Below, one piece after another: positions 1-52,992 of a DNA stretch of 52,992 bases; position 1 is the stretch's first letter; each line of letters opens with the position of its first letter. A program made the position numbers and the translations under genes. The notes under the pieces are model-generated. The model did no database searches and was not told the origin of the DNA. It worked only from the letters and a program-made list of their open reading frames with translations. The DNA comes from Clostridiales bacterium (GTDB lineage: Bacteria > Bacillota > Clostridia > Lachnospirales > Lachnospiraceae), in NCBI GenBank assembly GCA_020860715.1, contig JAJBTU010000009.1:1-52992 (forward strand). The letters run 5' to 3'.

Positions 1-55
1 GTATACAGGTAAATCCACGAAACTGCAAATTGGAGGTCATTACATATTGTCTAAA

Positions 56-1711
56 TTACACCGTACTCTTCTGTAGTTTTACATGTTTCATCAGTATCAG
101 GCAGTCCCCTTTTTTGATCTGATCTGACGTCAGTCCGTTCAGTTCCATGACCTGGCCGGGAGTTGAGAAATATTTTTTTGCAATCTCCCACAGGGTATCG
201 CCTTCCTGTACGATATAGCCGGTGATTCCGGGCACCGCTTCAAGCCGCTCCGGCTCGTAATCGCTTTCACGGATCTCGTGAATGCAGCGCTGCTTTCCTG
301 TGCGCACGACGAACAGGTTGAGGCCGATGGAAGCACGAACCTCGATTTCTTCACTGTCGGACATCGTGGCGGAGAGCTGGTCGAGACTTGTGGTGAGCGT
401 GTATCGGTAAGGAGCATCTGCGTACCCCGGAAGGGAAGATTCCGGAACATCCGTATCGCCCTCCGCCGAATTTGCAATGCCCTGCGCTTCGGCGACATAG
501 GAAAAAGGAACGGTTCCTTCCAGTACGGCGATGGGCTGCGTGTCATCCGGAGAGATGTAGAGAATCGAGACAGAAAGAGCTCCCTGTATTTTGATCCCGT
601 CCGGCACAGGCTCCGTCTTGTCAATTTTGACACTTCCGCTGCTGTGGCACAGCTGCAGGATGCGGGGCTTGGCGCTTTGGATCCGCAGCTTGCCCTGCAC
701 TTTGCATTTGGATTCGTTGCGCACGACCAGCGATTCACAGGTTTCGTCGCTTGTCACCAGTTCCAGATCTTTTTCCGGAGAGTAGACATCGCTGAGAAGT
801 TCTGCCTGCTCTGTCCCGTACAGGCGAATGTCAAGTTCCAGCGTGCCTTCCAGATGGAATGTGCGCAGTTCGCCGTCCATATCTTCCTTTGCCGCAACAC
901 TGTTCTCGGCAAGCGTTACTTCGATATCCGGAATCAGTTCCGCGGTGCAGCCGCCGCAGGGGAGTTCGCCCTCCACCGGTATGGACTGCTCCAGCCACTG
1001 CAGACTTTCACTGTCATCCCCGGCCTGGTAAAGCACGAACAGGAACAGACTGCCCTGCACGGTGATCCGGCCTTCCGCAAGGTGCGTCCGGCAGCTGCGA
1101 AACTCGACATCCTCCCACAGAATCTCACGGATATCCGGTTTGTTTGACGGAAGCGGAATATCCTCTTTTAAACGCAGGATATCCTTATTCTGCACTTCCA
1201 GCTGCAAAAATTCCAGCGCCTTTGTTTTTTCACAGAACAGCGGTGCCTTTTCGGCTGCTTCATGGCCGGACGATCCGACTGCCGCCGAGAAGTCGCAGAT
1301 TTCATCGACCGCTGCTTCCAGGCGTACCAGCGCCCGGATATCCAGCTTTCGGGAATTGATCAGCGATACATTCAGATCTTCGGTCACGTGGCGAAGGCGA
1401 ATGCCTTCCTGCCCGGGCTCCAGCCCGTCTATGGAAAAAGAAGCGTCAAAGGGCAGTTTTGTATTCAGCCTGTGAAGATTCCGTTCCCCCGTATTATCCA
1501 TGTACAGGATCCCGACTTCCATAAAACCGTCCACGAACAGCTTCTGTGTTTCCGCTCTTGTGTGTTCGATGACGACCCGCCCACGGCTCTGGATGACCAG
1601 TTCTACGTCCGGCCGGATATCCGGCACATTGATGTCTTCGTCAAGTGTGATCTGTGTTTCACCGTGCTTTTTCTGCCTGCACATGTGAATCTGCTTCATT
1701 AATAAGTCCAT
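56..1711 (-). CDS. SPOCS-domain (DUF3794) protein with C-terminal LysM
   Basis: A 551-residue protein built of three SPOCS-type beta-rich segments (about residues 1-150, 175-300 and 350-480), each carrying the family pattern in which a DIRPD- or KPDIRE-like motif precedes paired strands, followed by a LysM domain at about 495-545 (motif VQEGDTLWEIAKKY). SPOCS proteins of the SpoIVA-interacting/SafA-like kind are found in endospore-forming Firmicutes and are thought to act in spore coat or cortex assembly; LysM binds peptidoglycan glycan chains. There is no signal peptide, as is usual for the family. The start is supported by GGAGG 6 nt upstream of the ATG. It is probably co-transcribed after the minus-strand lipoprotein gene at 1759-2193. 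The identification as sporulation-associated is family knowledge; the exact role is not visible. Confidence 0.88.
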   Translation of the reverse strand: MDLLMKQIHMCRQKKHGETQITLDEDINVPDIRPDVELVIQSRGRVVIEHTRAETQKLFVDGFMEVGILYMDNTGERNLHRLNTKLPFDASFSIDGLEPGQEGIRLRHVTEDLNVSLINSRKLDIRALVRLEAAVDEICDFSAAVGSSGHEAAEKAPLFCEKTKALEFLQLEVQNKDILRLKEDIPLPSNKPDIREILWEDVEFRSCRTHLAEGRITVQGSLFLFVLYQAGDDSESLQWLEQSIPVEGELPCGGCTAELIPDIEVTLAENSVAAKEDMDGELRTFHLEGTLELDIRLYGTEQAELLSDVYSPEKDLELVTSDETCESLVVRNESKCKVQGKLRIQSAKPRILQLCHSSGSVKIDKTEPVPDGIKIQGALSVSILYISPDDTQPIAVLEGTVPFSYVAEAQGIANSAEGDTDVPESSLPGYADAPYRYTLTTSLDQLSATMSDSEEIEVRASIGLNLFVVRTGKQRCIHEIRESDYEPERLEAVPGITGYIVQEGDTLWEIAKKYFSTPGQVMELNGLTSDQIKKGDCLILMKHVKLQKSTV

Positions 1712-1758
1712 GCGTCGCCTCCGTTTTCTGTTCTGGATAGATAGGGTTCAGATACACG

Positions 1759-2193
1759 TTATTCGATTACCACCTCTTTTTCTGTGGCTGCGATTTTCAC
1801 AACCAGATAGGGATATGAGGCTTCCCCGGAAGCAGTGCTTTCGTCCTGCGGCCCGAGCAGCCGGGTGTCAAACCACAGAGTTTCTTCATCTTCCGTACAC
1901 TCTGCAACCGCAATACTGTAGCCGCCGGTCGCCTGTTTTCCGTATCCGCGGATGAGATACATTTCATCGCCGTCCGTCCATGTCAGACGCATCTCGTTTT
2001 CTTTGTTTCCCTCAATGACCGTCGCCAGTTCACGGGGAATCTCATCTGCCGCAGTCACGGTATACTCCACCTCTGTTCGTTCGCTTTCCTCCTGCTTCCG
2101 GCAGCCTGCACAGAAAAAAACAGTGCCGAGCAAGACACAGACAGCGGCGGACAGACAGGAAAGCACCCGGCTTTTATAATCATTTTTGCTCAT
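1759..2193 (-). CDS. PrcB-like small lipoprotein
   Basis: A 144-residue protein with an N-terminal hydrophobic segment (residues 9-30) ending in a lipobox-like CAGC with Cys31 as the probable lipidated residue. The remainder matches the compact PrcB C-terminal fold pattern: a central GYGKQATGGYSI segment and a closing YPYLVVKI strand. PrcB-type domains are known from the Treponema dentilisin protease complex and are widespread as stand-alone Firmicutes lipoproteins of unknown role. The gene lies 47 nt upstream of the SPOCS/LysM gene on the same strand, so the two could form a small envelope or sporulation operon. The ribosome binding site is weak. Function beyond the domain is not known. Confidence 0.7.
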   Translation of the reverse strand: MSKNDYKSRVLSCLSAAVCVLLGTVFFCAGCRKQEESERTEVEYTVTAADEIPRELATVIEGNKENEMRLTWTDGDEMYLIRGYGKQATGGYSIAVAECTEDEETLWFDTRLLGPQDESTASGEASYPYLVVKIAATEKEVVIE

Positions 2194-2295
2194 GCCCGTA
2201 GATCTTCCGGTGTCATTACTCTTATTCTTATTTTGAGAAACGGGAAATTATTCCTGCCGCCCCGCCTTCGGCTTTTAAAATATGTCAAGCGAATA

Positions 2296-2324
2296 TTGAC
2301 AAGATTTTGCTCACAGGATAAAAT
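2296..2324 (+). promoter_or_regulatory. Sigma-A promoter of ispE-gntR
   Basis: Perfect -35 TTGACA (2296-2301), 17-nt spacer, -10 TAAAAT (2319-2324). Predicted transcription start is near 2331, about 30 nt before the ispE ATG. Confidence 0.75.
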
Positions 2325-2359
2325 GAAAAATATTGTATACAAAACAGGATATCTTATTT

Positions 2360-3280
2360 ATGGAACGAAAATTACAAGCAAGAGCAAAAATCAATCTGGG
2401 ACTGGATGTGCTGCGAAAGCGGCCGGATGGCTATCATGACCTGCGTATGGTAATGCAGACGGTGAATTTCTGCGATGAAATCACGCTGCGGGCGACGGAA
2501 GAGGAACCGTCCATCCGTCTTTCCGTGTGCGGCGGCGAATCCGCAAAAGAAGAAGTTCCGGCGGATTCACGTAATCTCGCATACCGTGCGGCACAGCTTC
2601 TGATGGAAGAGTTTGAGATCCGGCAGGGGCTTAACATTGTTCTGGAAAAGCGGATTCCCGTGGCGGCCGGCCTGGCGGGCGGAAGTTCGGACGCGGCGGC
2701 GGTGCTGGCCGGAGTCAATGACCTGTTTGGCCTGGGATTGAGCAAAGAGGAACTGATGACGCGGGGCGTAAGGCTGGGCGCGGACATTCCATACTGCATC
2801 CTGCGGGGAACGGCGCTTGCGGAGGGCATCGGAGAGCGGCTGACCTGTCTGCCCAAAGCCCCGGAAGCGTTTGTATTGCTGGCCAAGCCGCCGGCTGCGG
2901 TTTCAACGAAATATGTGTATACACATCTGGATACGCATTTTGCGGAAATCAGACATCCGGATATTGACGCGCAGGTGAGAGCGATCCGGGAAGGCGACCT
3001 GTATCGGACGGCGGCTCTGATGGGGAATGTGCTGGAGACGGTGACGGTTCCGGCATACCCGGTGATTGGCAGGATAAAAGAGCAGATGATGCGGTGCGGC
3101 GCTGTGAACGCGATGATGAGCGGAAGCGGCCCGACCGTATTCGGATTGTTTGATGATTATGACAGGGCAAAGAAAGCGTATGAACAGCTTTGTTCGGGAA
3201 CACTTGCAAAAGACGTATTCCTTACAACGTTTTTTGACCGGACGGATGATATTCTGCAACAGGAGAAGAATGCATGGTAG
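2360..3280 (+). CDS. ispE: 4-diphosphocytidyl-2-C-methyl-D-erythritol kinase
   Basis: GHMP-family kinase that phosphorylates CDP-methylerythritol with ATP in the non-mevalonate (MEP) isoprenoid pathway. The N-terminus reads ARAKINLGLDVLRKRPDGYH, the hallmark of IspE, and the GHMP glycine-rich ATP loop is present as AAGLAGGSSDAAA near residue 100. A C-terminal MSGSGPTVFGLF motif completes the set. The frame is open from 2333, but homology begins at MERKLQARAKI, so the ATG at 2360 is chosen; it has a weak AGGAT upstream. Length (306 aa) is normal. The stop overlaps the next gene by 7 nt, indicating translational coupling with the GntR regulator. Confidence 0.95.
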   Translation: MERKLQARAKINLGLDVLRKRPDGYHDLRMVMQTVNFCDEITLRATEEEPSIRLSVCGGESAKEEVPADSRNLAYRAAQLLMEEFEIRQGLNIVLEKRIPVAAGLAGGSSDAAAVLAGVNDLFGLGLSKEELMTRGVRLGADIPYCILRGTALAEGIGERLTCLPKAPEAFVLLAKPPAAVSTKYVYTHLDTHFAEIRHPDIDAQVRAIREGDLYRTAALMGNVLETVTVPAYPVIGRIKEQMMRCGAVNAMMSGSGPTVFGLFDDYDRAKKAYEQLCSGTLAKDVFLTTFFDRTDDILQQEKNAW

Positions 3281-3981
3281 AGACGTTACATCTGGAAATG
3301 AATGAATATCTGCCTCTGCGGGATGTGGTGTTTCAGACACTTCGGCAGGCAATCTTAAGAGGTGAGATCAGGCCGGGGGAAAGGCTGATGGAGATTCATC
3401 TGGCGCAGAAGCTGGGCGTCAGCCGGACGCCGGTGCGCGAGGCGATCCGTATGCTGGAACTGGAAGGCCTGGTGATGACCATCCCGCGCAGGGGCGCGGT
3501 TGTGGCGGAGATTACAGTCTCCGATATGGAGGACGTGCTGGAGGTCCGCATGGCTCTGGAGGAGCTGGCAGTGCAGATCGTCTGCAAAAAGCTGACAAAG
3601 GAGCAGCTGGATGAACTGAAGGAGCTGGCGGCCGGATTTCGCAGAACACTGGGCGGAGGTGATGTCGGAGAGTGCGCACAGGCAGATATGCTTTTCCATG
3701 ACGCAATTTACAATGCGACGGGCAATAAGCGTCTGGTGCAGATTCTGAATAATCTGCGGGAGCAGATGTACCGTTACCGTATGGAATATCTGAAAGATAA
3801 GTCGACGCATCAGATTCTGGTGGAGGAACACGCGGAAATTCTGCAGGCGCTGGAGCAGCGCGATGAACAAAAGGCGCTTGAAGCGACACGGCGCCATATC
3901 GGGCGCCAGAAAGAGCATATCATTGCAGAACTGACGCGGAATACATCATCTGATATAGATACTTCTGCTCCTGCGAAATAA
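3274..3981 (+). CDS. GntR-family regulator, FadR/FCD subgroup
   Basis: A 235-residue transcription factor with an N-terminal winged helix (about residues 10-75, including LGVSRTPVREAIRMLELEGLV) and an all-helical FCD ligand-binding domain (about 80-220; the metal-coordinating pattern of Asp/His residues is suggested by ADMLFHDAIYNATGN). FCD regulators sense small carboxylates or sugar acids. The ATG overlaps the ispE stop, with AGGAG 8 nt upstream, so it is expressed with ispE; no dedicated metabolic target sits next to it and its ligand cannot be inferred. Confidence 0.9.
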   Translation: MVETLHLEMNEYLPLRDVVFQTLRQAILRGEIRPGERLMEIHLAQKLGVSRTPVREAIRMLELEGLVMTIPRRGAVVAEITVSDMEDVLEVRMALEELAVQIVCKKLTKEQLDELKELAAGFRRTLGGGDVGECAQADMLFHDAIYNATGNKRLVQILNNLREQMYRYRMEYLKDKSTHQILVEEHAEILQALEQRDEQKALEATRRHIGRQKEHIIAELTRNTSSDIDTSAPAK

Positions 3982-4031
3982 TCAGCTTATGGGCGGGCAG
4001 AAAACAGAATGGAAAGAGTGGGAGGACAACG

Positions 4032-5861
4032 ATGAAAAAATTTCTGGATCTGATCAGCGCGGAAGTGGCATCCGCGTTTGAAGCCTGCGGTTATGAGGCT
4101 TCTTATGGGAAAACGGGCGTTTCAAACCGCCCGGATCTGTGCGAGTATCAGTGCAACGGCGCAATGGCGGCAAAGAAAAAATATCAGAAAGCGCCCATTG
4201 TGATCGCGAATGAGGTAGTAGAAACACTTACGGCCAATATGGAATGTGCGCGAAAGCAGGGGAAAACGCCGGTGTTTGATACAGCAGAGGCGGTGAATCC
4301 CGGTTTTATCAATCTGAAAGTATCGGGCGAATATCTTGCGGGATATTTAAGACGGATGGAGGCGGATGAGAATCTGTCTGTCGAAAAAGCCGCGCAGCCG
4401 AAGACCATTATCATTGATTACGGCGGGGCGAATGTCGCAAAGCCGCTTCACGTAGGACATCTGCGCTCGGCGATTATCGGCGAGAGCATCAAGCGGATAT
4501 GCCGTTTTGCGGGACATCAGGTGATCGGCGATGTACATCTGGGCGACTGGGGCCTGCAGATGGGGCTGATCATTACGGAAGTGCGGCACCGTCAGCCCAA
4601 ACTGCCGTATTTTGATGAGAACTTTGAGGGCGAATATCCGCAGGAGGCTCCATTTACGATCTCGGAACTGGAGGAGATCTATCCGACCGCGAGCGCGAAG
4701 CCAAAGGAGGACGAGGCTTACCGTGAGGAGGCCCTTGCGGCGACGGCCAGGCTGCAGGAGGGCGTCCGCGGCTATCATGCGCTTTGGCAGCACATCCTGA
4801 ACGTTTCAATAGCCGATCTGAAGAAGAATTACGGCAACCTGAATGTGGAATTTGACCTCTGGAAAAAGGAATCCGACGCGCAGCCGTACATCCCGGATAT
4901 GGCAGAGAGAATGAAAAAGGAAGGCTATGCCTACGAGGATCAGGGAGCGCTGATCGTGGATGTGAAGGAGGAAAGCGATACCAAAGAGGTACCGCCCTGC
5001 ATTATTTTGAAATCGGACGGCGCGGCTCTTTATACGACGACCGATCTGGCGACCATCATTGACCGCGTGCAGAATTATGACCCGGATGAGATCATCTACG
5101 TCGTGGACAAACGTCAGGAAATGCACTTTACGCAGGTATTCCGCTGCGCACGAAAAACGAAGCTGGTCAAAGAAGACATGGAATTGAAATTCCTTGGTTT
5201 CGGCACGATGAACGGGAAGGACGGCAAACCGTTCAAGACCCGCGAGGGCGGCGTGATGCGGCTCGAAAGGCTGATTTCTGAGATTGATGAGGAAATGTAC
5301 AAAAAGATCATGGAAAACCATGAAGCCGATCCGGAGGAAGCACGCCGGACGGCAAAGCTGGTCGGCCTTTCCGCGATCAAATACGGCGACCTCTCCAATC
5401 AGGCTTCCAAGGATTATGTGTTTGATGTCGATAAGTTTACTTCTTTTGAGGGAAACACCGGTCCCTATATTCTGTACACAATCGTGCGGATCAAATCTAT
5501 TCTCGGTAAGTACCGCGCGAACATGGCCGGGCAGAGCGCAGCCGGTTCGGATGGGACTTCCGGCGCACTGCAGACGGGAATTCTCGCCCCTGCGGGCGAG
5601 AGCGAAAAAGCCCTGATGCTGGAGCTGACAAAATTCAACGGTGTGATCGGGCAGGCGGCGGAGGAACTCGCGCCGCACAAGATCTGTTCCTATATCTATG
5701 ATCTGTCGAACGCGCTGAACCGCTTTTATCATGAGACAAAGATCCTGACGCATGAGGACGCCGCGCAGCAGGCGGGCTGGATCGCCCTGCTTGGGCTGAC
5801 GCTGCGCGTCCTGGAGACGGGGATTGATCTGCTGGGGTTTGAAGCGCCGGAACGGATGTGA
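4032..5861 (+). CDS. argS: Arginyl-tRNA synthetase
   Basis: Class I aminoacyl-tRNA synthetase charging tRNA-Arg. The HIGH signature appears as HVGHLRSA near residue 140 in the context GGANVAKPLHVGHL; the KMSK region is replaced by GKPFKTREGG, which is normal in many ArgS. The C-terminal anticodon-binding DALR domain occupies about residues 480-609 and ends in ALLGLTLRVLETGIDLLG. A roughly 28-residue low-complexity insert (Ala/Gly/Ser rich, about residues 498-524) lies where most ArgS have a short loop after the ILYT.VRIKSIL helix; its DNA contains a 7-bp perfect hairpin at 5584-5601. GGAGG precedes the ATG by 6 nt. Length (609 aa) is slightly above the common 550-590. Confidence 0.96.
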   Translation: MKKFLDLISAEVASAFEACGYEASYGKTGVSNRPDLCEYQCNGAMAAKKKYQKAPIVIANEVVETLTANMECARKQGKTPVFDTAEAVNPGFINLKVSGEYLAGYLRRMEADENLSVEKAAQPKTIIIDYGGANVAKPLHVGHLRSAIIGESIKRICRFAGHQVIGDVHLGDWGLQMGLIITEVRHRQPKLPYFDENFEGEYPQEAPFTISELEEIYPTASAKPKEDEAYREEALAATARLQEGVRGYHALWQHILNVSIADLKKNYGNLNVEFDLWKKESDAQPYIPDMAERMKKEGYAYEDQGALIVDVKEESDTKEVPPCIILKSDGAALYTTTDLATIIDRVQNYDPDEIIYVVDKRQEMHFTQVFRCARKTKLVKEDMELKFLGFGTMNGKDGKPFKTREGGVMRLERLISEIDEEMYKKIMENHEADPEEARRTAKLVGLSAIKYGDLSNQASKDYVFDVDKFTSFEGNTGPYILYTIVRIKSILGKYRANMAGQSAAGSDGTSGALQTGILAPAGESEKALMLELTKFNGVIGQAAEELAPHKICSYIYDLSNALNRFYHETKILTHEDAAQQAGWIALLGLTLRVLETGIDLLGFEAPERM

Positions 5862-5869
5862 TAATACAA

Positions 5870-5924
5870 GGTCCCAAAGGAAAGGAATAGAACGCTTGCG
5901 TTCTTATTCCTTTCCTTTGGGACC
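5870..5924. repeat. Long inverted repeat downstream of argS
   Basis: A near-perfect 26-bp stem: left arm 5870-5895 begins GGTCCCAAAGG, right arm 5898-5924 ends CCTTTGGGACC, with a 2-nt loop and a single bulged T at 5904. It begins 8 nt after the argS stop. No run of T follows on either strand, so it is not a textbook intrinsic terminator; it could be a small non-autonomous insertion or an mRNA 3'-end stabiliser. Confidence 0.8.
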
Positions 5925-6024
5925 GCAAAAAACATGAGAAAGCAGCCATTTGGGCTAATGGTGGAATTATCACAATATAAAGCGAAGTGCCTAAAAGGCC
6001 AGGAATGGAAGGAAAATGTAAACT

Positions 6025-7026
6025 ATGCTGGATGTCATCTGCGACAGTCTCCTGGACAGCCTGAAGCTGCTGCCGTTTTTATTCTTATCGTATCTGGCAG
6101 TAGAATACATCGAACATCGAATGAGCAACCGGAGCAGACAGTGGATTTACCGGGCGGGCAAGGCCGGACCGGTGATCGGCGCTCTGGTCGGGATGATCCC
6201 GCAGTGCGGTTTTTCTGCTGCCGCTGCGGGTCTTTTTGCCGCGGGAATCGTGTCTCCGGGGACGCTGCTTGCCATTTTTTTATCCACTTCGGATGAAATG
6301 CTGCCGCTCATGCTGTCGGAAGGTATTTATCCGGTTGCTGTTTTCCGGATTCTTTCTGTGAAAGCCGTTGTGGGCGCTGCGGTTGGACTGCTTGTGGATT
6401 TTGCGGCCCGGCGGCATGTTGATTCGCTCATGCAGAATCGCTTCGCGATGAGCGAATCTTCCGCCAGACCACGGATCGTTCCCCGGGGAAAACGTGGAAA
6501 AACGTATCAGGAGAGAACAGAAGATAAGGTGAAGTATATTGACTGTGCACAAACGCTGCGGGATGGGCGTAATTCAGGAAGCGGGCACAGATCCCGCCAG
6601 CACATCTGTGAGCAGGATCACTGTCACTGTGAAGAACAGGGGATCCTCCGTGCATCGCTGTATCATACGGCGCAGACGGGTGCGTTTATTCTGCTGATCT
6701 CTCTTGCCCTTGGATTCGGCATGGACTGGTTTGAGAATACAGCTTTTTCCAGGGGACTCTTTGCATTGCCGGGTGTGCAGGCTGCTCTGGCCGCGCTTAT
6801 CGGCATGATCCCGAACTGTGCCGCCTCCGTGCTGATCACAGAACTATATCTGGAAGGCGTTCTGGATATCGGGGCACTGTTCGCAGGCCTGCTCTGCGGC
6901 GCGGGTACCGGCCTGCTCGTGTTGTACCGGGAGAATGATAACCGGAAGGAAAATCTCATCCTTACGGTGACACTGTATGTGAGCGGATTGTTTGCGGGGG
7001 CATTGATTGGTATGATTGTATTATAA
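6025..7026 (+). CDS. ArsP_2-type 10-TM heavy-metal/manganese exporter-like membrane protein
   Basis: A 333-residue polytopic protein in two homologous halves. Each half carries the family signature GMIPxCGFS/GMIPNCAAS (IGALVGMIPQCGFSAAAAG near residue 55 and LIGMIPNCAASVLITELY near 255), typical of the putative 10-TM manganese/arsenic-type exporters (Pfam ArsP_2). The halves are separated by a long hydrophilic loop (about residues 130-215) that is unusual in two ways: it holds a palindromic element at 6421-6458 encoding MQNRFAM, and a cysteine/histidine cluster, H193, C195, H199, C200, H201, C202, that could bind metal. The ATG at 6025 has GGAAGG 13 nt upstream, a rather long spacing. Substrate is inferred only from the family. 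Confidence 0.78.
   Translation: MLDVICDSLLDSLKLLPFLFLSYLAVEYIEHRMSNRSRQWIYRAGKAGPVIGALVGMIPQCGFSAAAAGLFAAGIVSPGTLLAIFLSTSDEMLPLMLSEGIYPVAVFRILSVKAVVGAAVGLLVDFAARRHVDSLMQNRFAMSESSARPRIVPRGKRGKTYQERTEDKVKYIDCAQTLRDGRNSGSGHRSRQHICEQDHCHCEEQGILRASLYHTAQTGAFILLISLALGFGMDWFENTAFSRGLFALPGVQAALAALIGMIPNCAASVLITELYLEGVLDIGALFAGLLCGAGTGLLVLYRENDNRKENLILTVTLYVSGLFAGALIGMIVL
6421..6458 (+). repeat. Palindromic element copy A, in-frame in the exporter gene
   Basis: Outer stem GATTCGCTC (6421-6429) pairs with GAGCGAATC (6450-6458); one-sided bulge ATGCAGA (6430-6436); inner stem ATCGC/GCGAT with loop TTC. It is read in frame as MQNRFAM within the cytoplasmic loop. Same bulge and topology as the copies at 8706, 16163, 16294 and 35657. 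Confidence 0.85.
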
Positions 7027-7336
7027 TGGGAATCCAATAAAATCCTCAAAAATTGTCATGAACCATTCTGTATATTATGCATGAAAAACTTCTTTCTCAA
7101 AAAGAATACTGGCAAAAAGCCTGCCGATTTAAAAATATTAATAGAATAATCACGGAAATCTGCACAAAAAATCTCGGTAATAATCAGAGAAATTGACGGA
7201 TGAGTCAACACTAAAGCGCAAAAATGGCAAGATTTGATTACTAAAAGGCAATAAATAAGAAGAAGAGGTGCCCATTTTCTGTTATAGTTACTCTATCAAC
7301 TGTGAAACGTGTTATCAAAAAAAGGAGGAATGGAAT
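7027..7336. other. AT-rich intergenic leader of sugar locus 1
   Basis: This 310-nt gap before the solute-binding protein gene is AT-rich and holds no ORF of interest. It contains an interrupted palindrome TTGAC-N6-GTCAA at 7193-7208, a candidate operator. I could not find a convincing -35/-10 pair with normal spacing; TATAGT at 7283-7288 is a possible -10 without a matching -35. Confidence 0.45.
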
Positions 7337-8617
7337 ATGAGAAGAAAATGGATGGCACTTGCGCTTGCGGCAGTTACCGCGATGGGTACGATCGCAGTTC
7401 CGACGGTTGCGTCAGCAGACGATGTGCAGGAGATCACCTGGATGTTCTGGGATGATCTGGAGGCAACGGATGACCTGATCTCTCTGGGGTATGCGGAAGT
7501 CATTGAGCGCTTCAACGAGGATTATGACGGCGTTTATCATGTAACGGCGATCACGACGAACCTTGAAGAGTATTACACCAAGCTGAACTCTTTGGTGGCG
7601 GCAGGCGACACACCGGATGTGTTCATCGTCAGCCCGGGTCCGAACTTTGATGTGTATGTAGACCCAGGCATCGCTGCTCCGCTTGATGAGTATCTGGAAG
7701 CGGATGGCTGGAAAGAGACTTTCTCCAGTGACGCGGTATTCTCTCAGATGACCTATGACGACAGCATTTACGCGGTTCCGCTGAACATCGCTGCAGCATG
7801 TGTATTCTACAACACTGAGATGTTTGAGAACGCGGGCGTTGAGGTTCCGACCACATGGGATGAGTTCCTTGAGGTTTGCCAGACACTTCAGGATGCGGGC
7901 TATACACCGATCAGCATCAGCGCCGGCACGGCATGGTGTCTGTCTATGGTAGCAGGTTACCTGTGCGACAGAGAAGGCGTAGATCTTGATGCGATCGAAT
8001 CCGGTGAGCAGAGCTGGGTAAATGATCAGACACTTGCGGCAGCAGAGAAGATGGTAGAGCTTTCCCAGTATTTCCAGTCGACAGCAGCCGGCGATACCAA
8101 CGATGTGGCGACAGCGGCATTCTATAACGAAGAAGCAGCTATCCTGATTCAGGGTTCCTGGGCGATCGCGCAGATCAACGGCGCAAATCCGGATTTCGAA
8201 GAGAAGTGCGGCGTGTTCCAGTTCCCGGCTATCGAGGGCGGCAATGACGGCGACAGAATCATCGCGAAGTCAGACTCCCTGTGCATGAGCTCTTCCACGG
8301 AGTATCCGGAAGCATGCATCGCTCTGATGAAGTATTTCACGGATGACACTGCTCAGAAGTACACGGCGGAAGTCGGCGGCAAGATTCCGGTTACCAATGT
8401 AGAGTATGATGAGGACGCGGCTCCGGCTCAGCTGTCCTACGTAATGGATATCTTTGAGAACGCAAGCGGCACATTCGGATTCTACAATGAGTCTCTGGCT
8501 ACGACAGAGGCAGGCTCGATGTTCGACGATGAGATGGTTTCCATCTACCTCGGCGATGAGACTCCGGAGGAAGCACTGCAGGCTCTGGAAGACTGGTATA
8601 ATCTGGAGATCAGATAA
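7337..8617 (+). CDS. Family 1 extracellular sugar-binding protein (ABC, CUT1)
   Basis: Binding subunit of a carbohydrate ABC importer. Residues 1-28 form a type I signal peptide (MRRKWMALALAAV... cleaved after ASA), followed by a typical SBP_bac_1 fold: an EITWMFWDD start strand, LNSLVAAGDTPDVFIV, VPLNIAAACVFYNTEMFENAGVEVPTTWDE split over the hinge, and an ILIQGSWAIAQ segment. There is no lipobox cysteine, unusual for a Gram-positive binding protein. The start at 7337 is chosen because AAAGGAGG lies 7 nt upstream; the in-frame ATG at 7268 lacks one and would bury the signal peptide. It is followed by a terminator-like hairpin and two permease genes. The substrate is unknown; the GH3 enzyme downstream suggests a beta-linked xylo- or gluco-oligosaccharide. 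Confidence 0.9.
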   Translation: MRRKWMALALAAVTAMGTIAVPTVASADDVQEITWMFWDDLEATDDLISLGYAEVIERFNEDYDGVYHVTAITTNLEEYYTKLNSLVAAGDTPDVFIVSPGPNFDVYVDPGIAAPLDEYLEADGWKETFSSDAVFSQMTYDDSIYAVPLNIAAACVFYNTEMFENAGVEVPTTWDEFLEVCQTLQDAGYTPISISAGTAWCLSMVAGYLCDREGVDLDAIESGEQSWVNDQTLAAAEKMVELSQYFQSTAAGDTNDVATAAFYNEEAAILIQGSWAIAQINGANPDFEEKCGVFQFPAIEGGNDGDRIIAKSDSLCMSSSTEYPEACIALMKYFTDDTAQKYTAEVGGKIPVTNVEYDEDAAPAQLSYVMDIFENASGTFGFYNESLATTEAGSMFDDEMVSIYLGDETPEEALQALEDWYNLEIR

Positions 8618-8662
8618 CTGGCGGACGAAAAGGCATAAGACCTGAATAATTGCCTGACAGCT

Positions 8663-8694
8663 GGATTGTCACCTTGATGGCAATCCCGCTTTTT
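8663..8694 (+). terminator. Intercistronic terminator/attenuator after binding-protein gene
   Basis: Stem GGATTGTCA (8663-8671) / TGGCAATCC (8678-8686) followed by CGCTTTTTC. Placed between binding protein and permeases, it would give more binding protein than permease mRNA. Confidence 0.7.
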
Positions 8695-8705
8695 CTGATA
8701 GGAGA

Positions 8706-8776
8706 GCCGCCGCATGCAGAATCGTCCTGCTTTCGATGCGGCGGCCTGCGTCCATACTCGCAGAGCGAGTACGGAC
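8706..8776 (+). repeat. Palindromic element copy B with second hairpin, intergenic
   Basis: First hairpin: outer stem GCCGCCGC (8706-8713) / GCGGCGGC (8738-8745), bulge ATGCAGA (8714-8720), inner ATCG/CGAT with a 9-nt loop. Second hairpin at 8750-8776: GTCC-A-TACTCGC, loop AGA, GCGAGTA-C-GGAC. The second hairpin also follows the first nadE copy (16207-16233). The element ends 7 nt before the GGAGG ribosome binding site of the permease. Confidence 0.85.
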
Positions 8777-8795
8777 AGGTTTTGGAGGCGTGAAT

Positions 8796-9680
8796 ATGGA
8801 TAAATTATTAAAGGATAAGAAAGCCATACTGTTTTTTCTTTTTCCGGCCCTTCTTTTGTTTACTTTGATTCTGTTTATTCCGATCTGCCAGTCCGTATAC
8901 TATGCGTTCTGTGATTACGACGCGCTGACGGCTCCGGTATTTGTCGGATTGAAAAATTTTAAGAGAATGCTTCTGGATAAGACGATGAAGATCGCACTGA
9001 AAAATTCTCTGTTTTTTCTGATCTTTTCCTGTGTCTCCCAGCTGATTATGGGACTGATCCTGGCCGGATTGCTGACGAATATCAAAAAGGGCAGGAACCT
9101 TTTCAAGAACATCATTTATCTTCCCTGTGTGCTCTCCTCAGCAGCGCTGGGACTTTTGTGGATGTTCATTTTCAGCCCGAAGCTGGGTATCAACCAGCTG
9201 CTTGCAAAAATTGGGATCGAAGGTCCGCAGTGGCTGAGTTCTACGGATGGTTTTATCATCCTGCCGATGTGGGTGATTGCGTTTGTGGCGCTGTGGCAGT
9301 ACGTCGGGCAGTCCATGATGCTGTATATGGCGCAGATTTCCGGCATCGGAAGCTCACTGTATGAGGCGTCTTATATTGATGGCTGCGGCAAGATTAAAGC
9401 ATTTCGTTATATCACACTTCCGCTGATCAAGCCGATGATTGGGACAGCGATGTCGTTGAACGCGATCGGCTCTCTGAAATTCTTCGACCTGATCTTCAAT
9501 ATGACAGAGGGCGGGCCGAACCACAAGACGGAGGTGCTTGCCACGCATCTGTATACGCAGGGCTTTGAGTATTTCAAATACGGGTACGCCAGTGCAATCG
9601 GTGTGGTGCTGCTGGTGCTCTGCCTGCTGACCACGTTTATCATCAACCGTGTATTTAAGACGGAAAACTATGAGATGTAG
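8796..9680 (+). CDS. CUT1 sugar ABC permease, MalF type
   Basis: A 294-residue integral membrane protein with six predicted helices and the MalF-type coupling loop EASYIDGCGKIKAFRYITLPLIKP (EAA motif, shown here over two stretches) near residue 190. It pairs with the MalG-type permease that follows after 11 nt and imports the ligand delivered by the binding protein upstream. ATG at 8796 is chosen over the upstream in-frame ATG at 8736, because GGAGG lies 7 nt before it and the extra 20 residues would be encoded by a palindromic element. No ATPase gene is present; a shared MsmX-like ATPase elsewhere is expected. Confidence 0.92.
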   Translation: MDKLLKDKKAILFFLFPALLLFTLILFIPICQSVYYAFCDYDALTAPVFVGLKNFKRMLLDKTMKIALKNSLFFLIFSCVSQLIMGLILAGLLTNIKKGRNLFKNIIYLPCVLSSAALGLLWMFIFSPKLGINQLLAKIGIEGPQWLSSTDGFIILPMWVIAFVALWQYVGQSMMLYMAQISGIGSSLYEASYIDGCGKIKAFRYITLPLIKPMIGTAMSLNAIGSLKFFDLIFNMTEGGPNHKTEVLATHLYTQGFEYFKYGYASAIGVVLLVLCLLTTFIINRVFKTENYEM

Positions 9681-9691
9681 GAGGGACGGAT

Positions 9692-10537
9692 ATGGAAACA
9701 AAATTAAATAAGAAAAAAGTCAGCATCCCGACCATCCTGATCTATGTGTTTCTCTGCATTCTGGCGCTTGTATATATTCTGCCGCTGGTCTGGGTGGTGC
9801 TGGTTTCCTTTAAGACGAATTCGGAGATTTTTACGACTCCGTTTGCCCTGCCGGAAAGTTTTTATCTGGAAAACTATCAGGTGGCATGGACGGCTGGCCA
9901 TCTTGGCACGGCCACTTTGAATTCTGCCATTGTCTGTGTGACGACGCTGCTTTTCAGTATGCTGTTTGGTTCTATGGCAGCCTTTGCAATCGGGCGCCTG
10001 CGCTGGAAAGGTTCCGGAGCAATGATGGTTTACTTTATGACGGGTATGATGATTCCGGTGCACTGTGTGCTGATTCCGCTGTTTACCCGCTTCACAAAAC
10101 TGGGACTTTCCAATTCCCTGGTGGGATTGATCCTGCCTTACCTGACCTTTTCACTGCCGACCACGATTTTCATTATGACCGGATTTTTCCGCAGCATTCC
10201 CAATGAACTGGTGGAATCGGCCTGTATGGACGGTTGTACCATCTATGGGATCTTTTTCAGGATATGCCTGCCGCTTGCGAGAACGGGACTTTTTGTGACA
10301 GGGCTGATGAGCTTTGTGGCGAACTGGAACGAACTGCTGCTGGCGATGGTGTTTATCTCGGACGATACGAAAAAGACGCTGCCGGTAGCGTTGTCCAAGT
10401 TTGTTGGCCCGTACAATACGAATTATTCACAGATGTTTGCGGCGATTGTGGTTGCAATCATTCCGACGGTGGTGGTATACTGCATGTTCAGTAATCAGAT
10501 CGTGGATGGTCTGACGACCGGAGCCGTGAAGGGGTGA
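9692..10537 (+). CDS. CUT1 sugar ABC permease, MalG type
   Basis: A 281-residue permease with six predicted membrane spans and the EAA loop ELVESACMDGCTIYGIFFRI near residue 175, followed by LPLARTGLFV. It is the second half of the channel with the MalF-type subunit, 11 nt upstream, and has GGAGG before the ATG. The C-terminus IVDGLTTGAVKG is characteristic of MalG-type CUT1 subunits. A weak hairpin follows at 10580-10603 before the GH3 gene, which may modulate read-through. Confidence 0.93.
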   Translation: METKLNKKKVSIPTILIYVFLCILALVYILPLVWVVLVSFKTNSEIFTTPFALPESFYLENYQVAWTAGHLGTATLNSAIVCVTTLLFSMLFGSMAAFAIGRLRWKGSGAMMVYFMTGMMIPVHCVLIPLFTRFTKLGLSNSLVGLILPYLTFSLPTTIFIMTGFFRSIPNELVESACMDGCTIYGIFFRICLPLARTGLFVTGLMSFVANWNELLLAMVFISDDTKKTLPVALSKFVGPYNTNYSQMFAAIVVAIIPTVVVYCMFSNQIVDGLTTGAVKG

Positions 10538-10638
10538 TCTTTTGACAGAACAACCCGCATGAAAGAGATACCCCTGAGACTGTGTCCTTTGCATAAGGCA
10601 CAGAAGACTTCAGAAATTACAGAGTGGGAGGGCGGGCT

Positions 10639-12813
10639 ATGAACAGAAAAGAGGCGAGAAAAAAGGCGGAACAGCTGGTTTCCCGGATGACATTGGAAGA
10701 AAAAGCCAGCCAGCTTCGGTATGACGCCCCTGCAATCAAAAGACTGGGGATACCGGCCTACAACTGGTGGGGAGAGGCGCTGCACGGCGTGGCGCGTGCG
10801 GGACAGGCGACAGTATTTCCGCAGGCGATCGGGCTGGGAGCCACCTTTGACACGCAGCTTGTGGGTAAGATTGCGGATACTGTGGCCACAGAGGGGCGCG
10901 CAAAATACAATGCGTACTCCTCCAGAGGAGACCGTGACATTTATAAGGGACTCACCTTCTGGTCTCCGAACGTGAATATTTTCCGTGATCCCAGATGGGG
11001 GCGCGGACATGAGACTTACGGAGAGGATCCTTATCTGACATCCCGTCTTGGCGTAGCCTATGTGAAAGGACTGCAGGGAACGGGAGAGACGCTGAAGGCG
11101 GCGGCCTGCGCCAAGCATTTTGCGGTGCATTCCGGGCCGGAAGCGATCCGCCATGAATTCAATGCCGAAGCATCCGCGAAGGACATGGGAGAGACATACC
11201 TTCCGGCGTTTGAGGCGCTTGTGAAGGAGGCGGGGGTGGAAGCCGTGATGGGCGCTTACAACCGCGTGAACGGCGAGCCGGCCTGCGCCAGTCAGGCGCT
11301 GCAGAAACAGCTTCGCGGCGACTGGGGCTTTAAGGGACACTTTGTCTCGGACTGCTGGGCAATCCGGGATTTTCATGAGAACCATCTGGTGACAAAAAAT
11401 GCGACGGAATCCGCGGCACTGGCACTTAATACCGGCTGCGACCTGAACTGCGGGAATACATACCTTTATGCCATGAAAGCCTGCCAGGAAGGCCTGGTGA
11501 GCGAAGAGACGATCACGGAGGCGGCCGTGCGGCTGTTTACGACCCGCTGTCTGCTCGGACTGTTTGACGGAAGCGAGTATGACAGCATTTCCTATCTGGA
11601 AGTGGAAGCCCCGGATCATCTGGCGCTGGCGGAAAAGGCGGCGGAGGAAAGTTTTGTCCTGCTGAAAAACAACGGGCTTCTTCCGCTGAAAAAGGAGCAG
11701 ATAAAGACCATCGGTGTGATCGGCCCGAATGCGGACAGCCGCGAGGCTCTGATCGGAAATTATCATGGCACATCCTCCCGGTATGTCACGATTCAGGAAG
11801 GCATCGAGGATTACTTAGGGGAGGATGTCCGCGTGCTCACCAGTGTGGGCTGCGATCTCTTCCGGGAAAAGACGGAAGGTCTTGCCATGGTTCAGGACCG
11901 GCTGGCGGAGGCGCGGATCGTAGCGGATATGAGCGACGCAGTGATCCTCTGTCTGGGACTGGATGAGACACTGGAAGGAGAAGAAGGCGACACCGGGAAC
12001 AGCTATGCTTCCGGCGACAAGAAAGACCTGCTTCTTCCGGAGGTGCAGCGGGAACTGATGAAAACGGTGGCGGCGAGCGGCAGGCCGACGGTGCTTTGTC
12101 TGATGGCCGGAAGTGATATTGACCTGAGCTACGCGGCGGAGCATTTTGACGCGGTGCTGATACTGTGGTATCCGGGCGGCGAAGGCGGCCGCGCGGCGGC
12201 CAGGGTGCTGTTCGGAGAAGTATCGCCGTCCGGGAAGCTGCCGGTGACTTTTTACAATTCTCTGGACGAACTGCCGGAGTTTACGGATTACTCCATGCAG
12301 GGGCGCACCTACCGCTATATGACAGGAAAAGCACAGTATCCGTTCGGATATGGCCTCACTTACGGGAAGGTTGAGGTGACCGGTGCAAAGCTGGAGGCGT
12401 CAGCGGCTGCGCAGAGTATTGATTCCGGCGCAGGAACTCCGGAAGGGAAGGCGGAAGAGATCGCGGATGCTGCCGGACAGGATGACAGGATCTCTGTGAC
12501 GGCACAGCTTACGAACAGCGGCGCGTACGATACGCAGGAGGTTGTGCAGGTCTACGTGAAGAATCTGGATTCCCCGCTTGCAGTGCCGAATCCGCAGCTG
12601 GCGGCGTTTGCCCGTGTCTTCGTAAAAGCCGGCGGGACCGCAGAAGTCTCGCTGCCGATAGCGGCAGAGGCCTTTACGGTTGTAGGAGAGGACGGCGTCC
12701 GCCGCAAGGAGGGCGGCACTTTTGAGATTTTTGTGGGCTGCAGCCAGCCGGATGAGCGGAGCGCGGAGCTGACCGGGGTAAGGCCGGTGAGGCTTGAGTA
12801 CAGAAGAGATTAA
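10639..12813 (+). CDS. GH3 beta-xylosidase/beta-glucosidase
   Basis: A 724-residue glycoside hydrolase family 3 enzyme, cytoplasmic since no signal peptide is present. The N-terminal TIM barrel holds NWWGEALHGVAR and ATVFPQAIGLGATFD, the pattern of GH3 beta-xylosidase-type enzymes, and the nucleophile region KGHFVSDCWAIRDFHENH, where Asp in SDC is the expected nucleophile. The alpha/beta sandwich (from about residue 330, VLLKNNGLLPLKK) and a C-terminal fibronectin-III-like domain (EVVQVYVKN...) follow, with a Ala/Gly-rich insertion of about 30 residues between them. The upstream in-frame GTG at 10624 is rejected because GGGAGG sits 6 nt before ATG 10639. It probably hydrolyses the oligosaccharide imported by the preceding transporter; xyloside versus glucoside cannot be decided here. 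Confidence 0.9.
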   Translation: MNRKEARKKAEQLVSRMTLEEKASQLRYDAPAIKRLGIPAYNWWGEALHGVARAGQATVFPQAIGLGATFDTQLVGKIADTVATEGRAKYNAYSSRGDRDIYKGLTFWSPNVNIFRDPRWGRGHETYGEDPYLTSRLGVAYVKGLQGTGETLKAAACAKHFAVHSGPEAIRHEFNAEASAKDMGETYLPAFEALVKEAGVEAVMGAYNRVNGEPACASQALQKQLRGDWGFKGHFVSDCWAIRDFHENHLVTKNATESAALALNTGCDLNCGNTYLYAMKACQEGLVSEETITEAAVRLFTTRCLLGLFDGSEYDSISYLEVEAPDHLALAEKAAEESFVLLKNNGLLPLKKEQIKTIGVIGPNADSREALIGNYHGTSSRYVTIQEGIEDYLGEDVRVLTSVGCDLFREKTEGLAMVQDRLAEARIVADMSDAVILCLGLDETLEGEEGDTGNSYASGDKKDLLLPEVQRELMKTVAASGRPTVLCLMAGSDIDLSYAAEHFDAVLILWYPGGEGGRAAARVLFGEVSPSGKLPVTFYNSLDELPEFTDYSMQGRTYRYMTGKAQYPFGYGLTYGKVEVTGAKLEASAAAQSIDSGAGTPEGKAEEIADAAGQDDRISVTAQLTNSGAYDTQEVVQVYVKNLDSPLAVPNPQLAAFARVFVKAGGTAEVSLPIAAEAFTVVGEDGVRRKEGGTFEIFVGCSQPDERSAELTGVRPVRLEYRRD

Positions 12814-13136
12814 AATGAGATCGGATGCGGATGGGCAGGGCAGCGAGAACGCGAAGCCCGGAGTATCCGGGGATCATTCGGTGATTGAAAACGGCGGAGA
12901 AATCTGCCGTTTTCTGTATTACAACGTTCCGCACTCATGAGGGAGATCCGATTCGTGCGGACGAATTGCGAACGGAAATGGAAAAACAGGTTGATAAATC
13001 CGGGAATTCTCTTTATACTGATAATAAAAAATTTGTTTTGATGAGGAACAATACGGACTGGATTTTGCAGCATGGAATATCTGGAAAGTGAAAAAGAGCG
13101 ATCACCGGAACGGACGATAACAAAAGGGAGGAACAG
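12814..13136. other. Intergenic region between GH3 and serine hydrolase genes
   Basis: This 323-nt gap has a terminator-like hairpin at 12887-12914 and, after it, AT-rich sequence. A 68-codon frame at 12885-13091 has no ribosome binding site, begins inside the hairpin and shows no recognisable protein features, so I treat it as chance. Confidence 0.5.
12887..12914 (+). terminator. Terminator-like hairpin after GH3
   Basis: Perfect stem GAAAACGGC (12887-12895) / GCCGTTTTC (12906-12914), 10-nt loop. The T-rich right arm acts as the U tract; the following bases are TGTATT. Confidence 0.6.
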
Positions 13137-14303
13137 ATGCGAATGGACAGAATCGACCGGGCAGCTGACTATATGGAAGACATTCTGAGACAGGAAATCA
13201 AAGACGGAGGAGTGCCGGGAGCATCCTTTGCGGTGCTGTATCACGGGGAGACGGTCATCCGGCGGCAGATCAATTACGCGCCGGATGCGATCTTCCGGGT
13301 ATATTCGATGAGCAAGCCGATCACGGCGGTCGCCGCGCACATCCTCTGGGAACGCGGAAAACTGGACTGGAATACGCCGCTTTCTTATTATCTTCCGGAA
13401 TATGAGCACATGAATGTCCTGACAGAGGAAGGACTGGTTCCGGCCGCCCGTCCCATTGATCTGATTGATCTGCTGCGGATGACATCCGGTATTGTTTATC
13501 CGGATACCGATCCGGCCGGAAAAGAGATGGATGCGCTTTTTAGCCGTATCCAGCAGGAGATCACGCAGGGAAAGCAGACTTCCACACAGGATCTTTGCCA
13601 TCTGATCGCCGAACAGCCTCTGGCTTTTCATCCGGGAGAGCGTTGGCGTTACGGTTTAAGCTGTGACGTGATGGGAGCCGTGATTGAAAAGGTGGCTGAC
13701 CGGCCCTTAAGTGAATTTTATGAGAAGGAGATTTTCCGGCCGCTTGGCATGGAAGATACCGGTTTCTATGTGCCGAAGGAAAAACAGGATCGTTTTACAA
13801 CGCTCTATGAGGTGGCGGAGAATATGGAAACGCCGCTTCGCTATAAGGAAGCGGCCGGACGGCATCTGTGCCTGACCGAATGCCTGACCCCTCCGGCTTT
13901 TGAGTCCGGCGGCGCGGGGATTGTGTCAACGCTGGATGATTATGCGAAGTTTGCGGATATGCTCGTTCACTATGGAAAAGGAAAGGACTGCCGGATCCTC
14001 GGACGCAAGACAGTCGAGAGTTTTGAACACGGGCAGCTTTCCGACGCGCAGAAAAAAACGATTTATTTCGATCAGATTCGCGGGTTTACCTATGGCAGTT
14101 TTATGCGCGTCTATGACGACCGTACGGAGGCTGCCTGCAGCGGAAATGAGGGCGAGTTCGGCTGGGACGGCTGGACCGGACCGTATTTCATGGCGAATCC
14201 AAAGGAGGAGTTTGCCTTTGTGCTGATGCTGCAGGTCGGCGGCTATTACCACCCGCAGATGATCCGAAGACTGCGCAATACGGCGTATTCGATTGTGGAA
14301 TAA
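13137..14303 (+). CDS. Beta-lactamase-family serine hydrolase (class C/esterase type)
   Basis: A 388-residue penicillin-binding/EstB-like serine hydrolase without signal peptide. The catalytic SxxK is S57-M-S-K60 in FRVYSMSKPITAV; the second motif is the esterase-style Y-x-S in WRYGLSCDVMGAVIEK. The third, KTG-like motif is not obvious; a GGAGIVSTLDDYAKF block precedes the C-terminal lobe. Cytoplasmic members are usually esterases or amide hydrolases of small molecules rather than antibiotic-resistance enzymes; the position after GH3 suggests a possible role in removing acyl groups from imported glycans, which is inference only. GGGAGG lies 6 nt before the ATG. Confidence 0.85.
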   Translation: MRMDRIDRAADYMEDILRQEIKDGGVPGASFAVLYHGETVIRRQINYAPDAIFRVYSMSKPITAVAAHILWERGKLDWNTPLSYYLPEYEHMNVLTEEGLVPAARPIDLIDLLRMTSGIVYPDTDPAGKEMDALFSRIQQEITQGKQTSTQDLCHLIAEQPLAFHPGERWRYGLSCDVMGAVIEKVADRPLSEFYEKEIFRPLGMEDTGFYVPKEKQDRFTTLYEVAENMETPLRYKEAAGRHLCLTECLTPPAFESGGAGIVSTLDDYAKFADMLVHYGKGKDCRILGRKTVESFEHGQLSDAQKKTIYFDQIRGFTYGSFMRVYDDRTEAACSGNEGEFGWDGWTGPYFMANPKEEFAFVLMLQVGGYYHPQMIRRLRNTAYSIVE

Positions 14304-14419
14304 CAGTCTGCATTGCATTTATGATAGTTGGCAGCAATTTTAAATGGGCTTTTTCATCGCAGCTGTGAAGGGTCGGAACAGTTACGGTGGCTGAATAAAA
14401 TGTATAAGAGGATGAGGAC

Positions 14420-15349
14420 ATGGATTATATCGTGAGGGCTGTGGCCGCGGATCAGCAGATCCGCGCGTTTGCGGCGACGACAAAGGATATGGTGGAGACG
14501 GCGCGCCGGTATCACGGCACCAGCCCGGTGGCGACGGCGGCATTGGGACGTCTGCTCACAGCAGGAGCGATGATGGGCGCAATGATGAAAGGGGAAAAGG
14601 ACCTTCTGACCCTTCAGATCCGAGGGGACGGCCCGATCGGCGGACTGACAGTCACGGCAGATTCGGCGGCAAACGTCAAGGGCTATGTGAACAATCCCGG
14701 TGTGTATCTTCCGGCGACGGAAAAGGGCAAGCTGGATGTAGGAGGCGCGGTCGGGCGCGGGATTTTAAGCGTGATCCGTGATCTGGGAATGAAAGAGCCG
14801 TATGTTGGGCAGAGTAATCTGCAGACCGGCGAGATCGGCGACGACCTCACGTATTATTTTGCCATGTCGGAGCAGGTGCCGTCCTCGGTGGGGCTGGGCG
14901 TGCTGCTTGAAAAAAACAGGGGTGCGCAGGATGCAGCAGAGGATTCACAGAATCCTGCGGAAGTCGGGCAGGTTCGTCAGGCCGGCGGTTTTATCATCCA
15001 GCTGATGCCGTATACTTCGGACGAGATCATTGACCGGCTGGAACAGAAGATTTCGGAAATCAGACCGGTCACGGCAATGCTGGATGACGGGATGAGCCCG
15101 GAAGCAATCCTGGAGGAACTGCTCGGTGAGTTCGGGCTGGAGATCACGGAAACCATTCCGACCCGCTATCACTGCGACTGCTCGCGGGAACGGATTGAAC
15201 GAGCGCTGATCAGCCTCGGCAAAAAGGAACTGGAGGAGATGATCGCGGATGGAGAGCCGATCGAGGTCAACTGCCAGTTCTGTGACAAAACATATCGGGT
15301 GAGTGTGGAAGAACTGCGGCAGCTTTTCAATCTGGCCAGAAGGAAATAA
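14420..15349 (+). CDS. hslO: Hsp33 redox-regulated chaperone
   Basis: A 309-residue Hsp33: an N-terminal substrate-binding fold (AAVAADQQIRAF-like start, TKDMVETARRYHGTSPVATAALGRLL) and a C-terminal zinc redox switch with C252-x-C254 and C285-xx-C288. Oxidation releases zinc and activates the holdase. Upstream the sequence reads SSVGLGVLLEKNRG, after which about 18 extra residues (Gln/Ala/Glu-rich) precede the expected AGGFIIQLMP; the DNA of this insert is a probable degenerate palindromic element (14925-14959). GAGGATGAGGAC precedes the ATG. The gene is a single cistron or shares a transcript with nadE 64 nt downstream. Confidence 0.95.
   Translation: MDYIVRAVAADQQIRAFAATTKDMVETARRYHGTSPVATAALGRLLTAGAMMGAMMKGEKDLLTLQIRGDGPIGGLTVTADSAANVKGYVNNPGVYLPATEKGKLDVGGAVGRGILSVIRDLGMKEPYVGQSNLQTGEIGDDLTYYFAMSEQVPSSVGLGVLLEKNRGAQDAAEDSQNPAEVGQVRQAGGFIIQLMPYTSDEIIDRLEQKISEIRPVTAMLDDGMSPEAILEELLGEFGLEITETIPTRYHCDCSRERIERALISLGKKELEEMIADGEPIEVNCQFCDKTYRVSVEELRQLFNLARRK
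14925..14959 (+). repeat. Probable degenerate palindromic element copy G in hslO
   Basis: Outer stem CGCAGG (14925-14930) / CCTGCG (14954-14959), one-sided bulge ATGCAGCAGAGG (14931-14942), inner stem ATTC/GAAT with loop ACA. It keeps the topology of the family but with a 5-nt longer bulge, and it coincides with an insertion relative to the normal Hsp33 sequence. Confidence 0.5.
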
Positions 15350-15413
15350 AGGGCGAATACGTTGATCTGCAGATGCCTGTGCAGCATATGGCAGGACAGA
15401 AATGAGGAAGAAG

Positions 15414-17552
15414 ATGAAGGATGGCTTTATAAAAGCAGCGGCGCTGTCGCCGGAAATACGGGTAGCGGACTGTGTATACAATACGGAGAGCATCTGCGCC
15501 GGGATAGAGGAAGGCCTGCGGGAGCACGCAAAGATTCTGGTGTTTCCGGAGCTGTGCGTGACCGGCTATACCTGCGGGGATCTGTTCTGGCAGGAAACGC
15601 TTCTGGAGGCTGCGCGGGATTCGCTCTCAAAGCTGATTGCGTTTTCAGCCGGCAAGGATGCTCTGATTTTCATCGGCCTGCCGTTAGAAAAAAATGGCAA
15701 ACTTTATAACGTGGCTGCGGCATTCTCAGACGGAACCCTGCTGGGCTTCGTGCCGAAACGGTATCTGCCCAATTACAATGAATTTTATGAGGCCAGATAT
15801 TTTACTCCTGGATGTGAAGAAGTCTCTTTTATAAATTTCAACGGGCAGAAGGTGCCGTTTGGGATGAATCTGCTGTTTTGCGCAAAAGATCTGTGCGTGG
15901 CGGCCGAATTGTGCGAGGATCTCTGGGCGCCGAATCCGCCGAGCACGGCGCACGCTCTTGCGGGCGCGAATGTGATCGTGAACCTGTCCGCGAGTGATGA
16001 GGTGATCGGAAAAAGCGATTATCGAAAAGAACTGGTCAAGGGACAGTCGGCACGGCTGCTGTGCGGATACATTTACGCAAGCGCAGGGGAAGGCGAGTCC
16101 ACGCAGGATGTGGTCTATGGCGGGCACTGTCTGCTGGCGGAGAACGGACATATTCTTGGAGAGTCGGCGCATGCAGAATCGTCCTGCGGACGATGCGCCG
16201 ACCTGCGTCCATACTCGCGAGGCGAGAACGGACATATTCTTGGAGAGTCGGCGCATGTGGAGTCGCCCCCTCGCCAGGGCTCGGCGGCAGGTCGCATCGG
16301 CCATGCAGAAAACGCTGCGCGTTTGGCCGATGCTGCAGAATCGTCCTGCGGACGCTGCGCCGATGCCTGCGCTGTGAATCAGACGAAAGCCGGGACGCCA
16401 GCCGCGCGCTGCACAATCACCTGCACGGAATTTGACATCAGCCGTCTTTGCGCGGAGCGCAGGAGAAATACCACTTTTCAGGCTTCGTCTGATGGGGAGA
16501 AATATTTGCGCATCCCGTTTCATCTTAATATGGAAGAGACCGTACTGACGCGCACGTTTGACCGGCATCCTTTTGTGCCGGACGCGGACGAGGAGCGCAG
16601 CCGCAGATGCGAGGAAATCCTGACGATTCAGGCGCTCGGCCTGAAAAAGCGGATACAGCATACGAACGCGAAAAGCCTGGTGGTCGGCATTTCCGGCGGC
16701 CTGGATTCGACGCTTGCCCTGCTGGTGATGACCAGAGCCTGCGATCTGCTTGGCCTGCCGCGGGATACGATGACGGCCGTGACGATGCCGGGCTTTGGCA
16801 CGACAGACCGCACATACCACAATGCCTGCAGCCTGACAAAAAGTCTGGGCGCGAAGCTGATCGAGGTGGACATCCGGGATGCGGTGAACATTCATTTCCG
16901 GGATATCGGGCAGGATCCCGAAGTGCATGATGTGACCTATGAAAACGGGCAGGCGAGAGAGAGAACGCAGATTCTGATGGATCTCGCGAATAAGACCGGC
17001 GGCCTGGTCATCGGCACCGGGGACATGTCGGAGCTGGCGCTTGGCTGGGCGACCTACAATGGCGACCATATGTCGATGTACGGGGTGAACTGCTCGGTGC
17101 CGAAGACCCTCGTGCGTCACCTGGTGCGCTATTACGCGGATACCTGCGGGGATCAGACGGTCAGCGGGATTCTGTACGATGTGCTTGATACGCCGGTCAG
17201 CCCGGAGCTGCTGCCGCCGAGGGACGGAGAGATTTCGCAGAAGACGGAGGATCTGGTCGGGCCGTATGAGCTGCATGACTTTTTCCTGTATTATCTGCTG
17301 CGCTTCGGGTATCCCCCTGCGAAGATTTACCGGATCGCGAAGCGGACGTTCCAGGGGATATACGACGAAAAAACCATTCTGAAATGGCTGAAAACCTTTT
17401 ACCGCCGCTTCTTTGCGCAGCAGTTCAAACGTTCCTGTATTCCGGACGGACCCAAGGTCGGAAGCGTCGCGCTCTCGCCTCGCGGGGACCTGCGCATGCC
17501 CAGTGACGCCAGCGTGCGGATCTGGATGGAGGAACTTGAAAACTTTGCTTGA
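15414..17552 (+). CDS. nadE: Glutamine-dependent NAD+ synthetase with in-frame repeat insertion
   Basis: Final enzyme of NAD synthesis: an N-terminal nitrilase-fold glutaminase (about residues 1-330) passes ammonia to a C-terminal synthetase. The glutaminase triad is visible: Glu in VFPELCVTGYTCGDLF, Lys in PKRYLPNYNEFYE, Cys in AAELCEDLWAPNPPS. The synthetase ATP loop is SGGLDSTLAL near residue 435. At 712 residues it is about 70 longer than related enzymes; the excess lies at about residues 246-321, between AENGHILGES and ITCTEFDISRL, and is encoded by palindromic elements and a tandem duplication. The frame stays open and all catalytic motifs flank the insert, so the enzyme is probably functional with an extended surface loop. 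ATG 15414 has AGGA 6 nt upstream; ATG 15402 is an alternative. Confidence 0.94.
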   Translation: MKDGFIKAAALSPEIRVADCVYNTESICAGIEEGLREHAKILVFPELCVTGYTCGDLFWQETLLEAARDSLSKLIAFSAGKDALIFIGLPLEKNGKLYNVAAAFSDGTLLGFVPKRYLPNYNEFYEARYFTPGCEEVSFINFNGQKVPFGMNLLFCAKDLCVAAELCEDLWAPNPPSTAHALAGANVIVNLSASDEVIGKSDYRKELVKGQSARLLCGYIYASAGEGESTQDVVYGGHCLLAENGHILGESAHAESSCGRCADLRPYSRGENGHILGESAHVESPPRQGSAAGRIGHAENAARLADAAESSCGRCADACAVNQTKAGTPAARCTITCTEFDISRLCAERRRNTTFQASSDGEKYLRIPFHLNMEETVLTRTFDRHPFVPDADEERSRRCEEILTIQALGLKKRIQHTNAKSLVVGISGGLDSTLALLVMTRACDLLGLPRDTMTAVTMPGFGTTDRTYHNACSLTKSLGAKLIEVDIRDAVNIHFRDIGQDPEVHDVTYENGQARERTQILMDLANKTGGLVIGTGDMSELALGWATYNGDHMSMYGVNCSVPKTLVRHLVRYYADTCGDQTVSGILYDVLDTPVSPELLPPRDGEISQKTEDLVGPYELHDFFLYYLLRFGYPPAKIYRIAKRTFQGIYDEKTILKWLKTFYRRFFAQQFKRSCIPDGPKVGSVALSPRGDLRMPSDASVRIWMEELENFA
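16140..16257 (+). repeat. Direct repeats of an 84-bp duplication in nadE
   Basis: The 34 bases at 16140-16173 (GAGAACGGACATATTC...) recur identically at 16224-16257. The 84-bp period equals 28 codons, so the frame is kept and the peptide ENGHILGESAH is encoded twice. The first unit contains copy C1 and its second hairpin. Confidence 0.9.
16163..16233 (+). repeat. Palindromic element copy C1 with second hairpin, in nadE
   Basis: Outer stem GTCGGCGC (16163-16170) / GCGCCGAC (16195-16202), bulge ATGCAGA (16171-16177), inner stem ATCGTCC/GGACGAT with loop TGC. Second hairpin 16207-16233 (GTCCATACTCGC, loop GAG, GCGAGAACGGAC), as in copy B. Read in frame as HAESSCGRCAD. Confidence 0.88.
16258..16375 (+). 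repeat. Palindromic element copies C2 and C3 with CCCCCTC block, in nadE
   Basis: The upstream block GGAGTCGCCCCCTCG...CGGCGGCAG (16259-16290) precedes core C2: outer stem GCATCGGCC (16294-16302) / GGCCGATGC (16325-16333), bulge ATGCAGA (16303-16309), inner AAACGC/GCGTTT, loop TGC; every stem base pairs. A further core C3 follows (TGCAGA at 16334-16339, CGTCC-TGC-GGACG) whose right outer arm GCCGATGC (16359-16366) can pair with the C2 left arm, indicating nesting. Confidence 0.85.
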
Positions 17553-17577
17553 ATTTTCTAAGTGGTTGTAGTACACT
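17549..17577 (+). promoter_or_regulatory. Promoter of the cobalamin riboswitch operon
   Basis: -35 TTGAAT (17549-17554, overlapping the nadE stop), 17-nt spacer, -10 TACACT (17572-17577). Expected start near 17584 gives a 460-nt leader containing the riboswitch. Confidence 0.55.
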
Positions 17578-17689
17578 ATCTGCGGCGGGACGCGTTTCGA
17601 CGCGCCTGAACAGAGCGGGAATTTTCATTATTGGATTCAGCTTCTGCCGCCATAACTGAATAACGCAGCGGGTTCCGAATCAAGGGATA

Positions 17690-17880
17690 GCTTTTATCAG
17701 GCAGGAATACTTTGCCGGTAAGATGAGAGACTGCGATTTGGCTAAGAGGGAAACAGGTGTGAATCCTGTACGATCCCGTCACTGTATTTAGGGAACGCGG
17801 CCGATATGCCACTGGGAGACCGGGAAGGCGGTTCGCGTGATGATCTATAAGCCAGGAGACCTGCCGGCTGCACACGCGGA
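17690..17880 (+). promoter_or_regulatory. Cobalamin (B12) riboswitch
   Basis: The leader carries the conserved adenosylcobalamin aptamer parts in order: GAGGGAAACAGGTGTGAATCC (17746-17766, split here: GGGAA then GGTG then AATCC), CCCGTCACTGTA (17774-17785), GCCACTGGGAG, GGAAGGCG and the B12 box GCCAGGAGACCTGCC (17851-17865). Downstream, a TTCGGACC/GGTCTGCGAA hairpin (17919-17946) and an AGATTGAA/TTCAATCT hairpin (17948-17970) may form the expression platform; the second lacks a clean T run, so the switch may act on translation or on a weaker terminator. It lies 165 nt before the chelatase gene, consistent with B12 repression of the whole uptake operon. Confidence 0.9.
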
Positions 17881-18044
17881 AGCAGCGCCTGTATGTGTAT
17901 GAACAGAACAGGTACGGCTTCGGACCACGGGGAATTGGTCTGCGAAAAGATTGAAGCGTTTTTTCAATCTGATTTAGCTCATCCTTTTGCCCTGTGTAAA
18001 AGGTTTTTTTCATTTTAAATCCATTTTCACAGGAGGAGAACAAC

Positions 18045-19664
18045 ATGAAGAAGAGAACAGTGAAAGCTGTTGCAGTCGCGCTTGCGATGTCCACCGTGTT
18101 TGCGATGGGTTCCGCGAACGTGCTTGCAGAGGAGGAGACGGAAGCGGCCCAGGCAGCTGCGGAAGTATCAGACGAGGATCAGGCTGCGGCGGATGAAGTG
18201 GCTGCTCTGATCGACGCGATCTATGTTCAGGAGAGAACAGACGATACGGACGAGCAGTGCGCGGCGGCAAAAGAGGCGTGGGACGCGCTGACGGACGAGC
18301 AGAAAGAACTGGTCGAGGGCGAGAACGCGGATCCGGATTATTTTGGCAGAGATACCGGCGATGCATCTCTGGATGATGCGGGAAATGCGGATGAGATCGG
18401 CGAGAATGAGATTCTGGTCGTCAGCTTCGGTACATCCTTTAACGACAGCCGTGTTGAGGATATCAAGGCGATCGAGGACGCGATTGCCGAGGCATATCCG
18501 GACTGGTCGGTGAGAAGAGCGTTTACAGCGCAGATCATCATCAACCATATTCAGTCCCGTGACGGCGAGGCGATTGACAATATGGATCAGGCTCTGGAGC
18601 GTGCGGTAGCAAACGGCGTAAAGAATCTGGTCGTACAGCCGACACACCTGATGCACGGCGCAGAGTATGATGAACTGGTCGAGGCAGTAACGGAGTATGC
18701 GGATCAGTTCGAGAGCATTGCGATCGCAGAACCGCTTCTCGGCGAGGTTGGCGATGACGCGACTGTGATCAACGAGGATAAGGCGGCGGTAGCGGAAGCG
18801 GTTGTAGCAGCGGCAGTAGAGAGTTCTGACTATGACAGCCTTGACGCGGCGGCTGAGGACGGCACCGCGATCGTGCTGATGGGTCATGGTACCTCTCATA
18901 CGGCAAAGGTTTCTTACAGCCAGATGCAGACCCAGATGGACGAACTTGGCTATGCGAACGTGTTCATCGGCACCGTTGAGGGCGAGCCGGAGGAGACCGC
19001 CTGCGAGGCAGTCATCGAGGCAGTTGCAGCGGCCGGTTATACAAAGGTTATCCTTCGTCCGCTGATGGTAGTGGCAGGCGACCATGCGAACAACGATATG
19101 GCCGGCGAGGATGAGGATTCCTGGCTTTCCATGTTCAACGCGTCCGGTCTGTTTGAGAGCGTAGATACGCAGATTGAAGGCATGGGCCGGATCGAAGCGA
19201 TCGAGGAACTCTATGTAGCTCATACTGCTGCTGCAATTGAGTCTATTGGCGCAGCAGACGAAGCGGAGACGGAAGACGCTACGGAGACCGCCGCGCTGGA
19301 GGACGGCGTTTATACGGTAAATTTTAACACCGACAGCAGCATGTTTCACGTAAATGAGGCTCTGGACGGCAAGGCGACACTGACCGTGGAAAACGGTGAG
19401 ATGACCGTTCATGTGACGCTTGTATCAAAGAGTATCGTGAACCTCTATTACGGGCTGGCTGCGGATGCTGAAACAGAAGGAGCAGTATTACTTGAGCCGA
19501 CAACCGATACAGTGACCTACAGCGACGGCATGACGGAAGAAGTTTATGGATTTGATATTCCGGTTCCGGCGCTGGATGAGGAATTTGATGTTGCACTGAT
19601 CGGCACAAAGGGTGTATGGTATGACCATAAGGTCAGCGTGACCGACCCGGTGACGGCAGAGTAA
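18045..19664 (+). CDS. cbiK: Exported sirohydrochlorin cobaltochelatase (CbiK-like) with C-terminal NEAT-like domain
   Basis: A 539-residue protein with a clear type I signal peptide (residues 1-28, cleavage after LA), an acidic spacer (about 29-115), a CbiK-type chelatase core (about 120-400) and a beta-rich C-terminal domain (about 420-539). The core shows ILVVSFGTSFNDSR, VVQPTHLMHGAEYDEL and IVLMGHGTSHTA, with the two metal-binding histidines expected for CbiK, and LRPLMVVAGDHANNDMAG. CbiK inserts cobalt (or iron) into sirohydrochlorin; exported versions are known in Desulfovibrio. The C-terminal domain (EDGVYTVNFNTDSS...) resembles the module at the start of the next gene and the NEAT/iron-transport-associated family that binds haem-like rings. 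Regulated by the B12 riboswitch. AGGAGGAG precedes the ATG. Its extracytoplasmic task is inference: metal loading or stripping of tetrapyrroles for uptake. Confidence 0.88.
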   Translation: MKKRTVKAVAVALAMSTVFAMGSANVLAEEETEAAQAAAEVSDEDQAAADEVAALIDAIYVQERTDDTDEQCAAAKEAWDALTDEQKELVEGENADPDYFGRDTGDASLDDAGNADEIGENEILVVSFGTSFNDSRVEDIKAIEDAIAEAYPDWSVRRAFTAQIIINHIQSRDGEAIDNMDQALERAVANGVKNLVVQPTHLMHGAEYDELVEAVTEYADQFESIAIAEPLLGEVGDDATVINEDKAAVAEAVVAAAVESSDYDSLDAAAEDGTAIVLMGHGTSHTAKVSYSQMQTQMDELGYANVFIGTVEGEPEETACEAVIEAVAAAGYTKVILRPLMVVAGDHANNDMAGEDEDSWLSMFNASGLFESVDTQIEGMGRIEAIEELYVAHTAAAIESIGAADEAETEDATETAALEDGVYTVNFNTDSSMFHVNEALDGKATLTVENGEMTVHVTLVSKSIVNLYYGLAADAETEGAVLLEPTTDTVTYSDGMTEEVYGFDIPVPALDEEFDVALIGTKGVWYDHKVSVTDPVTAE

Positions 19665-19899
19665 AGGAAAATAACAGCGACAGATCAGAATGGAGGCGTC
19701 AGCGCAGAGCTGCAGCCGGCTGCTTAGAACTGTTGCAAATGGAATCACAGGAAGTTTTGTCTGCCCCCGCTTTCACCGGCGGGGGCAGAATTTTATGGCG
19801 CGCAGGGCATGATAAGGTGTTTTGCGGCAAAACAGCACCCGGCCTGCGCCGGACGGACAGAGGAGAAGAATATTCCCCATCCGATTAAGGAGAAAAAGC
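19665..19899 (+). terminator. Terminator-like hairpin between chelatase and binding-protein genes
   Basis: Within this gap, stem CTGCCCCCGC (19761-19770) / GCGGGGGCAG (19779-19788) is followed by AATTTTAT. A second weaker GC-rich fold follows (19798-19855). Partial termination would set chelatase mRNA above transporter mRNA. Confidence 0.6.
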
Positions 19900-21726
19900 A
19901 TGAAATATAGAAAAATGTTGTTATCCGGAATCCTTCTCGCGGGAATGACTGGAATCACATTGGTTTTCGGGGAAGGGGTGCCTGCATTGGGGAATATGGG
20001 CGTTCCAATGATTGTCTCTGCTTCTGAAGACGGCTCAGAAGGTACGGACGCGGCAGACAATGCTTCGGAGGCTGCGGGGATTGAGGAGGAGACTGCAGGG
20101 ACTGCACTCACAGAGCTCGGCCTTGAGGACGGCATTTATCTGGTCGATGTGACCCTTTCCGGCGGCTCCGGCAGGGCAAGCGTGGAGAGTCCGGCCACGG
20201 TCATGGCAGAGGACGGAAAAGCGACAGCCTCCATCACATTCAGCAGCCCTTACTATGATTACATGCTTGTGGACGGGGAGCGGTATGAGCCGGTGAACAC
20301 GGAAGGAAATTCCACATTTGAAATACCGGTCAGTGCCTTTGACTGTGAAATCGCGGTGACGGCGGACACGACTGCGATGAGTACGCCGCATGAGATTGAT
20401 TATACTTTGTATTTCGACTCGGCATCGATCCGGACAGCAGATGAGGATGAAACAAACAATTCCGGGAACGATACGGAAACGGCCGGCGTGGAGCATGATG
20501 CCGAATCCGCAGCGGAGGATGAGCCGGTTGATGCAGAGAATACGGGTGCCGCAGAAGACGCGGACGCCACAGAAGATACAGAAGCAGCAGAAGATGCGGA
20601 AGCTGCAGATTCGGCAGATGATATAGACGATGCAGATTCCGCACGAAATTATCCCTCCGGCGAGGACTGGTGCGGTCTTATATGGGAGAGTTCTCTGGAA
20701 CTTCTGTATGCGGAACAGTTTACCGTAGATTATTACGAGGGCGGTTATACAAGGATAGTGATCGCGGATGAGGATGTGTATCTTCTGACACCGGAGACAG
20801 ATACTGAAACTGTTCCGGAAAACCTGCCTGAGGATGCAGTCGTCCTGCAGCAGCCGATTGAAAATATTTATCTGGTCGCCACCTCGGCGATGGACTTTTT
20901 TGTTTCGCTGGATGCGCTGGATTCGATTCGGCTTTCCGGCACGAACGCGGATGGCTGGTACATTGAGGAGGCACAGGAGGCGATGGAGGCCGGAGACATT
21001 CTTTATGCCGGGAAATACAGCGCTCCCGACTATGAATTGATCCTCTCGGAAAATTGCGGGCTTGCCATTGAGTCCACAATGATTTATCATAACCCCGAAG
21101 TGCAGGAAAAGCTGGAGGCCTTTGGCATTCCGGTGCTGGTAGAACGTTCCAGCTATGAATCTCACCCGATGGGACGGACAGAGTGGATCAAACTTTACGC
21201 CGTGCTGCTCGGCCGGGAGGACGAAGCTGAGAAAATCTTCAGCGAACAGGTTGCGAATGTGCAGGCGATTGAGTCAGAAGAGTCGCTTGGAAAAACAGTT
21301 GCATTTTTCTACATTACATCGGCCGGAACCGCAAATGTCCGCAAATCCAACGACTATGTTGCGAAGATGATTGAACTGGCGGGCGGCACTTACGTATTTG
21401 AGGATCTGGGCGAGGATGACAGCGCGACATCTACGATCAATATGACGATGGAAGAATTTTACGCCGGTGCCTGTGACGCGGATTACATCATTTATAACAG
21501 CACGATCGACGGTGAACTCTATACAATGGACGAACTGTTAGGGAAGAGCGCGCTGCTGGCGGATTTTACGGCGGTGCAGAACGGAAATGTCTGGTGTACC
21601 GGAAAAAACCTTTTCCAGGAGACGACGGCTTTAGGCGATCTGATTGTGGAAATCCATACGATCCTTTCCGATGAGGACGTGGATGACGGTGAACTGGAAT
21701 TTTTGCACCGGATCGTGGACGAATGA
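19900..21726 (+). CDS. Corrinoid/haem-type ABC binding protein with N-terminal NEAT-like domain
   Basis: A 608-residue secreted protein: signal peptide (residues 1-40, no lipobox), NEAT-like domain (about 70-185: LGLEDGIYLVDVTLSGGSGRA, then YDYMLVDGERY), a long acidic Ala/Glu/Asp linker (about 190-245), and a BtuF/FhuD-type substrate-binding domain (about 255-608) with the helical-backbone pattern IRLSGTNADGWYIEEA, LAIESTMIYHNPEVQEKLEAFGIPVLVERSSYESHPMGRTEWIK (in parts) and a MNGxVWCTGKNLFQ-like end. The domain pair implies that a ring compound is captured at the surface and delivered to the BtuC-like permease. ATG 19900 is set by AAGGAG 8 nt upstream. Because the operon has a B12 riboswitch, a corrinoid ligand is most likely; haem or another metallo-tetrapyrrole remains possible. 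Confidence 0.85.
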   Translation: MKYRKMLLSGILLAGMTGITLVFGEGVPALGNMGVPMIVSASEDGSEGTDAADNASEAAGIEEETAGTALTELGLEDGIYLVDVTLSGGSGRASVESPATVMAEDGKATASITFSSPYYDYMLVDGERYEPVNTEGNSTFEIPVSAFDCEIAVTADTTAMSTPHEIDYTLYFDSASIRTADEDETNNSGNDTETAGVEHDAESAAEDEPVDAENTGAAEDADATEDTEAAEDAEAADSADDIDDADSARNYPSGEDWCGLIWESSLELLYAEQFTVDYYEGGYTRIVIADEDVYLLTPETDTETVPENLPEDAVVLQQPIENIYLVATSAMDFFVSLDALDSIRLSGTNADGWYIEEAQEAMEAGDILYAGKYSAPDYELILSENCGLAIESTMIYHNPEVQEKLEAFGIPVLVERSSYESHPMGRTEWIKLYAVLLGREDEAEKIFSEQVANVQAIESEESLGKTVAFFYITSAGTANVRKSNDYVAKMIELAGGTYVFEDLGEDDSATSTINMTMEEFYAGACDADYIIYNSTIDGELYTMDELLGKSALLADFTAVQNGNVWCTGKNLFQETTALGDLIVEIHTILSDEDVDDGELEFLHRIVDE

Positions 21727-21807
21727 TTAAAACGGCGGAATTTACGGCCGGATAGCGAGGCAAAAGGCTGTATAGTAAAGAGCGACTGCTTAAAAGGGAA
21801 CAAACAG

Positions 21808-22932
21808 ATGAAGAATACGAAGGCGGAAAATACAGAGCGGGAAAATACAAAGCAAAAAAAGACAGAACAGGAAAATACAGAACAAAACACAGAATCACAG
21901 ACCCGGGTACTGCATGATACCGTGGCGCTTCGCCGTGTGCGCTACACGGCGTCGTTTGTCATTCTGCTGCTGCTGACCGGCATTTTATTTATCTGGAATG
22001 TGAATTCCGGCAGTGTCGATCTGTCCATTCGTGAGATCGGTCAGATTATTTTTCAGCGGACAGGCGACGCGACCGCCTACAACATCATCTGGCAGATTCG
22101 TCTTCCGAGGATTCTTGCTGTCATTATTCTGGGCGGCGCGCTTTCGGTTTCCGGCTTTCTGCTGCAGACTTTTTTCTCCAACCCGATTGCCGGGCCGTAT
22201 GTGCTTGGCATTTCGTCCGGTTCAAAGCTGGTTGTAGCCTTACTGATGGTTTATTTTCTTTCCATATCAAAGACAATGTCTTCCGGCATGATGATTGTTG
22301 CGGCGTTTATCGGCGCGATGCTCTCAATGGGCTTTGTCCTGCTGGTGTCGCGGAGGGTGAAGCGTATGTCGATGCTGGTCATCTGCGGCGTGATGATCGG
22401 CTACATCTGCTCGGCCATCACGGATTTTGTGGTGACATTCGCCGATGATTCGAACATTGTCAACCTTCATAACTGGTCGCTTGGCAGCTTTTCCGGCATG
22501 ACCTGGAGCAGCGTGAGGGTGATGGCCATCGTAGTGGGCATATCGCTGGTGATCACCTTTTTCCTTTCCAAACCGATTGCCGCTTATCAGCTGGGCGAGG
22601 TGTACGCGCAGAATCTCGGTGTAAACGTCCGTCTGTTCCGCGTGGCGCTGATCCTTTTATCCAGCGTGCTTTCCGCCTGTGTGACCGCGTTTGCGGGGCC
22701 GATTTCCTTCGTCGGGATCGCGGTGCCGCATCTGGTCAAAAGCCTGCTGAACACGGCAAAGCCGATTCTGGTGATTCCGGCCTGCTTTTTAGGCGGAGCC
22801 GCCTTCTGCCTGTTCTGCGATCTGATCGCCCGCACGGCCTTTTCCCCGACCGAACTCTCGATCAGTTCTGTGACGGCTATTTTCGGCGCACCGGTGGTGA
22901 TTTATATTATGGTGAAGAAAAAATCAGGATGA
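21808..22932 (+). CDS. FecCD/BtuC-type ABC permease
   Basis: A 374-residue permease of the iron-siderophore/cobalamin class with about nine to ten membrane helices from residue 47 on. Family signatures are visible: RLPRILAVIILGGALSVSGF (in part), the LQTFFSNPIAGPYVLGIS block, and AGPISFVGIAVPHLVK, the loop that docks with the ATPase. The first 45 residues are an odd hydrophilic run of repeated ENT/KAENTE-like units (Lys/Glu/Asn/Thr rich) not usual for this family. It lies 81 nt after the binding protein gene and 90 nt before the ATPase gene, under the B12 riboswitch. Confidence 0.93.
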   Translation: MKNTKAENTERENTKQKKTEQENTEQNTESQTRVLHDTVALRRVRYTASFVILLLLTGILFIWNVNSGSVDLSIREIGQIIFQRTGDATAYNIIWQIRLPRILAVIILGGALSVSGFLLQTFFSNPIAGPYVLGISSGSKLVVALLMVYFLSISKTMSSGMMIVAAFIGAMLSMGFVLLVSRRVKRMSMLVICGVMIGYICSAITDFVVTFADDSNIVNLHNWSLGSFSGMTWSSVRVMAIVVGISLVITFFLSKPIAAYQLGEVYAQNLGVNVRLFRVALILLSSVLSACVTAFAGPISFVGIAVPHLVKSLLNTAKPILVIPACFLGGAAFCLFCDLIARTAFSPTELSISSVTAIFGAPVVIYIMVKKKSG

Positions 22933-23022
22933 GAGAAGCTGAGCGATGCAGCCTGCAAACGGAAGGAATCGTATCGTGAAACGGATGAAACATGCTTAAC
23001 CGAATCAATATGGGGCGGAAAA

Positions 23023-24177
23023 ATGGCAGAGACAAAAGAATTCGAAAAAGAAAATAATCAGGACGCAGGATATTACTTTCGCACAGAGAATCTGACAGTC
23101 GGCTACGATGGCAGGCCGCTGATCAAAGAGATTGAGATGCATGTGCAGCGGGGAGAGATCCTGACACTGATCGGGCCGAACGGCGGCGGAAAATCGACCA
23201 TATTAAAGAGCATTACGCGGCAGCTGAAAACGATTGCCGGCACGGTTTATCTGGAAAATGAGACGATTCAGAAACTTTCAGGCAAAGATCTCTCCCAGAA
23301 GATGGCAGTCGTTCTTACGGAGCGGATGCAGTCTGAACTGATGACCTGCGAGGATATCGTGGCGACCGGCCGTTATCCCTATACCGGGACACTGGGCCTT
23401 TTGACCGATGAAGACCGCAAAAAGGTGTATGAAGCGATGGAGATGGTGCATGCTCTCGAACTGCGCGGCCGGGATTTTAAGGCCATCAGCGACGGACAGC
23501 GGCAGAGGATCATGCTTGCGCGCGCCATCTGTCAGGAGCCGGAGATCATCGTTCTGGACGAGCCGACTTCCTATCTTGATATCCGTCATAAGCTGGAACT
23601 GCTCACCATCCTGAAAAGACTGGTCGCGCAAAATCAGCTGGCTGTGATCATGTCGCTGCATGAGCTTGACCTCGCACAGAAGGTTTCCGATCAGGTGATC
23701 TGCGTACATGGAGACAAAATTGATCATTACGGGACGCCGGAGGAGGTCTTTACGCCGGATTATATCCGGCAGCTTTACGGAATCACGACCGGAAGCTACG
23801 ATCCGCTCTTTGGCTGTATTGAGATGGAGGCAGTGCACGGCGCTCCGGAAGTGTTTGTGATCGGCGGGGGCGGCAGCGCGATTCCGACCTGCCGCAGGCT
23901 GCAGCGAGAAGGCATTCCCTTTGCGATCGGCGTTCTGCATGAAAACGATATCGATTGTGAAGTGGCAAAGGCTTTGGCTTCTAAGACCATCACAGAACGG
24001 GCTTTTGAGCCGGTCAGTGAGGAAAAGATACAGGAGGCTTTAGAAGTGCTGCGCACCTGCGGCCGAGTGATCTGCTGCGTGTCCTCTTTTGGAACGATGA
24101 ATGCAGGAAACGCGGTGTTGCGGGAAGAAGCGGAGCGGCTGGGGATTTTGGAAACAGTCAAAGAGGATGTCAGATGA
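23023..24177 (+). CDS. FepC/BtuD-type ABC ATPase with C-terminal extension
   Basis: A 384-residue ATPase. Walker A is GPNGGGKST (residues 51-59), the signature is SDGQRQRIMLARA, Walker B is IIVLDEPTSYLD and the switch His is in SLHELDLA. After the usual 255-residue ATPase domain comes an additional domain (about 265-384) with a Rossmann-like EVFVIGGGGSAIPTCRRL motif and VICCVSSFGTMNAGN, absent from classical BtuD/FepC; similar tails occur in some Firmicutes cobalamin ATPases. It could bind a nucleotide or corrinoid-related ligand and gate transport. The final gene of the riboswitch operon; GGGCGGAA precedes the ATG. Confidence 0.92.
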   Translation: MAETKEFEKENNQDAGYYFRTENLTVGYDGRPLIKEIEMHVQRGEILTLIGPNGGGKSTILKSITRQLKTIAGTVYLENETIQKLSGKDLSQKMAVVLTERMQSELMTCEDIVATGRYPYTGTLGLLTDEDRKKVYEAMEMVHALELRGRDFKAISDGQRQRIMLARAICQEPEIIVLDEPTSYLDIRHKLELLTILKRLVAQNQLAVIMSLHELDLAQKVSDQVICVHGDKIDHYGTPEEVFTPDYIRQLYGITTGSYDPLFGCIEMEAVHGAPEVFVIGGGGSAIPTCRRLQREGIPFAIGVLHENDIDCEVAKALASKTITERAFEPVSEEKIQEALEVLRTCGRVICCVSSFGTMNAGNAVLREEAERLGILETVKEDVR

Positions 24178-24247
24178 GGAAATCTCCTTAAAGAACGGCG
24201 CATATATACGCTCGCTGCGGTGAGGGCGGGACTGCTCATCGGGCCTG

Positions 24248-25396
24248 TTACAGGAAAAGATCCACTGCCAAGACAAGAAGAAAGATAATTCCCAGAAAAA
24301 TGACCGTATCATACAGGATGATACCGAAGATGCGGATCAGCCGGTTCGAACTTCTGGTGAGCAGCAGGTGCGACTGCACATCCAGATAGTTGCCGGAAAA
24401 GAAAATGATGCCAAGACCGGACAGGCAAAAAGCGATCCGGTTTAAAACCAGTTCCGCAGGAGAGGCCGCTTCTACAGTCAGGGTAAGGCCGCAATAAAAC
24501 AGAAGCAGGTAGCCCGGCAGCGCAATAATCATATGCGCGGCAGAGCCGCTTCGAAAGCCGGGCGGGAGGAAACGTCTCCAGGCATATGGTCCTTCTTTCG
24601 CGCGGCGAACATTTATGGGCAAACCATTTTTTACGGGCTGTTCCCTGTCCGCTTCTGCTGCACTTTTTTCCTTCACATCCGTTGGCACTTTTTCCAGAAC
24701 GGCGATCAGATCGTTAGCATTCGTGTAGCGATTGTGCGGGTCGATCTGCGTGCATTTTGTGATAATTGCGGATAAACGGCCGTCCGCAAGTCTCTCGGAG
24801 GGAAGACATCCGGTCAGGAGAACATTCATCAGCACGCCGATGGAATACAGGTCCGTCTGTACGCCGGAGGGCGCAAAACCATACTGCTCCGGCGCCGCGA
24901 AACCGGATGTACCCAGAAGTACGGTATCCCGGCTTTTGCTGTCGGAGATGAATTTGGCGGCGTTGAAATCCAGCAGCTTCACGATGCCGTCCTCGGTGAG
25001 AATTACATTGGAGGGCTTGATATCACGGTGAATGATGGCAGGCGTAGCGTGGTGCAGGCTGCTTACGATGACAAGAAGCTGCGAGATGATATCAATGACC
25101 TGCGGTTCCGGCAGACTGCCCTTTTCATCCAGCAGTTCCTGCAGGGAATTCCCGGACAGATATTCTTCAATGACAGTCAGTACACTTTCGTCCTCAACAA
25201 GTTCAAAAATGCGGGGCGTGCCCGGTATGGGATGCGCAAGAAGTGCCTGATAAACTTCCATGTTGTATACAGTCAGGCGCTTCTGGACATAGAATTTTCC
25301 GGTCAGGCTGTGCTGAACCAGACAAATCCCGTGCTTTGGCCGGATGTCGCCTGCCGGGCGGTAGTAAGATAATGCTGTTCGATCTGCCAGATTCAT
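24248..25396 (-). CDS. Membrane-anchored Ser/Thr protein kinase
   Basis: A Hanks-type kinase of about 382 residues. The catalytic loop is HRDIKPSN (near residue 122), the metal-binding motif is DFN rather than DFG in LLDFNAAKF, and GTSGFAAPEQYG forms the APE region; the lysine is in FYVQKRL. The glycine loop is poorly formed. The kinase domain ends near 265, followed by a basic linker and three hydrophobic segments (about 280-382), so the kinase faces the cytoplasm with a C-terminal anchor. The first ATG (25405) sits 1 nt from GAGGG; the fourth residue's ATG (25396) has AGAGGG at 9 nt and is preferred. It is divergent from an HTH gene across a 190-nt gap with a dyad. DFN-type kinases are common in Clostridia; targets are unknown. 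Confidence 0.88.
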   Translation of the reverse strand: MNLADRTALSYYRPAGDIRPKHGICLVQHSLTGKFYVQKRLTVYNMEVYQALLAHPIPGTPRIFELVEDESVLTVIEEYLSGNSLQELLDEKGSLPEPQVIDIISQLLVIVSSLHHATPAIIHRDIKPSNVILTEDGIVKLLDFNAAKFISDSKSRDTVLLGTSGFAAPEQYGFAPSGVQTDLYSIGVLMNVLLTGCLPSERLADGRLSAIITKCTQIDPHNRYTNANDLIAVLEKVPTDVKEKSAAEADREQPVKNGLPINVRRAKEGPYAWRRFLPPGFRSGSAAHMIIALPGYLLLFYCGLTLTVEAASPAELVLNRIAFCLSGLGIIFFSGNYLDVQSHLLLTRSSNRLIRIFGIILYDTVIFLGIIFLLVLAVDLFL

Positions 25397-25446
25397 TTCA
25401 CACATCCCTCTTTCGCCTGTAAAAAAATACGGATATAATATAACTC

Positions 25447-25476
25447 AGTATAGCACACAAAATTGCACATTCGCAA
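25447..25476 (-). promoter_or_regulatory. Promoter of the kinase gene
   Basis: On the minus strand, -35 TTGCGA (25471-25476), 18-nt spacer, -10 TATACT (25447-25452). Confidence 0.5.
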
Positions 25477-25496
25477 CCATACTGTGCAGATTTTGT
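25457..25496. promoter_or_regulatory. Dyad overlapping the kinase promoter
   Basis: ACAAAATTGCAC (25457-25468) is repeated inverted as GTGCAGATTTTGT (25484-25496), one extra base in the right arm. A second small dyad TTTTGC/GCAAAA is at 25514-25532, closer to the HTH gene. Both are candidate operators in the divergent region. Confidence 0.5.
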
Positions 25497-25584
25497 AACC
25501 ATTCAGGAAAGCATTTTGCATTTGCTGCAAAACACGTATGAAAGCCTGAAATACACAGGAAACATTTGACAGAGGAGAACAAAA

Positions 25585-26046
25585 ATGTACAAGGATTCCA
25601 CCACAGATCTGGATGCTGCGCTTGGGAAGACGCATCCGGATAACATTGATACCTACCTGAAAGCGCACGAGCAGAGCCTTGCGGACGAGGCGAAGCCATT
25701 TGCTGCCTATATGCGCGAACTCTTTAAGAAAAAAGGCATCACGCAGCAGGATGTTTTTTTAAAAGCGGACATTCCGGAACGGTACGGATACCGCCTGATC
25801 GCGCAGGCAAAGAACACAATTCAGAGAGACTATATTCTGCGGTTCTGCTTTGCGGCGGGCTTTACCCTAAAAGAGACGCAGCGTGCGCTGAAGCTGTACG
25901 GAATGTCAGAACTTTATGCCAGAATTCCGAGGGACTCGGTGCTGATTGTCACATTTAACAGCGGCATCCGTGAGATTGATGAAGTGGATGAGCTGCTTGC
26001 TTCTTACGGGATGGAGCCGCTGAAAGCGTGCACTGCGCGGGAATGA
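25585..26046 (+). CDS. Helix-turn-helix protein divergent from the kinase
   Basis: A 153-residue soluble protein. Residues about 40-90 form an XRE-like helix-turn-helix (FAAYMRELFKKKGITQQDVFLKADIPERYGYRLI, in parts), and residues 95-125 another helical pair (GFTLKETQRALKLYGM). The C-terminal third (DSVLIVTFNSGIREIDEVDELLASYGMEPL) is not recognised. GAGGAG lies 7 nt before the ATG. It faces the kinase gene across the dyads, so it is a good candidate for their regulator or for a kinase substrate; HTH proteins of this shape are often beside DFN-type kinases in Clostridia, a recollection I cannot verify here. Confidence 0.6.
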   Translation: MYKDSTTDLDAALGKTHPDNIDTYLKAHEQSLADEAKPFAAYMRELFKKKGITQQDVFLKADIPERYGYRLIAQAKNTIQRDYILRFCFAAGFTLKETQRALKLYGMSELYARIPRDSVLIVTFNSGIREIDEVDELLASYGMEPLKACTARE

Positions 26047-26127
26047 GCGCAGCCATCTGGGAAAATATGAAAAACCGCCCTTTTTGGGGTCAACGGCATT
26101 TGCCATAATCTGGTAAACTATCTGTGC

Positions 26128-26156
26128 TTTACAAATGTTAAGAAATGCATTATTAT
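26128..26156 (+). promoter_or_regulatory. Promoter of the secreted repeat protein gene
   Basis: -35 TTTACA (26128-26133), exactly 17-nt spacer, -10 TATTAT (26151-26156); the start codon is about 22 nt beyond the predicted transcription start. Confidence 0.6.
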
Positions 26157-26185
26157 CTAAAACAACAACGGGAGGAATGGGAAGA

Positions 26186-27361
26186 ATGAAGAGAATTTTT
26201 TGTGCAGCAGCAGTTATATTCATTGCTTTTACGACGTCAGGTGCAGTATCTGCGGAAGAAACAATCGTGGAAGAGCAGGTGATCTACGACGATGACGGAA
26301 GAAAGGTGACGATTACCGGATATGAGAACGGATGGCTTGGAGCGGAACTGAACGTGCTGGTAGAAAATGACACGGAAAGCGCGTTTACCCTTCAGGTCAG
26401 GGATGCTTCCGTGAATGGAATTATGACGGATTTTCAGGCATCCATTGATGTGGAACCCGGTAAGAAAGCAAATGACAGCATCATGATTATGACCTCTGAT
26501 CTGGAAGACAACGGGATTGAACAGATAGCCGATATTGAGATGAGCCTTCATATTTTTGATTCCGAGACCTGGGATACCATAGCAGATACCGATGCAATTC
26601 TGGTCGAAACCAATTTGAGCGGGGAATATGAACAGGAATATGATGATTCCGGCGAAGTGGTTTATGATGAGAATAATATTCGGATTGTCTATCAGGGGCT
26701 GGAGGAAGATGATCTTTGGGGATGGCAGCCAATGTTTTATATCGAGAACAACGCGGAAACGGACATTACCGTACAACTGAACGATACTTCCGTGAATGGA
26801 ATTATGATAGATCCGTCGTTCTCGGCCGAGGTGGTATCAGGGAAAAAATATTATGGAGGTGCGGTTCTGTTTTCTTCCACGCTTGAAGAAAACGGAATCT
26901 CAGAAATATCGGAGATCGAGACAACGTTCCATATCTATGATTCGGATACATATGATACGATCGCTGATTCTGCTCCGGTAACCCTTTCATCCGGATCGTC
27001 AGGCGAATATGAGCAGGAAATCGATGATTCCGGTGAAGTCCTTTATGAGGAGGGCGGAATTAAAATTGTCTCCCGTGGGCTTGTGGAGGATTCCATCTGG
27101 GGAATCCAGCCGGCGTTTTATATTGAAAATAACTCCGAACAGCCAGTTACCGTTCAACTGCGTGATACGTCGATTAACGGATACATGGTGGATGTTTCTT
27201 TTTCCGCGGAAGTAATGCCGGGCAAGATCTGCAATGATGAGGCGCTGCTTCTGGATGATATAGAAGAGGATATAACGGAAATGGAGACCAGCTTTCATAT
27301 TTTTAATTCAGAAACCTGGGATACCATTGTTGACACAGAACCAATTGTGATCAGCTATTGA
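26186..27361 (+). CDS. Secreted protein of three ~115-residue repeats
   Basis: A 391-residue protein with a signal peptide (residues 1-24, ending SAEE) and three tandem copies of a beta-rich domain (about 27-145, 155-270, 275-391). Each repeat has the same landmarks: a bulky start (KVTITGYEN / IRIVYQGLEE / IKIVSRGLVE), W-rich WGWQPMFYIEN or WGIQPAFYIEN, VQLxDTSVNG or INGYM, a glycine-lysine turn, and a terminal HIxxSETWDTI. EYEQEYDDSGEV-like linkers separate them. The pattern is that of small immunoglobulin-like secreted modules. Start 26186 is set by GGGAGG 9 nt upstream. It follows the HTH gene by 139 nt with its own promoter; I do not know a family function, but its position next to the kinase is suggestive. 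Confidence 0.75.
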   Translation: MKRIFCAAAVIFIAFTTSGAVSAEETIVEEQVIYDDDGRKVTITGYENGWLGAELNVLVENDTESAFTLQVRDASVNGIMTDFQASIDVEPGKKANDSIMIMTSDLEDNGIEQIADIEMSLHIFDSETWDTIADTDAILVETNLSGEYEQEYDDSGEVVYDENNIRIVYQGLEEDDLWGWQPMFYIENNAETDITVQLNDTSVNGIMIDPSFSAEVVSGKKYYGGAVLFSSTLEENGISEISEIETTFHIYDSDTYDTIADSAPVTLSSGSSGEYEQEIDDSGEVLYEEGGIKIVSRGLVEDSIWGIQPAFYIENNSEQPVTVQLRDTSINGYMVDVSFSAEVMPGKICNDEALLLDDIEEDITEMETSFHIFNSETWDTIVDTEPIVISY

Positions 27362-27397
27362 TTTGTGACCTGTGTAAATGATGCCGCTGCGCCCCTG

Positions 27398-27414
27398 CCG
27401 GAGTATATCTCCGG
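27398..27414. terminator. Small hairpin between convergent genes
   Basis: Stem CCGGAG (27398-27403) / CTCCGG (27409-27414) between the stop codons of the secreted repeat protein and the DUF402 gene. No strong T run; weak bidirectional terminator candidate. Confidence 0.35.
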
Positions 27415-27442
27415 AAGAAGGCTTGTCTTGCTGGAATAGAGA

Positions 27443-27931
27443 TCATCTGTCCGTTTCTTCATAATCCTCTATGTACTTCTGCAGCTTTCCGAATGCGCCC
27501 TTGTAGATCACGGACAGCAGCTTGTCCGTCCTGCGCAGGGCGCGCTGCAGCTGTTCCGGGGTAAGCAGGCCGTCGCGCACCGCGTCCGCGAGCTCATCCA
27601 GATCTACGACACGGACGAAACCGTCCGGATAGACAATCACATCGACCAGAAGGTCGGTAAAAATGTAAGCATTCTCTTTTTCCAGGTATTCATACTCGAT
27701 GATATCGCAGTACCAGCTGATCAGATTGTTCTCATGGTCATAGAACTTGCTGACCTTGTACCCGCGCTCCATAAAATAACAGGAGTAGCCGTGGTGCAGG
27801 TTTTTTTTTGGCCGGATGGTGTGCCATTTTGTGATGATAACTTCATTGTCCGCATGCAGAATGATATCGTCGTCAAGCGGAATACATTCATACGGTATCA
27901 TTCTTTTTCTGTACAGCCGGATTTCATCCAT
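27443..27931 (-). CDS. DUF402 domain protein (FAU-1/Ntdp-like)
   Basis: A 162-residue cytoplasmic protein of the DUF402 beta-barrel family, recognised by the block ISWYCDIIEYEYLE...YIFTDLLVDVIVYPDGFVRVVDLDEL (in parts) with its Asp/Glu-rich metal site, and a helical C-terminus (LTPEQLQRALRRTDKLL). Related proteins act as nucleoside di-/triphosphatases (Ntdp) or as RNA-binding FAU-1. AGGAGG is 8 nt before the ATG. It is transcribed on its own, convergent to the secreted repeat gene. Biochemical activity of this member cannot be told from the sequence. Confidence 0.85.
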   Translation of the reverse strand: MDEIRLYRKRMIPYECIPLDDDIILHADNEVIITKWHTIRPKKNLHHGYSCYFMERGYKVSKFYDHENNLISWYCDIIEYEYLEKENAYIFTDLLVDVIVYPDGFVRVVDLDELADAVRDGLLTPEQLQRALRRTDKLLSVIYKGAFGKLQKYIEDYEETDR

Positions 27932-28030
27932 TCTCTGTTCCTCCTGATGTGACAGCCTGACGGCTGTCTGTTTTCATGCAGGTACACGTAAAATAATTTC
28001 AGCTATCGTCAGACACATCCTGTCCGCTTT

Positions 28031-28978
28031 TTACCAGCCCTCGCGCAGCAGAATATTTTTATCGGAAAGCCGACGCTCATAGGCATCTGGCGATTTACGC
28101 CATTCTTTTGGCGTGGTACCCATGTATTTGTGAAAGTTGCGGTCAAACGTTGAAAGACTGCAAAATCCGCATTTGTCAGCAACATCTGCAATCGGTTCGT
28201 TGCTTTTTCGCAGAAGCTCGCATGCGGCGCGGATGCGCACCTGATTGATATATTCAGCAGGAGAGACCCCCATGCATTTTACAAAAATACGGCGAAAATG
28301 AGGCTCGCTCATGTGACAGACGGCTGCGAGGTCTTCTACGCGCAGCGGCCGGTCAAAGTGGTCGCCGACATATTCCAGGGAGCGGGAAATCTGGATGGAA
28401 TCCGGTTTTTGCGAAGCCGGTGAGGCATTTTCAATCAACTCAGGCTGGTGTCTGGAAATTTCAACAAACAACGCCCGTAAAAGGCCAGTTACCGTCTCCG
28501 TGTACAGTTCTTTTCGGTCAGACATTTCCCGCAGGATCGCCTGGATCAGGAAAGAGAGAAATGGGGATTCCTCAGCTGTCGTACAAAACGCGCTGCGGTG
28601 AACTCGTGCGAGCAGAGACTGCGCCTGCCTGGGGTCGTCCGGATAAAGTGCGGGCAGCGATTTTTCTGCATCGATAAACAGATATTCCCAGTGATTGCTG
28701 GTGCGGTCAATTCCGTTGGTGGTGTGCGGATAGTTTTTGGGAATCACGGTAATCGTTCCGGCTCCATATTCGCACTCTGTTTTTTCCAGCACAATGCTGC
28801 CTTTCCCGTCGAAACAGTAGCCAATCTCCAGAAGATTGTGAAAATGGAGATTAGACAGCGGCTTTCCGTTTTCATCATAGCCATAAGGCCGGACCCAGAC
28901 ATCCCCGTACAGTGCAAGCAGAGGTTCATTGTGCGGCACTTCATAATAGCGGAATTCCAGATATTCCTTTTTGCGCAT
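28031..28978 (-). CDS. AraC-family transcriptional regulator
   Basis: A 315-residue regulator with an N-terminal cupin sensor (about 15-140; LHFHNLLEIGYCFDGKGSIVLE gives the conserved His-rich barrel start) and a C-terminal double helix-turn-helix (about 205-300) with the AraC signature IADVADKCGFCSLSTFDRNFHKYMGTTPKEWR (in parts). AAGGA lies 9 nt upstream of the ATG. Sugar-responsive AraC proteins usually control neighbouring uptake genes; the binding protein/lacZ/galT locus begins 1 kb away on the other strand, so it is the plausible galactoside regulator, by position only. Confidence 0.9.
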   Translation of the reverse strand: MRKKEYLEFRYYEVPHNEPLLALYGDVWVRPYGYDENGKPLSNLHFHNLLEIGYCFDGKGSIVLEKTECEYGAGTITVIPKNYPHTTNGIDRTSNHWEYLFIDAEKSLPALYPDDPRQAQSLLARVHRSAFCTTAEESPFLSFLIQAILREMSDRKELYTETVTGLLRALFVEISRHQPELIENASPASQKPDSIQISRSLEYVGDHFDRPLRVEDLAAVCHMSEPHFRRIFVKCMGVSPAEYINQVRIRAACELLRKSNEPIADVADKCGFCSLSTFDRNFHKYMGTTPKEWRKSPDAYERRLSDKNILLREGW

Positions 28979-29289
28979 ACGGCCATCCTTCCTTCAGTAA
29001 TTTGCAGATCCTGTTTTTCATTTCTTACGGCGCTGAACCGGTCATCATCCGAAAACACAGTTCTTTGCAGTTTTTATATAATGGTAATCATAACAGATAT
29101 GGGGGAAAAAATAAACAGAAAATAAAAGTTTTTAATATTTTTTTCTGTGGAAATTGCTATTTGCGGGAAAATTGCGTATAATCGGCAGAAAAGAAACTGC
29201 GGAGCTGTAACGGTGTCCTGATAAGGTGCAGTCACGGAGGGCTTCCGGCGTGGCGGATTGCATTTCATGGGCAGGAAAGGAAGGAAACA
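28979..29289. other. Divergent intergenic region with a strong + promoter
   Basis: The 311-nt gap between the AraC gene and the small membrane protein is AT-rich in its middle. It contains a near-consensus + strand promoter: -35 TTGCTA (29154-29159), 17-nt spacer, -10 TATAAT (29177-29182), giving a leader of about 100 nt. No clear AraC promoter was found; no ORF is supported. Confidence 0.6.
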
Positions 29290-29796
29290 ATGTTTGAAAC
29301 AGTAGTACAGGTGAAAAGAAAAACGAAGCTGTTTACAAAGACGCTGCGCGTCCTGATGCTGGCATTTGGGATTTTCTTTATTATAAATGCGATCATCTTT
29401 ACGACAGGGCTGATGCTCCCTGGCGCGTGCATGATCCTGCTGTATTATGTGTATGGGCTGTTTTGTCGGAAGGAATACGAGTATCGTTTTTCAGGCTCGG
29501 AGCTTTCCATTTTTGTAATCTGGGGCGGGCGGATGCGCAGGCAGGCACACGAACTGGATCTGGAAGAGATGGAAGTTGTCGCGCCGCACTGGCACGAGGC
29601 TGTATCAAAATATACGAAAAAATATGGCAGTGTAAAGCTGAAGAAATACGATTATACCTCCTATGACGATGCGACCCCGTATTATACGATGATTATTATG
29701 GAAGGGGAAAAGAAGATCAAGCTGCTGCTGGATCTGGATAAAGAAACCCTGCGAATGATAAAACGACTGTATCCGAACCGGGTTATCATTGAATGA
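29290..29796 (+). CDS. Small membrane protein with PH-like tail, unrecognised
   Basis: A 168-residue protein with two hydrophobic helices (about 24-42 and 46-64) followed by a soluble beta-rich domain (about 70-168: EYRFSGSELSIFVIWGGRMRRQ, DLEEMEVV, YYTMIIMEGEKKIKLLLDLD). The plan, two helices then a pleckstrin-homology-like barrel, is like YcxB-type or other small Firmicutes membrane proteins. AAGGAAGG precedes the ATG. It has its own promoter and no obvious partner, so a function cannot be given. Confidence 0.6.
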   Translation: MFETVVQVKRKTKLFTKTLRVLMLAFGIFFIINAIIFTTGLMLPGACMILLYYVYGLFCRKEYEYRFSGSELSIFVIWGGRMRRQAHELDLEEMEVVAPHWHEAVSKYTKKYGSVKLKKYDYTSYDDATPYYTMIIMEGEKKIKLLLDLDKETLRMIKRLYPNRVIIE

Positions 29797-30027
29797 GTGA
29801 ACGGATGATCAAAACTGACTGTGAAGGTGTGAGGGTATAGAAACAGGTCAGAAAAATAATCGAATTTGCACAATCTATGGTTGAAAATGAACACAATTAC
29901 CACTTATACAGTAGTATAATTTGTACAGCAAATGCAGGAAAAACAAAAAAAATTATACAAAATGACCATAATTTGTTTTTTCTGCATACGGCACAGTACA
30001 AAGCAACACAGAATAGGAGGATTTTAA
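29797..30027. other. AT-rich leader of sugar locus 2
   Basis: Very AT-rich gap upstream of the second binding-protein gene. A TATAAT is at 29915-29920 but lacks a good -35, as expected for an activator-dependent promoter. An imperfect repeat of AATTTGT/AATTTGTT-like blocks lies at 29919-29975 and may hold operator half-sites. Confidence 0.4.
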
Positions 30028-31338
30028 ATGAACAGAAAAGCAGTTGCAGTTTTACTCTCAGGCGCAATGATCTGCTCTCTTGGTGCTTCTTTCACAGCCA
30101 GCGCAGAGGAAAGCGATAGCCACACTCTTACCGTGTACGCATGGGACGCTTCTTTCAACATTCCGGCACTTGAGGCGGCGGCTCTGGATTATCAGACCAA
30201 CGTGGATCCGGATTTCGTACTTGACATTGTGGAGCAGTCCGGTTCCTCTGATATTGAGACTCTGATCACGAACGTTGCATCCGCGGGCGAAAGCGCTTAC
30301 GATCAGCTTCCGGACATCGTTCTTTTCCAGGATCACTATTTTGAGCAGTATCTGACCAACTATCCGGATGTATGGCAGAACGTAGATGACGCTGACATCG
30401 TCTGGGACAATTTCGCAGAGGAAAAACTTTCCTTCTCTACCATTGACGGCGTTCATTACGGCGTACCGGTAGACGGCGGCACCTGCATCGCGGCTTACAG
30501 AGTGGATCTTCTGGAAGAAGCCGGCTACACGATTGACGACCTGACCGGCATCACATGGTCAGAGTTTATCGATATCGGCGAAGCCGTTTACAATGCGACA
30601 GGCAAGTATCTCCTTTGCTTCAACTCTGACGGCAATGACCTGATCTATATCATGCTTCAGGAAGAGGGCGTATCTCAGTTCCAGGACGGCGAGCCGTACA
30701 TCTCTGAGAACGAGACGCTTGTTGAAGTTGTGAACCTGATCGTAGAGATGGTACAGCGCAATGTTCTCAGCCTTTCCAACAGCTGGGATGATTATACCAA
30801 TACCCAGATCCAGGGCGACCAGGTAGCGGGCGTCATCAACGGCAACTGGATTATCCCGACCATCCAGAATGTATCTGAGAATGCCGGACTTTGGGAAATC
30901 ACATCTCTTCCGACCCTCAGCGGCGAGGAAGGCTATGCTTCCAACGGCGGTTCTTCTCTGTACATCACAGCAAACTGCCAGGATGTTGATCTTGCGAAGG
31001 ACTTCCTTGCATACACCTTCGGCGGCGGCTCTTATGAGGAGACCGGCACATCCATTACCTATGACAACGCTCTGACCAACGGCGGCGTGGTTACGACCTA
31101 CGCTCCGGCAGGTGAGTCCGATGTTTATTCACAGGGAGTAGCATACTGGAATGATACAGCAATCTATCAGCAGATCGCAGCGATGACCACAGAGGTTACT
31201 CCGGTGGAGCAGAGTGCTTACCACTATACGGTACGCGAGTATCTGGGCGCGGCGATCGTCAACATCCTTAATGGCTCTGATACCGAGTCTGAGCTTGCAA
31301 GCGCAGAGGAGCAGATCCGCTTCGCTATGGGTCTGTAA
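30028..31338 (+). CDS. Family 1 extracellular sugar-binding protein (galactoside locus)
   Basis: A 436-residue SBP_bac_1-type binding protein: signal peptide residues 1-26 (cleaved after ASA, no lipobox), then HTLTVYAWDASFNIPALEAAA, LPDIVLFQDHYFEQYL, HYGVPVDGGTCIAAYR, and AGVINGNWIIPTIQNVSE. Like the binding protein of locus 1, it lacks a lipid-anchoring cysteine. Next come two permeases, a GH2 beta-galactosidase and galT, so a beta-galactoside is the likely ligand (inference from context). GGAGG is 8 nt before the ATG. A strong hairpin terminator lies 36 nt after the stop. Confidence 0.9.
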   Translation: MNRKAVAVLLSGAMICSLGASFTASAEESDSHTLTVYAWDASFNIPALEAAALDYQTNVDPDFVLDIVEQSGSSDIETLITNVASAGESAYDQLPDIVLFQDHYFEQYLTNYPDVWQNVDDADIVWDNFAEEKLSFSTIDGVHYGVPVDGGTCIAAYRVDLLEEAGYTIDDLTGITWSEFIDIGEAVYNATGKYLLCFNSDGNDLIYIMLQEEGVSQFQDGEPYISENETLVEVVNLIVEMVQRNVLSLSNSWDDYTNTQIQGDQVAGVINGNWIIPTIQNVSENAGLWEITSLPTLSGEEGYASNGGSSLYITANCQDVDLAKDFLAYTFGGGSYEETGTSITYDNALTNGGVVTTYAPAGESDVYSQGVAYWNDTAIYQQIAAMTTEVTPVEQSAYHYTVREYLGAAIVNILNGSDTESELASAEEQIRFAMGL

Positions 31339-31373
31339 TCCGGCTTTGACAGCACTATAGTTTCAGATTGATG

Positions 31374-31403
31374 CGGGGAAACGGTTCTTCCGTTTCCCCG
31401 TTT
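31374..31403 (+). terminator. Intercistronic terminator after second binding-protein gene
   Basis: Perfect 11-bp stem CGGGGAAACGG (31374-31384) / CCGTTTCCCCG (31390-31400), 5-nt loop, then TTTCC. Mirrors the arrangement in sugar locus 1. Confidence 0.75.
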
Positions 31404-31454
31404 CCTGCAGCGCGCCTGCCGGTGCGGTCTTTGACAAAAGGAGGGAAACTTGCT

Positions 31455-32354
31455 TTGAAAAAAAAGAAAAGATTTGGCCTGCTGACAAAGCAGTCTATTG
31501 CCGGATGGGTGTGGCTGACTCCGGCGACCGTTCTGATCGCTATCATGAGTTTTTATCCCATGGTTCAGGCATTCATTACATCCCTGAAGACAGGCTCGAG
31601 TGCCAATATGCAGTGGGCGGAGCCGATCCTTTATAACTACACACGTATGTTTAAGGATCAGACGTTCATGCGTTCCGTAGGGAACACATTCTTTTATCTG
31701 ATCATTCAGGTGCCGATCATGCTGGTTCTGGCCATGCTTCTGGCACAGCTTCTGAACAACAAGGATCTGAAGTTTAAGGGTGTCTTCCGTACCTGTGTAT
31801 TTCTTCCGTGCGCGATGTCGCTGGTTTCGTATTCCGTTATCTTCAAGTCCCTGTTCGCGACCGAGGGACTGATCAATACCGTTCTTGTGAATCTGGGAAT
31901 CCTGCAGACCGGCTATAATTTTCTCGGAAATTCCGGCAGCGCGAAAATTGTTATTATCATCGCACTGATCTGGAGATGGACCGGCTACAATATGGTATTT
32001 TTCCTTGCGGGTTTGCAGACCATTGAGTATTCGGTCTATGAGGCGGCCAAGATCGACGGTGCGAACTCCTGGAAGACCTTCTGGGGAATCACGGTACCGC
32101 TTCTGAAGCCGACCATTGTCATGACGGCGATCATGTCGATCAACGGTACACTGCAGCTGTTCGATGAGTCTGTCAACCTGACCAACGGCGGCCCGGCGTT
32201 CAGCACGATCACCATGTCGCACTACATATACAACAATGCGTTTGGTACCGGCGTGGCGAACTTCGGTTATGCTTCGGCCATGTCATTCTTCATATTTATT
32301 CTGGTGGCGATCCTGTCCATGATCCAGATGAAAGTAGGTGATACACGTGACTAA
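31455..32354 (+). CDS. CUT1 sugar ABC permease, MalF type
   Basis: A 299-residue permease with six predicted helices; the EAA loop is YEAAKIDGANSWKTFWGITV near residue 200. The open frame begins at 31368, but that segment is derived from the terminator hairpin; AGGAGG (31438-31443) lies 11 nt before a TTG at 31455, followed by KKKKRFGLLTKQSIAGW, a typical MalF-type start. A TTG start is therefore preferred. Overlaps the next permease by 8 nt, indicating translational coupling. Works with the neighbouring permease and a shared ATPase. Confidence 0.9.
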   Translation: MKKKKRFGLLTKQSIAGWVWLTPATVLIAIMSFYPMVQAFITSLKTGSSANMQWAEPILYNYTRMFKDQTFMRSVGNTFFYLIIQVPIMLVLAMLLAQLLNNKDLKFKGVFRTCVFLPCAMSLVSYSVIFKSLFATEGLINTVLVNLGILQTGYNFLGNSGSAKIVIIIALIWRWTGYNMVFFLAGLQTIEYSVYEAAKIDGANSWKTFWGITVPLLKPTIVMTAIMSINGTLQLFDESVNLTNGGPAFSTITMSHYIYNNAFGTGVANFGYASAMSFFIFILVAILSMIQMKVGDTRD

Positions 32355-33174
32355 AAAGAATAAATCCGCAGTCCAGCGCAGGCTGATCCCAAACTATATA
32401 TTTTTAACGATCGTTTCATTTATCTCCGTGTTCCCGTTTTACTGGATGATTTCGGCGGCCACGAATGAATCAATTGATGTCGCACGCGGCAAGATTACGA
32501 TCGGTACGCATTTTATTGAGAACTTTACGAATCTGGTCACACAGCAGAATCTGTGGGGCGCGATGTGGAACTCTCTGTTTTACACGGTCGTACAGACGGT
32601 GATCGCCCTGTTTATCTGCTCTCTGGCGGGTTTTGGCTTTGAACTGTATCATACCAAAGGTAAGGACATTCTCTTTTCCATCCTGCTGCTCGCAATGATG
32701 GTACCGGGTGTGGCGACCATGATTCCGCTGTTCAAGATGATGGCGTCCGCCGGATTGCTGAATACGGTATGGGGTTTTATTCTGCCGTCAATCTCGACGC
32801 CGTTCCTTGTCATGTTTTTCCGGCAGAATTCCAGGAACTTCCCGCCGGAAACGATGGAGGCAGCCCGCATGGACGGTCTGAGTGAGTTCGGTATCTATTT
32901 CCGTATGTATATGCCGATGATGAAGTCTACATATGCGGCAGCAGCCGTAATCACCTTCATGAATACGTGGAATTCCTATCTGTGGCCGAAGGTCGTGTTG
33001 ACCTCGACGGATGCGCAGACGATGCCGATGCTGATCGCAAATCTTTCCAGCGGCTATAACATTGACTATGGCGTGCTGATGATGGCAGTTCTGTTCTGCT
33101 CGCTGCCGACAATGATCGTATTCTTTGTACTGCAGAAGCAGTTTACGGAAGGTATGACCGGCGCGGTAAAATAG
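32347..33174 (+). CDS. CUT1 sugar ABC permease, MalG type
   Basis: A 275-residue permease with six predicted helices, the EAA loop METMEAARMDGLSEFGIYFR near residue 165 and the characteristic C-terminus FTEGMTGAVK. The frame is open from a GTG at 32338, but AGGTGAT (32335-32341) fits a GTG at 32347, which overlaps the MalF-type gene by 8 nt. A strong terminator follows at 33227, closing the transporter transcript before lacZ. Confidence 0.9.
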   Translation: MTKKNKSAVQRRLIPNYIFLTIVSFISVFPFYWMISAATNESIDVARGKITIGTHFIENFTNLVTQQNLWGAMWNSLFYTVVQTVIALFICSLAGFGFELYHTKGKDILFSILLLAMMVPGVATMIPLFKMMASAGLLNTVWGFILPSISTPFLVMFFRQNSRNFPPETMEAARMDGLSEFGIYFRMYMPMMKSTYAAAAVITFMNTWNSYLWPKVVLTSTDAQTMPMLIANLSSGYNIDYGVLMMAVLFCSLPTMIVFFVLQKQFTEGMTGAVK

Positions 33175-33226
33175 GATTGCAGAAACATTGCGAAAGGGTT
33201 GTCACAACGTAATATCAGCATAAATG

Positions 33227-33268
33227 AAAAGCCGGGAATCATTTGCAGTGTTTCCGGCTTTTCTTCTT
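33227..33268 (+). terminator. Terminator of the sugar locus 2 transporter genes
   Basis: Stem AAAAGCCGG (33227-33235) / CCGGCTTTT (33254-33262) with an 18-nt loop that can extend the stem by one or two pairs, then CTTCTT. The lacZ promoter starts immediately after. Confidence 0.8.
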
Positions 33269-33295
33269 GACGAAGAGATACAGGCTTTGTAAAAT
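33267..33295 (+). promoter_or_regulatory. Promoter of lacZ-galT
   Basis: -35 TTGACG (33267-33272), 17-nt spacer, -10 TAAAAT (33290-33295); transcription start near 33302, 70 nt before lacZ. Confidence 0.7.
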
Positions 33296-33373
33296 ATTAT
33301 AGCAATTTGTTTTCAAAATTTCGGGAGGCATATTTTTGCTTTAGATAAAAAGGGACAGGATGGAGGAGACAAG

Positions 33374-36300
33374 ATGGCGGATTTTGATTACAACAAAGTG
33401 AAAGACCCTCGTTTTTTTTGTGAAAACAGGCTGGATGCGCATTCGGATCATATGTTTTTCGCCTCACGCTGGGAGGCGGAGGCCGGGAACAATACTCTGG
33501 TATACTCTTTGAATGGGTTCTGGAAGTTTTCATATGCGAGAAACTATGAAAGCTGCAGAAAGGATTTCTGGAAGTGTGACTGCAATTGCAGGAATTGGGA
33601 GGATATCCGAGTTCCCTCGAATATGCAGATGGAAGGATATGATGCGATTCAGTATGTGAATACACAATACCCGTGGGATGGGCGTGAGGAGATATCGCCT
33701 CTTCGTTTCGCATCGGCGGCAGATGATGCAAACACTGCAGAAGACGCGGATCTGATCGGCGGAATTCCGGAGCGCTTCAATCCGGTCGGGAGTTATGTAA
33801 AGTTTTTTACTCTGCCGGAATCCATGACCGGCAAACGCGTCTTTATCTCTTTTCAGGGAGCGGAAAGCGGGCTTGCCGTCTGGCTGAACGGGCACTATAT
33901 CGGCTACAGCGAGGACAGCTTCACTCCTTCGGAATTTGAACTGACGGAGTATCTTCTGGAAAATTGCGCGGCATCGGACAGGGACGCCGGCAATGGTTTG
34001 GATTGTGCTCCTGATGGAGCAGCACACAAAGAGAATAAACTTGCGGTGCAGGTATTTAAATGGACGTCCGGCAGCTGGTGTGAGGATCAGGACTTTTTCC
34101 GCTTTTCCGGTCTGTACCGGGATGTGTATCTGTATGCAATACCAAAGATGCATGTGCAGGATCTTCGGGTGCGCACAGAACTGGATGACGCATATACAGA
34201 TGCGGATTTGAAAATAAAAATGAGTGTGTGGGGCGAGGGCAGTGTGCGTCTTTGCCTGATGGATGGAGAGACTGCAGTCGCTGAATCCACAGTCACAATG
34301 GAGAATGCTTTGAAAAATCCAGACAAAAACGATCACCCGGTACTGGAAACAGAATTAGAATATACCATGCATATATCCGCGCCCGAACTGTGGAGTGCAG
34401 AACATCCGAAACTTTACACACTCTGGATGGAACTTTTTGATGAGCAGGGAGAGATTCTGGAAGTGATTCCTCAAAACGTTGGGTTCCGCCGGTTTGAGAT
34501 GAAAGACCATATGATGCACCTGAATGGAAAACGCATTGTCTTTAAGGGCGTGAACCGTCACGATTTCAGTTCGAAATACGGACGGGCGGTGACGTATGAG
34601 GAGACCGAGCGGGACATCATCACCATGAAGCGGAACAACATCAACGCGATCCGCACCAGCCATTACCCAAACCATTCCTTTTTGTATGATCTGTGTGACC
34701 GATACGGCCTCTACATGATTGATGAGACCAATATGGAGACGCACGGCACCTGGGCTGCTTATTTACAGGGAGCAGCAGCACTGGATGAGATCGTGCCCCG
34801 CGACCATGAAGAATGGAAGGGTGCGCTTCTGGACCGGGCCAATTCTATGCTGCAGCGTGATAAGAACCATCCGTCGATCCTGATCTGGTCCTGTGGAAAT
34901 GAATCTTTCGGCGGCAGTGTGATCTGCGAGATGTCGCAGCTTTTTCACCGCCTGGATTCCACGAGACTGGTACATTACGAGGGAATTTTCCAGGACCGGC
35001 GCTACAATGACACGAGCGACATGGAGAGCCAGATGTATACCCCGGCGGCAAAAATACGCGAGTTTCTGCAGAATGACCGCAGCAAGCCGTTTATCTGCTG
35101 TGAGTATATGCATGCGATGGGAAATTCCTGCGGCGGGATGCAGGAGTATACTGACATGACGGAGGATGAACCGCTCTATCAGGGCGGATTCATCTGGGAT
35201 TATATAGATCAGTCTATTACAAAAAAAGACCGCTATGGGCAGCCATTTGAGGCTTACGGCGGCGATTTTGATGACCGGCCTACGGATTACAATTTCAGCG
35301 GCAACGGAATCGTTTACGGCGGAGACCGGAGTGCTTCGCCAAAGATGCAGGCGGTGAAATATTACTATCAGAATATCCGCGTTTTTCCCTCCGCAGCGCA
35401 GGTGCGTGTGAAAAATCTGAGCCTGTTTACAGATACATCCGAATATGAATGTGTGGCGCTGCTTTCGCGGGACGGCAGACCGGTTCTGGAAGAGTCAATG
35501 GAGATCTCTGTGCCGCCGCTTTCGGAGGCGACGTTTGAACTGCCGGAAGCATTCCGGCGTATGGACGCGGATTCTGAGGGTGATACGCCCAGACAGAATC
35601 ACAGTGCGGCGGCTCTGGAAACGCCCCCTCAGCCTGACCGGCTTCGGCGGCAGGCCGCTGTGCCCATGCAGAATCGCTGCGCGATGGGCACAGCTCCGGA
35701 AACGAAAAGCAGCGCTGCTGACGATGTGCCCTGTGAGTATACAGTCACAGTTTCGTTCCGGCTGAAAAAGGATACACTGTGGGCAAAACGGGGGCATGAG
35801 GTTGCGTTCGGGCAGTATGTATATGGCCAGTGCGGATACGCAAGGCTTGAAAGTGATTCCCGTGCGGCAGGTACGGCTGATTTCTGCCGTCTTGCGGATC
35901 GTACGATCCGGCTTGCGGCAAAAGGGCAGGGCGCAGCTATGGAAATTATCCGCGGATGGGACAATATCGGTGTCCGCGGCGAGCATTTTGAGGTATTGTT
36001 TTCAAACAACGCCGGTCTGGTCTCCTACCGCTGGGGAGGGAAAGAACTGCTGAAATCCAGCCCGCGTCCTGATTTCTGGCGGGCATTGACCGATAACGAT
36101 AACGGTGCGGAAGGGGCAGCGCGGTACGGACAGTGGAAACTTGCCAGCCTCTACGCGACCATAAAGAAACCGCTTGCGCCCAGGGAGCCGCAGAAAATTT
36201 CGCTGATGCTTCCGAATGGACTCTCAGAATCTTCGTCTGATAAGAACAATGCCGCAGAATATGTGGCCATCAGCTATACTTATTGGCTTCCAATGTCGCC

Positions 36301-36862
36301 TCTGGCATCCTGCGAACTGCGGTATACCGTATATGCGGATGGCACGGTACAGGCGAATTTGCATTATGATCCAATAGAAAGCATTACTGAGATGCCGTTG
36401 TTTGGCGTGACGATGAAGATGGACGCGGATTATGACCGCATTGAATGGTACGGTCTTGGACCGGAGGAAACCTACTGCGACCGCGAAGGCGGGGCGAAAC
36501 TTGGCATTTACCGGAGCACTGCACGGGAGAGTATGGCGAACTATCTGGTACCGCAGGAGTGCGGCAACAGGACCGGCGTGCGCTGGGCGAAGGTGACGGA
36601 TATGCGCGACCGCGGCCTGCTGTTCTGGAGCGGCGATGCGGGACATGTGATGGACTTTTCCGCGCTGCCGTATACCTCTCATCAGCTTGAGAACGCTGCC
36701 CATGCGTATGAACTTCCGCCAGTACATTATACGGTAGTGCGTGCCGCCTTAGGGCAGATGGGATTGGGCGGCGACGATTCCTGGGGCGCGCGTCCGCATG
36801 AGGAATACCGGCTGCGCGCGGATCAGCCGCTGGATTTTACGTTCTGCTTCCGGGGAATTTGA
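33374..36862 (+). CDS. lacZ: GH2 beta-galactosidase with repeat-derived insertions
   Basis: A 1162-residue cytoplasmic glycoside hydrolase family 2 enzyme of the LacZ type: sugar-binding jelly roll (about 40-260), Ig-like domain (265-390), TIM barrel (about 395-690), second Ig-like domain (700-810) and the large C-terminal beta-sandwich (870-1160). Acid/base Glu510 is in SCGNESFGG and nucleophile Glu577 in CCEYMHAMGNS. It hydrolyses terminal beta-galactosides, delivering galactose to the galT product downstream. It exceeds typical LacZ (about 1000-1040 residues) by over 100; excess segments are at residues 107-128 (SPLRFASAADDAN...), 200-222 and 748-777 (LETPPQPDRL...MQNRCAMG), the first and last coinciding with palindromic elements at 33694 and 35616. 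All catalytic motifs are intact. GGAGGAG precedes the ATG. Confidence 0.94.
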   Translation: MADFDYNKVKDPRFFCENRLDAHSDHMFFASRWEAEAGNNTLVYSLNGFWKFSYARNYESCRKDFWKCDCNCRNWEDIRVPSNMQMEGYDAIQYVNTQYPWDGREEISPLRFASAADDANTAEDADLIGGIPERFNPVGSYVKFFTLPESMTGKRVFISFQGAESGLAVWLNGHYIGYSEDSFTPSEFELTEYLLENCAASDRDAGNGLDCAPDGAAHKENKLAVQVFKWTSGSWCEDQDFFRFSGLYRDVYLYAIPKMHVQDLRVRTELDDAYTDADLKIKMSVWGEGSVRLCLMDGETAVAESTVTMENALKNPDKNDHPVLETELEYTMHISAPELWSAEHPKLYTLWMELFDEQGEILEVIPQNVGFRRFEMKDHMMHLNGKRIVFKGVNRHDFSSKYGRAVTYEETERDIITMKRNNINAIRTSHYPNHSFLYDLCDRYGLYMIDETNMETHGTWAAYLQGAAALDEIVPRDHEEWKGALLDRANSMLQRDKNHPSILIWSCGNESFGGSVICEMSQLFHRLDSTRLVHYEGIFQDRRYNDTSDMESQMYTPAAKIREFLQNDRSKPFICCEYMHAMGNSCGGMQEYTDMTEDEPLYQGGFIWDYIDQSITKKDRYGQPFEAYGGDFDDRPTDYNFSGNGIVYGGDRSASPKMQAVKYYYQNIRVFPSAAQVRVKNLSLFTDTSEYECVALLSRDGRPVLEESMEISVPPLSEATFELPEAFRRMDADSEGDTPRQNHSAAALETPPQPDRLRRQAAVPMQNRCAMGTAPETKSSAADDVPCEYTVTVSFRLKKDTLWAKRGHEVAFGQYVYGQCGYARLESDSRAAGTADFCRLADRTIRLAAKGQGAAMEIIRGWDNIGVRGEHFEVLFSNNAGLVSYRWGGKELLKSSPRPDFWRALTDNDNGAEGAARYGQWKLASLYATIKKPLAPREPQKISLMLPNGLSESSSDKNNAAEYVAISYTYWLPMSPLASCELRYTVYADGTVQANLHYDPIESITEMPLFGVTMKMDADYDRIEWYGLGPEETYCDREGGAKLGIYRSTARESMANYLVPQECGNRTGVRWAKVTDMRDRGLLFWSGDAGHVMDFSALPYTSHQLENAAHAYELPPVHYTVVRAALGQMGLGGDDSWGARPHEEYRLRADQPLDFTFCFRGI
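33694..33757 (+). repeat. Probable decayed palindromic element copy D1 in lacZ
   Basis: Contains the block CGCATCGGCGGCAGAT (33709-33724), identical to copies E and F, followed by TGCAGAAGACGCGG (33736-33749) in place of the hairpin core; outer stem pairing has largely decayed. The encoded SPLRFASAAD is closely like TPPRCASAAD and TSPRYASAAD encoded by copies E and F, in the same frame. Confidence 0.6.
35616..35704 (+). repeat. Palindromic element copy D2 in lacZ
   Basis: Upstream block TGGAAACGCCCCCTC (35616-35630) and CGGCGGCAGG (35645-35654), then core: outer stem GCTGTGCCC (35657-35665) / GGGCACAGC (35686-35694), bulge ATGCAGA (35666-35672), inner ATCGC/GCGAT, loop TGC. An imperfect 12-bp direct repeat GCTCyGGAAACG flanks it (35612-35623 and 35693-35704). 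Read in frame as LETPPQ...MQNRCAMG. Confidence 0.85.
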
Positions 36863-36964
36863 TGATACAAGGGATAAAAAAGTAAGAGAAATAAACAAAG
36901 ATACCACGTTTTATGATACGATCATGAAAGAAAGGGTGCTGGTTGTATGAAGGAGGAATGGACC

Positions 36965-38566
36965 ATGATCCAACATGAAATTGCGCGTATGGTGCAGTAT
37001 GGTCTGGCGACAGGCCTGATTTTGCCGGAAGACGCGATATTTACAGCAAACCGTCTGCTGGAACTGCTGAAGATTGACGCGCTGGAAGAAAGTGCCGAAG
37101 AGGAAATCAGACGGGCGGTAAGCAAGGCGGCTGGCTCGGCGAACAATCAAAGCGAGTCAGATGCAGGACAGATTGTGGAGCAGTTACCTGACATTCTGGG
37201 CGCAATCTGCGATTACGCGTATGAGGCGGGGATTCTGGAGGAGAATACGATCGGCTACCGCGACCTGTTTGATACAAAGGTGATGAGCCTGCTGGTGGAC
37301 CGTCCGTCAAACGTGATCCGCCGTTTTAACGAACTGTATCAGGAGGATCCGAAGCAGGCGACGGACTATTACTATAAATTCAGTCAGGATACGGATTACA
37401 TTCGCCGTTATCGTATCGCGAAGGATATGAAATGGATCGCGCCGACCGAATACGGCGATCTTGACATTACGATCAATCTGTCGAAGCCGGAGAAGGATCC
37501 GAAAGCGATCGCGGCGGCACGGAACGCGAAGCAGTCTGCTTATCCGAAATGTCAGCTGTGTATGGAAAACGAGGGCTATGCAGGGCGTCTGGATCATCCG
37601 GCGCGGCAGAACCATCGCATTATCCCGGTGAAGATCAACGGCAGCGACTGGTATTTCCAGTATTCGCCTTATGTCTATTACAATGAGCACTGCATTGTGT
37701 TTAACTCGCAGCATGTGCCGATGAAGATTGAACGCGCGACTTTTGCGAAGCTGCTGGATTTTGTGACGCAGTTTCCGCATTATTTTGTCGGCTCAAACGC
37801 GGATCTGCCGATCGTCGGCGGCTCTATCTTAAGCCATGATCATTTCCAGGGCGGGCACTATGAATTTGCGATGGCGAAGGCTCCGATGGAGACGAAAATC
37901 CGCTTTGCCGGATTTGAGGATGTGGAGGCCGGCATTGTGAAATGGCCGATGTCCGTTATCCGCATCCGCAGTGAGCGGACGGAGCGGCTGATTGATCTGG
38001 CGGATAAGATTCTGCTTGCGTGGCGCGGGTATACCGATGAATCCGCATTTATCTTTGCAGAGACGGATGGTGAGCCGCACAATACCATTACCCCGATCGC
38101 AAGAAAAAAAGACGGAAAATTTGAACTGGATCTGGTGCTTCGCAACAACATCACGACCGAAGAGCATCCGCTTGGCGTATTTCATCCGCATGCAGAGCTG
38201 CATCATATTAAGAAGGAAAATATCGGCCTGATCGAGGTCATGGGCCTTGCGGTTCTCCCGGCGCGTCTGAAGGGCGAACTGGAGCATCTGAAAACGGCGA
38301 TGGTCGAGGGACGTGATATCTCTGACGATGAGGAACTTTCCAAGCATGCGGCATGGGTGGAGGAGTTGAAGCTGAAATACCGTAATTCTACAAGTACTAC
38401 GGGCGGACTGGATTCTCCTCTTTGCTTCACGGCGGATTCCATCGACCGCATCATAGAAGACGAGGTTGGGCTGGTGTTCAGCAAGGTGCTGGAGCACGCC
38501 GGAGTATACAAGCGCACCCAGGAGGGACAGGCGGCGTTCCTGCGGTTCGTGGAGAGCGTGAGATAA
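36965..38566 (+). CDS. galT: UDP-glucose--hexose-1-phosphate uridylyltransferase, class II
   Basis: A 533-residue Gram-positive-type (class II) GalT exchanging UMP between UDP-glucose and galactose-1-phosphate in the Leloir pathway. Landmarks: RPSNVIRRFNELY, the NHRIIPVKINGSDWYFQYSPYVYYNEHCIVF region (in parts), the catalytic-region LSHDHFQGGHYEFAM, and LRNNITTEEHPLGVFHPH. The frame begins at 36947, but AGGAGG (36950-36955) precedes the ATG at 36965 by 9 nt, and homologues start close to MIQHEIARMV, so 36965 is preferred. It follows lacZ by 102 nt and ends in a 15-bp terminator stem. galK and galE are not in the window. Confidence 0.95.
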   Translation: MIQHEIARMVQYGLATGLILPEDAIFTANRLLELLKIDALEESAEEEIRRAVSKAAGSANNQSESDAGQIVEQLPDILGAICDYAYEAGILEENTIGYRDLFDTKVMSLLVDRPSNVIRRFNELYQEDPKQATDYYYKFSQDTDYIRRYRIAKDMKWIAPTEYGDLDITINLSKPEKDPKAIAAARNAKQSAYPKCQLCMENEGYAGRLDHPARQNHRIIPVKINGSDWYFQYSPYVYYNEHCIVFNSQHVPMKIERATFAKLLDFVTQFPHYFVGSNADLPIVGGSILSHDHFQGGHYEFAMAKAPMETKIRFAGFEDVEAGIVKWPMSVIRIRSERTERLIDLADKILLAWRGYTDESAFIFAETDGEPHNTITPIARKKDGKFELDLVLRNNITTEEHPLGVFHPHAELHHIKKENIGLIEVMGLAVLPARLKGELEHLKTAMVEGRDISDDEELSKHAAWVEELKLKYRNSTSTTGGLDSPLCFTADSIDRIIEDEVGLVFSKVLEHAGVYKRTQEGQAAFLRFVESVR

Positions 38567-38567
38567 A

Positions 38568-38617
38568 CATGACGGCAGCTGGTGCAAAATATGCAGCAGC
38601 TGCCGTCATGTTTTCTG
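38568..38617 (+). terminator. Intrinsic terminator after galT
   Basis: Perfect 15-bp stem: 38568-38582 (ACATGACGGCAGCTG) with 38598-38612, then TTTTC. Begins 1 nt after the galT stop. Confidence 0.85.
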
Positions 38618-38690
38618 GCGCTTTAATTATCATCCGGGATGATTTTCGGATTCACTTCGAAGACCGTACAAAAGAGGAAAGGATTTAGAA

Positions 38691-40226
38691 TCATAAAAAT
38701 TCCGATACTTCCGCCAAAGTAAGACTGGAGGAACTGCTGTAAATGATAAAGCCGATGTCTGAGAGCGTACCATCCGCAGCCACCTCGCTGTTATAGTCCT
38801 TTGGTGTGATCGTCAGTGCGGAGCCGCTGACGGTATATTCACCGTTCCAACCGTCTGAGAGAGCAATACTGTTGTTGAAATCCAGCGTGACGCTCCACCC
38901 GCTGACGGCGTTGCCGGAAGTGTTTTTCAGCTGCAGAGTATACTGGAAATAGTACATGCCGTTGCTTTCCCACTGATTGGAAACGGAGGCGGTGTATTCG
39001 AGTGAACCGCTGGAGTCCGAACCGGAAGAAGCGGATGCGGAACTGTCGGAGTCCGAAGCATCAGATGATGCGCTGCCGGAATCCGTACTGCCGGATAAAG
39101 ATGTCCCGTCTATGGATTCTCCGGTCAGCATCTCATAGAGCCATTTTCCGCAGTCATTGAGGTCGTCCGCGGTGAAACCGCTGGTCTTTGTGCAGCTTTC
39201 CTTTAAAAGAGAGGAGCTTTCATTCTTGTGGGAAAGGTTCCACATGGCGCAGCTGATCTGACGGTCATCCAGCAGCTCCATCCACTGATTGGCCTGATCA
39301 ATATCCAGAGCGCCGTTTCCGCTGGCGTCGCAGATGCCGTACTCGGATACGAAGATGGGGAGACCGGCATCGTGGGCAGACACAAGAGTACTGCGCAGGG
39401 AATCGGTGTGTGTCGCCGCGTAATAATGAAGGGTGTACATGATATTGTCATAATCGGTAATCGGATCGGCGGCAGCCTGATCGACATACTGAGACCAGTT
39501 CGGCGTGCCGACCAGAATCACGGCATCCGGATCATTGGCGCGGATGATGGGAATGATTTCCTCTGCGTAAGATTTGATGTCCGCCCAGGTTGTGCTGCCG
39601 TTTGGCTCATTGCAGATCTCATACAGAACATTGATATTGCCGGCAAATTCAGAGGACATTTCTTCAAAAAACGCTTTTGCTTCATCAATATAGGTGTTCG
39701 GATTGCCATCGGAGAGGATGTGCCAGTCGATGATCACATACATATCCATATTGGTGGCATAGTTCACTCCATTTTTCACCAGTGCCTTTAAAGTCTCCTG
39801 ATCGCCGTCCACGCAGTAACCGCCGGACTCTGCCGTGTACATGGCCAGACGAACCAGATTCATGTTCCATTCATTTTTGAATTCAGAAAAACAGTCTTCA
39901 TTGATGTACTCCGGGTACCAGGCAATTCCGTGAGTGCTGATCCCCTTCAGCTGCACCGGATTGCCGTCCTGGTCAGAAAGCTGCGTGCCGATGACCTGCA
40001 GCGCCCCACAGGTGGATGGAGCAGCAATAGATGTGTCAGCGGCCTCCTCCTCTGCAGAGCCTTCGTCGGTGGAATCACTGACAGTTATTTCGGAACTGGC
40101 ATCGATATCAGAAGCTATCTCGCTTTCCGCAGCATGTACAGCAGCCGGCTTCAGAAAACCGGCGGTCACGATCAGCCCCAGCGTCAGCGGGACGAGCAGC
40201 GGCAATGTCGCAAAAGTTTGTGTCAT
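38691..40226 (-). CDS. Secreted GH5 endoglucanase with C-terminal carbohydrate-binding module
   Basis: A 511-residue secreted enzyme: signal peptide (residues 1-33, ending VHAAES), Ser/Thr/Glu-rich spacer (34-75), GH5 catalytic barrel (about 78-365), Ser/Asp-rich linker (370-405) and a cellulose-binding-like beta-sandwich (406-511; YTASVSNQWESNGMYYFQYT, GWSVTLDFNNSIALSDGWNG). Catalytic residues are seen as Glu in VLYEICNEPNG (acid/base) and Glu in IFVSEYGICDA (nucleophile); the early KGISTHGIAWYPEY and NLVRLAMYT strands also fit GH5 cellulases (subfamily 2-like). It should cut beta-1,4-glucan outside the cell. The minus-strand ATG has AGGAGGG 8 nt upstream. It is convergent to galT and divergent from the sulfotransferase gene. 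Confidence 0.92.
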   Translation of the reverse strand: MTQTFATLPLLVPLTLGLIVTAGFLKPAAVHAAESEIASDIDASSEITVSDSTDEGSAEEEAADTSIAAPSTCGALQVIGTQLSDQDGNPVQLKGISTHGIAWYPEYINEDCFSEFKNEWNMNLVRLAMYTAESGGYCVDGDQETLKALVKNGVNYATNMDMYVIIDWHILSDGNPNTYIDEAKAFFEEMSSEFAGNINVLYEICNEPNGSTTWADIKSYAEEIIPIIRANDPDAVILVGTPNWSQYVDQAAADPITDYDNIMYTLHYYAATHTDSLRSTLVSAHDAGLPIFVSEYGICDASGNGALDIDQANQWMELLDDRQISCAMWNLSHKNESSSLLKESCTKTSGFTADDLNDCGKWLYEMLTGESIDGTSLSGSTDSGSASSDASDSDSSASASSGSDSSGSLEYTASVSNQWESNGMYYFQYTLQLKNTSGNAVSGWSVTLDFNNSIALSDGWNGEYTVSGSALTITPKDYNSEVAADGTLSDIGFIIYSSSSSLTLAEVSEFL

Positions 40227-40432
40227 AAGAAAACCCTCCTGTCTTTTTGATGATGTTCAATACTTTGAAGCCATTTTATCAATATTAAAGGGTGTTGTCA
40301 CTTGTTTTTTAGAAAAGAAAAATTATTAATAAATAAAGTTCTTGCTTTTTCTCTGAAACTGTGATTATCATGATGCCAGATTGTGATAAACAGGGAATTG
40401 CACATGTGAGGAAAAATGGTAACGATTCAGGG

Positions 40433-40445
40433 TAGTTAGTAACTA
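40433..40445. promoter_or_regulatory. 13-bp palindrome within direct repeats upstream of the sulfotransferase gene
   Basis: TAGTTA-G-TAACTA (40433-40445) is a perfect palindrome, bracketed by TTCAGGG (40426-40432) and TTTAGGG (40446-40452). It lies about 15 nt before a TATAAA-like -10 and 58 nt before the ATG, a plausible operator. Confidence 0.45.
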
Positions 40446-40502
40446 TTTAGGGCAGACATATAAAATGAACCATCGACAGTGCAGAGAAGCAAGGAGGATT
40501 CC

Positions 40503-43500
40503 ATGAAAAAAATAAAATCGGTGAGTGCGGGAATGACAGCGATCACACGGATAATGCGCGCAATGCGGGCTGCAGCAGTGTGTATCTGCGGCGCGATGCT
40601 CCTGTGGAACGGGGAAAGCGCCTGCGGGACTGCGGGCAGAGCCTCCGCTTCGGAAACGGATACTTCAGAAGATGAGGCAGTGGTCTATGAGGCGGCAGGC
40701 TGGCAGATCAGCCTGGAAGATGCCGAACGGACGGCTTCATTGAATACGGTGAGCGTATCTCTGGGCTATTCCAGCGTGGAGACGACGGATCTGGAGCAGA
40801 GCGCTGCAGAAGGATGCGAGTATTGTCTGCTGAAGATTTCTTTTACGAAGACAGACAGCACAGAAGAAATCGATTGGGAAAAGGTAACTCTTACCGATGC
40901 GGACGGGAACAGCTATTCCCGGATAGAGGACAGCTTTCTGGAAGATTACGGAATGTCGCGCATACCGGGAACGAATCTGAATTTTGGCAGCTATGAGGGC
41001 TGGATCTGTTTTGAGATTCCCGGGGACGCGGACGGCCTGGGGTTTGTCTGCCAGTTTACAGAAGAAGAACTCGTGATTCCGGTGGAAGTTGAAACGGATG
41101 AGGAGGAGACGGAGTCAGAGAGCGAGACGGCTGCGGCGGAAAGTGAGACGGCTGCGGCGGAGAGCGAGACGACCGCGGCGTGCACGGAGACAGCTTCGAC
41201 AGAAGGTGAGACCGGGGAAACAGAAGCAGAAGCCGGGGAATCCTGGACGGAGATAGATTATAAGGATACTCTCGGGGAACAGAGCACGATTGACGCCGCC
41301 CTCTATGCGGAGGCGCAGAACGGCTATTCTTTTGAGAATCCATTTGTTGTCGTAAACCCATATGGAAATTCCCCGCTGACAGCGATGGTGATCTTCACGA
41401 CGGAGGAGGAAACCGGTGTGGAGGTTGTGGTCTGCGGCAAAAGTGAAGAAAATAATATCACGGCCTCCTTCGAGGCGGATACCACGCATATTCTGCCGAT
41501 TTACGGGCTTTATGCAGGAGATACGACAGAGGTAGTGCTGACACTGGACGACGGGTCGAGTACGACGATAGAGATTACGACGGAAGCCCTGAGCGGATCC
41601 ATTACGGAAGCGGAAGTGACGGTTTATGATGAGAGTGTTCTTACGGAAGGCGTCCTTTCGGGCGATGAACTGACCTTTGTCCTGATACAGACGGTCATGG
41701 AAGGGGACAGCGGTGTGGTCGCCTATGACAATGCAGGCGATATCCGCTGGTATATGGATGAGGAGTATGTTTCCGGTTTTTCCATGAAGCGCCTCTCGAA
41801 CGGCAGGATGATGGCGTCCACATCGGATATCATCAGCGGGTATTACTATTCCACGGGGCTGGTGGAATTTGACCTTTGCGGAAAATTTTACGCGGTCTAT
41901 CTGATCCCGGGCGGGGAGCATCATGATTTTGTGGAAATGGAAAACGTGAATCTTCTTGTCTGCTCCTGCACGGAAGACTTTTCTACCGTGGAGGACCGGA
42001 TCGTGGAGGTCGACCGGGAGACCGGCGAGATCGTTTATGAATTGAACATTGCGGATCTGATCGAGCCGGGGGACGGCGGTACGGAAAACGCGACGGAGGA
42101 GGACTGGTGCCACAACAACTCCATTGATTATGATGAGGAATCGGACACGATTCTGCTTTCCTGCCGCCATCTGGACGCGGTGCTGGCGATCAATAAGACA
42201 GAGAAGGAACTGGTGTGGATTTTAGGCGATCCGAGCGGGTTTACGAGTGTCTCAGAGGATCTGTTTTTCACACCGGTCACGACTGTGACGACTGATGCGG
42301 AAGGTTCGTCAGAGGCCGGGCAGAATACCACGGTATCCAATGAGGATGATGAATCAGCAGAGGCAGAACAGGAAGATTCTACCTTTCAGTGGCAGTACGC
42401 GCAGCACAATGCGACGTTCCTGCCGGACGGAGATATCCTTCTCTTTGACAACGGCACGCACCGGATCAAAGCAGGAGACGAGGAAAACGCGACCACGGGC
42501 GACGACGTGTATTCGAGAGCGGTGCGCTATCATATTGACACAGAGACCATGACGATCGAGCAGGTCTGGACATACGGCGAGGAACGCGGCGAAGAGTGGT
42601 ATTCTTCCTATATTTCCGGGGCGGATTATCTGGATGAGGATACTTACTGGATCACGTCAGGCGCCAACAGCTACAGTGAGGAACTGGACACCTATGATCT
42701 CACGATCGTACAGGCCGCTCAGGGAGAACGAACCACATACATCGATCTGGTGATTGGTGATGAACTGGCTTATGAGATGACGATTCCGGCGACGACCTAC
42801 CGCAGCCTGCGCATGTCCCTGTATACGGAAGAAAACACGTACAGCGTCACGGAAGAAGCGGGCTGGTACGGCAGTCTGGGCAGCGTTGCGCAGGCGGACG
42901 CGGACAGTCTGACAGTGAGTGCGGATGCATCAGAAGACGTCAGTTTTACCATTTCCGAACTGACGGAGATGCCGGATCGTCTGGTTGTTTCCGGTTCCTG
43001 GCCGGAGACGGGGGAGGACGCATCATTGGTACTGGTGAGCGAATCCGGCGACATTGCCCGGTTTGCGATGGACGCATCTTCGACGTCGACCGTTGAGGGG
43101 GAAGTGGATTTTGACATCTGGATCACGGCGGATTCGGTGGAAGCCGGACACCGCTACTATATTTATCTGTACAATCAGGGCGTCTTATACCGGACCGGAA
43201 AATACTGGAACGTGTATGTAGACACGAGAGAATCCGTCGATGACGAGGGCGCGCAGTATGTGCTTTACGATGTGGACGGACAGGAATATACGGTGCTGTC
43301 CGTGGAAACGCCCCCTCGCTGCGCATCGGCGGCAGATCGCAGCAGCGATTCAGAGAACGCTTCGCGTTGCGCTGCTGCTTCTGAGGCAATCAGCGCCGCA
43401 GCCGGCATTGAGACCGATCTGGAGACAGAACTGACGATGCCGGAGCAGACGCAGGCCATCTCTGACGCGATCGTCGCGGAAGTGGAGAACAACGGGTATA

Positions 43501-45311
43501 CGTTTGAAAATCCTCTGGTCATCCAGAATCCTTACCAGAATACGCCGCTCACTGCCGTGGTGGCCTTTGAGACCGATGAGGCCTGCGCGGTGCGCGTGAC
43601 GGTGAAAGGTAAGACAGAGGAGCAGGCCGTCACGGACGTGATTGACGCCGCTGCCCTGCACATCATCCCGGTGCTGGGACTTTACGCCGGATATGACAAC
43701 GAGGTGGTGCTGGAACTTCTGGATTCGGATGGGAACGCGACGGAGACCAAAACGATCACGATCACGACGGAAGCGCTGCCGTCCGCTTTGCAGGGCGAGG
43801 TGGAGACTGACACATACACGACCGAATCCGCAATGGGGCTGATGCTGGTGTCCGGACTTTCCGCGCCGTACGCCTATGCGTTTGACGAGACCGGCGAGAT
43901 CCGCTGGTACTGCACGGTGGAGTGGGAATACTATGGCCTGTTTATGCTGGATAACGGACATTTTCTGATGGAAGCGGAGAATGTCCTTTACCCGAACGCA
44001 AGTATGCCAAACTCGTCGGAATTCTGGGAGATGGACTATCTCGGCCGGGTTTACAACGTCTACTATTTCCCGGAGGGCGTGCACCACGACATTCAGGAGA
44101 TGACAGAGAACGGCAATTTCCTGATCCTCACAAATTCCAACGACGGCTATGAGCAGAACATGATTCAGGAGATCGACCGCGAGACGGGCGAGGTCGTAAA
44201 ATCACTGAACCTGAACGAACTCTTTGAAGGCCTTGCTTACATCGACAGAGACGACTGGTGCCACACCAACACAGTCTCTTATGATGAGGCGACAGATACA
44301 ATTCTGATCAGCTGCCGGAATCTGCACTCCGTTATCCGCATCGACTGGTCTGCTGTGGAAACGTCCCCTCGCTACGCATCGGCGGCAGATCGCAGCAGCG
44401 ATTCAGAGAACGCTTCGCGTTGCGCTGCTGCTGATGAAATTTTGTGGATTCTTGCGGATCCAACCGTTTGGGAAGGAACCGGATACGAAGATAAAGTGCT
44501 CACTGCCACAGACGACGACATTCAGTGGCAGTACCAGCAGCATTCCGCTTATGCGCTGGATGAAGATCTGGACGGCAACCCGCTGACCGTGGAGATTATG
44601 CTGTTTGACAACCACTATTCGGCGTATCGGAGCGTCGCCACCTACGATTATACGCAATCATCTTATGTGAAAATATACTCGGTGGACGCTGAAGCCATGA
44701 CAGTGACTTTGCTGAAAAACTATGAGACCGCTTATTCCGTCATTACCTCAAACGCGTTTTACGACAGCGGGGCGGGGCGCGTCTTTTCTGTAAACGCATA
44801 CCTGTCCATCTATTTGAATACGACGAACCGCGGCGAAATCTATGAAATTGATTACGAGAGCGGCGAGATCCTGAATTCGTGGAAGATTACGCACAAATTT
44901 TACAGAGGATATTCCATATCCCTCTCCATGAACGACTGTGCCGGAGCCTATACGCTCTCCGACAACAGCATACGGGGTACGCTGCGCACGCCGGTCGAAG
45001 TGGAATCTGAAAATGTCGTGTCGATCACGGACAACGAAAATATTTCTACGGAAACCGTCAGCTTCACCCTGCGCGGTCAGGTGCTCTATTTGGAGGGCAG
45101 CGACCACATGTACACACAGATTATTTTCAACGGGACAGAGCACACCTATGTCTACGACATCACGGATATCAAGTCCCAGTCGGGCGACGTGGACAGCTAC
45201 CGGTATGAGATCCCGATTCCTCTTACTGCATTGAAGGCGGACACCTACACGATACAGATTATGTACGATGACGAACTGTATGATGTGGAAGGGAGTTTTA
45301 CAATAAAATAA
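40503..45311 (+). CDS. Giant secreted arylsulfotransferase with two tandem ASST modules
   Basis: A 1602-residue exported protein: signal or anchor segment (residues 12-40), DUF4352-like beta domain (about 60-185), a 3x7-residue ESETAAA repeat, then two complete arylsulfotransferase units, each an N-terminal beta domain (YSFENPFVVVNPYGNSPLTA at ~278; YTFENPLVIQNPYQNTPLTA at ~1000) plus a beta-propeller. Propeller landmarks occur twice: GGEHHDF / GVHHDI, DWCHNNSIDY / DWCHTNTVSY, SCRHL / SCRNL, QHNATF / QHSAYA. ASST enzymes move sulfate between phenolic compounds through a histidine intermediate. Two nearly identical palindromic elements (43302, 44355) add about 26 residues each, one in the linker and one inside module 2. 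Start 40503 has AAGGAGG 5 nt upstream. A duplicated ASST in one chain is unusual. Confidence 0.85.
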   Translation: MKKIKSVSAGMTAITRIMRAMRAAAVCICGAMLLWNGESACGTAGRASASETDTSEDEAVVYEAAGWQISLEDAERTASLNTVSVSLGYSSVETTDLEQSAAEGCEYCLLKISFTKTDSTEEIDWEKVTLTDADGNSYSRIEDSFLEDYGMSRIPGTNLNFGSYEGWICFEIPGDADGLGFVCQFTEEELVIPVEVETDEEETESESETAAAESETAAAESETTAACTETASTEGETGETEAEAGESWTEIDYKDTLGEQSTIDAALYAEAQNGYSFENPFVVVNPYGNSPLTAMVIFTTEEETGVEVVVCGKSEENNITASFEADTTHILPIYGLYAGDTTEVVLTLDDGSSTTIEITTEALSGSITEAEVTVYDESVLTEGVLSGDELTFVLIQTVMEGDSGVVAYDNAGDIRWYMDEEYVSGFSMKRLSNGRMMASTSDIISGYYYSTGLVEFDLCGKFYAVYLIPGGEHHDFVEMENVNLLVCSCTEDFSTVEDRIVEVDRETGEIVYELNIADLIEPGDGGTENATEEDWCHNNSIDYDEESDTILLSCRHLDAVLAINKTEKELVWILGDPSGFTSVSEDLFFTPVTTVTTDAEGSSEAGQNTTVSNEDDESAEAEQEDSTFQWQYAQHNATFLPDGDILLFDNGTHRIKAGDEENATTGDDVYSRAVRYHIDTETMTIEQVWTYGEERGEEWYSSYISGADYLDEDTYWITSGANSYSEELDTYDLTIVQAAQGERTTYIDLVIGDELAYEMTIPATTYRSLRMSLYTEENTYSVTEEAGWYGSLGSVAQADADSLTVSADASEDVSFTISELTEMPDRLVVSGSWPETGEDASLVLVSESGDIARFAMDASSTSTVEGEVDFDIWITADSVEAGHRYYIYLYNQGVLYRTGKYWNVYVDTRESVDDEGAQYVLYDVDGQEYTVLSVETPPRCASAADRSSDSENASRCAAASEAISAAAGIETDLETELTMPEQTQAISDAIVAEVENNGYTFENPLVIQNPYQNTPLTAVVAFETDEACAVRVTVKGKTEEQAVTDVIDAAALHIIPVLGLYAGYDNEVVLELLDSDGNATETKTITITTEALPSALQGEVETDTYTTESAMGLMLVSGLSAPYAYAFDETGEIRWYCTVEWEYYGLFMLDNGHFLMEAENVLYPNASMPNSSEFWEMDYLGRVYNVYYFPEGVHHDIQEMTENGNFLILTNSNDGYEQNMIQEIDRETGEVVKSLNLNELFEGLAYIDRDDWCHTNTVSYDEATDTILISCRNLHSVIRIDWSAVETSPRYASAADRSSDSENASRCAAADEILWILADPTVWEGTGYEDKVLTATDDDIQWQYQQHSAYALDEDLDGNPLTVEIMLFDNHYSAYRSVATYDYTQSSYVKIYSVDAEAMTVTLLKNYETAYSVITSNAFYDSGAGRVFSVNAYLSIYLNTTNRGEIYEIDYESGEILNSWKITHKFYRGYSISLSMNDCAGAYTLSDNSIRGTLRTPVEVESENVVSITDNENISTETVSFTLRGQVLYLEGSDHMYTQIIFNGTEHTYVYDITDIKSQSGDVDSYRYEIPIPLTALKADTYTIQIMYDDELYDVEGSFTIK
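41118..41180 (+). repeat. Three 21-bp tandem repeats coding ESETAAA
   Basis: Three consecutive units of 21 bp (GAGAGCGAGACGGCTGCGGCG type) encode ESETAAA, ESETAAA, ESETTAA in the acidic linker of the sulfotransferase. Confidence 0.85.
43302..43378 (+). repeat. Palindromic element copy E, linker of the sulfotransferase
   Basis: 77-bp unit: GTGGAAACGCCCCCTCG block, CGCATCGGCGGCAGAT, then core with outer stem GCAGCAGCG (43339-43347) / CGCTGCTGC (43370-43378), bulge ATTCAGA (variant of ATGCAGA), inner AACGC/GCGTT, loop TTC. Differs from copy F at 2 of 77 positions. Confidence 0.9.
44355..44431 (+). repeat. Palindromic element copy F, inside ASST module 2
   Basis: 75/77 identical to copy E; outer stem 44392-44400 / 44423-44431. 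It splits module 2 between IRIDW and EILWILADP, whereas module 1 has an uninterrupted LAINKTEKELVWILGDP at the equivalent place. Confidence 0.9.
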
Positions 45312-45323
45312 ATGGAAAAGAAA

Positions 45324-45347
45324 CAGGAGGAGAGATCTCTCCTCCTG
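45324..45347. terminator. Perfect palindrome between convergent genes
   Basis: CAGGAGGAGAGA (45324-45335) directly followed by its complement TCTCTCCTCCTG (45336-45347), between the sulfotransferase and XRE stops. Probable bidirectional terminator; weak T runs. Confidence 0.55.
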
Positions 45348-45665
45348 CTATTTGCTGCGGCCGTTTAACCGTCTGGCAATAGAAACAAGCAGTTCCAGAT
45401 CATCCTTTTGCAAGGTCTTAGCCTCATTTGTAAGTTCGTGAATCAATGAGGGCTCTTCTATATTATCATCAAAAAAATCTTTCGGCGTAATACCTAAAAA
45501 TTCACATATTGAGAGAAATTCTGACATGGACGGCAATGACCTGCCAGAGGAAATACTTTGGATATAACTCTTGCTGTGCCCAAGATCAAGGCTCATTTTA
45601 TATTCAGATACGTTTTTCTTCGTTCGGAGTACGGAGATACGATCACTGATATACTGTTCATTCAT
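45348..45665 (-). CDS. XRE-family helix-turn-helix protein
   Basis: A 105-residue Cro/C1-type regulator: HTH at about residues 5-60 (ISVLRTKKNVSEYKMSLDLGHSKSYIQSISSGRSLPSMSEF, in parts) and a helical tail. The recognition helix carries SKSYIQSI. The longest frame starts at 45698, but GAGGTG lies 9 nt before ATG 45665 and the extra 11 residues are not HTH-like, so 45665 is chosen. It is separated from hipA by 222 nt; relation to the hipBA pair is uncertain. Confidence 0.75.
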   Translation of the reverse strand: MNEQYISDRISVLRTKKNVSEYKMSLDLGHSKSYIQSISSGRSLPSMSEFLSICEFLGITPKDFFDDNIEEPSLIHELTNEAKTLQKDDLELLVSIARRLNGRSK

Positions 45666-45887
45666 AAATCTATTCACCTCGCGGCTCATTTTATACAAAT
45701 TACAGCGGTAATGTTCTTGATATATGTACCGATTTTAGTTGATTTGTACCGATTAAAGCGGTATAATACAAAAAAATTGGCAATTTTTAAAGGTAAAATG
45801 CAAGAATGAGTGCGGAGATGATTTAAAAGTTTAATTTTTGAAGTGTGGATTGCATACTGCATCAGAAAGCTCAAAGTGTTGAAAGAA

Positions 45888-47054
45888 CTAAGTTGACACC
45901 CATTCCCCTAAACTGGCGAGCACTTTCCCCCCAATTTCTTCTGCAATCATCCTGGCCTTGCTGATGTCCAGTTTTGCTGCTTTTGCGACTGCAAGCAGAT
46001 CGTCAATACCAGGATTTACACCGTTACCGTCCACTGTGGTCGCATGTTCGCCGCCGATGGAATTGCTGTAGGTGAGGTCATATGCCGGAGCGAGAACCCA
46101 GCGGTTTTCACTCTCGTCATATAAATAAGAAAAATTCTTTGAATGGTCGTCGCGGTTGTGCGCGAAGACGTTGAAACACATGAGGCGAAAAAGCTGCTCG
46201 AGCTGGCTGTAGTCGCCTGTCAGCTTCAGGGTCAGGCGCATCAGGATGTGGTAATCCAGATTCGGGATCCGGTGTGAGGTCTCAAGCAGAGCTGCGGCGG
46301 AAATCATGTGGATTCGCTTCACGGTTGTTTCGGAACAGCATTCTGCTTCGAGAGAAACTCGGTCGAAACGTTTTACTGCAAAATATCCGGGGCAGAGGCT
46401 GCTCGGCAACAGCCGGGTTTCCGGCATCCGAATGCCGCAATCCTTTGCACAGAGGGAGTATTTATACTCCTGAAGTCCGATGCTTTCGTGGTCATAGGAA
46501 GACGGGAATTTTACAATCCAGTCTTCGCCGTCAATCTGATAATTAATTTTTGGACGAGCGCCTCCCGAGGAACCGCCAAGGCGGAACAACTCGTCAAGGC
46601 TGCCGCTTTCCTTTGACTGAAGTATTTGCCCGCATTCGTAGGCAAGCTCATCCAGAGAACTGCTGGAGAATTCGTCTCCCAGAGGGTATTCAGGACGATA
46701 GGTCAGCGCCCCCATACCGGAGGTACCAACGATTGCCAGCCGGTTCAGGGAATCAACTGAATCCGGATCTATGCCCTGTTTTCGGAGCATACGATCTACA
46801 AGCAAACGCCCCCAGCCATCAGGCAGGCTGTCCGCGAACACACCGAAAGTGCCTTCGAATGGTTCATATCCTTTTGGAAGAAAAACTTCCTTTCGAAGGG
46901 GCAGGGAGAGCGGGCTGATTGAATAACCGTTCCGAACCCACTCCGCATCGTATTCAAACGCGGTCAGATGATTGGATGCGGACGCAAGTGTTCCGATTTT
47001 TCTTTCGCCAAGATAGACGGAAAGTATTCGGTTATTTCTGTTTTTTTTAATCAT
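45888..47054 (-). CDS. hipA: HipA-type Ser/Thr kinase toxin
   Basis: A 388-residue HipA-family kinase. It has the N-terminal beta subdomain (ILSVYLGERKIGTLA; FEYDAEWVRNGYSISPLSL, in parts), the ATP-binding RLGGSSGGARPK segment, the catalytic NVFAHNRDDHSKNFSYL and the metal motif in APAYDLTYS. E. coli HipA phosphorylates glutamyl-tRNA synthetase and induces growth arrest; target here is unknown. GAGGAT precedes the ATG by 6 nt. The hipB-like gene is 73 nt upstream on the same strand, forming a type II toxin-antitoxin pair in the usual antitoxin-first order. Confidence 0.92.
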   Translation of the reverse strand: MIKKNRNNRILSVYLGERKIGTLASASNHLTAFEYDAEWVRNGYSISPLSLPLRKEVFLPKGYEPFEGTFGVFADSLPDGWGRLLVDRMLRKQGIDPDSVDSLNRLAIVGTSGMGALTYRPEYPLGDEFSSSSLDELAYECGQILQSKESGSLDELFRLGGSSGGARPKINYQIDGEDWIVKFPSSYDHESIGLQEYKYSLCAKDCGIRMPETRLLPSSLCPGYFAVKRFDRVSLEAECCSETTVKRIHMISAAALLETSHRIPNLDYHILMRLTLKLTGDYSQLEQLFRLMCFNVFAHNRDDHSKNFSYLYDESENRWVLAPAYDLTYSNSIGGEHATTVDGNGVNPGIDDLLAVAKAAKLDISKARMIAEEIGGKVLASLGEWVST

Positions 47055-47127
47055 ATCCGCATCCTCATGATTGTGCTTTTACTTAGAATCAAATATCATA
47101 TTATACAAATTTGTTTTGAAAAATCGG

Positions 47128-47415
47128 TTAGTTCTGCTGATTCTCCCGCAGCACATCTTCAATAGACGCGTAGCCTTTTCTGGCAAACAGCGCGTCGAAA
47201 TCGTTTTCACATCCAAGCGCGAAAGCAATCTTGATGAGCGAGGACAGAGATATTTCGCCGGTCTGCTCAAACCGCTTGATGGATCCAAGGCTTACATCTG
47301 AGTATTTTGCCAGCTGTGCCTGCGTAATCTTTTTTTCCTTTCTCCTTGCCCTCATGCGCTTTGCAATGCTTTTATTTATTTCATCCGGTGATCTTAGAAA
47401 ATCAAATTCGTTCAT
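47128..47415 (-). CDS. hipB: HipB-type XRE antitoxin
   Basis: A 95-residue protein with an XRE helix-turn-helix (about residues 14-65: MRARRKEKKITQAQLAKYSDVSLGSIKRFEQTGEISLSSLIKIA, in parts) and a short C-terminal tail (KGYASIEDVLRENQQN). It lies just upstream of hipA, so it is the cognate antitoxin and autorepressor. The open frame extends to 47463, but that would run through the promoter; ATG 47415 is favoured. No ribosome binding site is visible, and the -10 lies only 7 nt upstream, which suggests a leaderless or near-leaderless mRNA. Confidence 0.85.
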   Translation of the reverse strand: MNEFDFLRSPDEINKSIAKRMRARRKEKKITQAQLAKYSDVSLGSIKRFEQTGEISLSSLIKIAFALGCENDFDALFARKGYASIEDVLRENQQN

Positions 47416-47422
47416 AGCTAAT

Positions 47423-47451
47423 ATTATATCTGAAAATAGTAAAAATAGCAA
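47423..47451 (-). promoter_or_regulatory. hipBA promoter, adjacent to the start codon
   Basis: Minus strand: -35 TTGCTA (47446-47451), 17-nt spacer, -10 TATAAT (47423-47428). The hipB ATG begins at 47415, where transcription should start. Confidence 0.7.
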
Positions 47452-47521
47452 GAAAAGATTCATATTTTAGCTTTTTAACCGGATTCATTTTCCTGCCTGT
47501 TTGTAATACACAGATTTCGCC

Positions 47522-47575
47522 TTACACAGATTTTACATTTCCTTTACACACTCTCGATATTGCACTTTATATAAA
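47522..47575 (+). promoter_or_regulatory. PHO-box-like direct repeats and promoter of the phosphate operon
   Basis: TTACA occurs at 47522, 47533 and 47544, exactly 11 bp apart (TTACAC-, TTTACA-, TTTACA-type hexamers). This spacing and sequence match the PhoP-binding repeats of Gram-positive Pho regulons. A -10 (TATAAA, 47570-47575) lies 21 nt beyond the last repeat, with no -35, as expected for PhoP activation. Confidence 0.65.
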
Positions 47576-47634
47576 TACGTTAAACTATTGACGTACAGAA
47601 GCAAATAAAAAAATTTTGATGAGGACTACATAAG

Positions 47635-48597
47635 ATGAGACAGAAAGGAATCAGAATCGTGCATGGGATGCACGAGGATACAGCTGAAAAAAGTTGCATA
47701 ATGATGCTCCTTATATCGCTGCTGCTGTTGGTGATTGCGCTGTTTCTGGGCGGCTGCAGCACAGAGAAAACAGAGGAATTATCGGCGGTTGAGGGGCTGG
47801 ATGCGCTTGGTGCGGTGCAAGTGGTTTCCAGAGAAGAAGGCTCAGGCACGCGAAGCGCGTTTGCCGAGCTGGCTGGATTTGATGAGAGTGAAGAGGATGG
47901 CAGGGCGGACGCCACGACGGATGACGCACTGGTGGTGTCGGATGCGGGGGAAGTCATTGAGGCAGTCCGAGAGGACGCTTCGGCAATCGGCTATATTTCC
48001 ATGGGTTCGCTGGGAGCTCTGGAGCAGGAGAAAGTGCTCGCTGTGGACGGCGCGGACGGAACGACTGCAAATGTGAAAAGCGGCAGCTACGCGATTTCGA
48101 GGCCGTTTGTTCTTGCATGGTCAGGAACTTTAAACGAGCTGGAGCAGGATTTTCTTACCTATATAGAAGGAAAAGGGCAGGAGATTGTCGGGGAATCTTA
48201 CGTTGCGGTCAGTAAGACGACGACGTTTTTATCCGGACAGCAAAGCGGGACGATCACGATCCATGGATCTACATCGGCAGCGCCGCTTCTGGAGGAGCTG
48301 GCGGAATCTTACATGGCGATCAATACGCACGCGACAGTTGAGGTAGTGGCATCGGATTCAACGAGCGGCCTGAACGACGCGATGCAGGGAACGTGTGATT
48401 TTGGCATGGCCTCACGGGAATTGAAGGATTATGAAAAAGAACTTCTCGATTATAAGGTCATTGCGAAGGATGGTATCGCTGTCATTGTGAACGGAGAGAA
48501 TCCGCTGACCGGTGTTACGACAGAGGAATTGAAGGCTTTGTTTACGGGAACGATAGAGAACTGGGACGACTTGAATGAGGCACGAAGCGGATCATAA
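47635..48597 (+). CDS. PstS-like phosphate-binding lipoprotein with swapped lobe order
   Basis: A 320-residue lipoprotein (signal about residues 20-41 with LFLGGC, Cys at the lipobox). The body is PstS-like but the order is reversed: the lobe normally C-terminal, with REEGSGTRSAFAEL (about 64-77) and AIGYISMGSLG, comes first, and the lobe normally N-terminal, with TIHGSTSAAPLLEELAESYM (about 208-227), CDFGMASREL, KDGIAVIVNGENPL and LFTGTIENWDDL, comes last. The protein stops where a PstS would continue to its REEGSGTR motif. Either a circular permutation or the centre of an ancestral tandem PstS. Preceded by PHO-box-like repeats and followed after 30 nt by a Na/Pi cotransporter gene. GAGGAC precedes the ATG. 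Confidence 0.78.
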   Translation: MRQKGIRIVHGMHEDTAEKSCIMMLLISLLLLVIALFLGGCSTEKTEELSAVEGLDALGAVQVVSREEGSGTRSAFAELAGFDESEEDGRADATTDDALVVSDAGEVIEAVREDASAIGYISMGSLGALEQEKVLAVDGADGTTANVKSGSYAISRPFVLAWSGTLNELEQDFLTYIEGKGQEIVGESYVAVSKTTTFLSGQQSGTITIHGSTSAAPLLEELAESYMAINTHATVEVVASDSTSGLNDAMQGTCDFGMASRELKDYEKELLDYKVIAKDGIAVIVNGENPLTGVTTEELKALFTGTIENWDDLNEARSGS

Positions 48598-48627
48598 AGG
48601 ATAAGGCAGGAAACGAAGGAGAAAGAC

Positions 48628-50319
48628 ATGAACGACACACTTGAGATTATATTTGGGCTGTTTGGCGGGCTGGCGATTTTTATTTTCGGCATGAATCTGA
48701 TGAGCGAATGCCTGCAGAAAGCGGCCGGAGAGCGGATGAAACAGATTCTGGGACTGCTGACGAAAAACCGTCTGCTGGGAGTGCTTGCCGGAGCTCTGGT
48801 AACAGCGGTGCTTCAGAGCAGCAGCGCGACGACGGTTATGGCGATCGGTTTTGTCAGTGCGGGGCTGATGACGCTGCCGCAGGCCATTTCGATTATCTTT
48901 GGCGCGAATATCGGAACAACGATCACGGCGCAGATCATTGCGTTTAAGATTACGGATTATATTTATGTATTTATCTTTGTCGGTTTTATCATCTCATTTG
49001 TCTGCAAGAAAGAGCGGATCAAAAATATCGGTCTGACGCTGTTCGCGTTCGGACTTCTGTTCCTTGGAATTGAGACGATGGGGAGCGTGATGAAGCCGCT
49101 GGCGTCCAGCCCGGTGTTCACGAGTATGATTGAGCAGGTGGCGCATATCCCGGTATTGGGTGTTCTGGTCGGAACGCTGATGACGCTGGTGGTGCAGAGC
49201 AGCAGTGCGACGATTGCCGTTCTGCAGAACTTTGCGTCGCAGGCCGGAGCGGATGGCGTGACGAGTATCCTGGGGCTGACGGGGGCTATTCCGATCCTGC
49301 TTGGCGATAACATCGGAACAACGATCACGGCGCTCCTTGCGTCGATTGGACAGTCGAAGGATGCGAAGCGGACCGCGGTTGCGCATTCGCTGTTTAATAT
49401 TTCAGGCGCCCTGCTATTCATCTGGTTTGTAAAGCCGTACGCGGCTCTGATCCAGTCGATCTCCCCGAGCGGGGTGGAGGTGGATGTCATCTCCAGACAG
49501 ATCGCGAACGCGCACACGATTTTTAATATCACCATGACGGTACTCTGGACCCCGCTTCTCGGGTTTATGGTAAAGATGGTGATGAAGCTGATTCCGGACG
49601 GAAAGCAGGAAGAGGCGGATCCGGCTGTGCCGCTTTATCTCGACAAAAACGTTCTTTCTCAGCCGGCAGCGGCGCTGAAGCTGGTGGCAAAGGAAACGCT
49701 GCACTGCGGAGCAGTTGTCAGAGATATGCTGCATGACGTGTATGGCACAGTGACGAGCGGCGATACGCAGATACTGACGAAAGTGCGGGAATGCGGTAAA
49801 GCGATGGAATCTTTGCAGGCGGAGATCAATGAATATCTGGCGGATTTGTTTTCTTCGGGCGTACTGACGGAACAGCAGGCGACGCAGACCGCGAAGCTGA
49901 TGTATGTGTTAAGCGATGTCGACCGTATGAGCAGCCTCTCTGTGGAGATGGCGGAGACCGTTCAGGAAAAGCTGGATAAAGGCTACAATTATTCGGAGGA
50001 GGCAATCGCTGATCTCACGGAAAGCCTGCGGCAGATTGAAAAAATGTATACAAACGCCCTGCTGGCTCTGTCAGATGGCGATGAGGAGGCTATGAAGAAA
50101 ATCATCAAGCACAAGGATGAAGTGCTGGATCTGGATATCAAGATGCGCAAATCGCATATGCGCCGTGTGACAGAAGGTACCTGTAAAAAGAGTCTCACAG
50201 CGCCGTTCATGCGGATTCTGCACTGCATTGACCGTATGGGCAACAGCTGTGTAAACCTCGCGGAGGTGGCGATGAACCAGCTGAATTTTGAGTATTTTCT
50301 TACTCAGGATGAGAAATAA
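48628..50319 (+). CDS. Na/Pi cotransporter family protein with PhoU-like tail
   Basis: A 563-residue NptA/YjbB-type transporter. Two inverted-repeat halves hold the QSSSATT/QSSSATI motifs (TAVLQSSSATTVMAIGF near 60; LVVQSSSATIAVLQNF near 190) and matching GANIGTTITA / GDNIGTTITA segments, the Na/phosphate-binding sites of the family. About eight to nine helices end near residue 330; the remaining 230 residues are helical and PhoU-like (VRECGKAMESLQAEINEYL, IKHKDEVLDLDIKMRK). It takes up or exports phosphate depending on gradients. AAGGAG precedes the ATG by 7 nt. Operon partners: PstS-like lipoprotein upstream, small membrane protein and ppk downstream. Confidence 0.93.
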   Translation: MNDTLEIIFGLFGGLAIFIFGMNLMSECLQKAAGERMKQILGLLTKNRLLGVLAGALVTAVLQSSSATTVMAIGFVSAGLMTLPQAISIIFGANIGTTITAQIIAFKITDYIYVFIFVGFIISFVCKKERIKNIGLTLFAFGLLFLGIETMGSVMKPLASSPVFTSMIEQVAHIPVLGVLVGTLMTLVVQSSSATIAVLQNFASQAGADGVTSILGLTGAIPILLGDNIGTTITALLASIGQSKDAKRTAVAHSLFNISGALLFIWFVKPYAALIQSISPSGVEVDVISRQIANAHTIFNITMTVLWTPLLGFMVKMVMKLIPDGKQEEADPAVPLYLDKNVLSQPAAALKLVAKETLHCGAVVRDMLHDVYGTVTSGDTQILTKVRECGKAMESLQAEINEYLADLFSSGVLTEQQATQTAKLMYVLSDVDRMSSLSVEMAETVQEKLDKGYNYSEEAIADLTESLRQIEKMYTNALLALSDGDEEAMKKIIKHKDEVLDLDIKMRKSHMRRVTEGTCKKSLTAPFMRILHCIDRMGNSCVNLAEVAMNQLNFEYFLTQDEK

Positions 50320-50341
50320 CAGAAGGGAAGGAGGCGAGACC

Positions 50342-50476
50342 ATGACAGGTGAAATGATTACCGTGATCGGATACGGGATTTCTGTGGCGGCCCTGATTCT
50401 TTTGATTGGCGGAGCTGCGGTCTATACGAACGCAAAACGTAAAAAAAACTGTGAAGCGTGTCGATATGATTCCTGA
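50342..50476 (+). CDS. 44-residue single-span membrane protein in the phosphate operon
   Basis: A small protein starting MTGEMITVIGYGISVAALI and containing one hydrophobic helix (about residues 5-28) and a basic, Cys-containing tail ending in CEACRYDS. AAGGAGG lies 8 nt before the ATG, a stronger site than most in the window. It sits 22 nt after the Na/Pi cotransporter stop and upstream of ppk, so it may be a regulatory microprotein of the transporter. The in-frame ATG at 50288 overlaps the transporter and is rejected. Confidence 0.7.
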   Translation: MTGEMITVIGYGISVAALILLIGGAAVYTNAKRKKNCEACRYDS

Positions 50477-50672
50477 CGAGGAATATATTCGGAACTGCAA
50501 AGAGGATGCCCAGCCCCAAAATGACGGCAGCAAAACGTCTGACGGCAGCAAAAAGTCCGGCGCAAAAAAGAAAACCGGCCGAAGCGGATCGGCTGCCGCG
50601 GATGGAGACACCGGGATGTATAACAAGACAGGCCAAAGCGACGGATCTAAGAAGACAGGAGAGAAAAATGCC

Positions 50673-52862
50673 ATGAAAAAGGATATCAGTTGTTATCAGA
50701 ACCGGGAACTGTCCTGGCTGAAATTCAATGAACGTGTGCTGGAGGAGGCCGAATCGGAACAAAATCCCTTGTGTGAGCGGCTGAATTTCCTTTCCATTTT
50801 CCAGAGCAATCTGGATGAATTTTTCATGGTGCGTGTGGGGTCGCTTCATGACCGTATGCTTCTGAAAAAAGAGGAGCGTGAAAACAAGACTAATATGACG
50901 GCTGCGGAACAGACGGAAGCAGTGCTCGCCCAGGTGCAGCTGCTGAACCAGCGCAAGGACGGCGTTTACAAAGCGCTGATGGAGGACGTTGCGGCGGAGG
51001 GAGTACGCCTTATGACGTTTGCTTCGCTGGAGGCATCGGAGGAAGCAGAACTTGGAAAATACTTTTCCAGAGAAATTCAGCCGCTGCTTCTGACAATGGT
51101 TGTCGGCAGAAAGCAGCCATTCCCGTTTTTGCGGAATGAAGATATCTATGCGGTAGCCGTGCTGAATTCGAAACGGGAAAAAGGCAAACTGGCGATCATT
51201 CCCTGCAGCAACGATGTGATCAGCCGCCTGATTCCGATTCCATCCCGCCCGGGCTGCTACATGCTTGCCGAGGAGATGATCCTGCATTTCCTGCCGCTCG
51301 TGTTCAAAAAATACACGATTGTGCGGAAGTCGCTGATCCGCATCACACGGAATGCGGATATTGACGCGGATCGTATTTACGATGAGGAACTGAATTATCG
51401 TGATCACATGGCGGAAGTAATCAAACAGCGACGCAAGCTGTGTCCGGTGCGGCTGGAGATTTCCCGTGAACTGAGTGATGCGATTGTAATACAGCTCTGC
51501 GAAGAATTCAAAATCAGGGAAGAGCAGGTGTTTTCCACATCGGCTCCGATGGATCTTTCTTTCTTATATAAGATACAGGATATGCTGCGGCATAAGCCGG
51601 AACTCTTTTATGAGAAGCGCAGCCCGCAGCACAGCCCGATGGTGCGCTATGACGAACCGATGATTCCGCAGGTATTAAAGGGGGATATTCTGCTTTCCTA
51701 TCCGTACGAGAGCATCACGCCGTTTTTGAATATGCTGAATGAGGCTGCGATGGATCCGCAGGTCATTTCCATCAAGATGACCCTCTACCGCCTTGCGAAG
51801 AACAGCAAGGTAGTTGAGGCGCTGGTGACCGCTGCCGAGAACAACAAACAGGTGGATGTCCTTGTAGAACTGAAAGCTCGTTTTGATGAGGAAAACAACA
51901 TTGAGTGGTCACGCCGCCTGGAGGACGCAGGCTGTCATGTCATTTACGGCCTGGATGGCCTGAAAGTACATTCAAAACTGTGCCTGATCACGCGGAGACG
52001 CGAGACGAAGGAACTCAATACGGAAGAGACCGCTGCAGCGGCAAACACTCCGGATAACGGAGGTTCAGATCAGGCTGCTTCCGTAAACGCCCAGAATCAG
52101 GGAAATGACGGCGGCCGTCAGAGCACGGATCCGTTCCAGTACATCACGCAGATTGGTACGGGCAATTACAATGAAAAGACTTCCCGCCTCTACACAGATC
52201 TGTCTCTGATCACGGCGGACGAGGAGATCGGCAGAGAAGCGGGAGAAGTATTCGCGGCTTTGTTTATGGGAGAGACGGTTGAACATATGGATCATCTGCT
52301 GGTAGCGCCGAAATGTCTGCAGAACCGTGTGATAGATATGATTGATGAGGAGATTCGGGAGAAAAAAGAAGGACGTGACGCGTACATTGGCGTGAAAATC
52401 AATTCCCTGACGGACAAACAGATCATTGATAAGCTGATCGAGGCATCCAGAGCGGGCGTACGTGTGGACATGGTTATCCGCGGTATCAACTGCATTCAGT
52501 CCGGCCTTTCGGGTTCCACGGATAACATTCATGTTGTCAGCATTGTGGGGCGCTATCTGGAACACTCCCGTATCTATATTTTCGGAAGCAGGGAACGGGA
52601 AAAGCTGTACATATCTTCCGCAGATTTTATGACCCGAAACACGCTGCGCCGTGTGGAGGTCGCCGCGCCGATTTACGATCCGGCGATCCGGGCACGTCTC
52701 CATGACATGTTTGACATCATGCTGCATGACAACGTAAAAGCAAGAGATCAGATGCCGGACGGCTCCTATATAAAAAGGAGCACCCCTGACGGGGAAGAAG
52801 CCCTGAACGCGCAGGAGTATTTTACTGCGAAGGCGTATCAGAAAGCGGCGCAGGGCGCCTGA
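50673..52862 (+). CDS. ppk1: Polyphosphate kinase 1
   Basis: A 729-residue PPK1 that polymerises ATP gamma-phosphate into polyphosphate. Start ATG 50673 (MKKDISCYQNRELSWLKFNE) fits family N-termini and has AGGAG 8 nt upstream; the frame is open from 50406 through a Lys/Gly/Ser-rich stretch (three DGSK units) that would be an unusual extension. The autophosphorylated His is H433 in DGLKVHSKLCLITRR, close to the E. coli position 435; the second active-site His region is IFGSREREKLYISSADFMTRN (in parts). Between CLITRR and TQIGTGNYN lies an insert of about 40 Asn/Gln/Ala-rich residues (about 446-487) absent from most PPK1. The last gene of the phosphate island; storage of incoming phosphate is its likely role. 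Confidence 0.95.
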   Translation: MKKDISCYQNRELSWLKFNERVLEEAESEQNPLCERLNFLSIFQSNLDEFFMVRVGSLHDRMLLKKEERENKTNMTAAEQTEAVLAQVQLLNQRKDGVYKALMEDVAAEGVRLMTFASLEASEEAELGKYFSREIQPLLLTMVVGRKQPFPFLRNEDIYAVAVLNSKREKGKLAIIPCSNDVISRLIPIPSRPGCYMLAEEMILHFLPLVFKKYTIVRKSLIRITRNADIDADRIYDEELNYRDHMAEVIKQRRKLCPVRLEISRELSDAIVIQLCEEFKIREEQVFSTSAPMDLSFLYKIQDMLRHKPELFYEKRSPQHSPMVRYDEPMIPQVLKGDILLSYPYESITPFLNMLNEAAMDPQVISIKMTLYRLAKNSKVVEALVTAAENNKQVDVLVELKARFDEENNIEWSRRLEDAGCHVIYGLDGLKVHSKLCLITRRRETKELNTEETAAAANTPDNGGSDQAASVNAQNQGNDGGRQSTDPFQYITQIGTGNYNEKTSRLYTDLSLITADEEIGREAGEVFAALFMGETVEHMDHLLVAPKCLQNRVIDMIDEEIREKKEGRDAYIGVKINSLTDKQIIDKLIEASRAGVRVDMVIRGINCIQSGLSGSTDNIHVVSIVGRYLEHSRIYIFGSREREKLYISSADFMTRNTLRRVEVAAPIYDPAIRARLHDMFDIMLHDNVKARDQMPDGSYIKRSTPDGEEALNAQEYFTAKAYQKAAQGA

Positions 52863-52947
52863 TCCTTTGCCCGGTGCAGTGCAGTCCGGCTGTCATATCC
52901 GGCAGTACAGGGAATCCCTCATGATGCTGCCGTGCATATAAATCAGT

Positions 52948-52992
52948 ACCACCGGCTAAGCCGGTGGTTTGATTTCCGCCCTATAAGGGCTC
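52948..52992. mobile_element. Possible terminal hairpin of an IS200/IS605-type element (partial)
   Basis: Perfect hairpin ACCACCGGC (52948-52956), loop TAA, GCCGGTGGT (52960-52968), then TTTGATTTCC and a second stem GCCCT-ATA-AGGGC (52978-52990). A CCACCGGC/GCCGGTGG hairpin at the end of IS605-family or TnpB-carrying elements is common in Clostridia. Any transposase or tnpB gene would lie beyond the right edge. Confidence 0.45.

Follow-up and report, generated by a model that had tools for sequence, protein, structure and literature searches.

Small palindromic elements matching the GA-cis RNA family as probable mobile DNA kept in frame within Lachnospiraceae genes

Palindromic elements within bacterial genes

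Palindromic elements that lie in frame within genes are known chiefly from Rickettsia (Rickettsia palindromic elements, RPE), with intragenic REP elsewhere. The ends of IS200/IS605 elements and integron attC sites are folded single strands that are recognised by shape. According to PMC10969869 and PMC2229807, RPE are palindromic repeats that lie in frame in protein genes and are tolerated as added peptides. According to PMC3733652, the RPE types that bear a CGTC tag have no known link to a transposase, REP are short hairpins of which some lie within genes (including those of tRNA synthetases and repair), and the CGTC REP families have no dedicated transposase.

We analyzed 52,992 nucleotides of a Lachnospiraceae genome (contig JAJBTU010000009.1, hereafter the window), in which a sequence-only reading had noticed hairpins inside protein genes and had known of no description of them in Clostridia. 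Most of the element is in fact a published family: the only Rfam match at these sites is GA-cis (RF02987), with agreement in sequence and structure across all 88 model positions and above the gathering score. GA-cis is filed as an sRNA, whereas here it acts like mobile DNA inserted in coding sequence, and in the open-licence literature we found no account of it as mobile or as lying in frame.

Like RPE, the element is a palindromic repeat that lies in frame in protein genes (a likeness of layout), and it is inserted relative to orthologues without it, here at 9 of 15 sites. It differs in its host phylum, its length (72-78 bp against about 105-150 bp), its varying outer stem, its two-hairpin layout and its match to an Rfam RNA family. 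Compared with REP, which are 20-40 bp long and mostly intergenic, it is about two to four times longer, has no GTAG/CGTC terminal tag, lies inside ORFs in 100 of 147 cases and is hosted in Bacillota; words starting with “firmicutes” or “clostridi” are absent from the main text of PMC3733652. As for IS200/IS605, the genome that carries the window (hereafter the source genome) has no Y1 match. A family of this type in Lachnospiraceae, present in dozens of copies per genome and differing site by site between related species, would let transposition, target choice, the tolerance of essential enzymes and stem covariation be measured directly. RNA-family covariation can arise from mobile DNA hairpins, and GA-cis may need re-annotation.

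Seven sites in the window

All seven sites at which a common hairpin architecture had been described are present in the window sequence, with an imperfect inner stem at 8706, and four of them (6421, 16163, 16294 and 35657) passed a strict scan for perfect pairing. The outer stems vary and pair as claimed, but they are not distinct at every locus, since sites 43339 and 44392, both with the ATTCAGA variant, have the same one. Six of the seven lie within genes as proposed, the exception being the intergenic 8706.

The gene nadE (glutamine-dependent NAD synthetase; 15402..17552, plus strand; Pfam NAD_synthase and CN_hydrolase) holds a GA-cis copy in frame at 16255..16337 on the minus strand (RF02987, 47.1 bits), and a lacZ-type GH2 beta-galactosidase gene (33374..36862, plus strand; Pfam Glyco_hydro_2 domains) holds another in frame at 35613..35698 on the minus strand (RF02987, 38.1 bits). 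An arylsulfotransferase gene (ASST; 40479..45311, plus strand) carries two insertions, both RF02987 matches on the minus strand. The first, at 43300..43382, is a 78-bp insertion present only in the source genome and G047, cleanly missing from G013, G008, G001 and G051, while the remaining relatives have diverged at that place. The second, at 44353..44435 (net 78-81 bp), is filled only in the source genome and G013 and empty in the other aligned relatives.

At 6421..6458 (plus strand) the hairpin half stands alone (GATTCGCTC-ATGCAGA-ATCGC-TTC-GCGAT-GAGCGAATC), in frame in the gene of an ArsP_2 putative heavy-metal exporter (6025..7026, plus strand; Pfam); at this place the protein is 7 aa longer than those of relatives and its flanking residues are replaced too, and with no clean empty site among relatives we discarded it as a clean insertion. 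At 8706..8777 (plus strand, intergenic) and 16163..16234 (plus strand, in frame in nadE and adjoining its GA-cis copy), the hairpin is followed by a second one of class B (CTGCGTCC...GGACA). The “5-prime block” reported for some copies does exist as sequence, but is the second half of the known GA-cis motif on the minus strand. Likewise, the statement that all copies lie on the plus strand holds within the window, where these genes run in that direction, but not genome-wide, as source-genome copies occupy both strands.

Layout and spread of the element

The usual core measures 72-75 bp, or about 75-78 bp as inserted (A-core-AY). On the GA-cis strand, it starts with a hairpin that has a variable outer stem, an inner stem closed by a 3-nt loop and a 7-nt one-sided bulge; a linker (e.g. 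GACC, GATC) then leads to the second hairpin (TGCCGCCGA...GAGGGGGC), and the element ends in GTTTCC.

The sequence-only reading had made its idea depend on further copies in the genome, and the search returned 29 matches at E<=0.001 in the source genome, 27 of them above the Rfam cut-off for GA-cis (covariance-model score of 34.7 bits), against none in 14 control genomes. When the best 72 candidates per genome were scored across the genus, matches were found in 24 of 47 genomes, fifteen of which held 20-62. Other genera of the family yielded 7 matches over the cut-off.

Alleles without the element

Element-free alleles were found in relatives at nine of the 15 source-genome sites compared, which gives the empty sites in orthologues that insertion predicts. 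In the source genome, leuS, ileS and hflX were each found at one place, interrupted by the element; the element is missing from leuS in all 8 relatives, from hflX in all 7 relatives with an hflX match (the eighth had none) and from ileS in 6 of 8, the remaining two having other or unresolved sequence there. At the six sites with no clean empty allele (nadE, argJ, ribF, the UgpC-like ABC ATPase, lacZ and the second ABC_ATPase site), what relatives carry is partial copies or a different, variable sequence. After excluding relatives with filled or rearranged alleles, the net length difference was a multiple of 3 in all 53 clean comparisons at eight single-insert sites. Net insert lengths vary (72, 75, 78, 81 and 87), so the ends of the element are not sharply defined, and a target duplication of very few bases is possible.

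The 80 named records listed, including those of relatives, are metagenome-assembled genomes, in which assembly artefacts or contamination could in principle create such differences. This explanation is largely refuted, with scarcely any probability left to it: an identical insertion recurs in separate genomes (the AAA gene of the source genome, G047 and G008), the frame is kept throughout the 53 comparisons, and the source genome is listed as 100% complete with 0.49 contamination.

The element is thus dispersed; at a given position some related species carry it and others lack it, with lengths that differ by multiples of 3; and it sits in otherwise intact conserved genes. The proposed RPE-like palindromic insertions, dispersed in frame through protein genes of Clostridia, are supported by the 29 copies and the nine element-free sites, and we consider it very likely that we are dealing with a mobile element kept in frame. 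We read the element as a non-autonomous mobile DNA hairpin, probably recognised by its fold, RPE-like in its working but hosted by Lachnospiraceae. Taken as a whole, the scheme in which a small non-autonomous mobile DNA element gave rise to the window sites, with read-through and fold recognition, seems likely to us.

Coding context

The 100 of 147 elements with good stems that lie inside long ORFs use all six frames, and an average of 2.2 of 3 frames on the same strand, and 2.35 of 3 on the antisense one, are open through the element. The predicted peptide of the commonest frame, ETPPRxASAADRxxxAENASRLAG, is Pro/Ala/Ser-rich. Hosts include leuS, ileS, hflX, argJ, ribF, an Orn/Lys/Arg decarboxylase, a radical SAM protein, ABC_ATPase, AAA and a UgpC-like ABC ATPase; some of these identifications come from short pieces, and comF and an AraC-like regulator were recognised by eye. 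An added peptide would be a consequence of such insertions, as the term “protein-diversifying” implied; diversification as a function is unsupported.

Within genes, 76 of 100 copies are antisense and 24 sense, which, together with the Rfam type of sRNA, would suit a functional structured RNA (cis-regulatory or sRNA) whose intragenic copies act in antisense regulation. So would the five inspected matches from other genera (L169-L171, L173 and L174, out of 7), all of which lie between ORFs and have hairpins beginning with AGGAGG (GGGAGG in L174). However, no strand bias appears among the 17 copies that are clearly non-coding (8 antisense, 7 same strand, 2 mixed), so the antisense excess may stem from which frames are open, and we rejected a bias set at insertion. 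The sense copies and the presence or absence at the same codon across related species, in unrelated genes, also weigh against the RNA function, which we hold to be improbable.

Target sites and the search for a moving enzyme

Among 110 non-tandem copies, the upstream flank has a C at -5 in 76 and a C at -2 in 60, with the 5-prime flank consensus TTCNNCA and the 3-prime end GTTTCCA. By eye, the -5 C is already there in the empty alleles of 5 of the eight single-insert sites and is absent from those of ileS, the AAA gene and the decarboxylase; at these eight sites no direct repeat of the kind expected for a MITE of a DDE transposon is evident by eye, though a few extra bases are present. Neither end shows a GTAG or CGTC terminal tetranucleotide, the REP tag, and the GTCC seen after the outer stem of 21 among 159 elements is internal.

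Terminal hairpins and a 5-prime target that resembles the element's end are features of IS200/IS605 elements. Together with the lack of an evident target-site duplication, they would fit REP-like hairpins moved by an IS200/IS605-type Y1 (HUH) transposase (RAYT-like) whose gene was lost from the source genome. A profile search for Y1_Tnp (PF01797) gave no match in that genome, where a RAYT-like partner had been suggested, and at least one match in 25 of the 47 genus genomes. Counting copies among the best 72 candidates per genome, Y1 is present in 10 of 15 genomes with at least 20 copies (absent in 5, the source genome included) and in 11 of 23 element-free ones, with no clear association with the element. 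Of the 50 Y1 matches, 6 had their loci examined and none of these carries the element, and the GTAG/CGTC tag is missing. We therefore set aside such a partner, and the REP-like origin appears unlikely, though it retains more weight than an RNA function. Composite palindromes of about 450-580 bp, in which the near-equal-score copies of G059 and G061 sit, were considered as a larger carrier and dismissed as too short for a transposase gene (ORFs were listed for L290 only).

For the mobile hairpin itself, we are evenly divided on whether it moves as a folded single strand handled by a trans-acting enzyme. Such an enzyme would read the shape of the single strand (stem lengths, bulge, second hairpin) and not the stem sequence, leaving the stem free to drift while pairing holds. 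Insertion would take place 3-4 nt downstream of a preferred C, at a weak consensus TTCNNC that resembles the element's end TTTCCA. As the core usually spans 24 or 25 codons and is GC-rich with few stops on either strand, many insertions would be read through as a Pro/Ala/Ser-rich stretch. Selection would purge insertions that break the frame or the fold, and retained copies would decay; the element would be mainly selfish DNA, and peptide addition a by-product. More tentative, and in our view rather less probable than its opposite, is the full combination of recognition by fold only, almost any pairing outer stem, an enzyme unrelated to Y1/RAYT, translated peptides seeded in the clade's essential genes, and part of an “RNA family” being a DNA element.

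Pairing and origin of the outer stem

Of 184 elements, 158 have a perfect outer stem of at least 6 pairs where it is expected (against 7.6% of dinucleotide shuffles), and 107 have one of at least 9 (against 0.1% of shuffles). The 186 element tails include one duplicate alignment row, and later counts used at most 185. From 185 rows we selected 84 distinct ones by inner-loop position, disregarding the outer stem; in these, 686 of 756 outer-stem cells are Watson-Crick and 17 are G-T. Pair 6 is paired in 76 of 84 rows against 26.8 expected from column make-up, and slid-stem controls gave a pairing of 0.20-0.33. Among the 70 non-Watson-Crick cells, G-T (17) exceeds A-C (8), the same wobble on the other strand, a slight tilt towards the GA-cis strand that an RNA function would predict; equal shares of 12 mismatch types would already give about 12 G-T, and the variation of the outer stem carries no strong sign of RNA-level selection as far as the alignment indicates, although the G-T count is compatible with an RNA role.

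Copies could also spread with no transposition, by template switching or ectopic gene conversion, with palindrome correction during replication keeping the stem paired. Tandem arrays with one common stem (e.g. L015, L022, L042) and a compensated A-T to T-A change in the second arylsulfotransferase copy between the source genome and G013 are in keeping with this, but the genes hit are unrelated and show no evident homology around the insertions, a target preference exists, and uncompensated stem changes were seen by eye in the AAA, ABC_ATPase and decarboxylase copies. We give this mechanism about as small a chance as the RNA function.

The sequence-only reading had also supposed that the hairpin remakes its outer stem at each site. 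We compared stems with flanks in 110 of 149 elements, excluding 39 tandem-like ones, and found no likeness in the inverted sense (z of -0.2 and 1.4) and a weak one in the direct sense (z of 2.8 and 2.7); the two arylsulfotransferase copies, moreover, share one stem. Remaking is thus not supported, and we set aside a stem copied from the target. The weak direct likeness may come from leftover tandem copies.

Hairpins of the window

The sequence-only reading had listed seven in-frame hairpins, and all seven were present in the window. On the minus strand, four of them match the Rfam GA-cis model (RF02987, classed in Rfam as 'Gene; sRNA' and included in a table of the Rfam 15 paper, PMC11701678) along its full length of 88 positions. 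Those starting at 6421, 8706 and 16163 have a hairpin half in common with the four GA-cis copies, followed at 8706 and 16163 by another hairpin, CTGCGTCC...GGACA. The host genes proposed in that reading (a metal exporter, here ArsP_2, nadE, lacZ and arylsulfotransferase) were recovered, except that the copy at 8706 is intergenic. The window also holds a Cobalamin riboswitch (17699-17882, 96.7 bits) and, at 5859-5972, a match to the Rfam Clostridiales-1 RNA below threshold (38.7 bits for a cut-off of 48).

Alleles with and without the element

We compared 15 sites between the source genome of the window and its relatives, and at 9 of them found relatives' alleles without the element: eight single-insert sites (arylsulfotransferase sites 1 and 2, ileS, hflX, leuS, an AAA-domain gene, the first site of an ABC_ATPase gene and an Orn/Lys/Arg decarboxylase gene) and a radical-SAM gene with tandem copies. 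At the single-insert sites, net length differences were 72, 75, 78, 81 or 87 bp, a multiple of three in 53/53 comparisons, which comprised only relatives with alleles judged clean, filled and rearranged ones being excluded; for arylsulfotransferase site 2, 15 loci were compared, two of them from one genome. In the radical-SAM gene, 2 of 3 comparisons gave multiples of three (96 and 96), and the third difference, 131, probably reflects a misplaced flank. At nadE, argJ, ribF, a UgpC-like ATPase gene, lacZ and the second ABC_ATPase site, relatives showed linkers that varied, incomplete copies or repeats of other kinds. Judged by these alleles, GA-cis copies are insertions.

In protein alignments, all 6 relatives aligned showed a 26-residue gap in HflX, and LeuRS of the source genome has 29 residues in place of its relatives' three-residue turn (e.g. 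VDG in DFP-VDG-RDEKI), a position at which the Thermus enzyme 1h3n has VEG. Each of leuS, ileS and hflX gave a single place in the source genome, so that no copy besides the interrupted one was found. A few residues upstream of the HflX insert, the source protein reads NKAN where six relatives have NKAD.

Copy number and distribution

The source genome (2.67 Mb, 39 contigs) contained 29 copies at E<=0.001, 27 of them above the cut-off, and 0 of 14 control genomes gave a match. Across the genus, 24 of 47 genomes had matches (20-62 in fifteen genomes, 1-14 in nine) and 23 had none; these counts are lower bounds, since filtering was stricter and scoring covered 72 candidates per genome, which is why the source genome scored 26 here. 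Of 391 genomes sampled evenly from the class, with scoring limited to the ten best candidates per genome, 5 had matches: the source genome, three more members of its family and one whose weak match fell under the cut-off. An exact-pattern scan of GTDB species genomes returned at least 112 stretches; among the matches listed, all 80 records are metagenome assemblies under the titles Lachnospiraceae, Clostridiales or Clostridiaceae bacterium.

Five loci from outside the genus but within the family place GA-cis between ORFs, with AGGAGG (L169-L171, L173) or GGGAGG (L174) at the hairpin start. In these copies the element may serve in regulation or may preserve its ancestral state.

Reading frames and strand

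We then considered 147 distinct elements with a perfect stem of at least 6 pairs and 350 nt of flank, 100 of which were clearly within a long ORF, with all six frames represented. Core length was divisible by three in 86/100 ORF copies and 35/47 of the rest; the core thus tends to preserve frame by itself. The mean number of frames open through the element was 2.2 of three on the same strand and 2.35 on the antisense strand. Relative to the strand matching the Rfam model, 76 ORF copies were antisense, 59 of these in the frame beginning ETPPR or similar, and 24 same-sense. Clear non-coding copies in longer loci, few in number (n=17), showed no strand bias (8 antisense, 7 same-sense, 2 mixed), and the antisense excess in ORFs thus probably reflects which frames survive. 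We hold with high confidence that the element is mobile and retained in frame.

Outer stem

Perfect stems of at least 9 pairs occurred in 107/184 elements, compared with 0.1% of shuffles. Pairing was scored on 84 distinct rows, all from the commonest length class and selected among 185 solely by where the inner loop falls. Across the nine outer pairs, 686/756 cells were Watson-Crick (kinship of rows ignored), against 0.20-0.33 in slid-stem controls, and a single position showed as many as four pair types. The 70 other cells comprised 17 G-T, 8 A-C (G-T on the opposite strand) and 45 others. If the 70 departures were spread evenly over the mismatch types, about 12 would be G-T, so the excess is at most slight: there is no strong sign of selection at the RNA level, which in turn does not prove pairing at the DNA level.

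Most loci differ in their stem (74 distinct stems among 110 non-tandem copies), and comparison of stems with flanks revealed no clear derivation. The two arylsulfotransferase copies share one outer stem, which there moved together with the element.

Target and mobility

Upstream of the 110 non-tandem copies we found C at -5 in 76 and at -2 in 60, while T occupied -6 in 52 and -7 in 49; the base before the stem was A in 145/158 copies. This motif is similar to the end of the element itself, TTTCCA, and the preferred C was, by eye, already present in empty alleles at 5/8 sites. No target-site duplication was evident at the insertion sites, with a few bases assigned neither to the element nor to the flank.

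A RAYT-like partner had been envisaged, and the source genome gave no Y1_Tnp match. Y1_Tnp was present in 10/15 high-copy and 11/23 element-free genomes, and none of 6 Y1 loci looked at, from 50 matches, carried an element copy. Because this search of the source and genus genomes did not find the enzyme moving the element, we consider single-strand mobility, recognised by shape and mediated by a putative trans-acting enzyme, about evenly balanced between true and false.

The nearest kinds are Rickettsia palindromic elements and intragenic REPs (PMC10969869, PMC2229807 and PMC3733652), which the element resembles in mode of working. A tag test ruled out that it is itself a REP.

Neighbouring and nested repeats

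The motif CTGCGTCC-stem-GGACA, found in the window at 8746-8777 and 16203-16234, had 20 matches in the source genome, compared with 10 for a reversed control pattern, and an extended palindrome accompanied 17 of the 20; it forms a second dispersed hairpin family that adjoins a variable-stem hairpin in some places. A further, GGCGCTGAATATCCAGTGGATATTCGTTTAGCGCCGACCGGAGCGGAGCGGAGAC-like repeat was seen in four loci (L133, L135, L149, L284), in the first three occupying variable spots of relatives' radical-SAM gene or ribF. In the ABC_ATPase gene of two related genomes (L122 in G013, L123 in G047), a small palindrome, CTCGCC...GGGCGGGATAT, is apparently nested within a GA-cis copy. Two other relatives (G059, G061) carry, in intergenic positions, composite palindromes about 450-580 bp long with a GA-cis-like core (L288, L290, L292, L294). 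Outer inverted repeats, unlike each other in sequence, were present in L290 and L294 and were not found in L288; L288 and L292 are the same locus with the element in opposite orientation.
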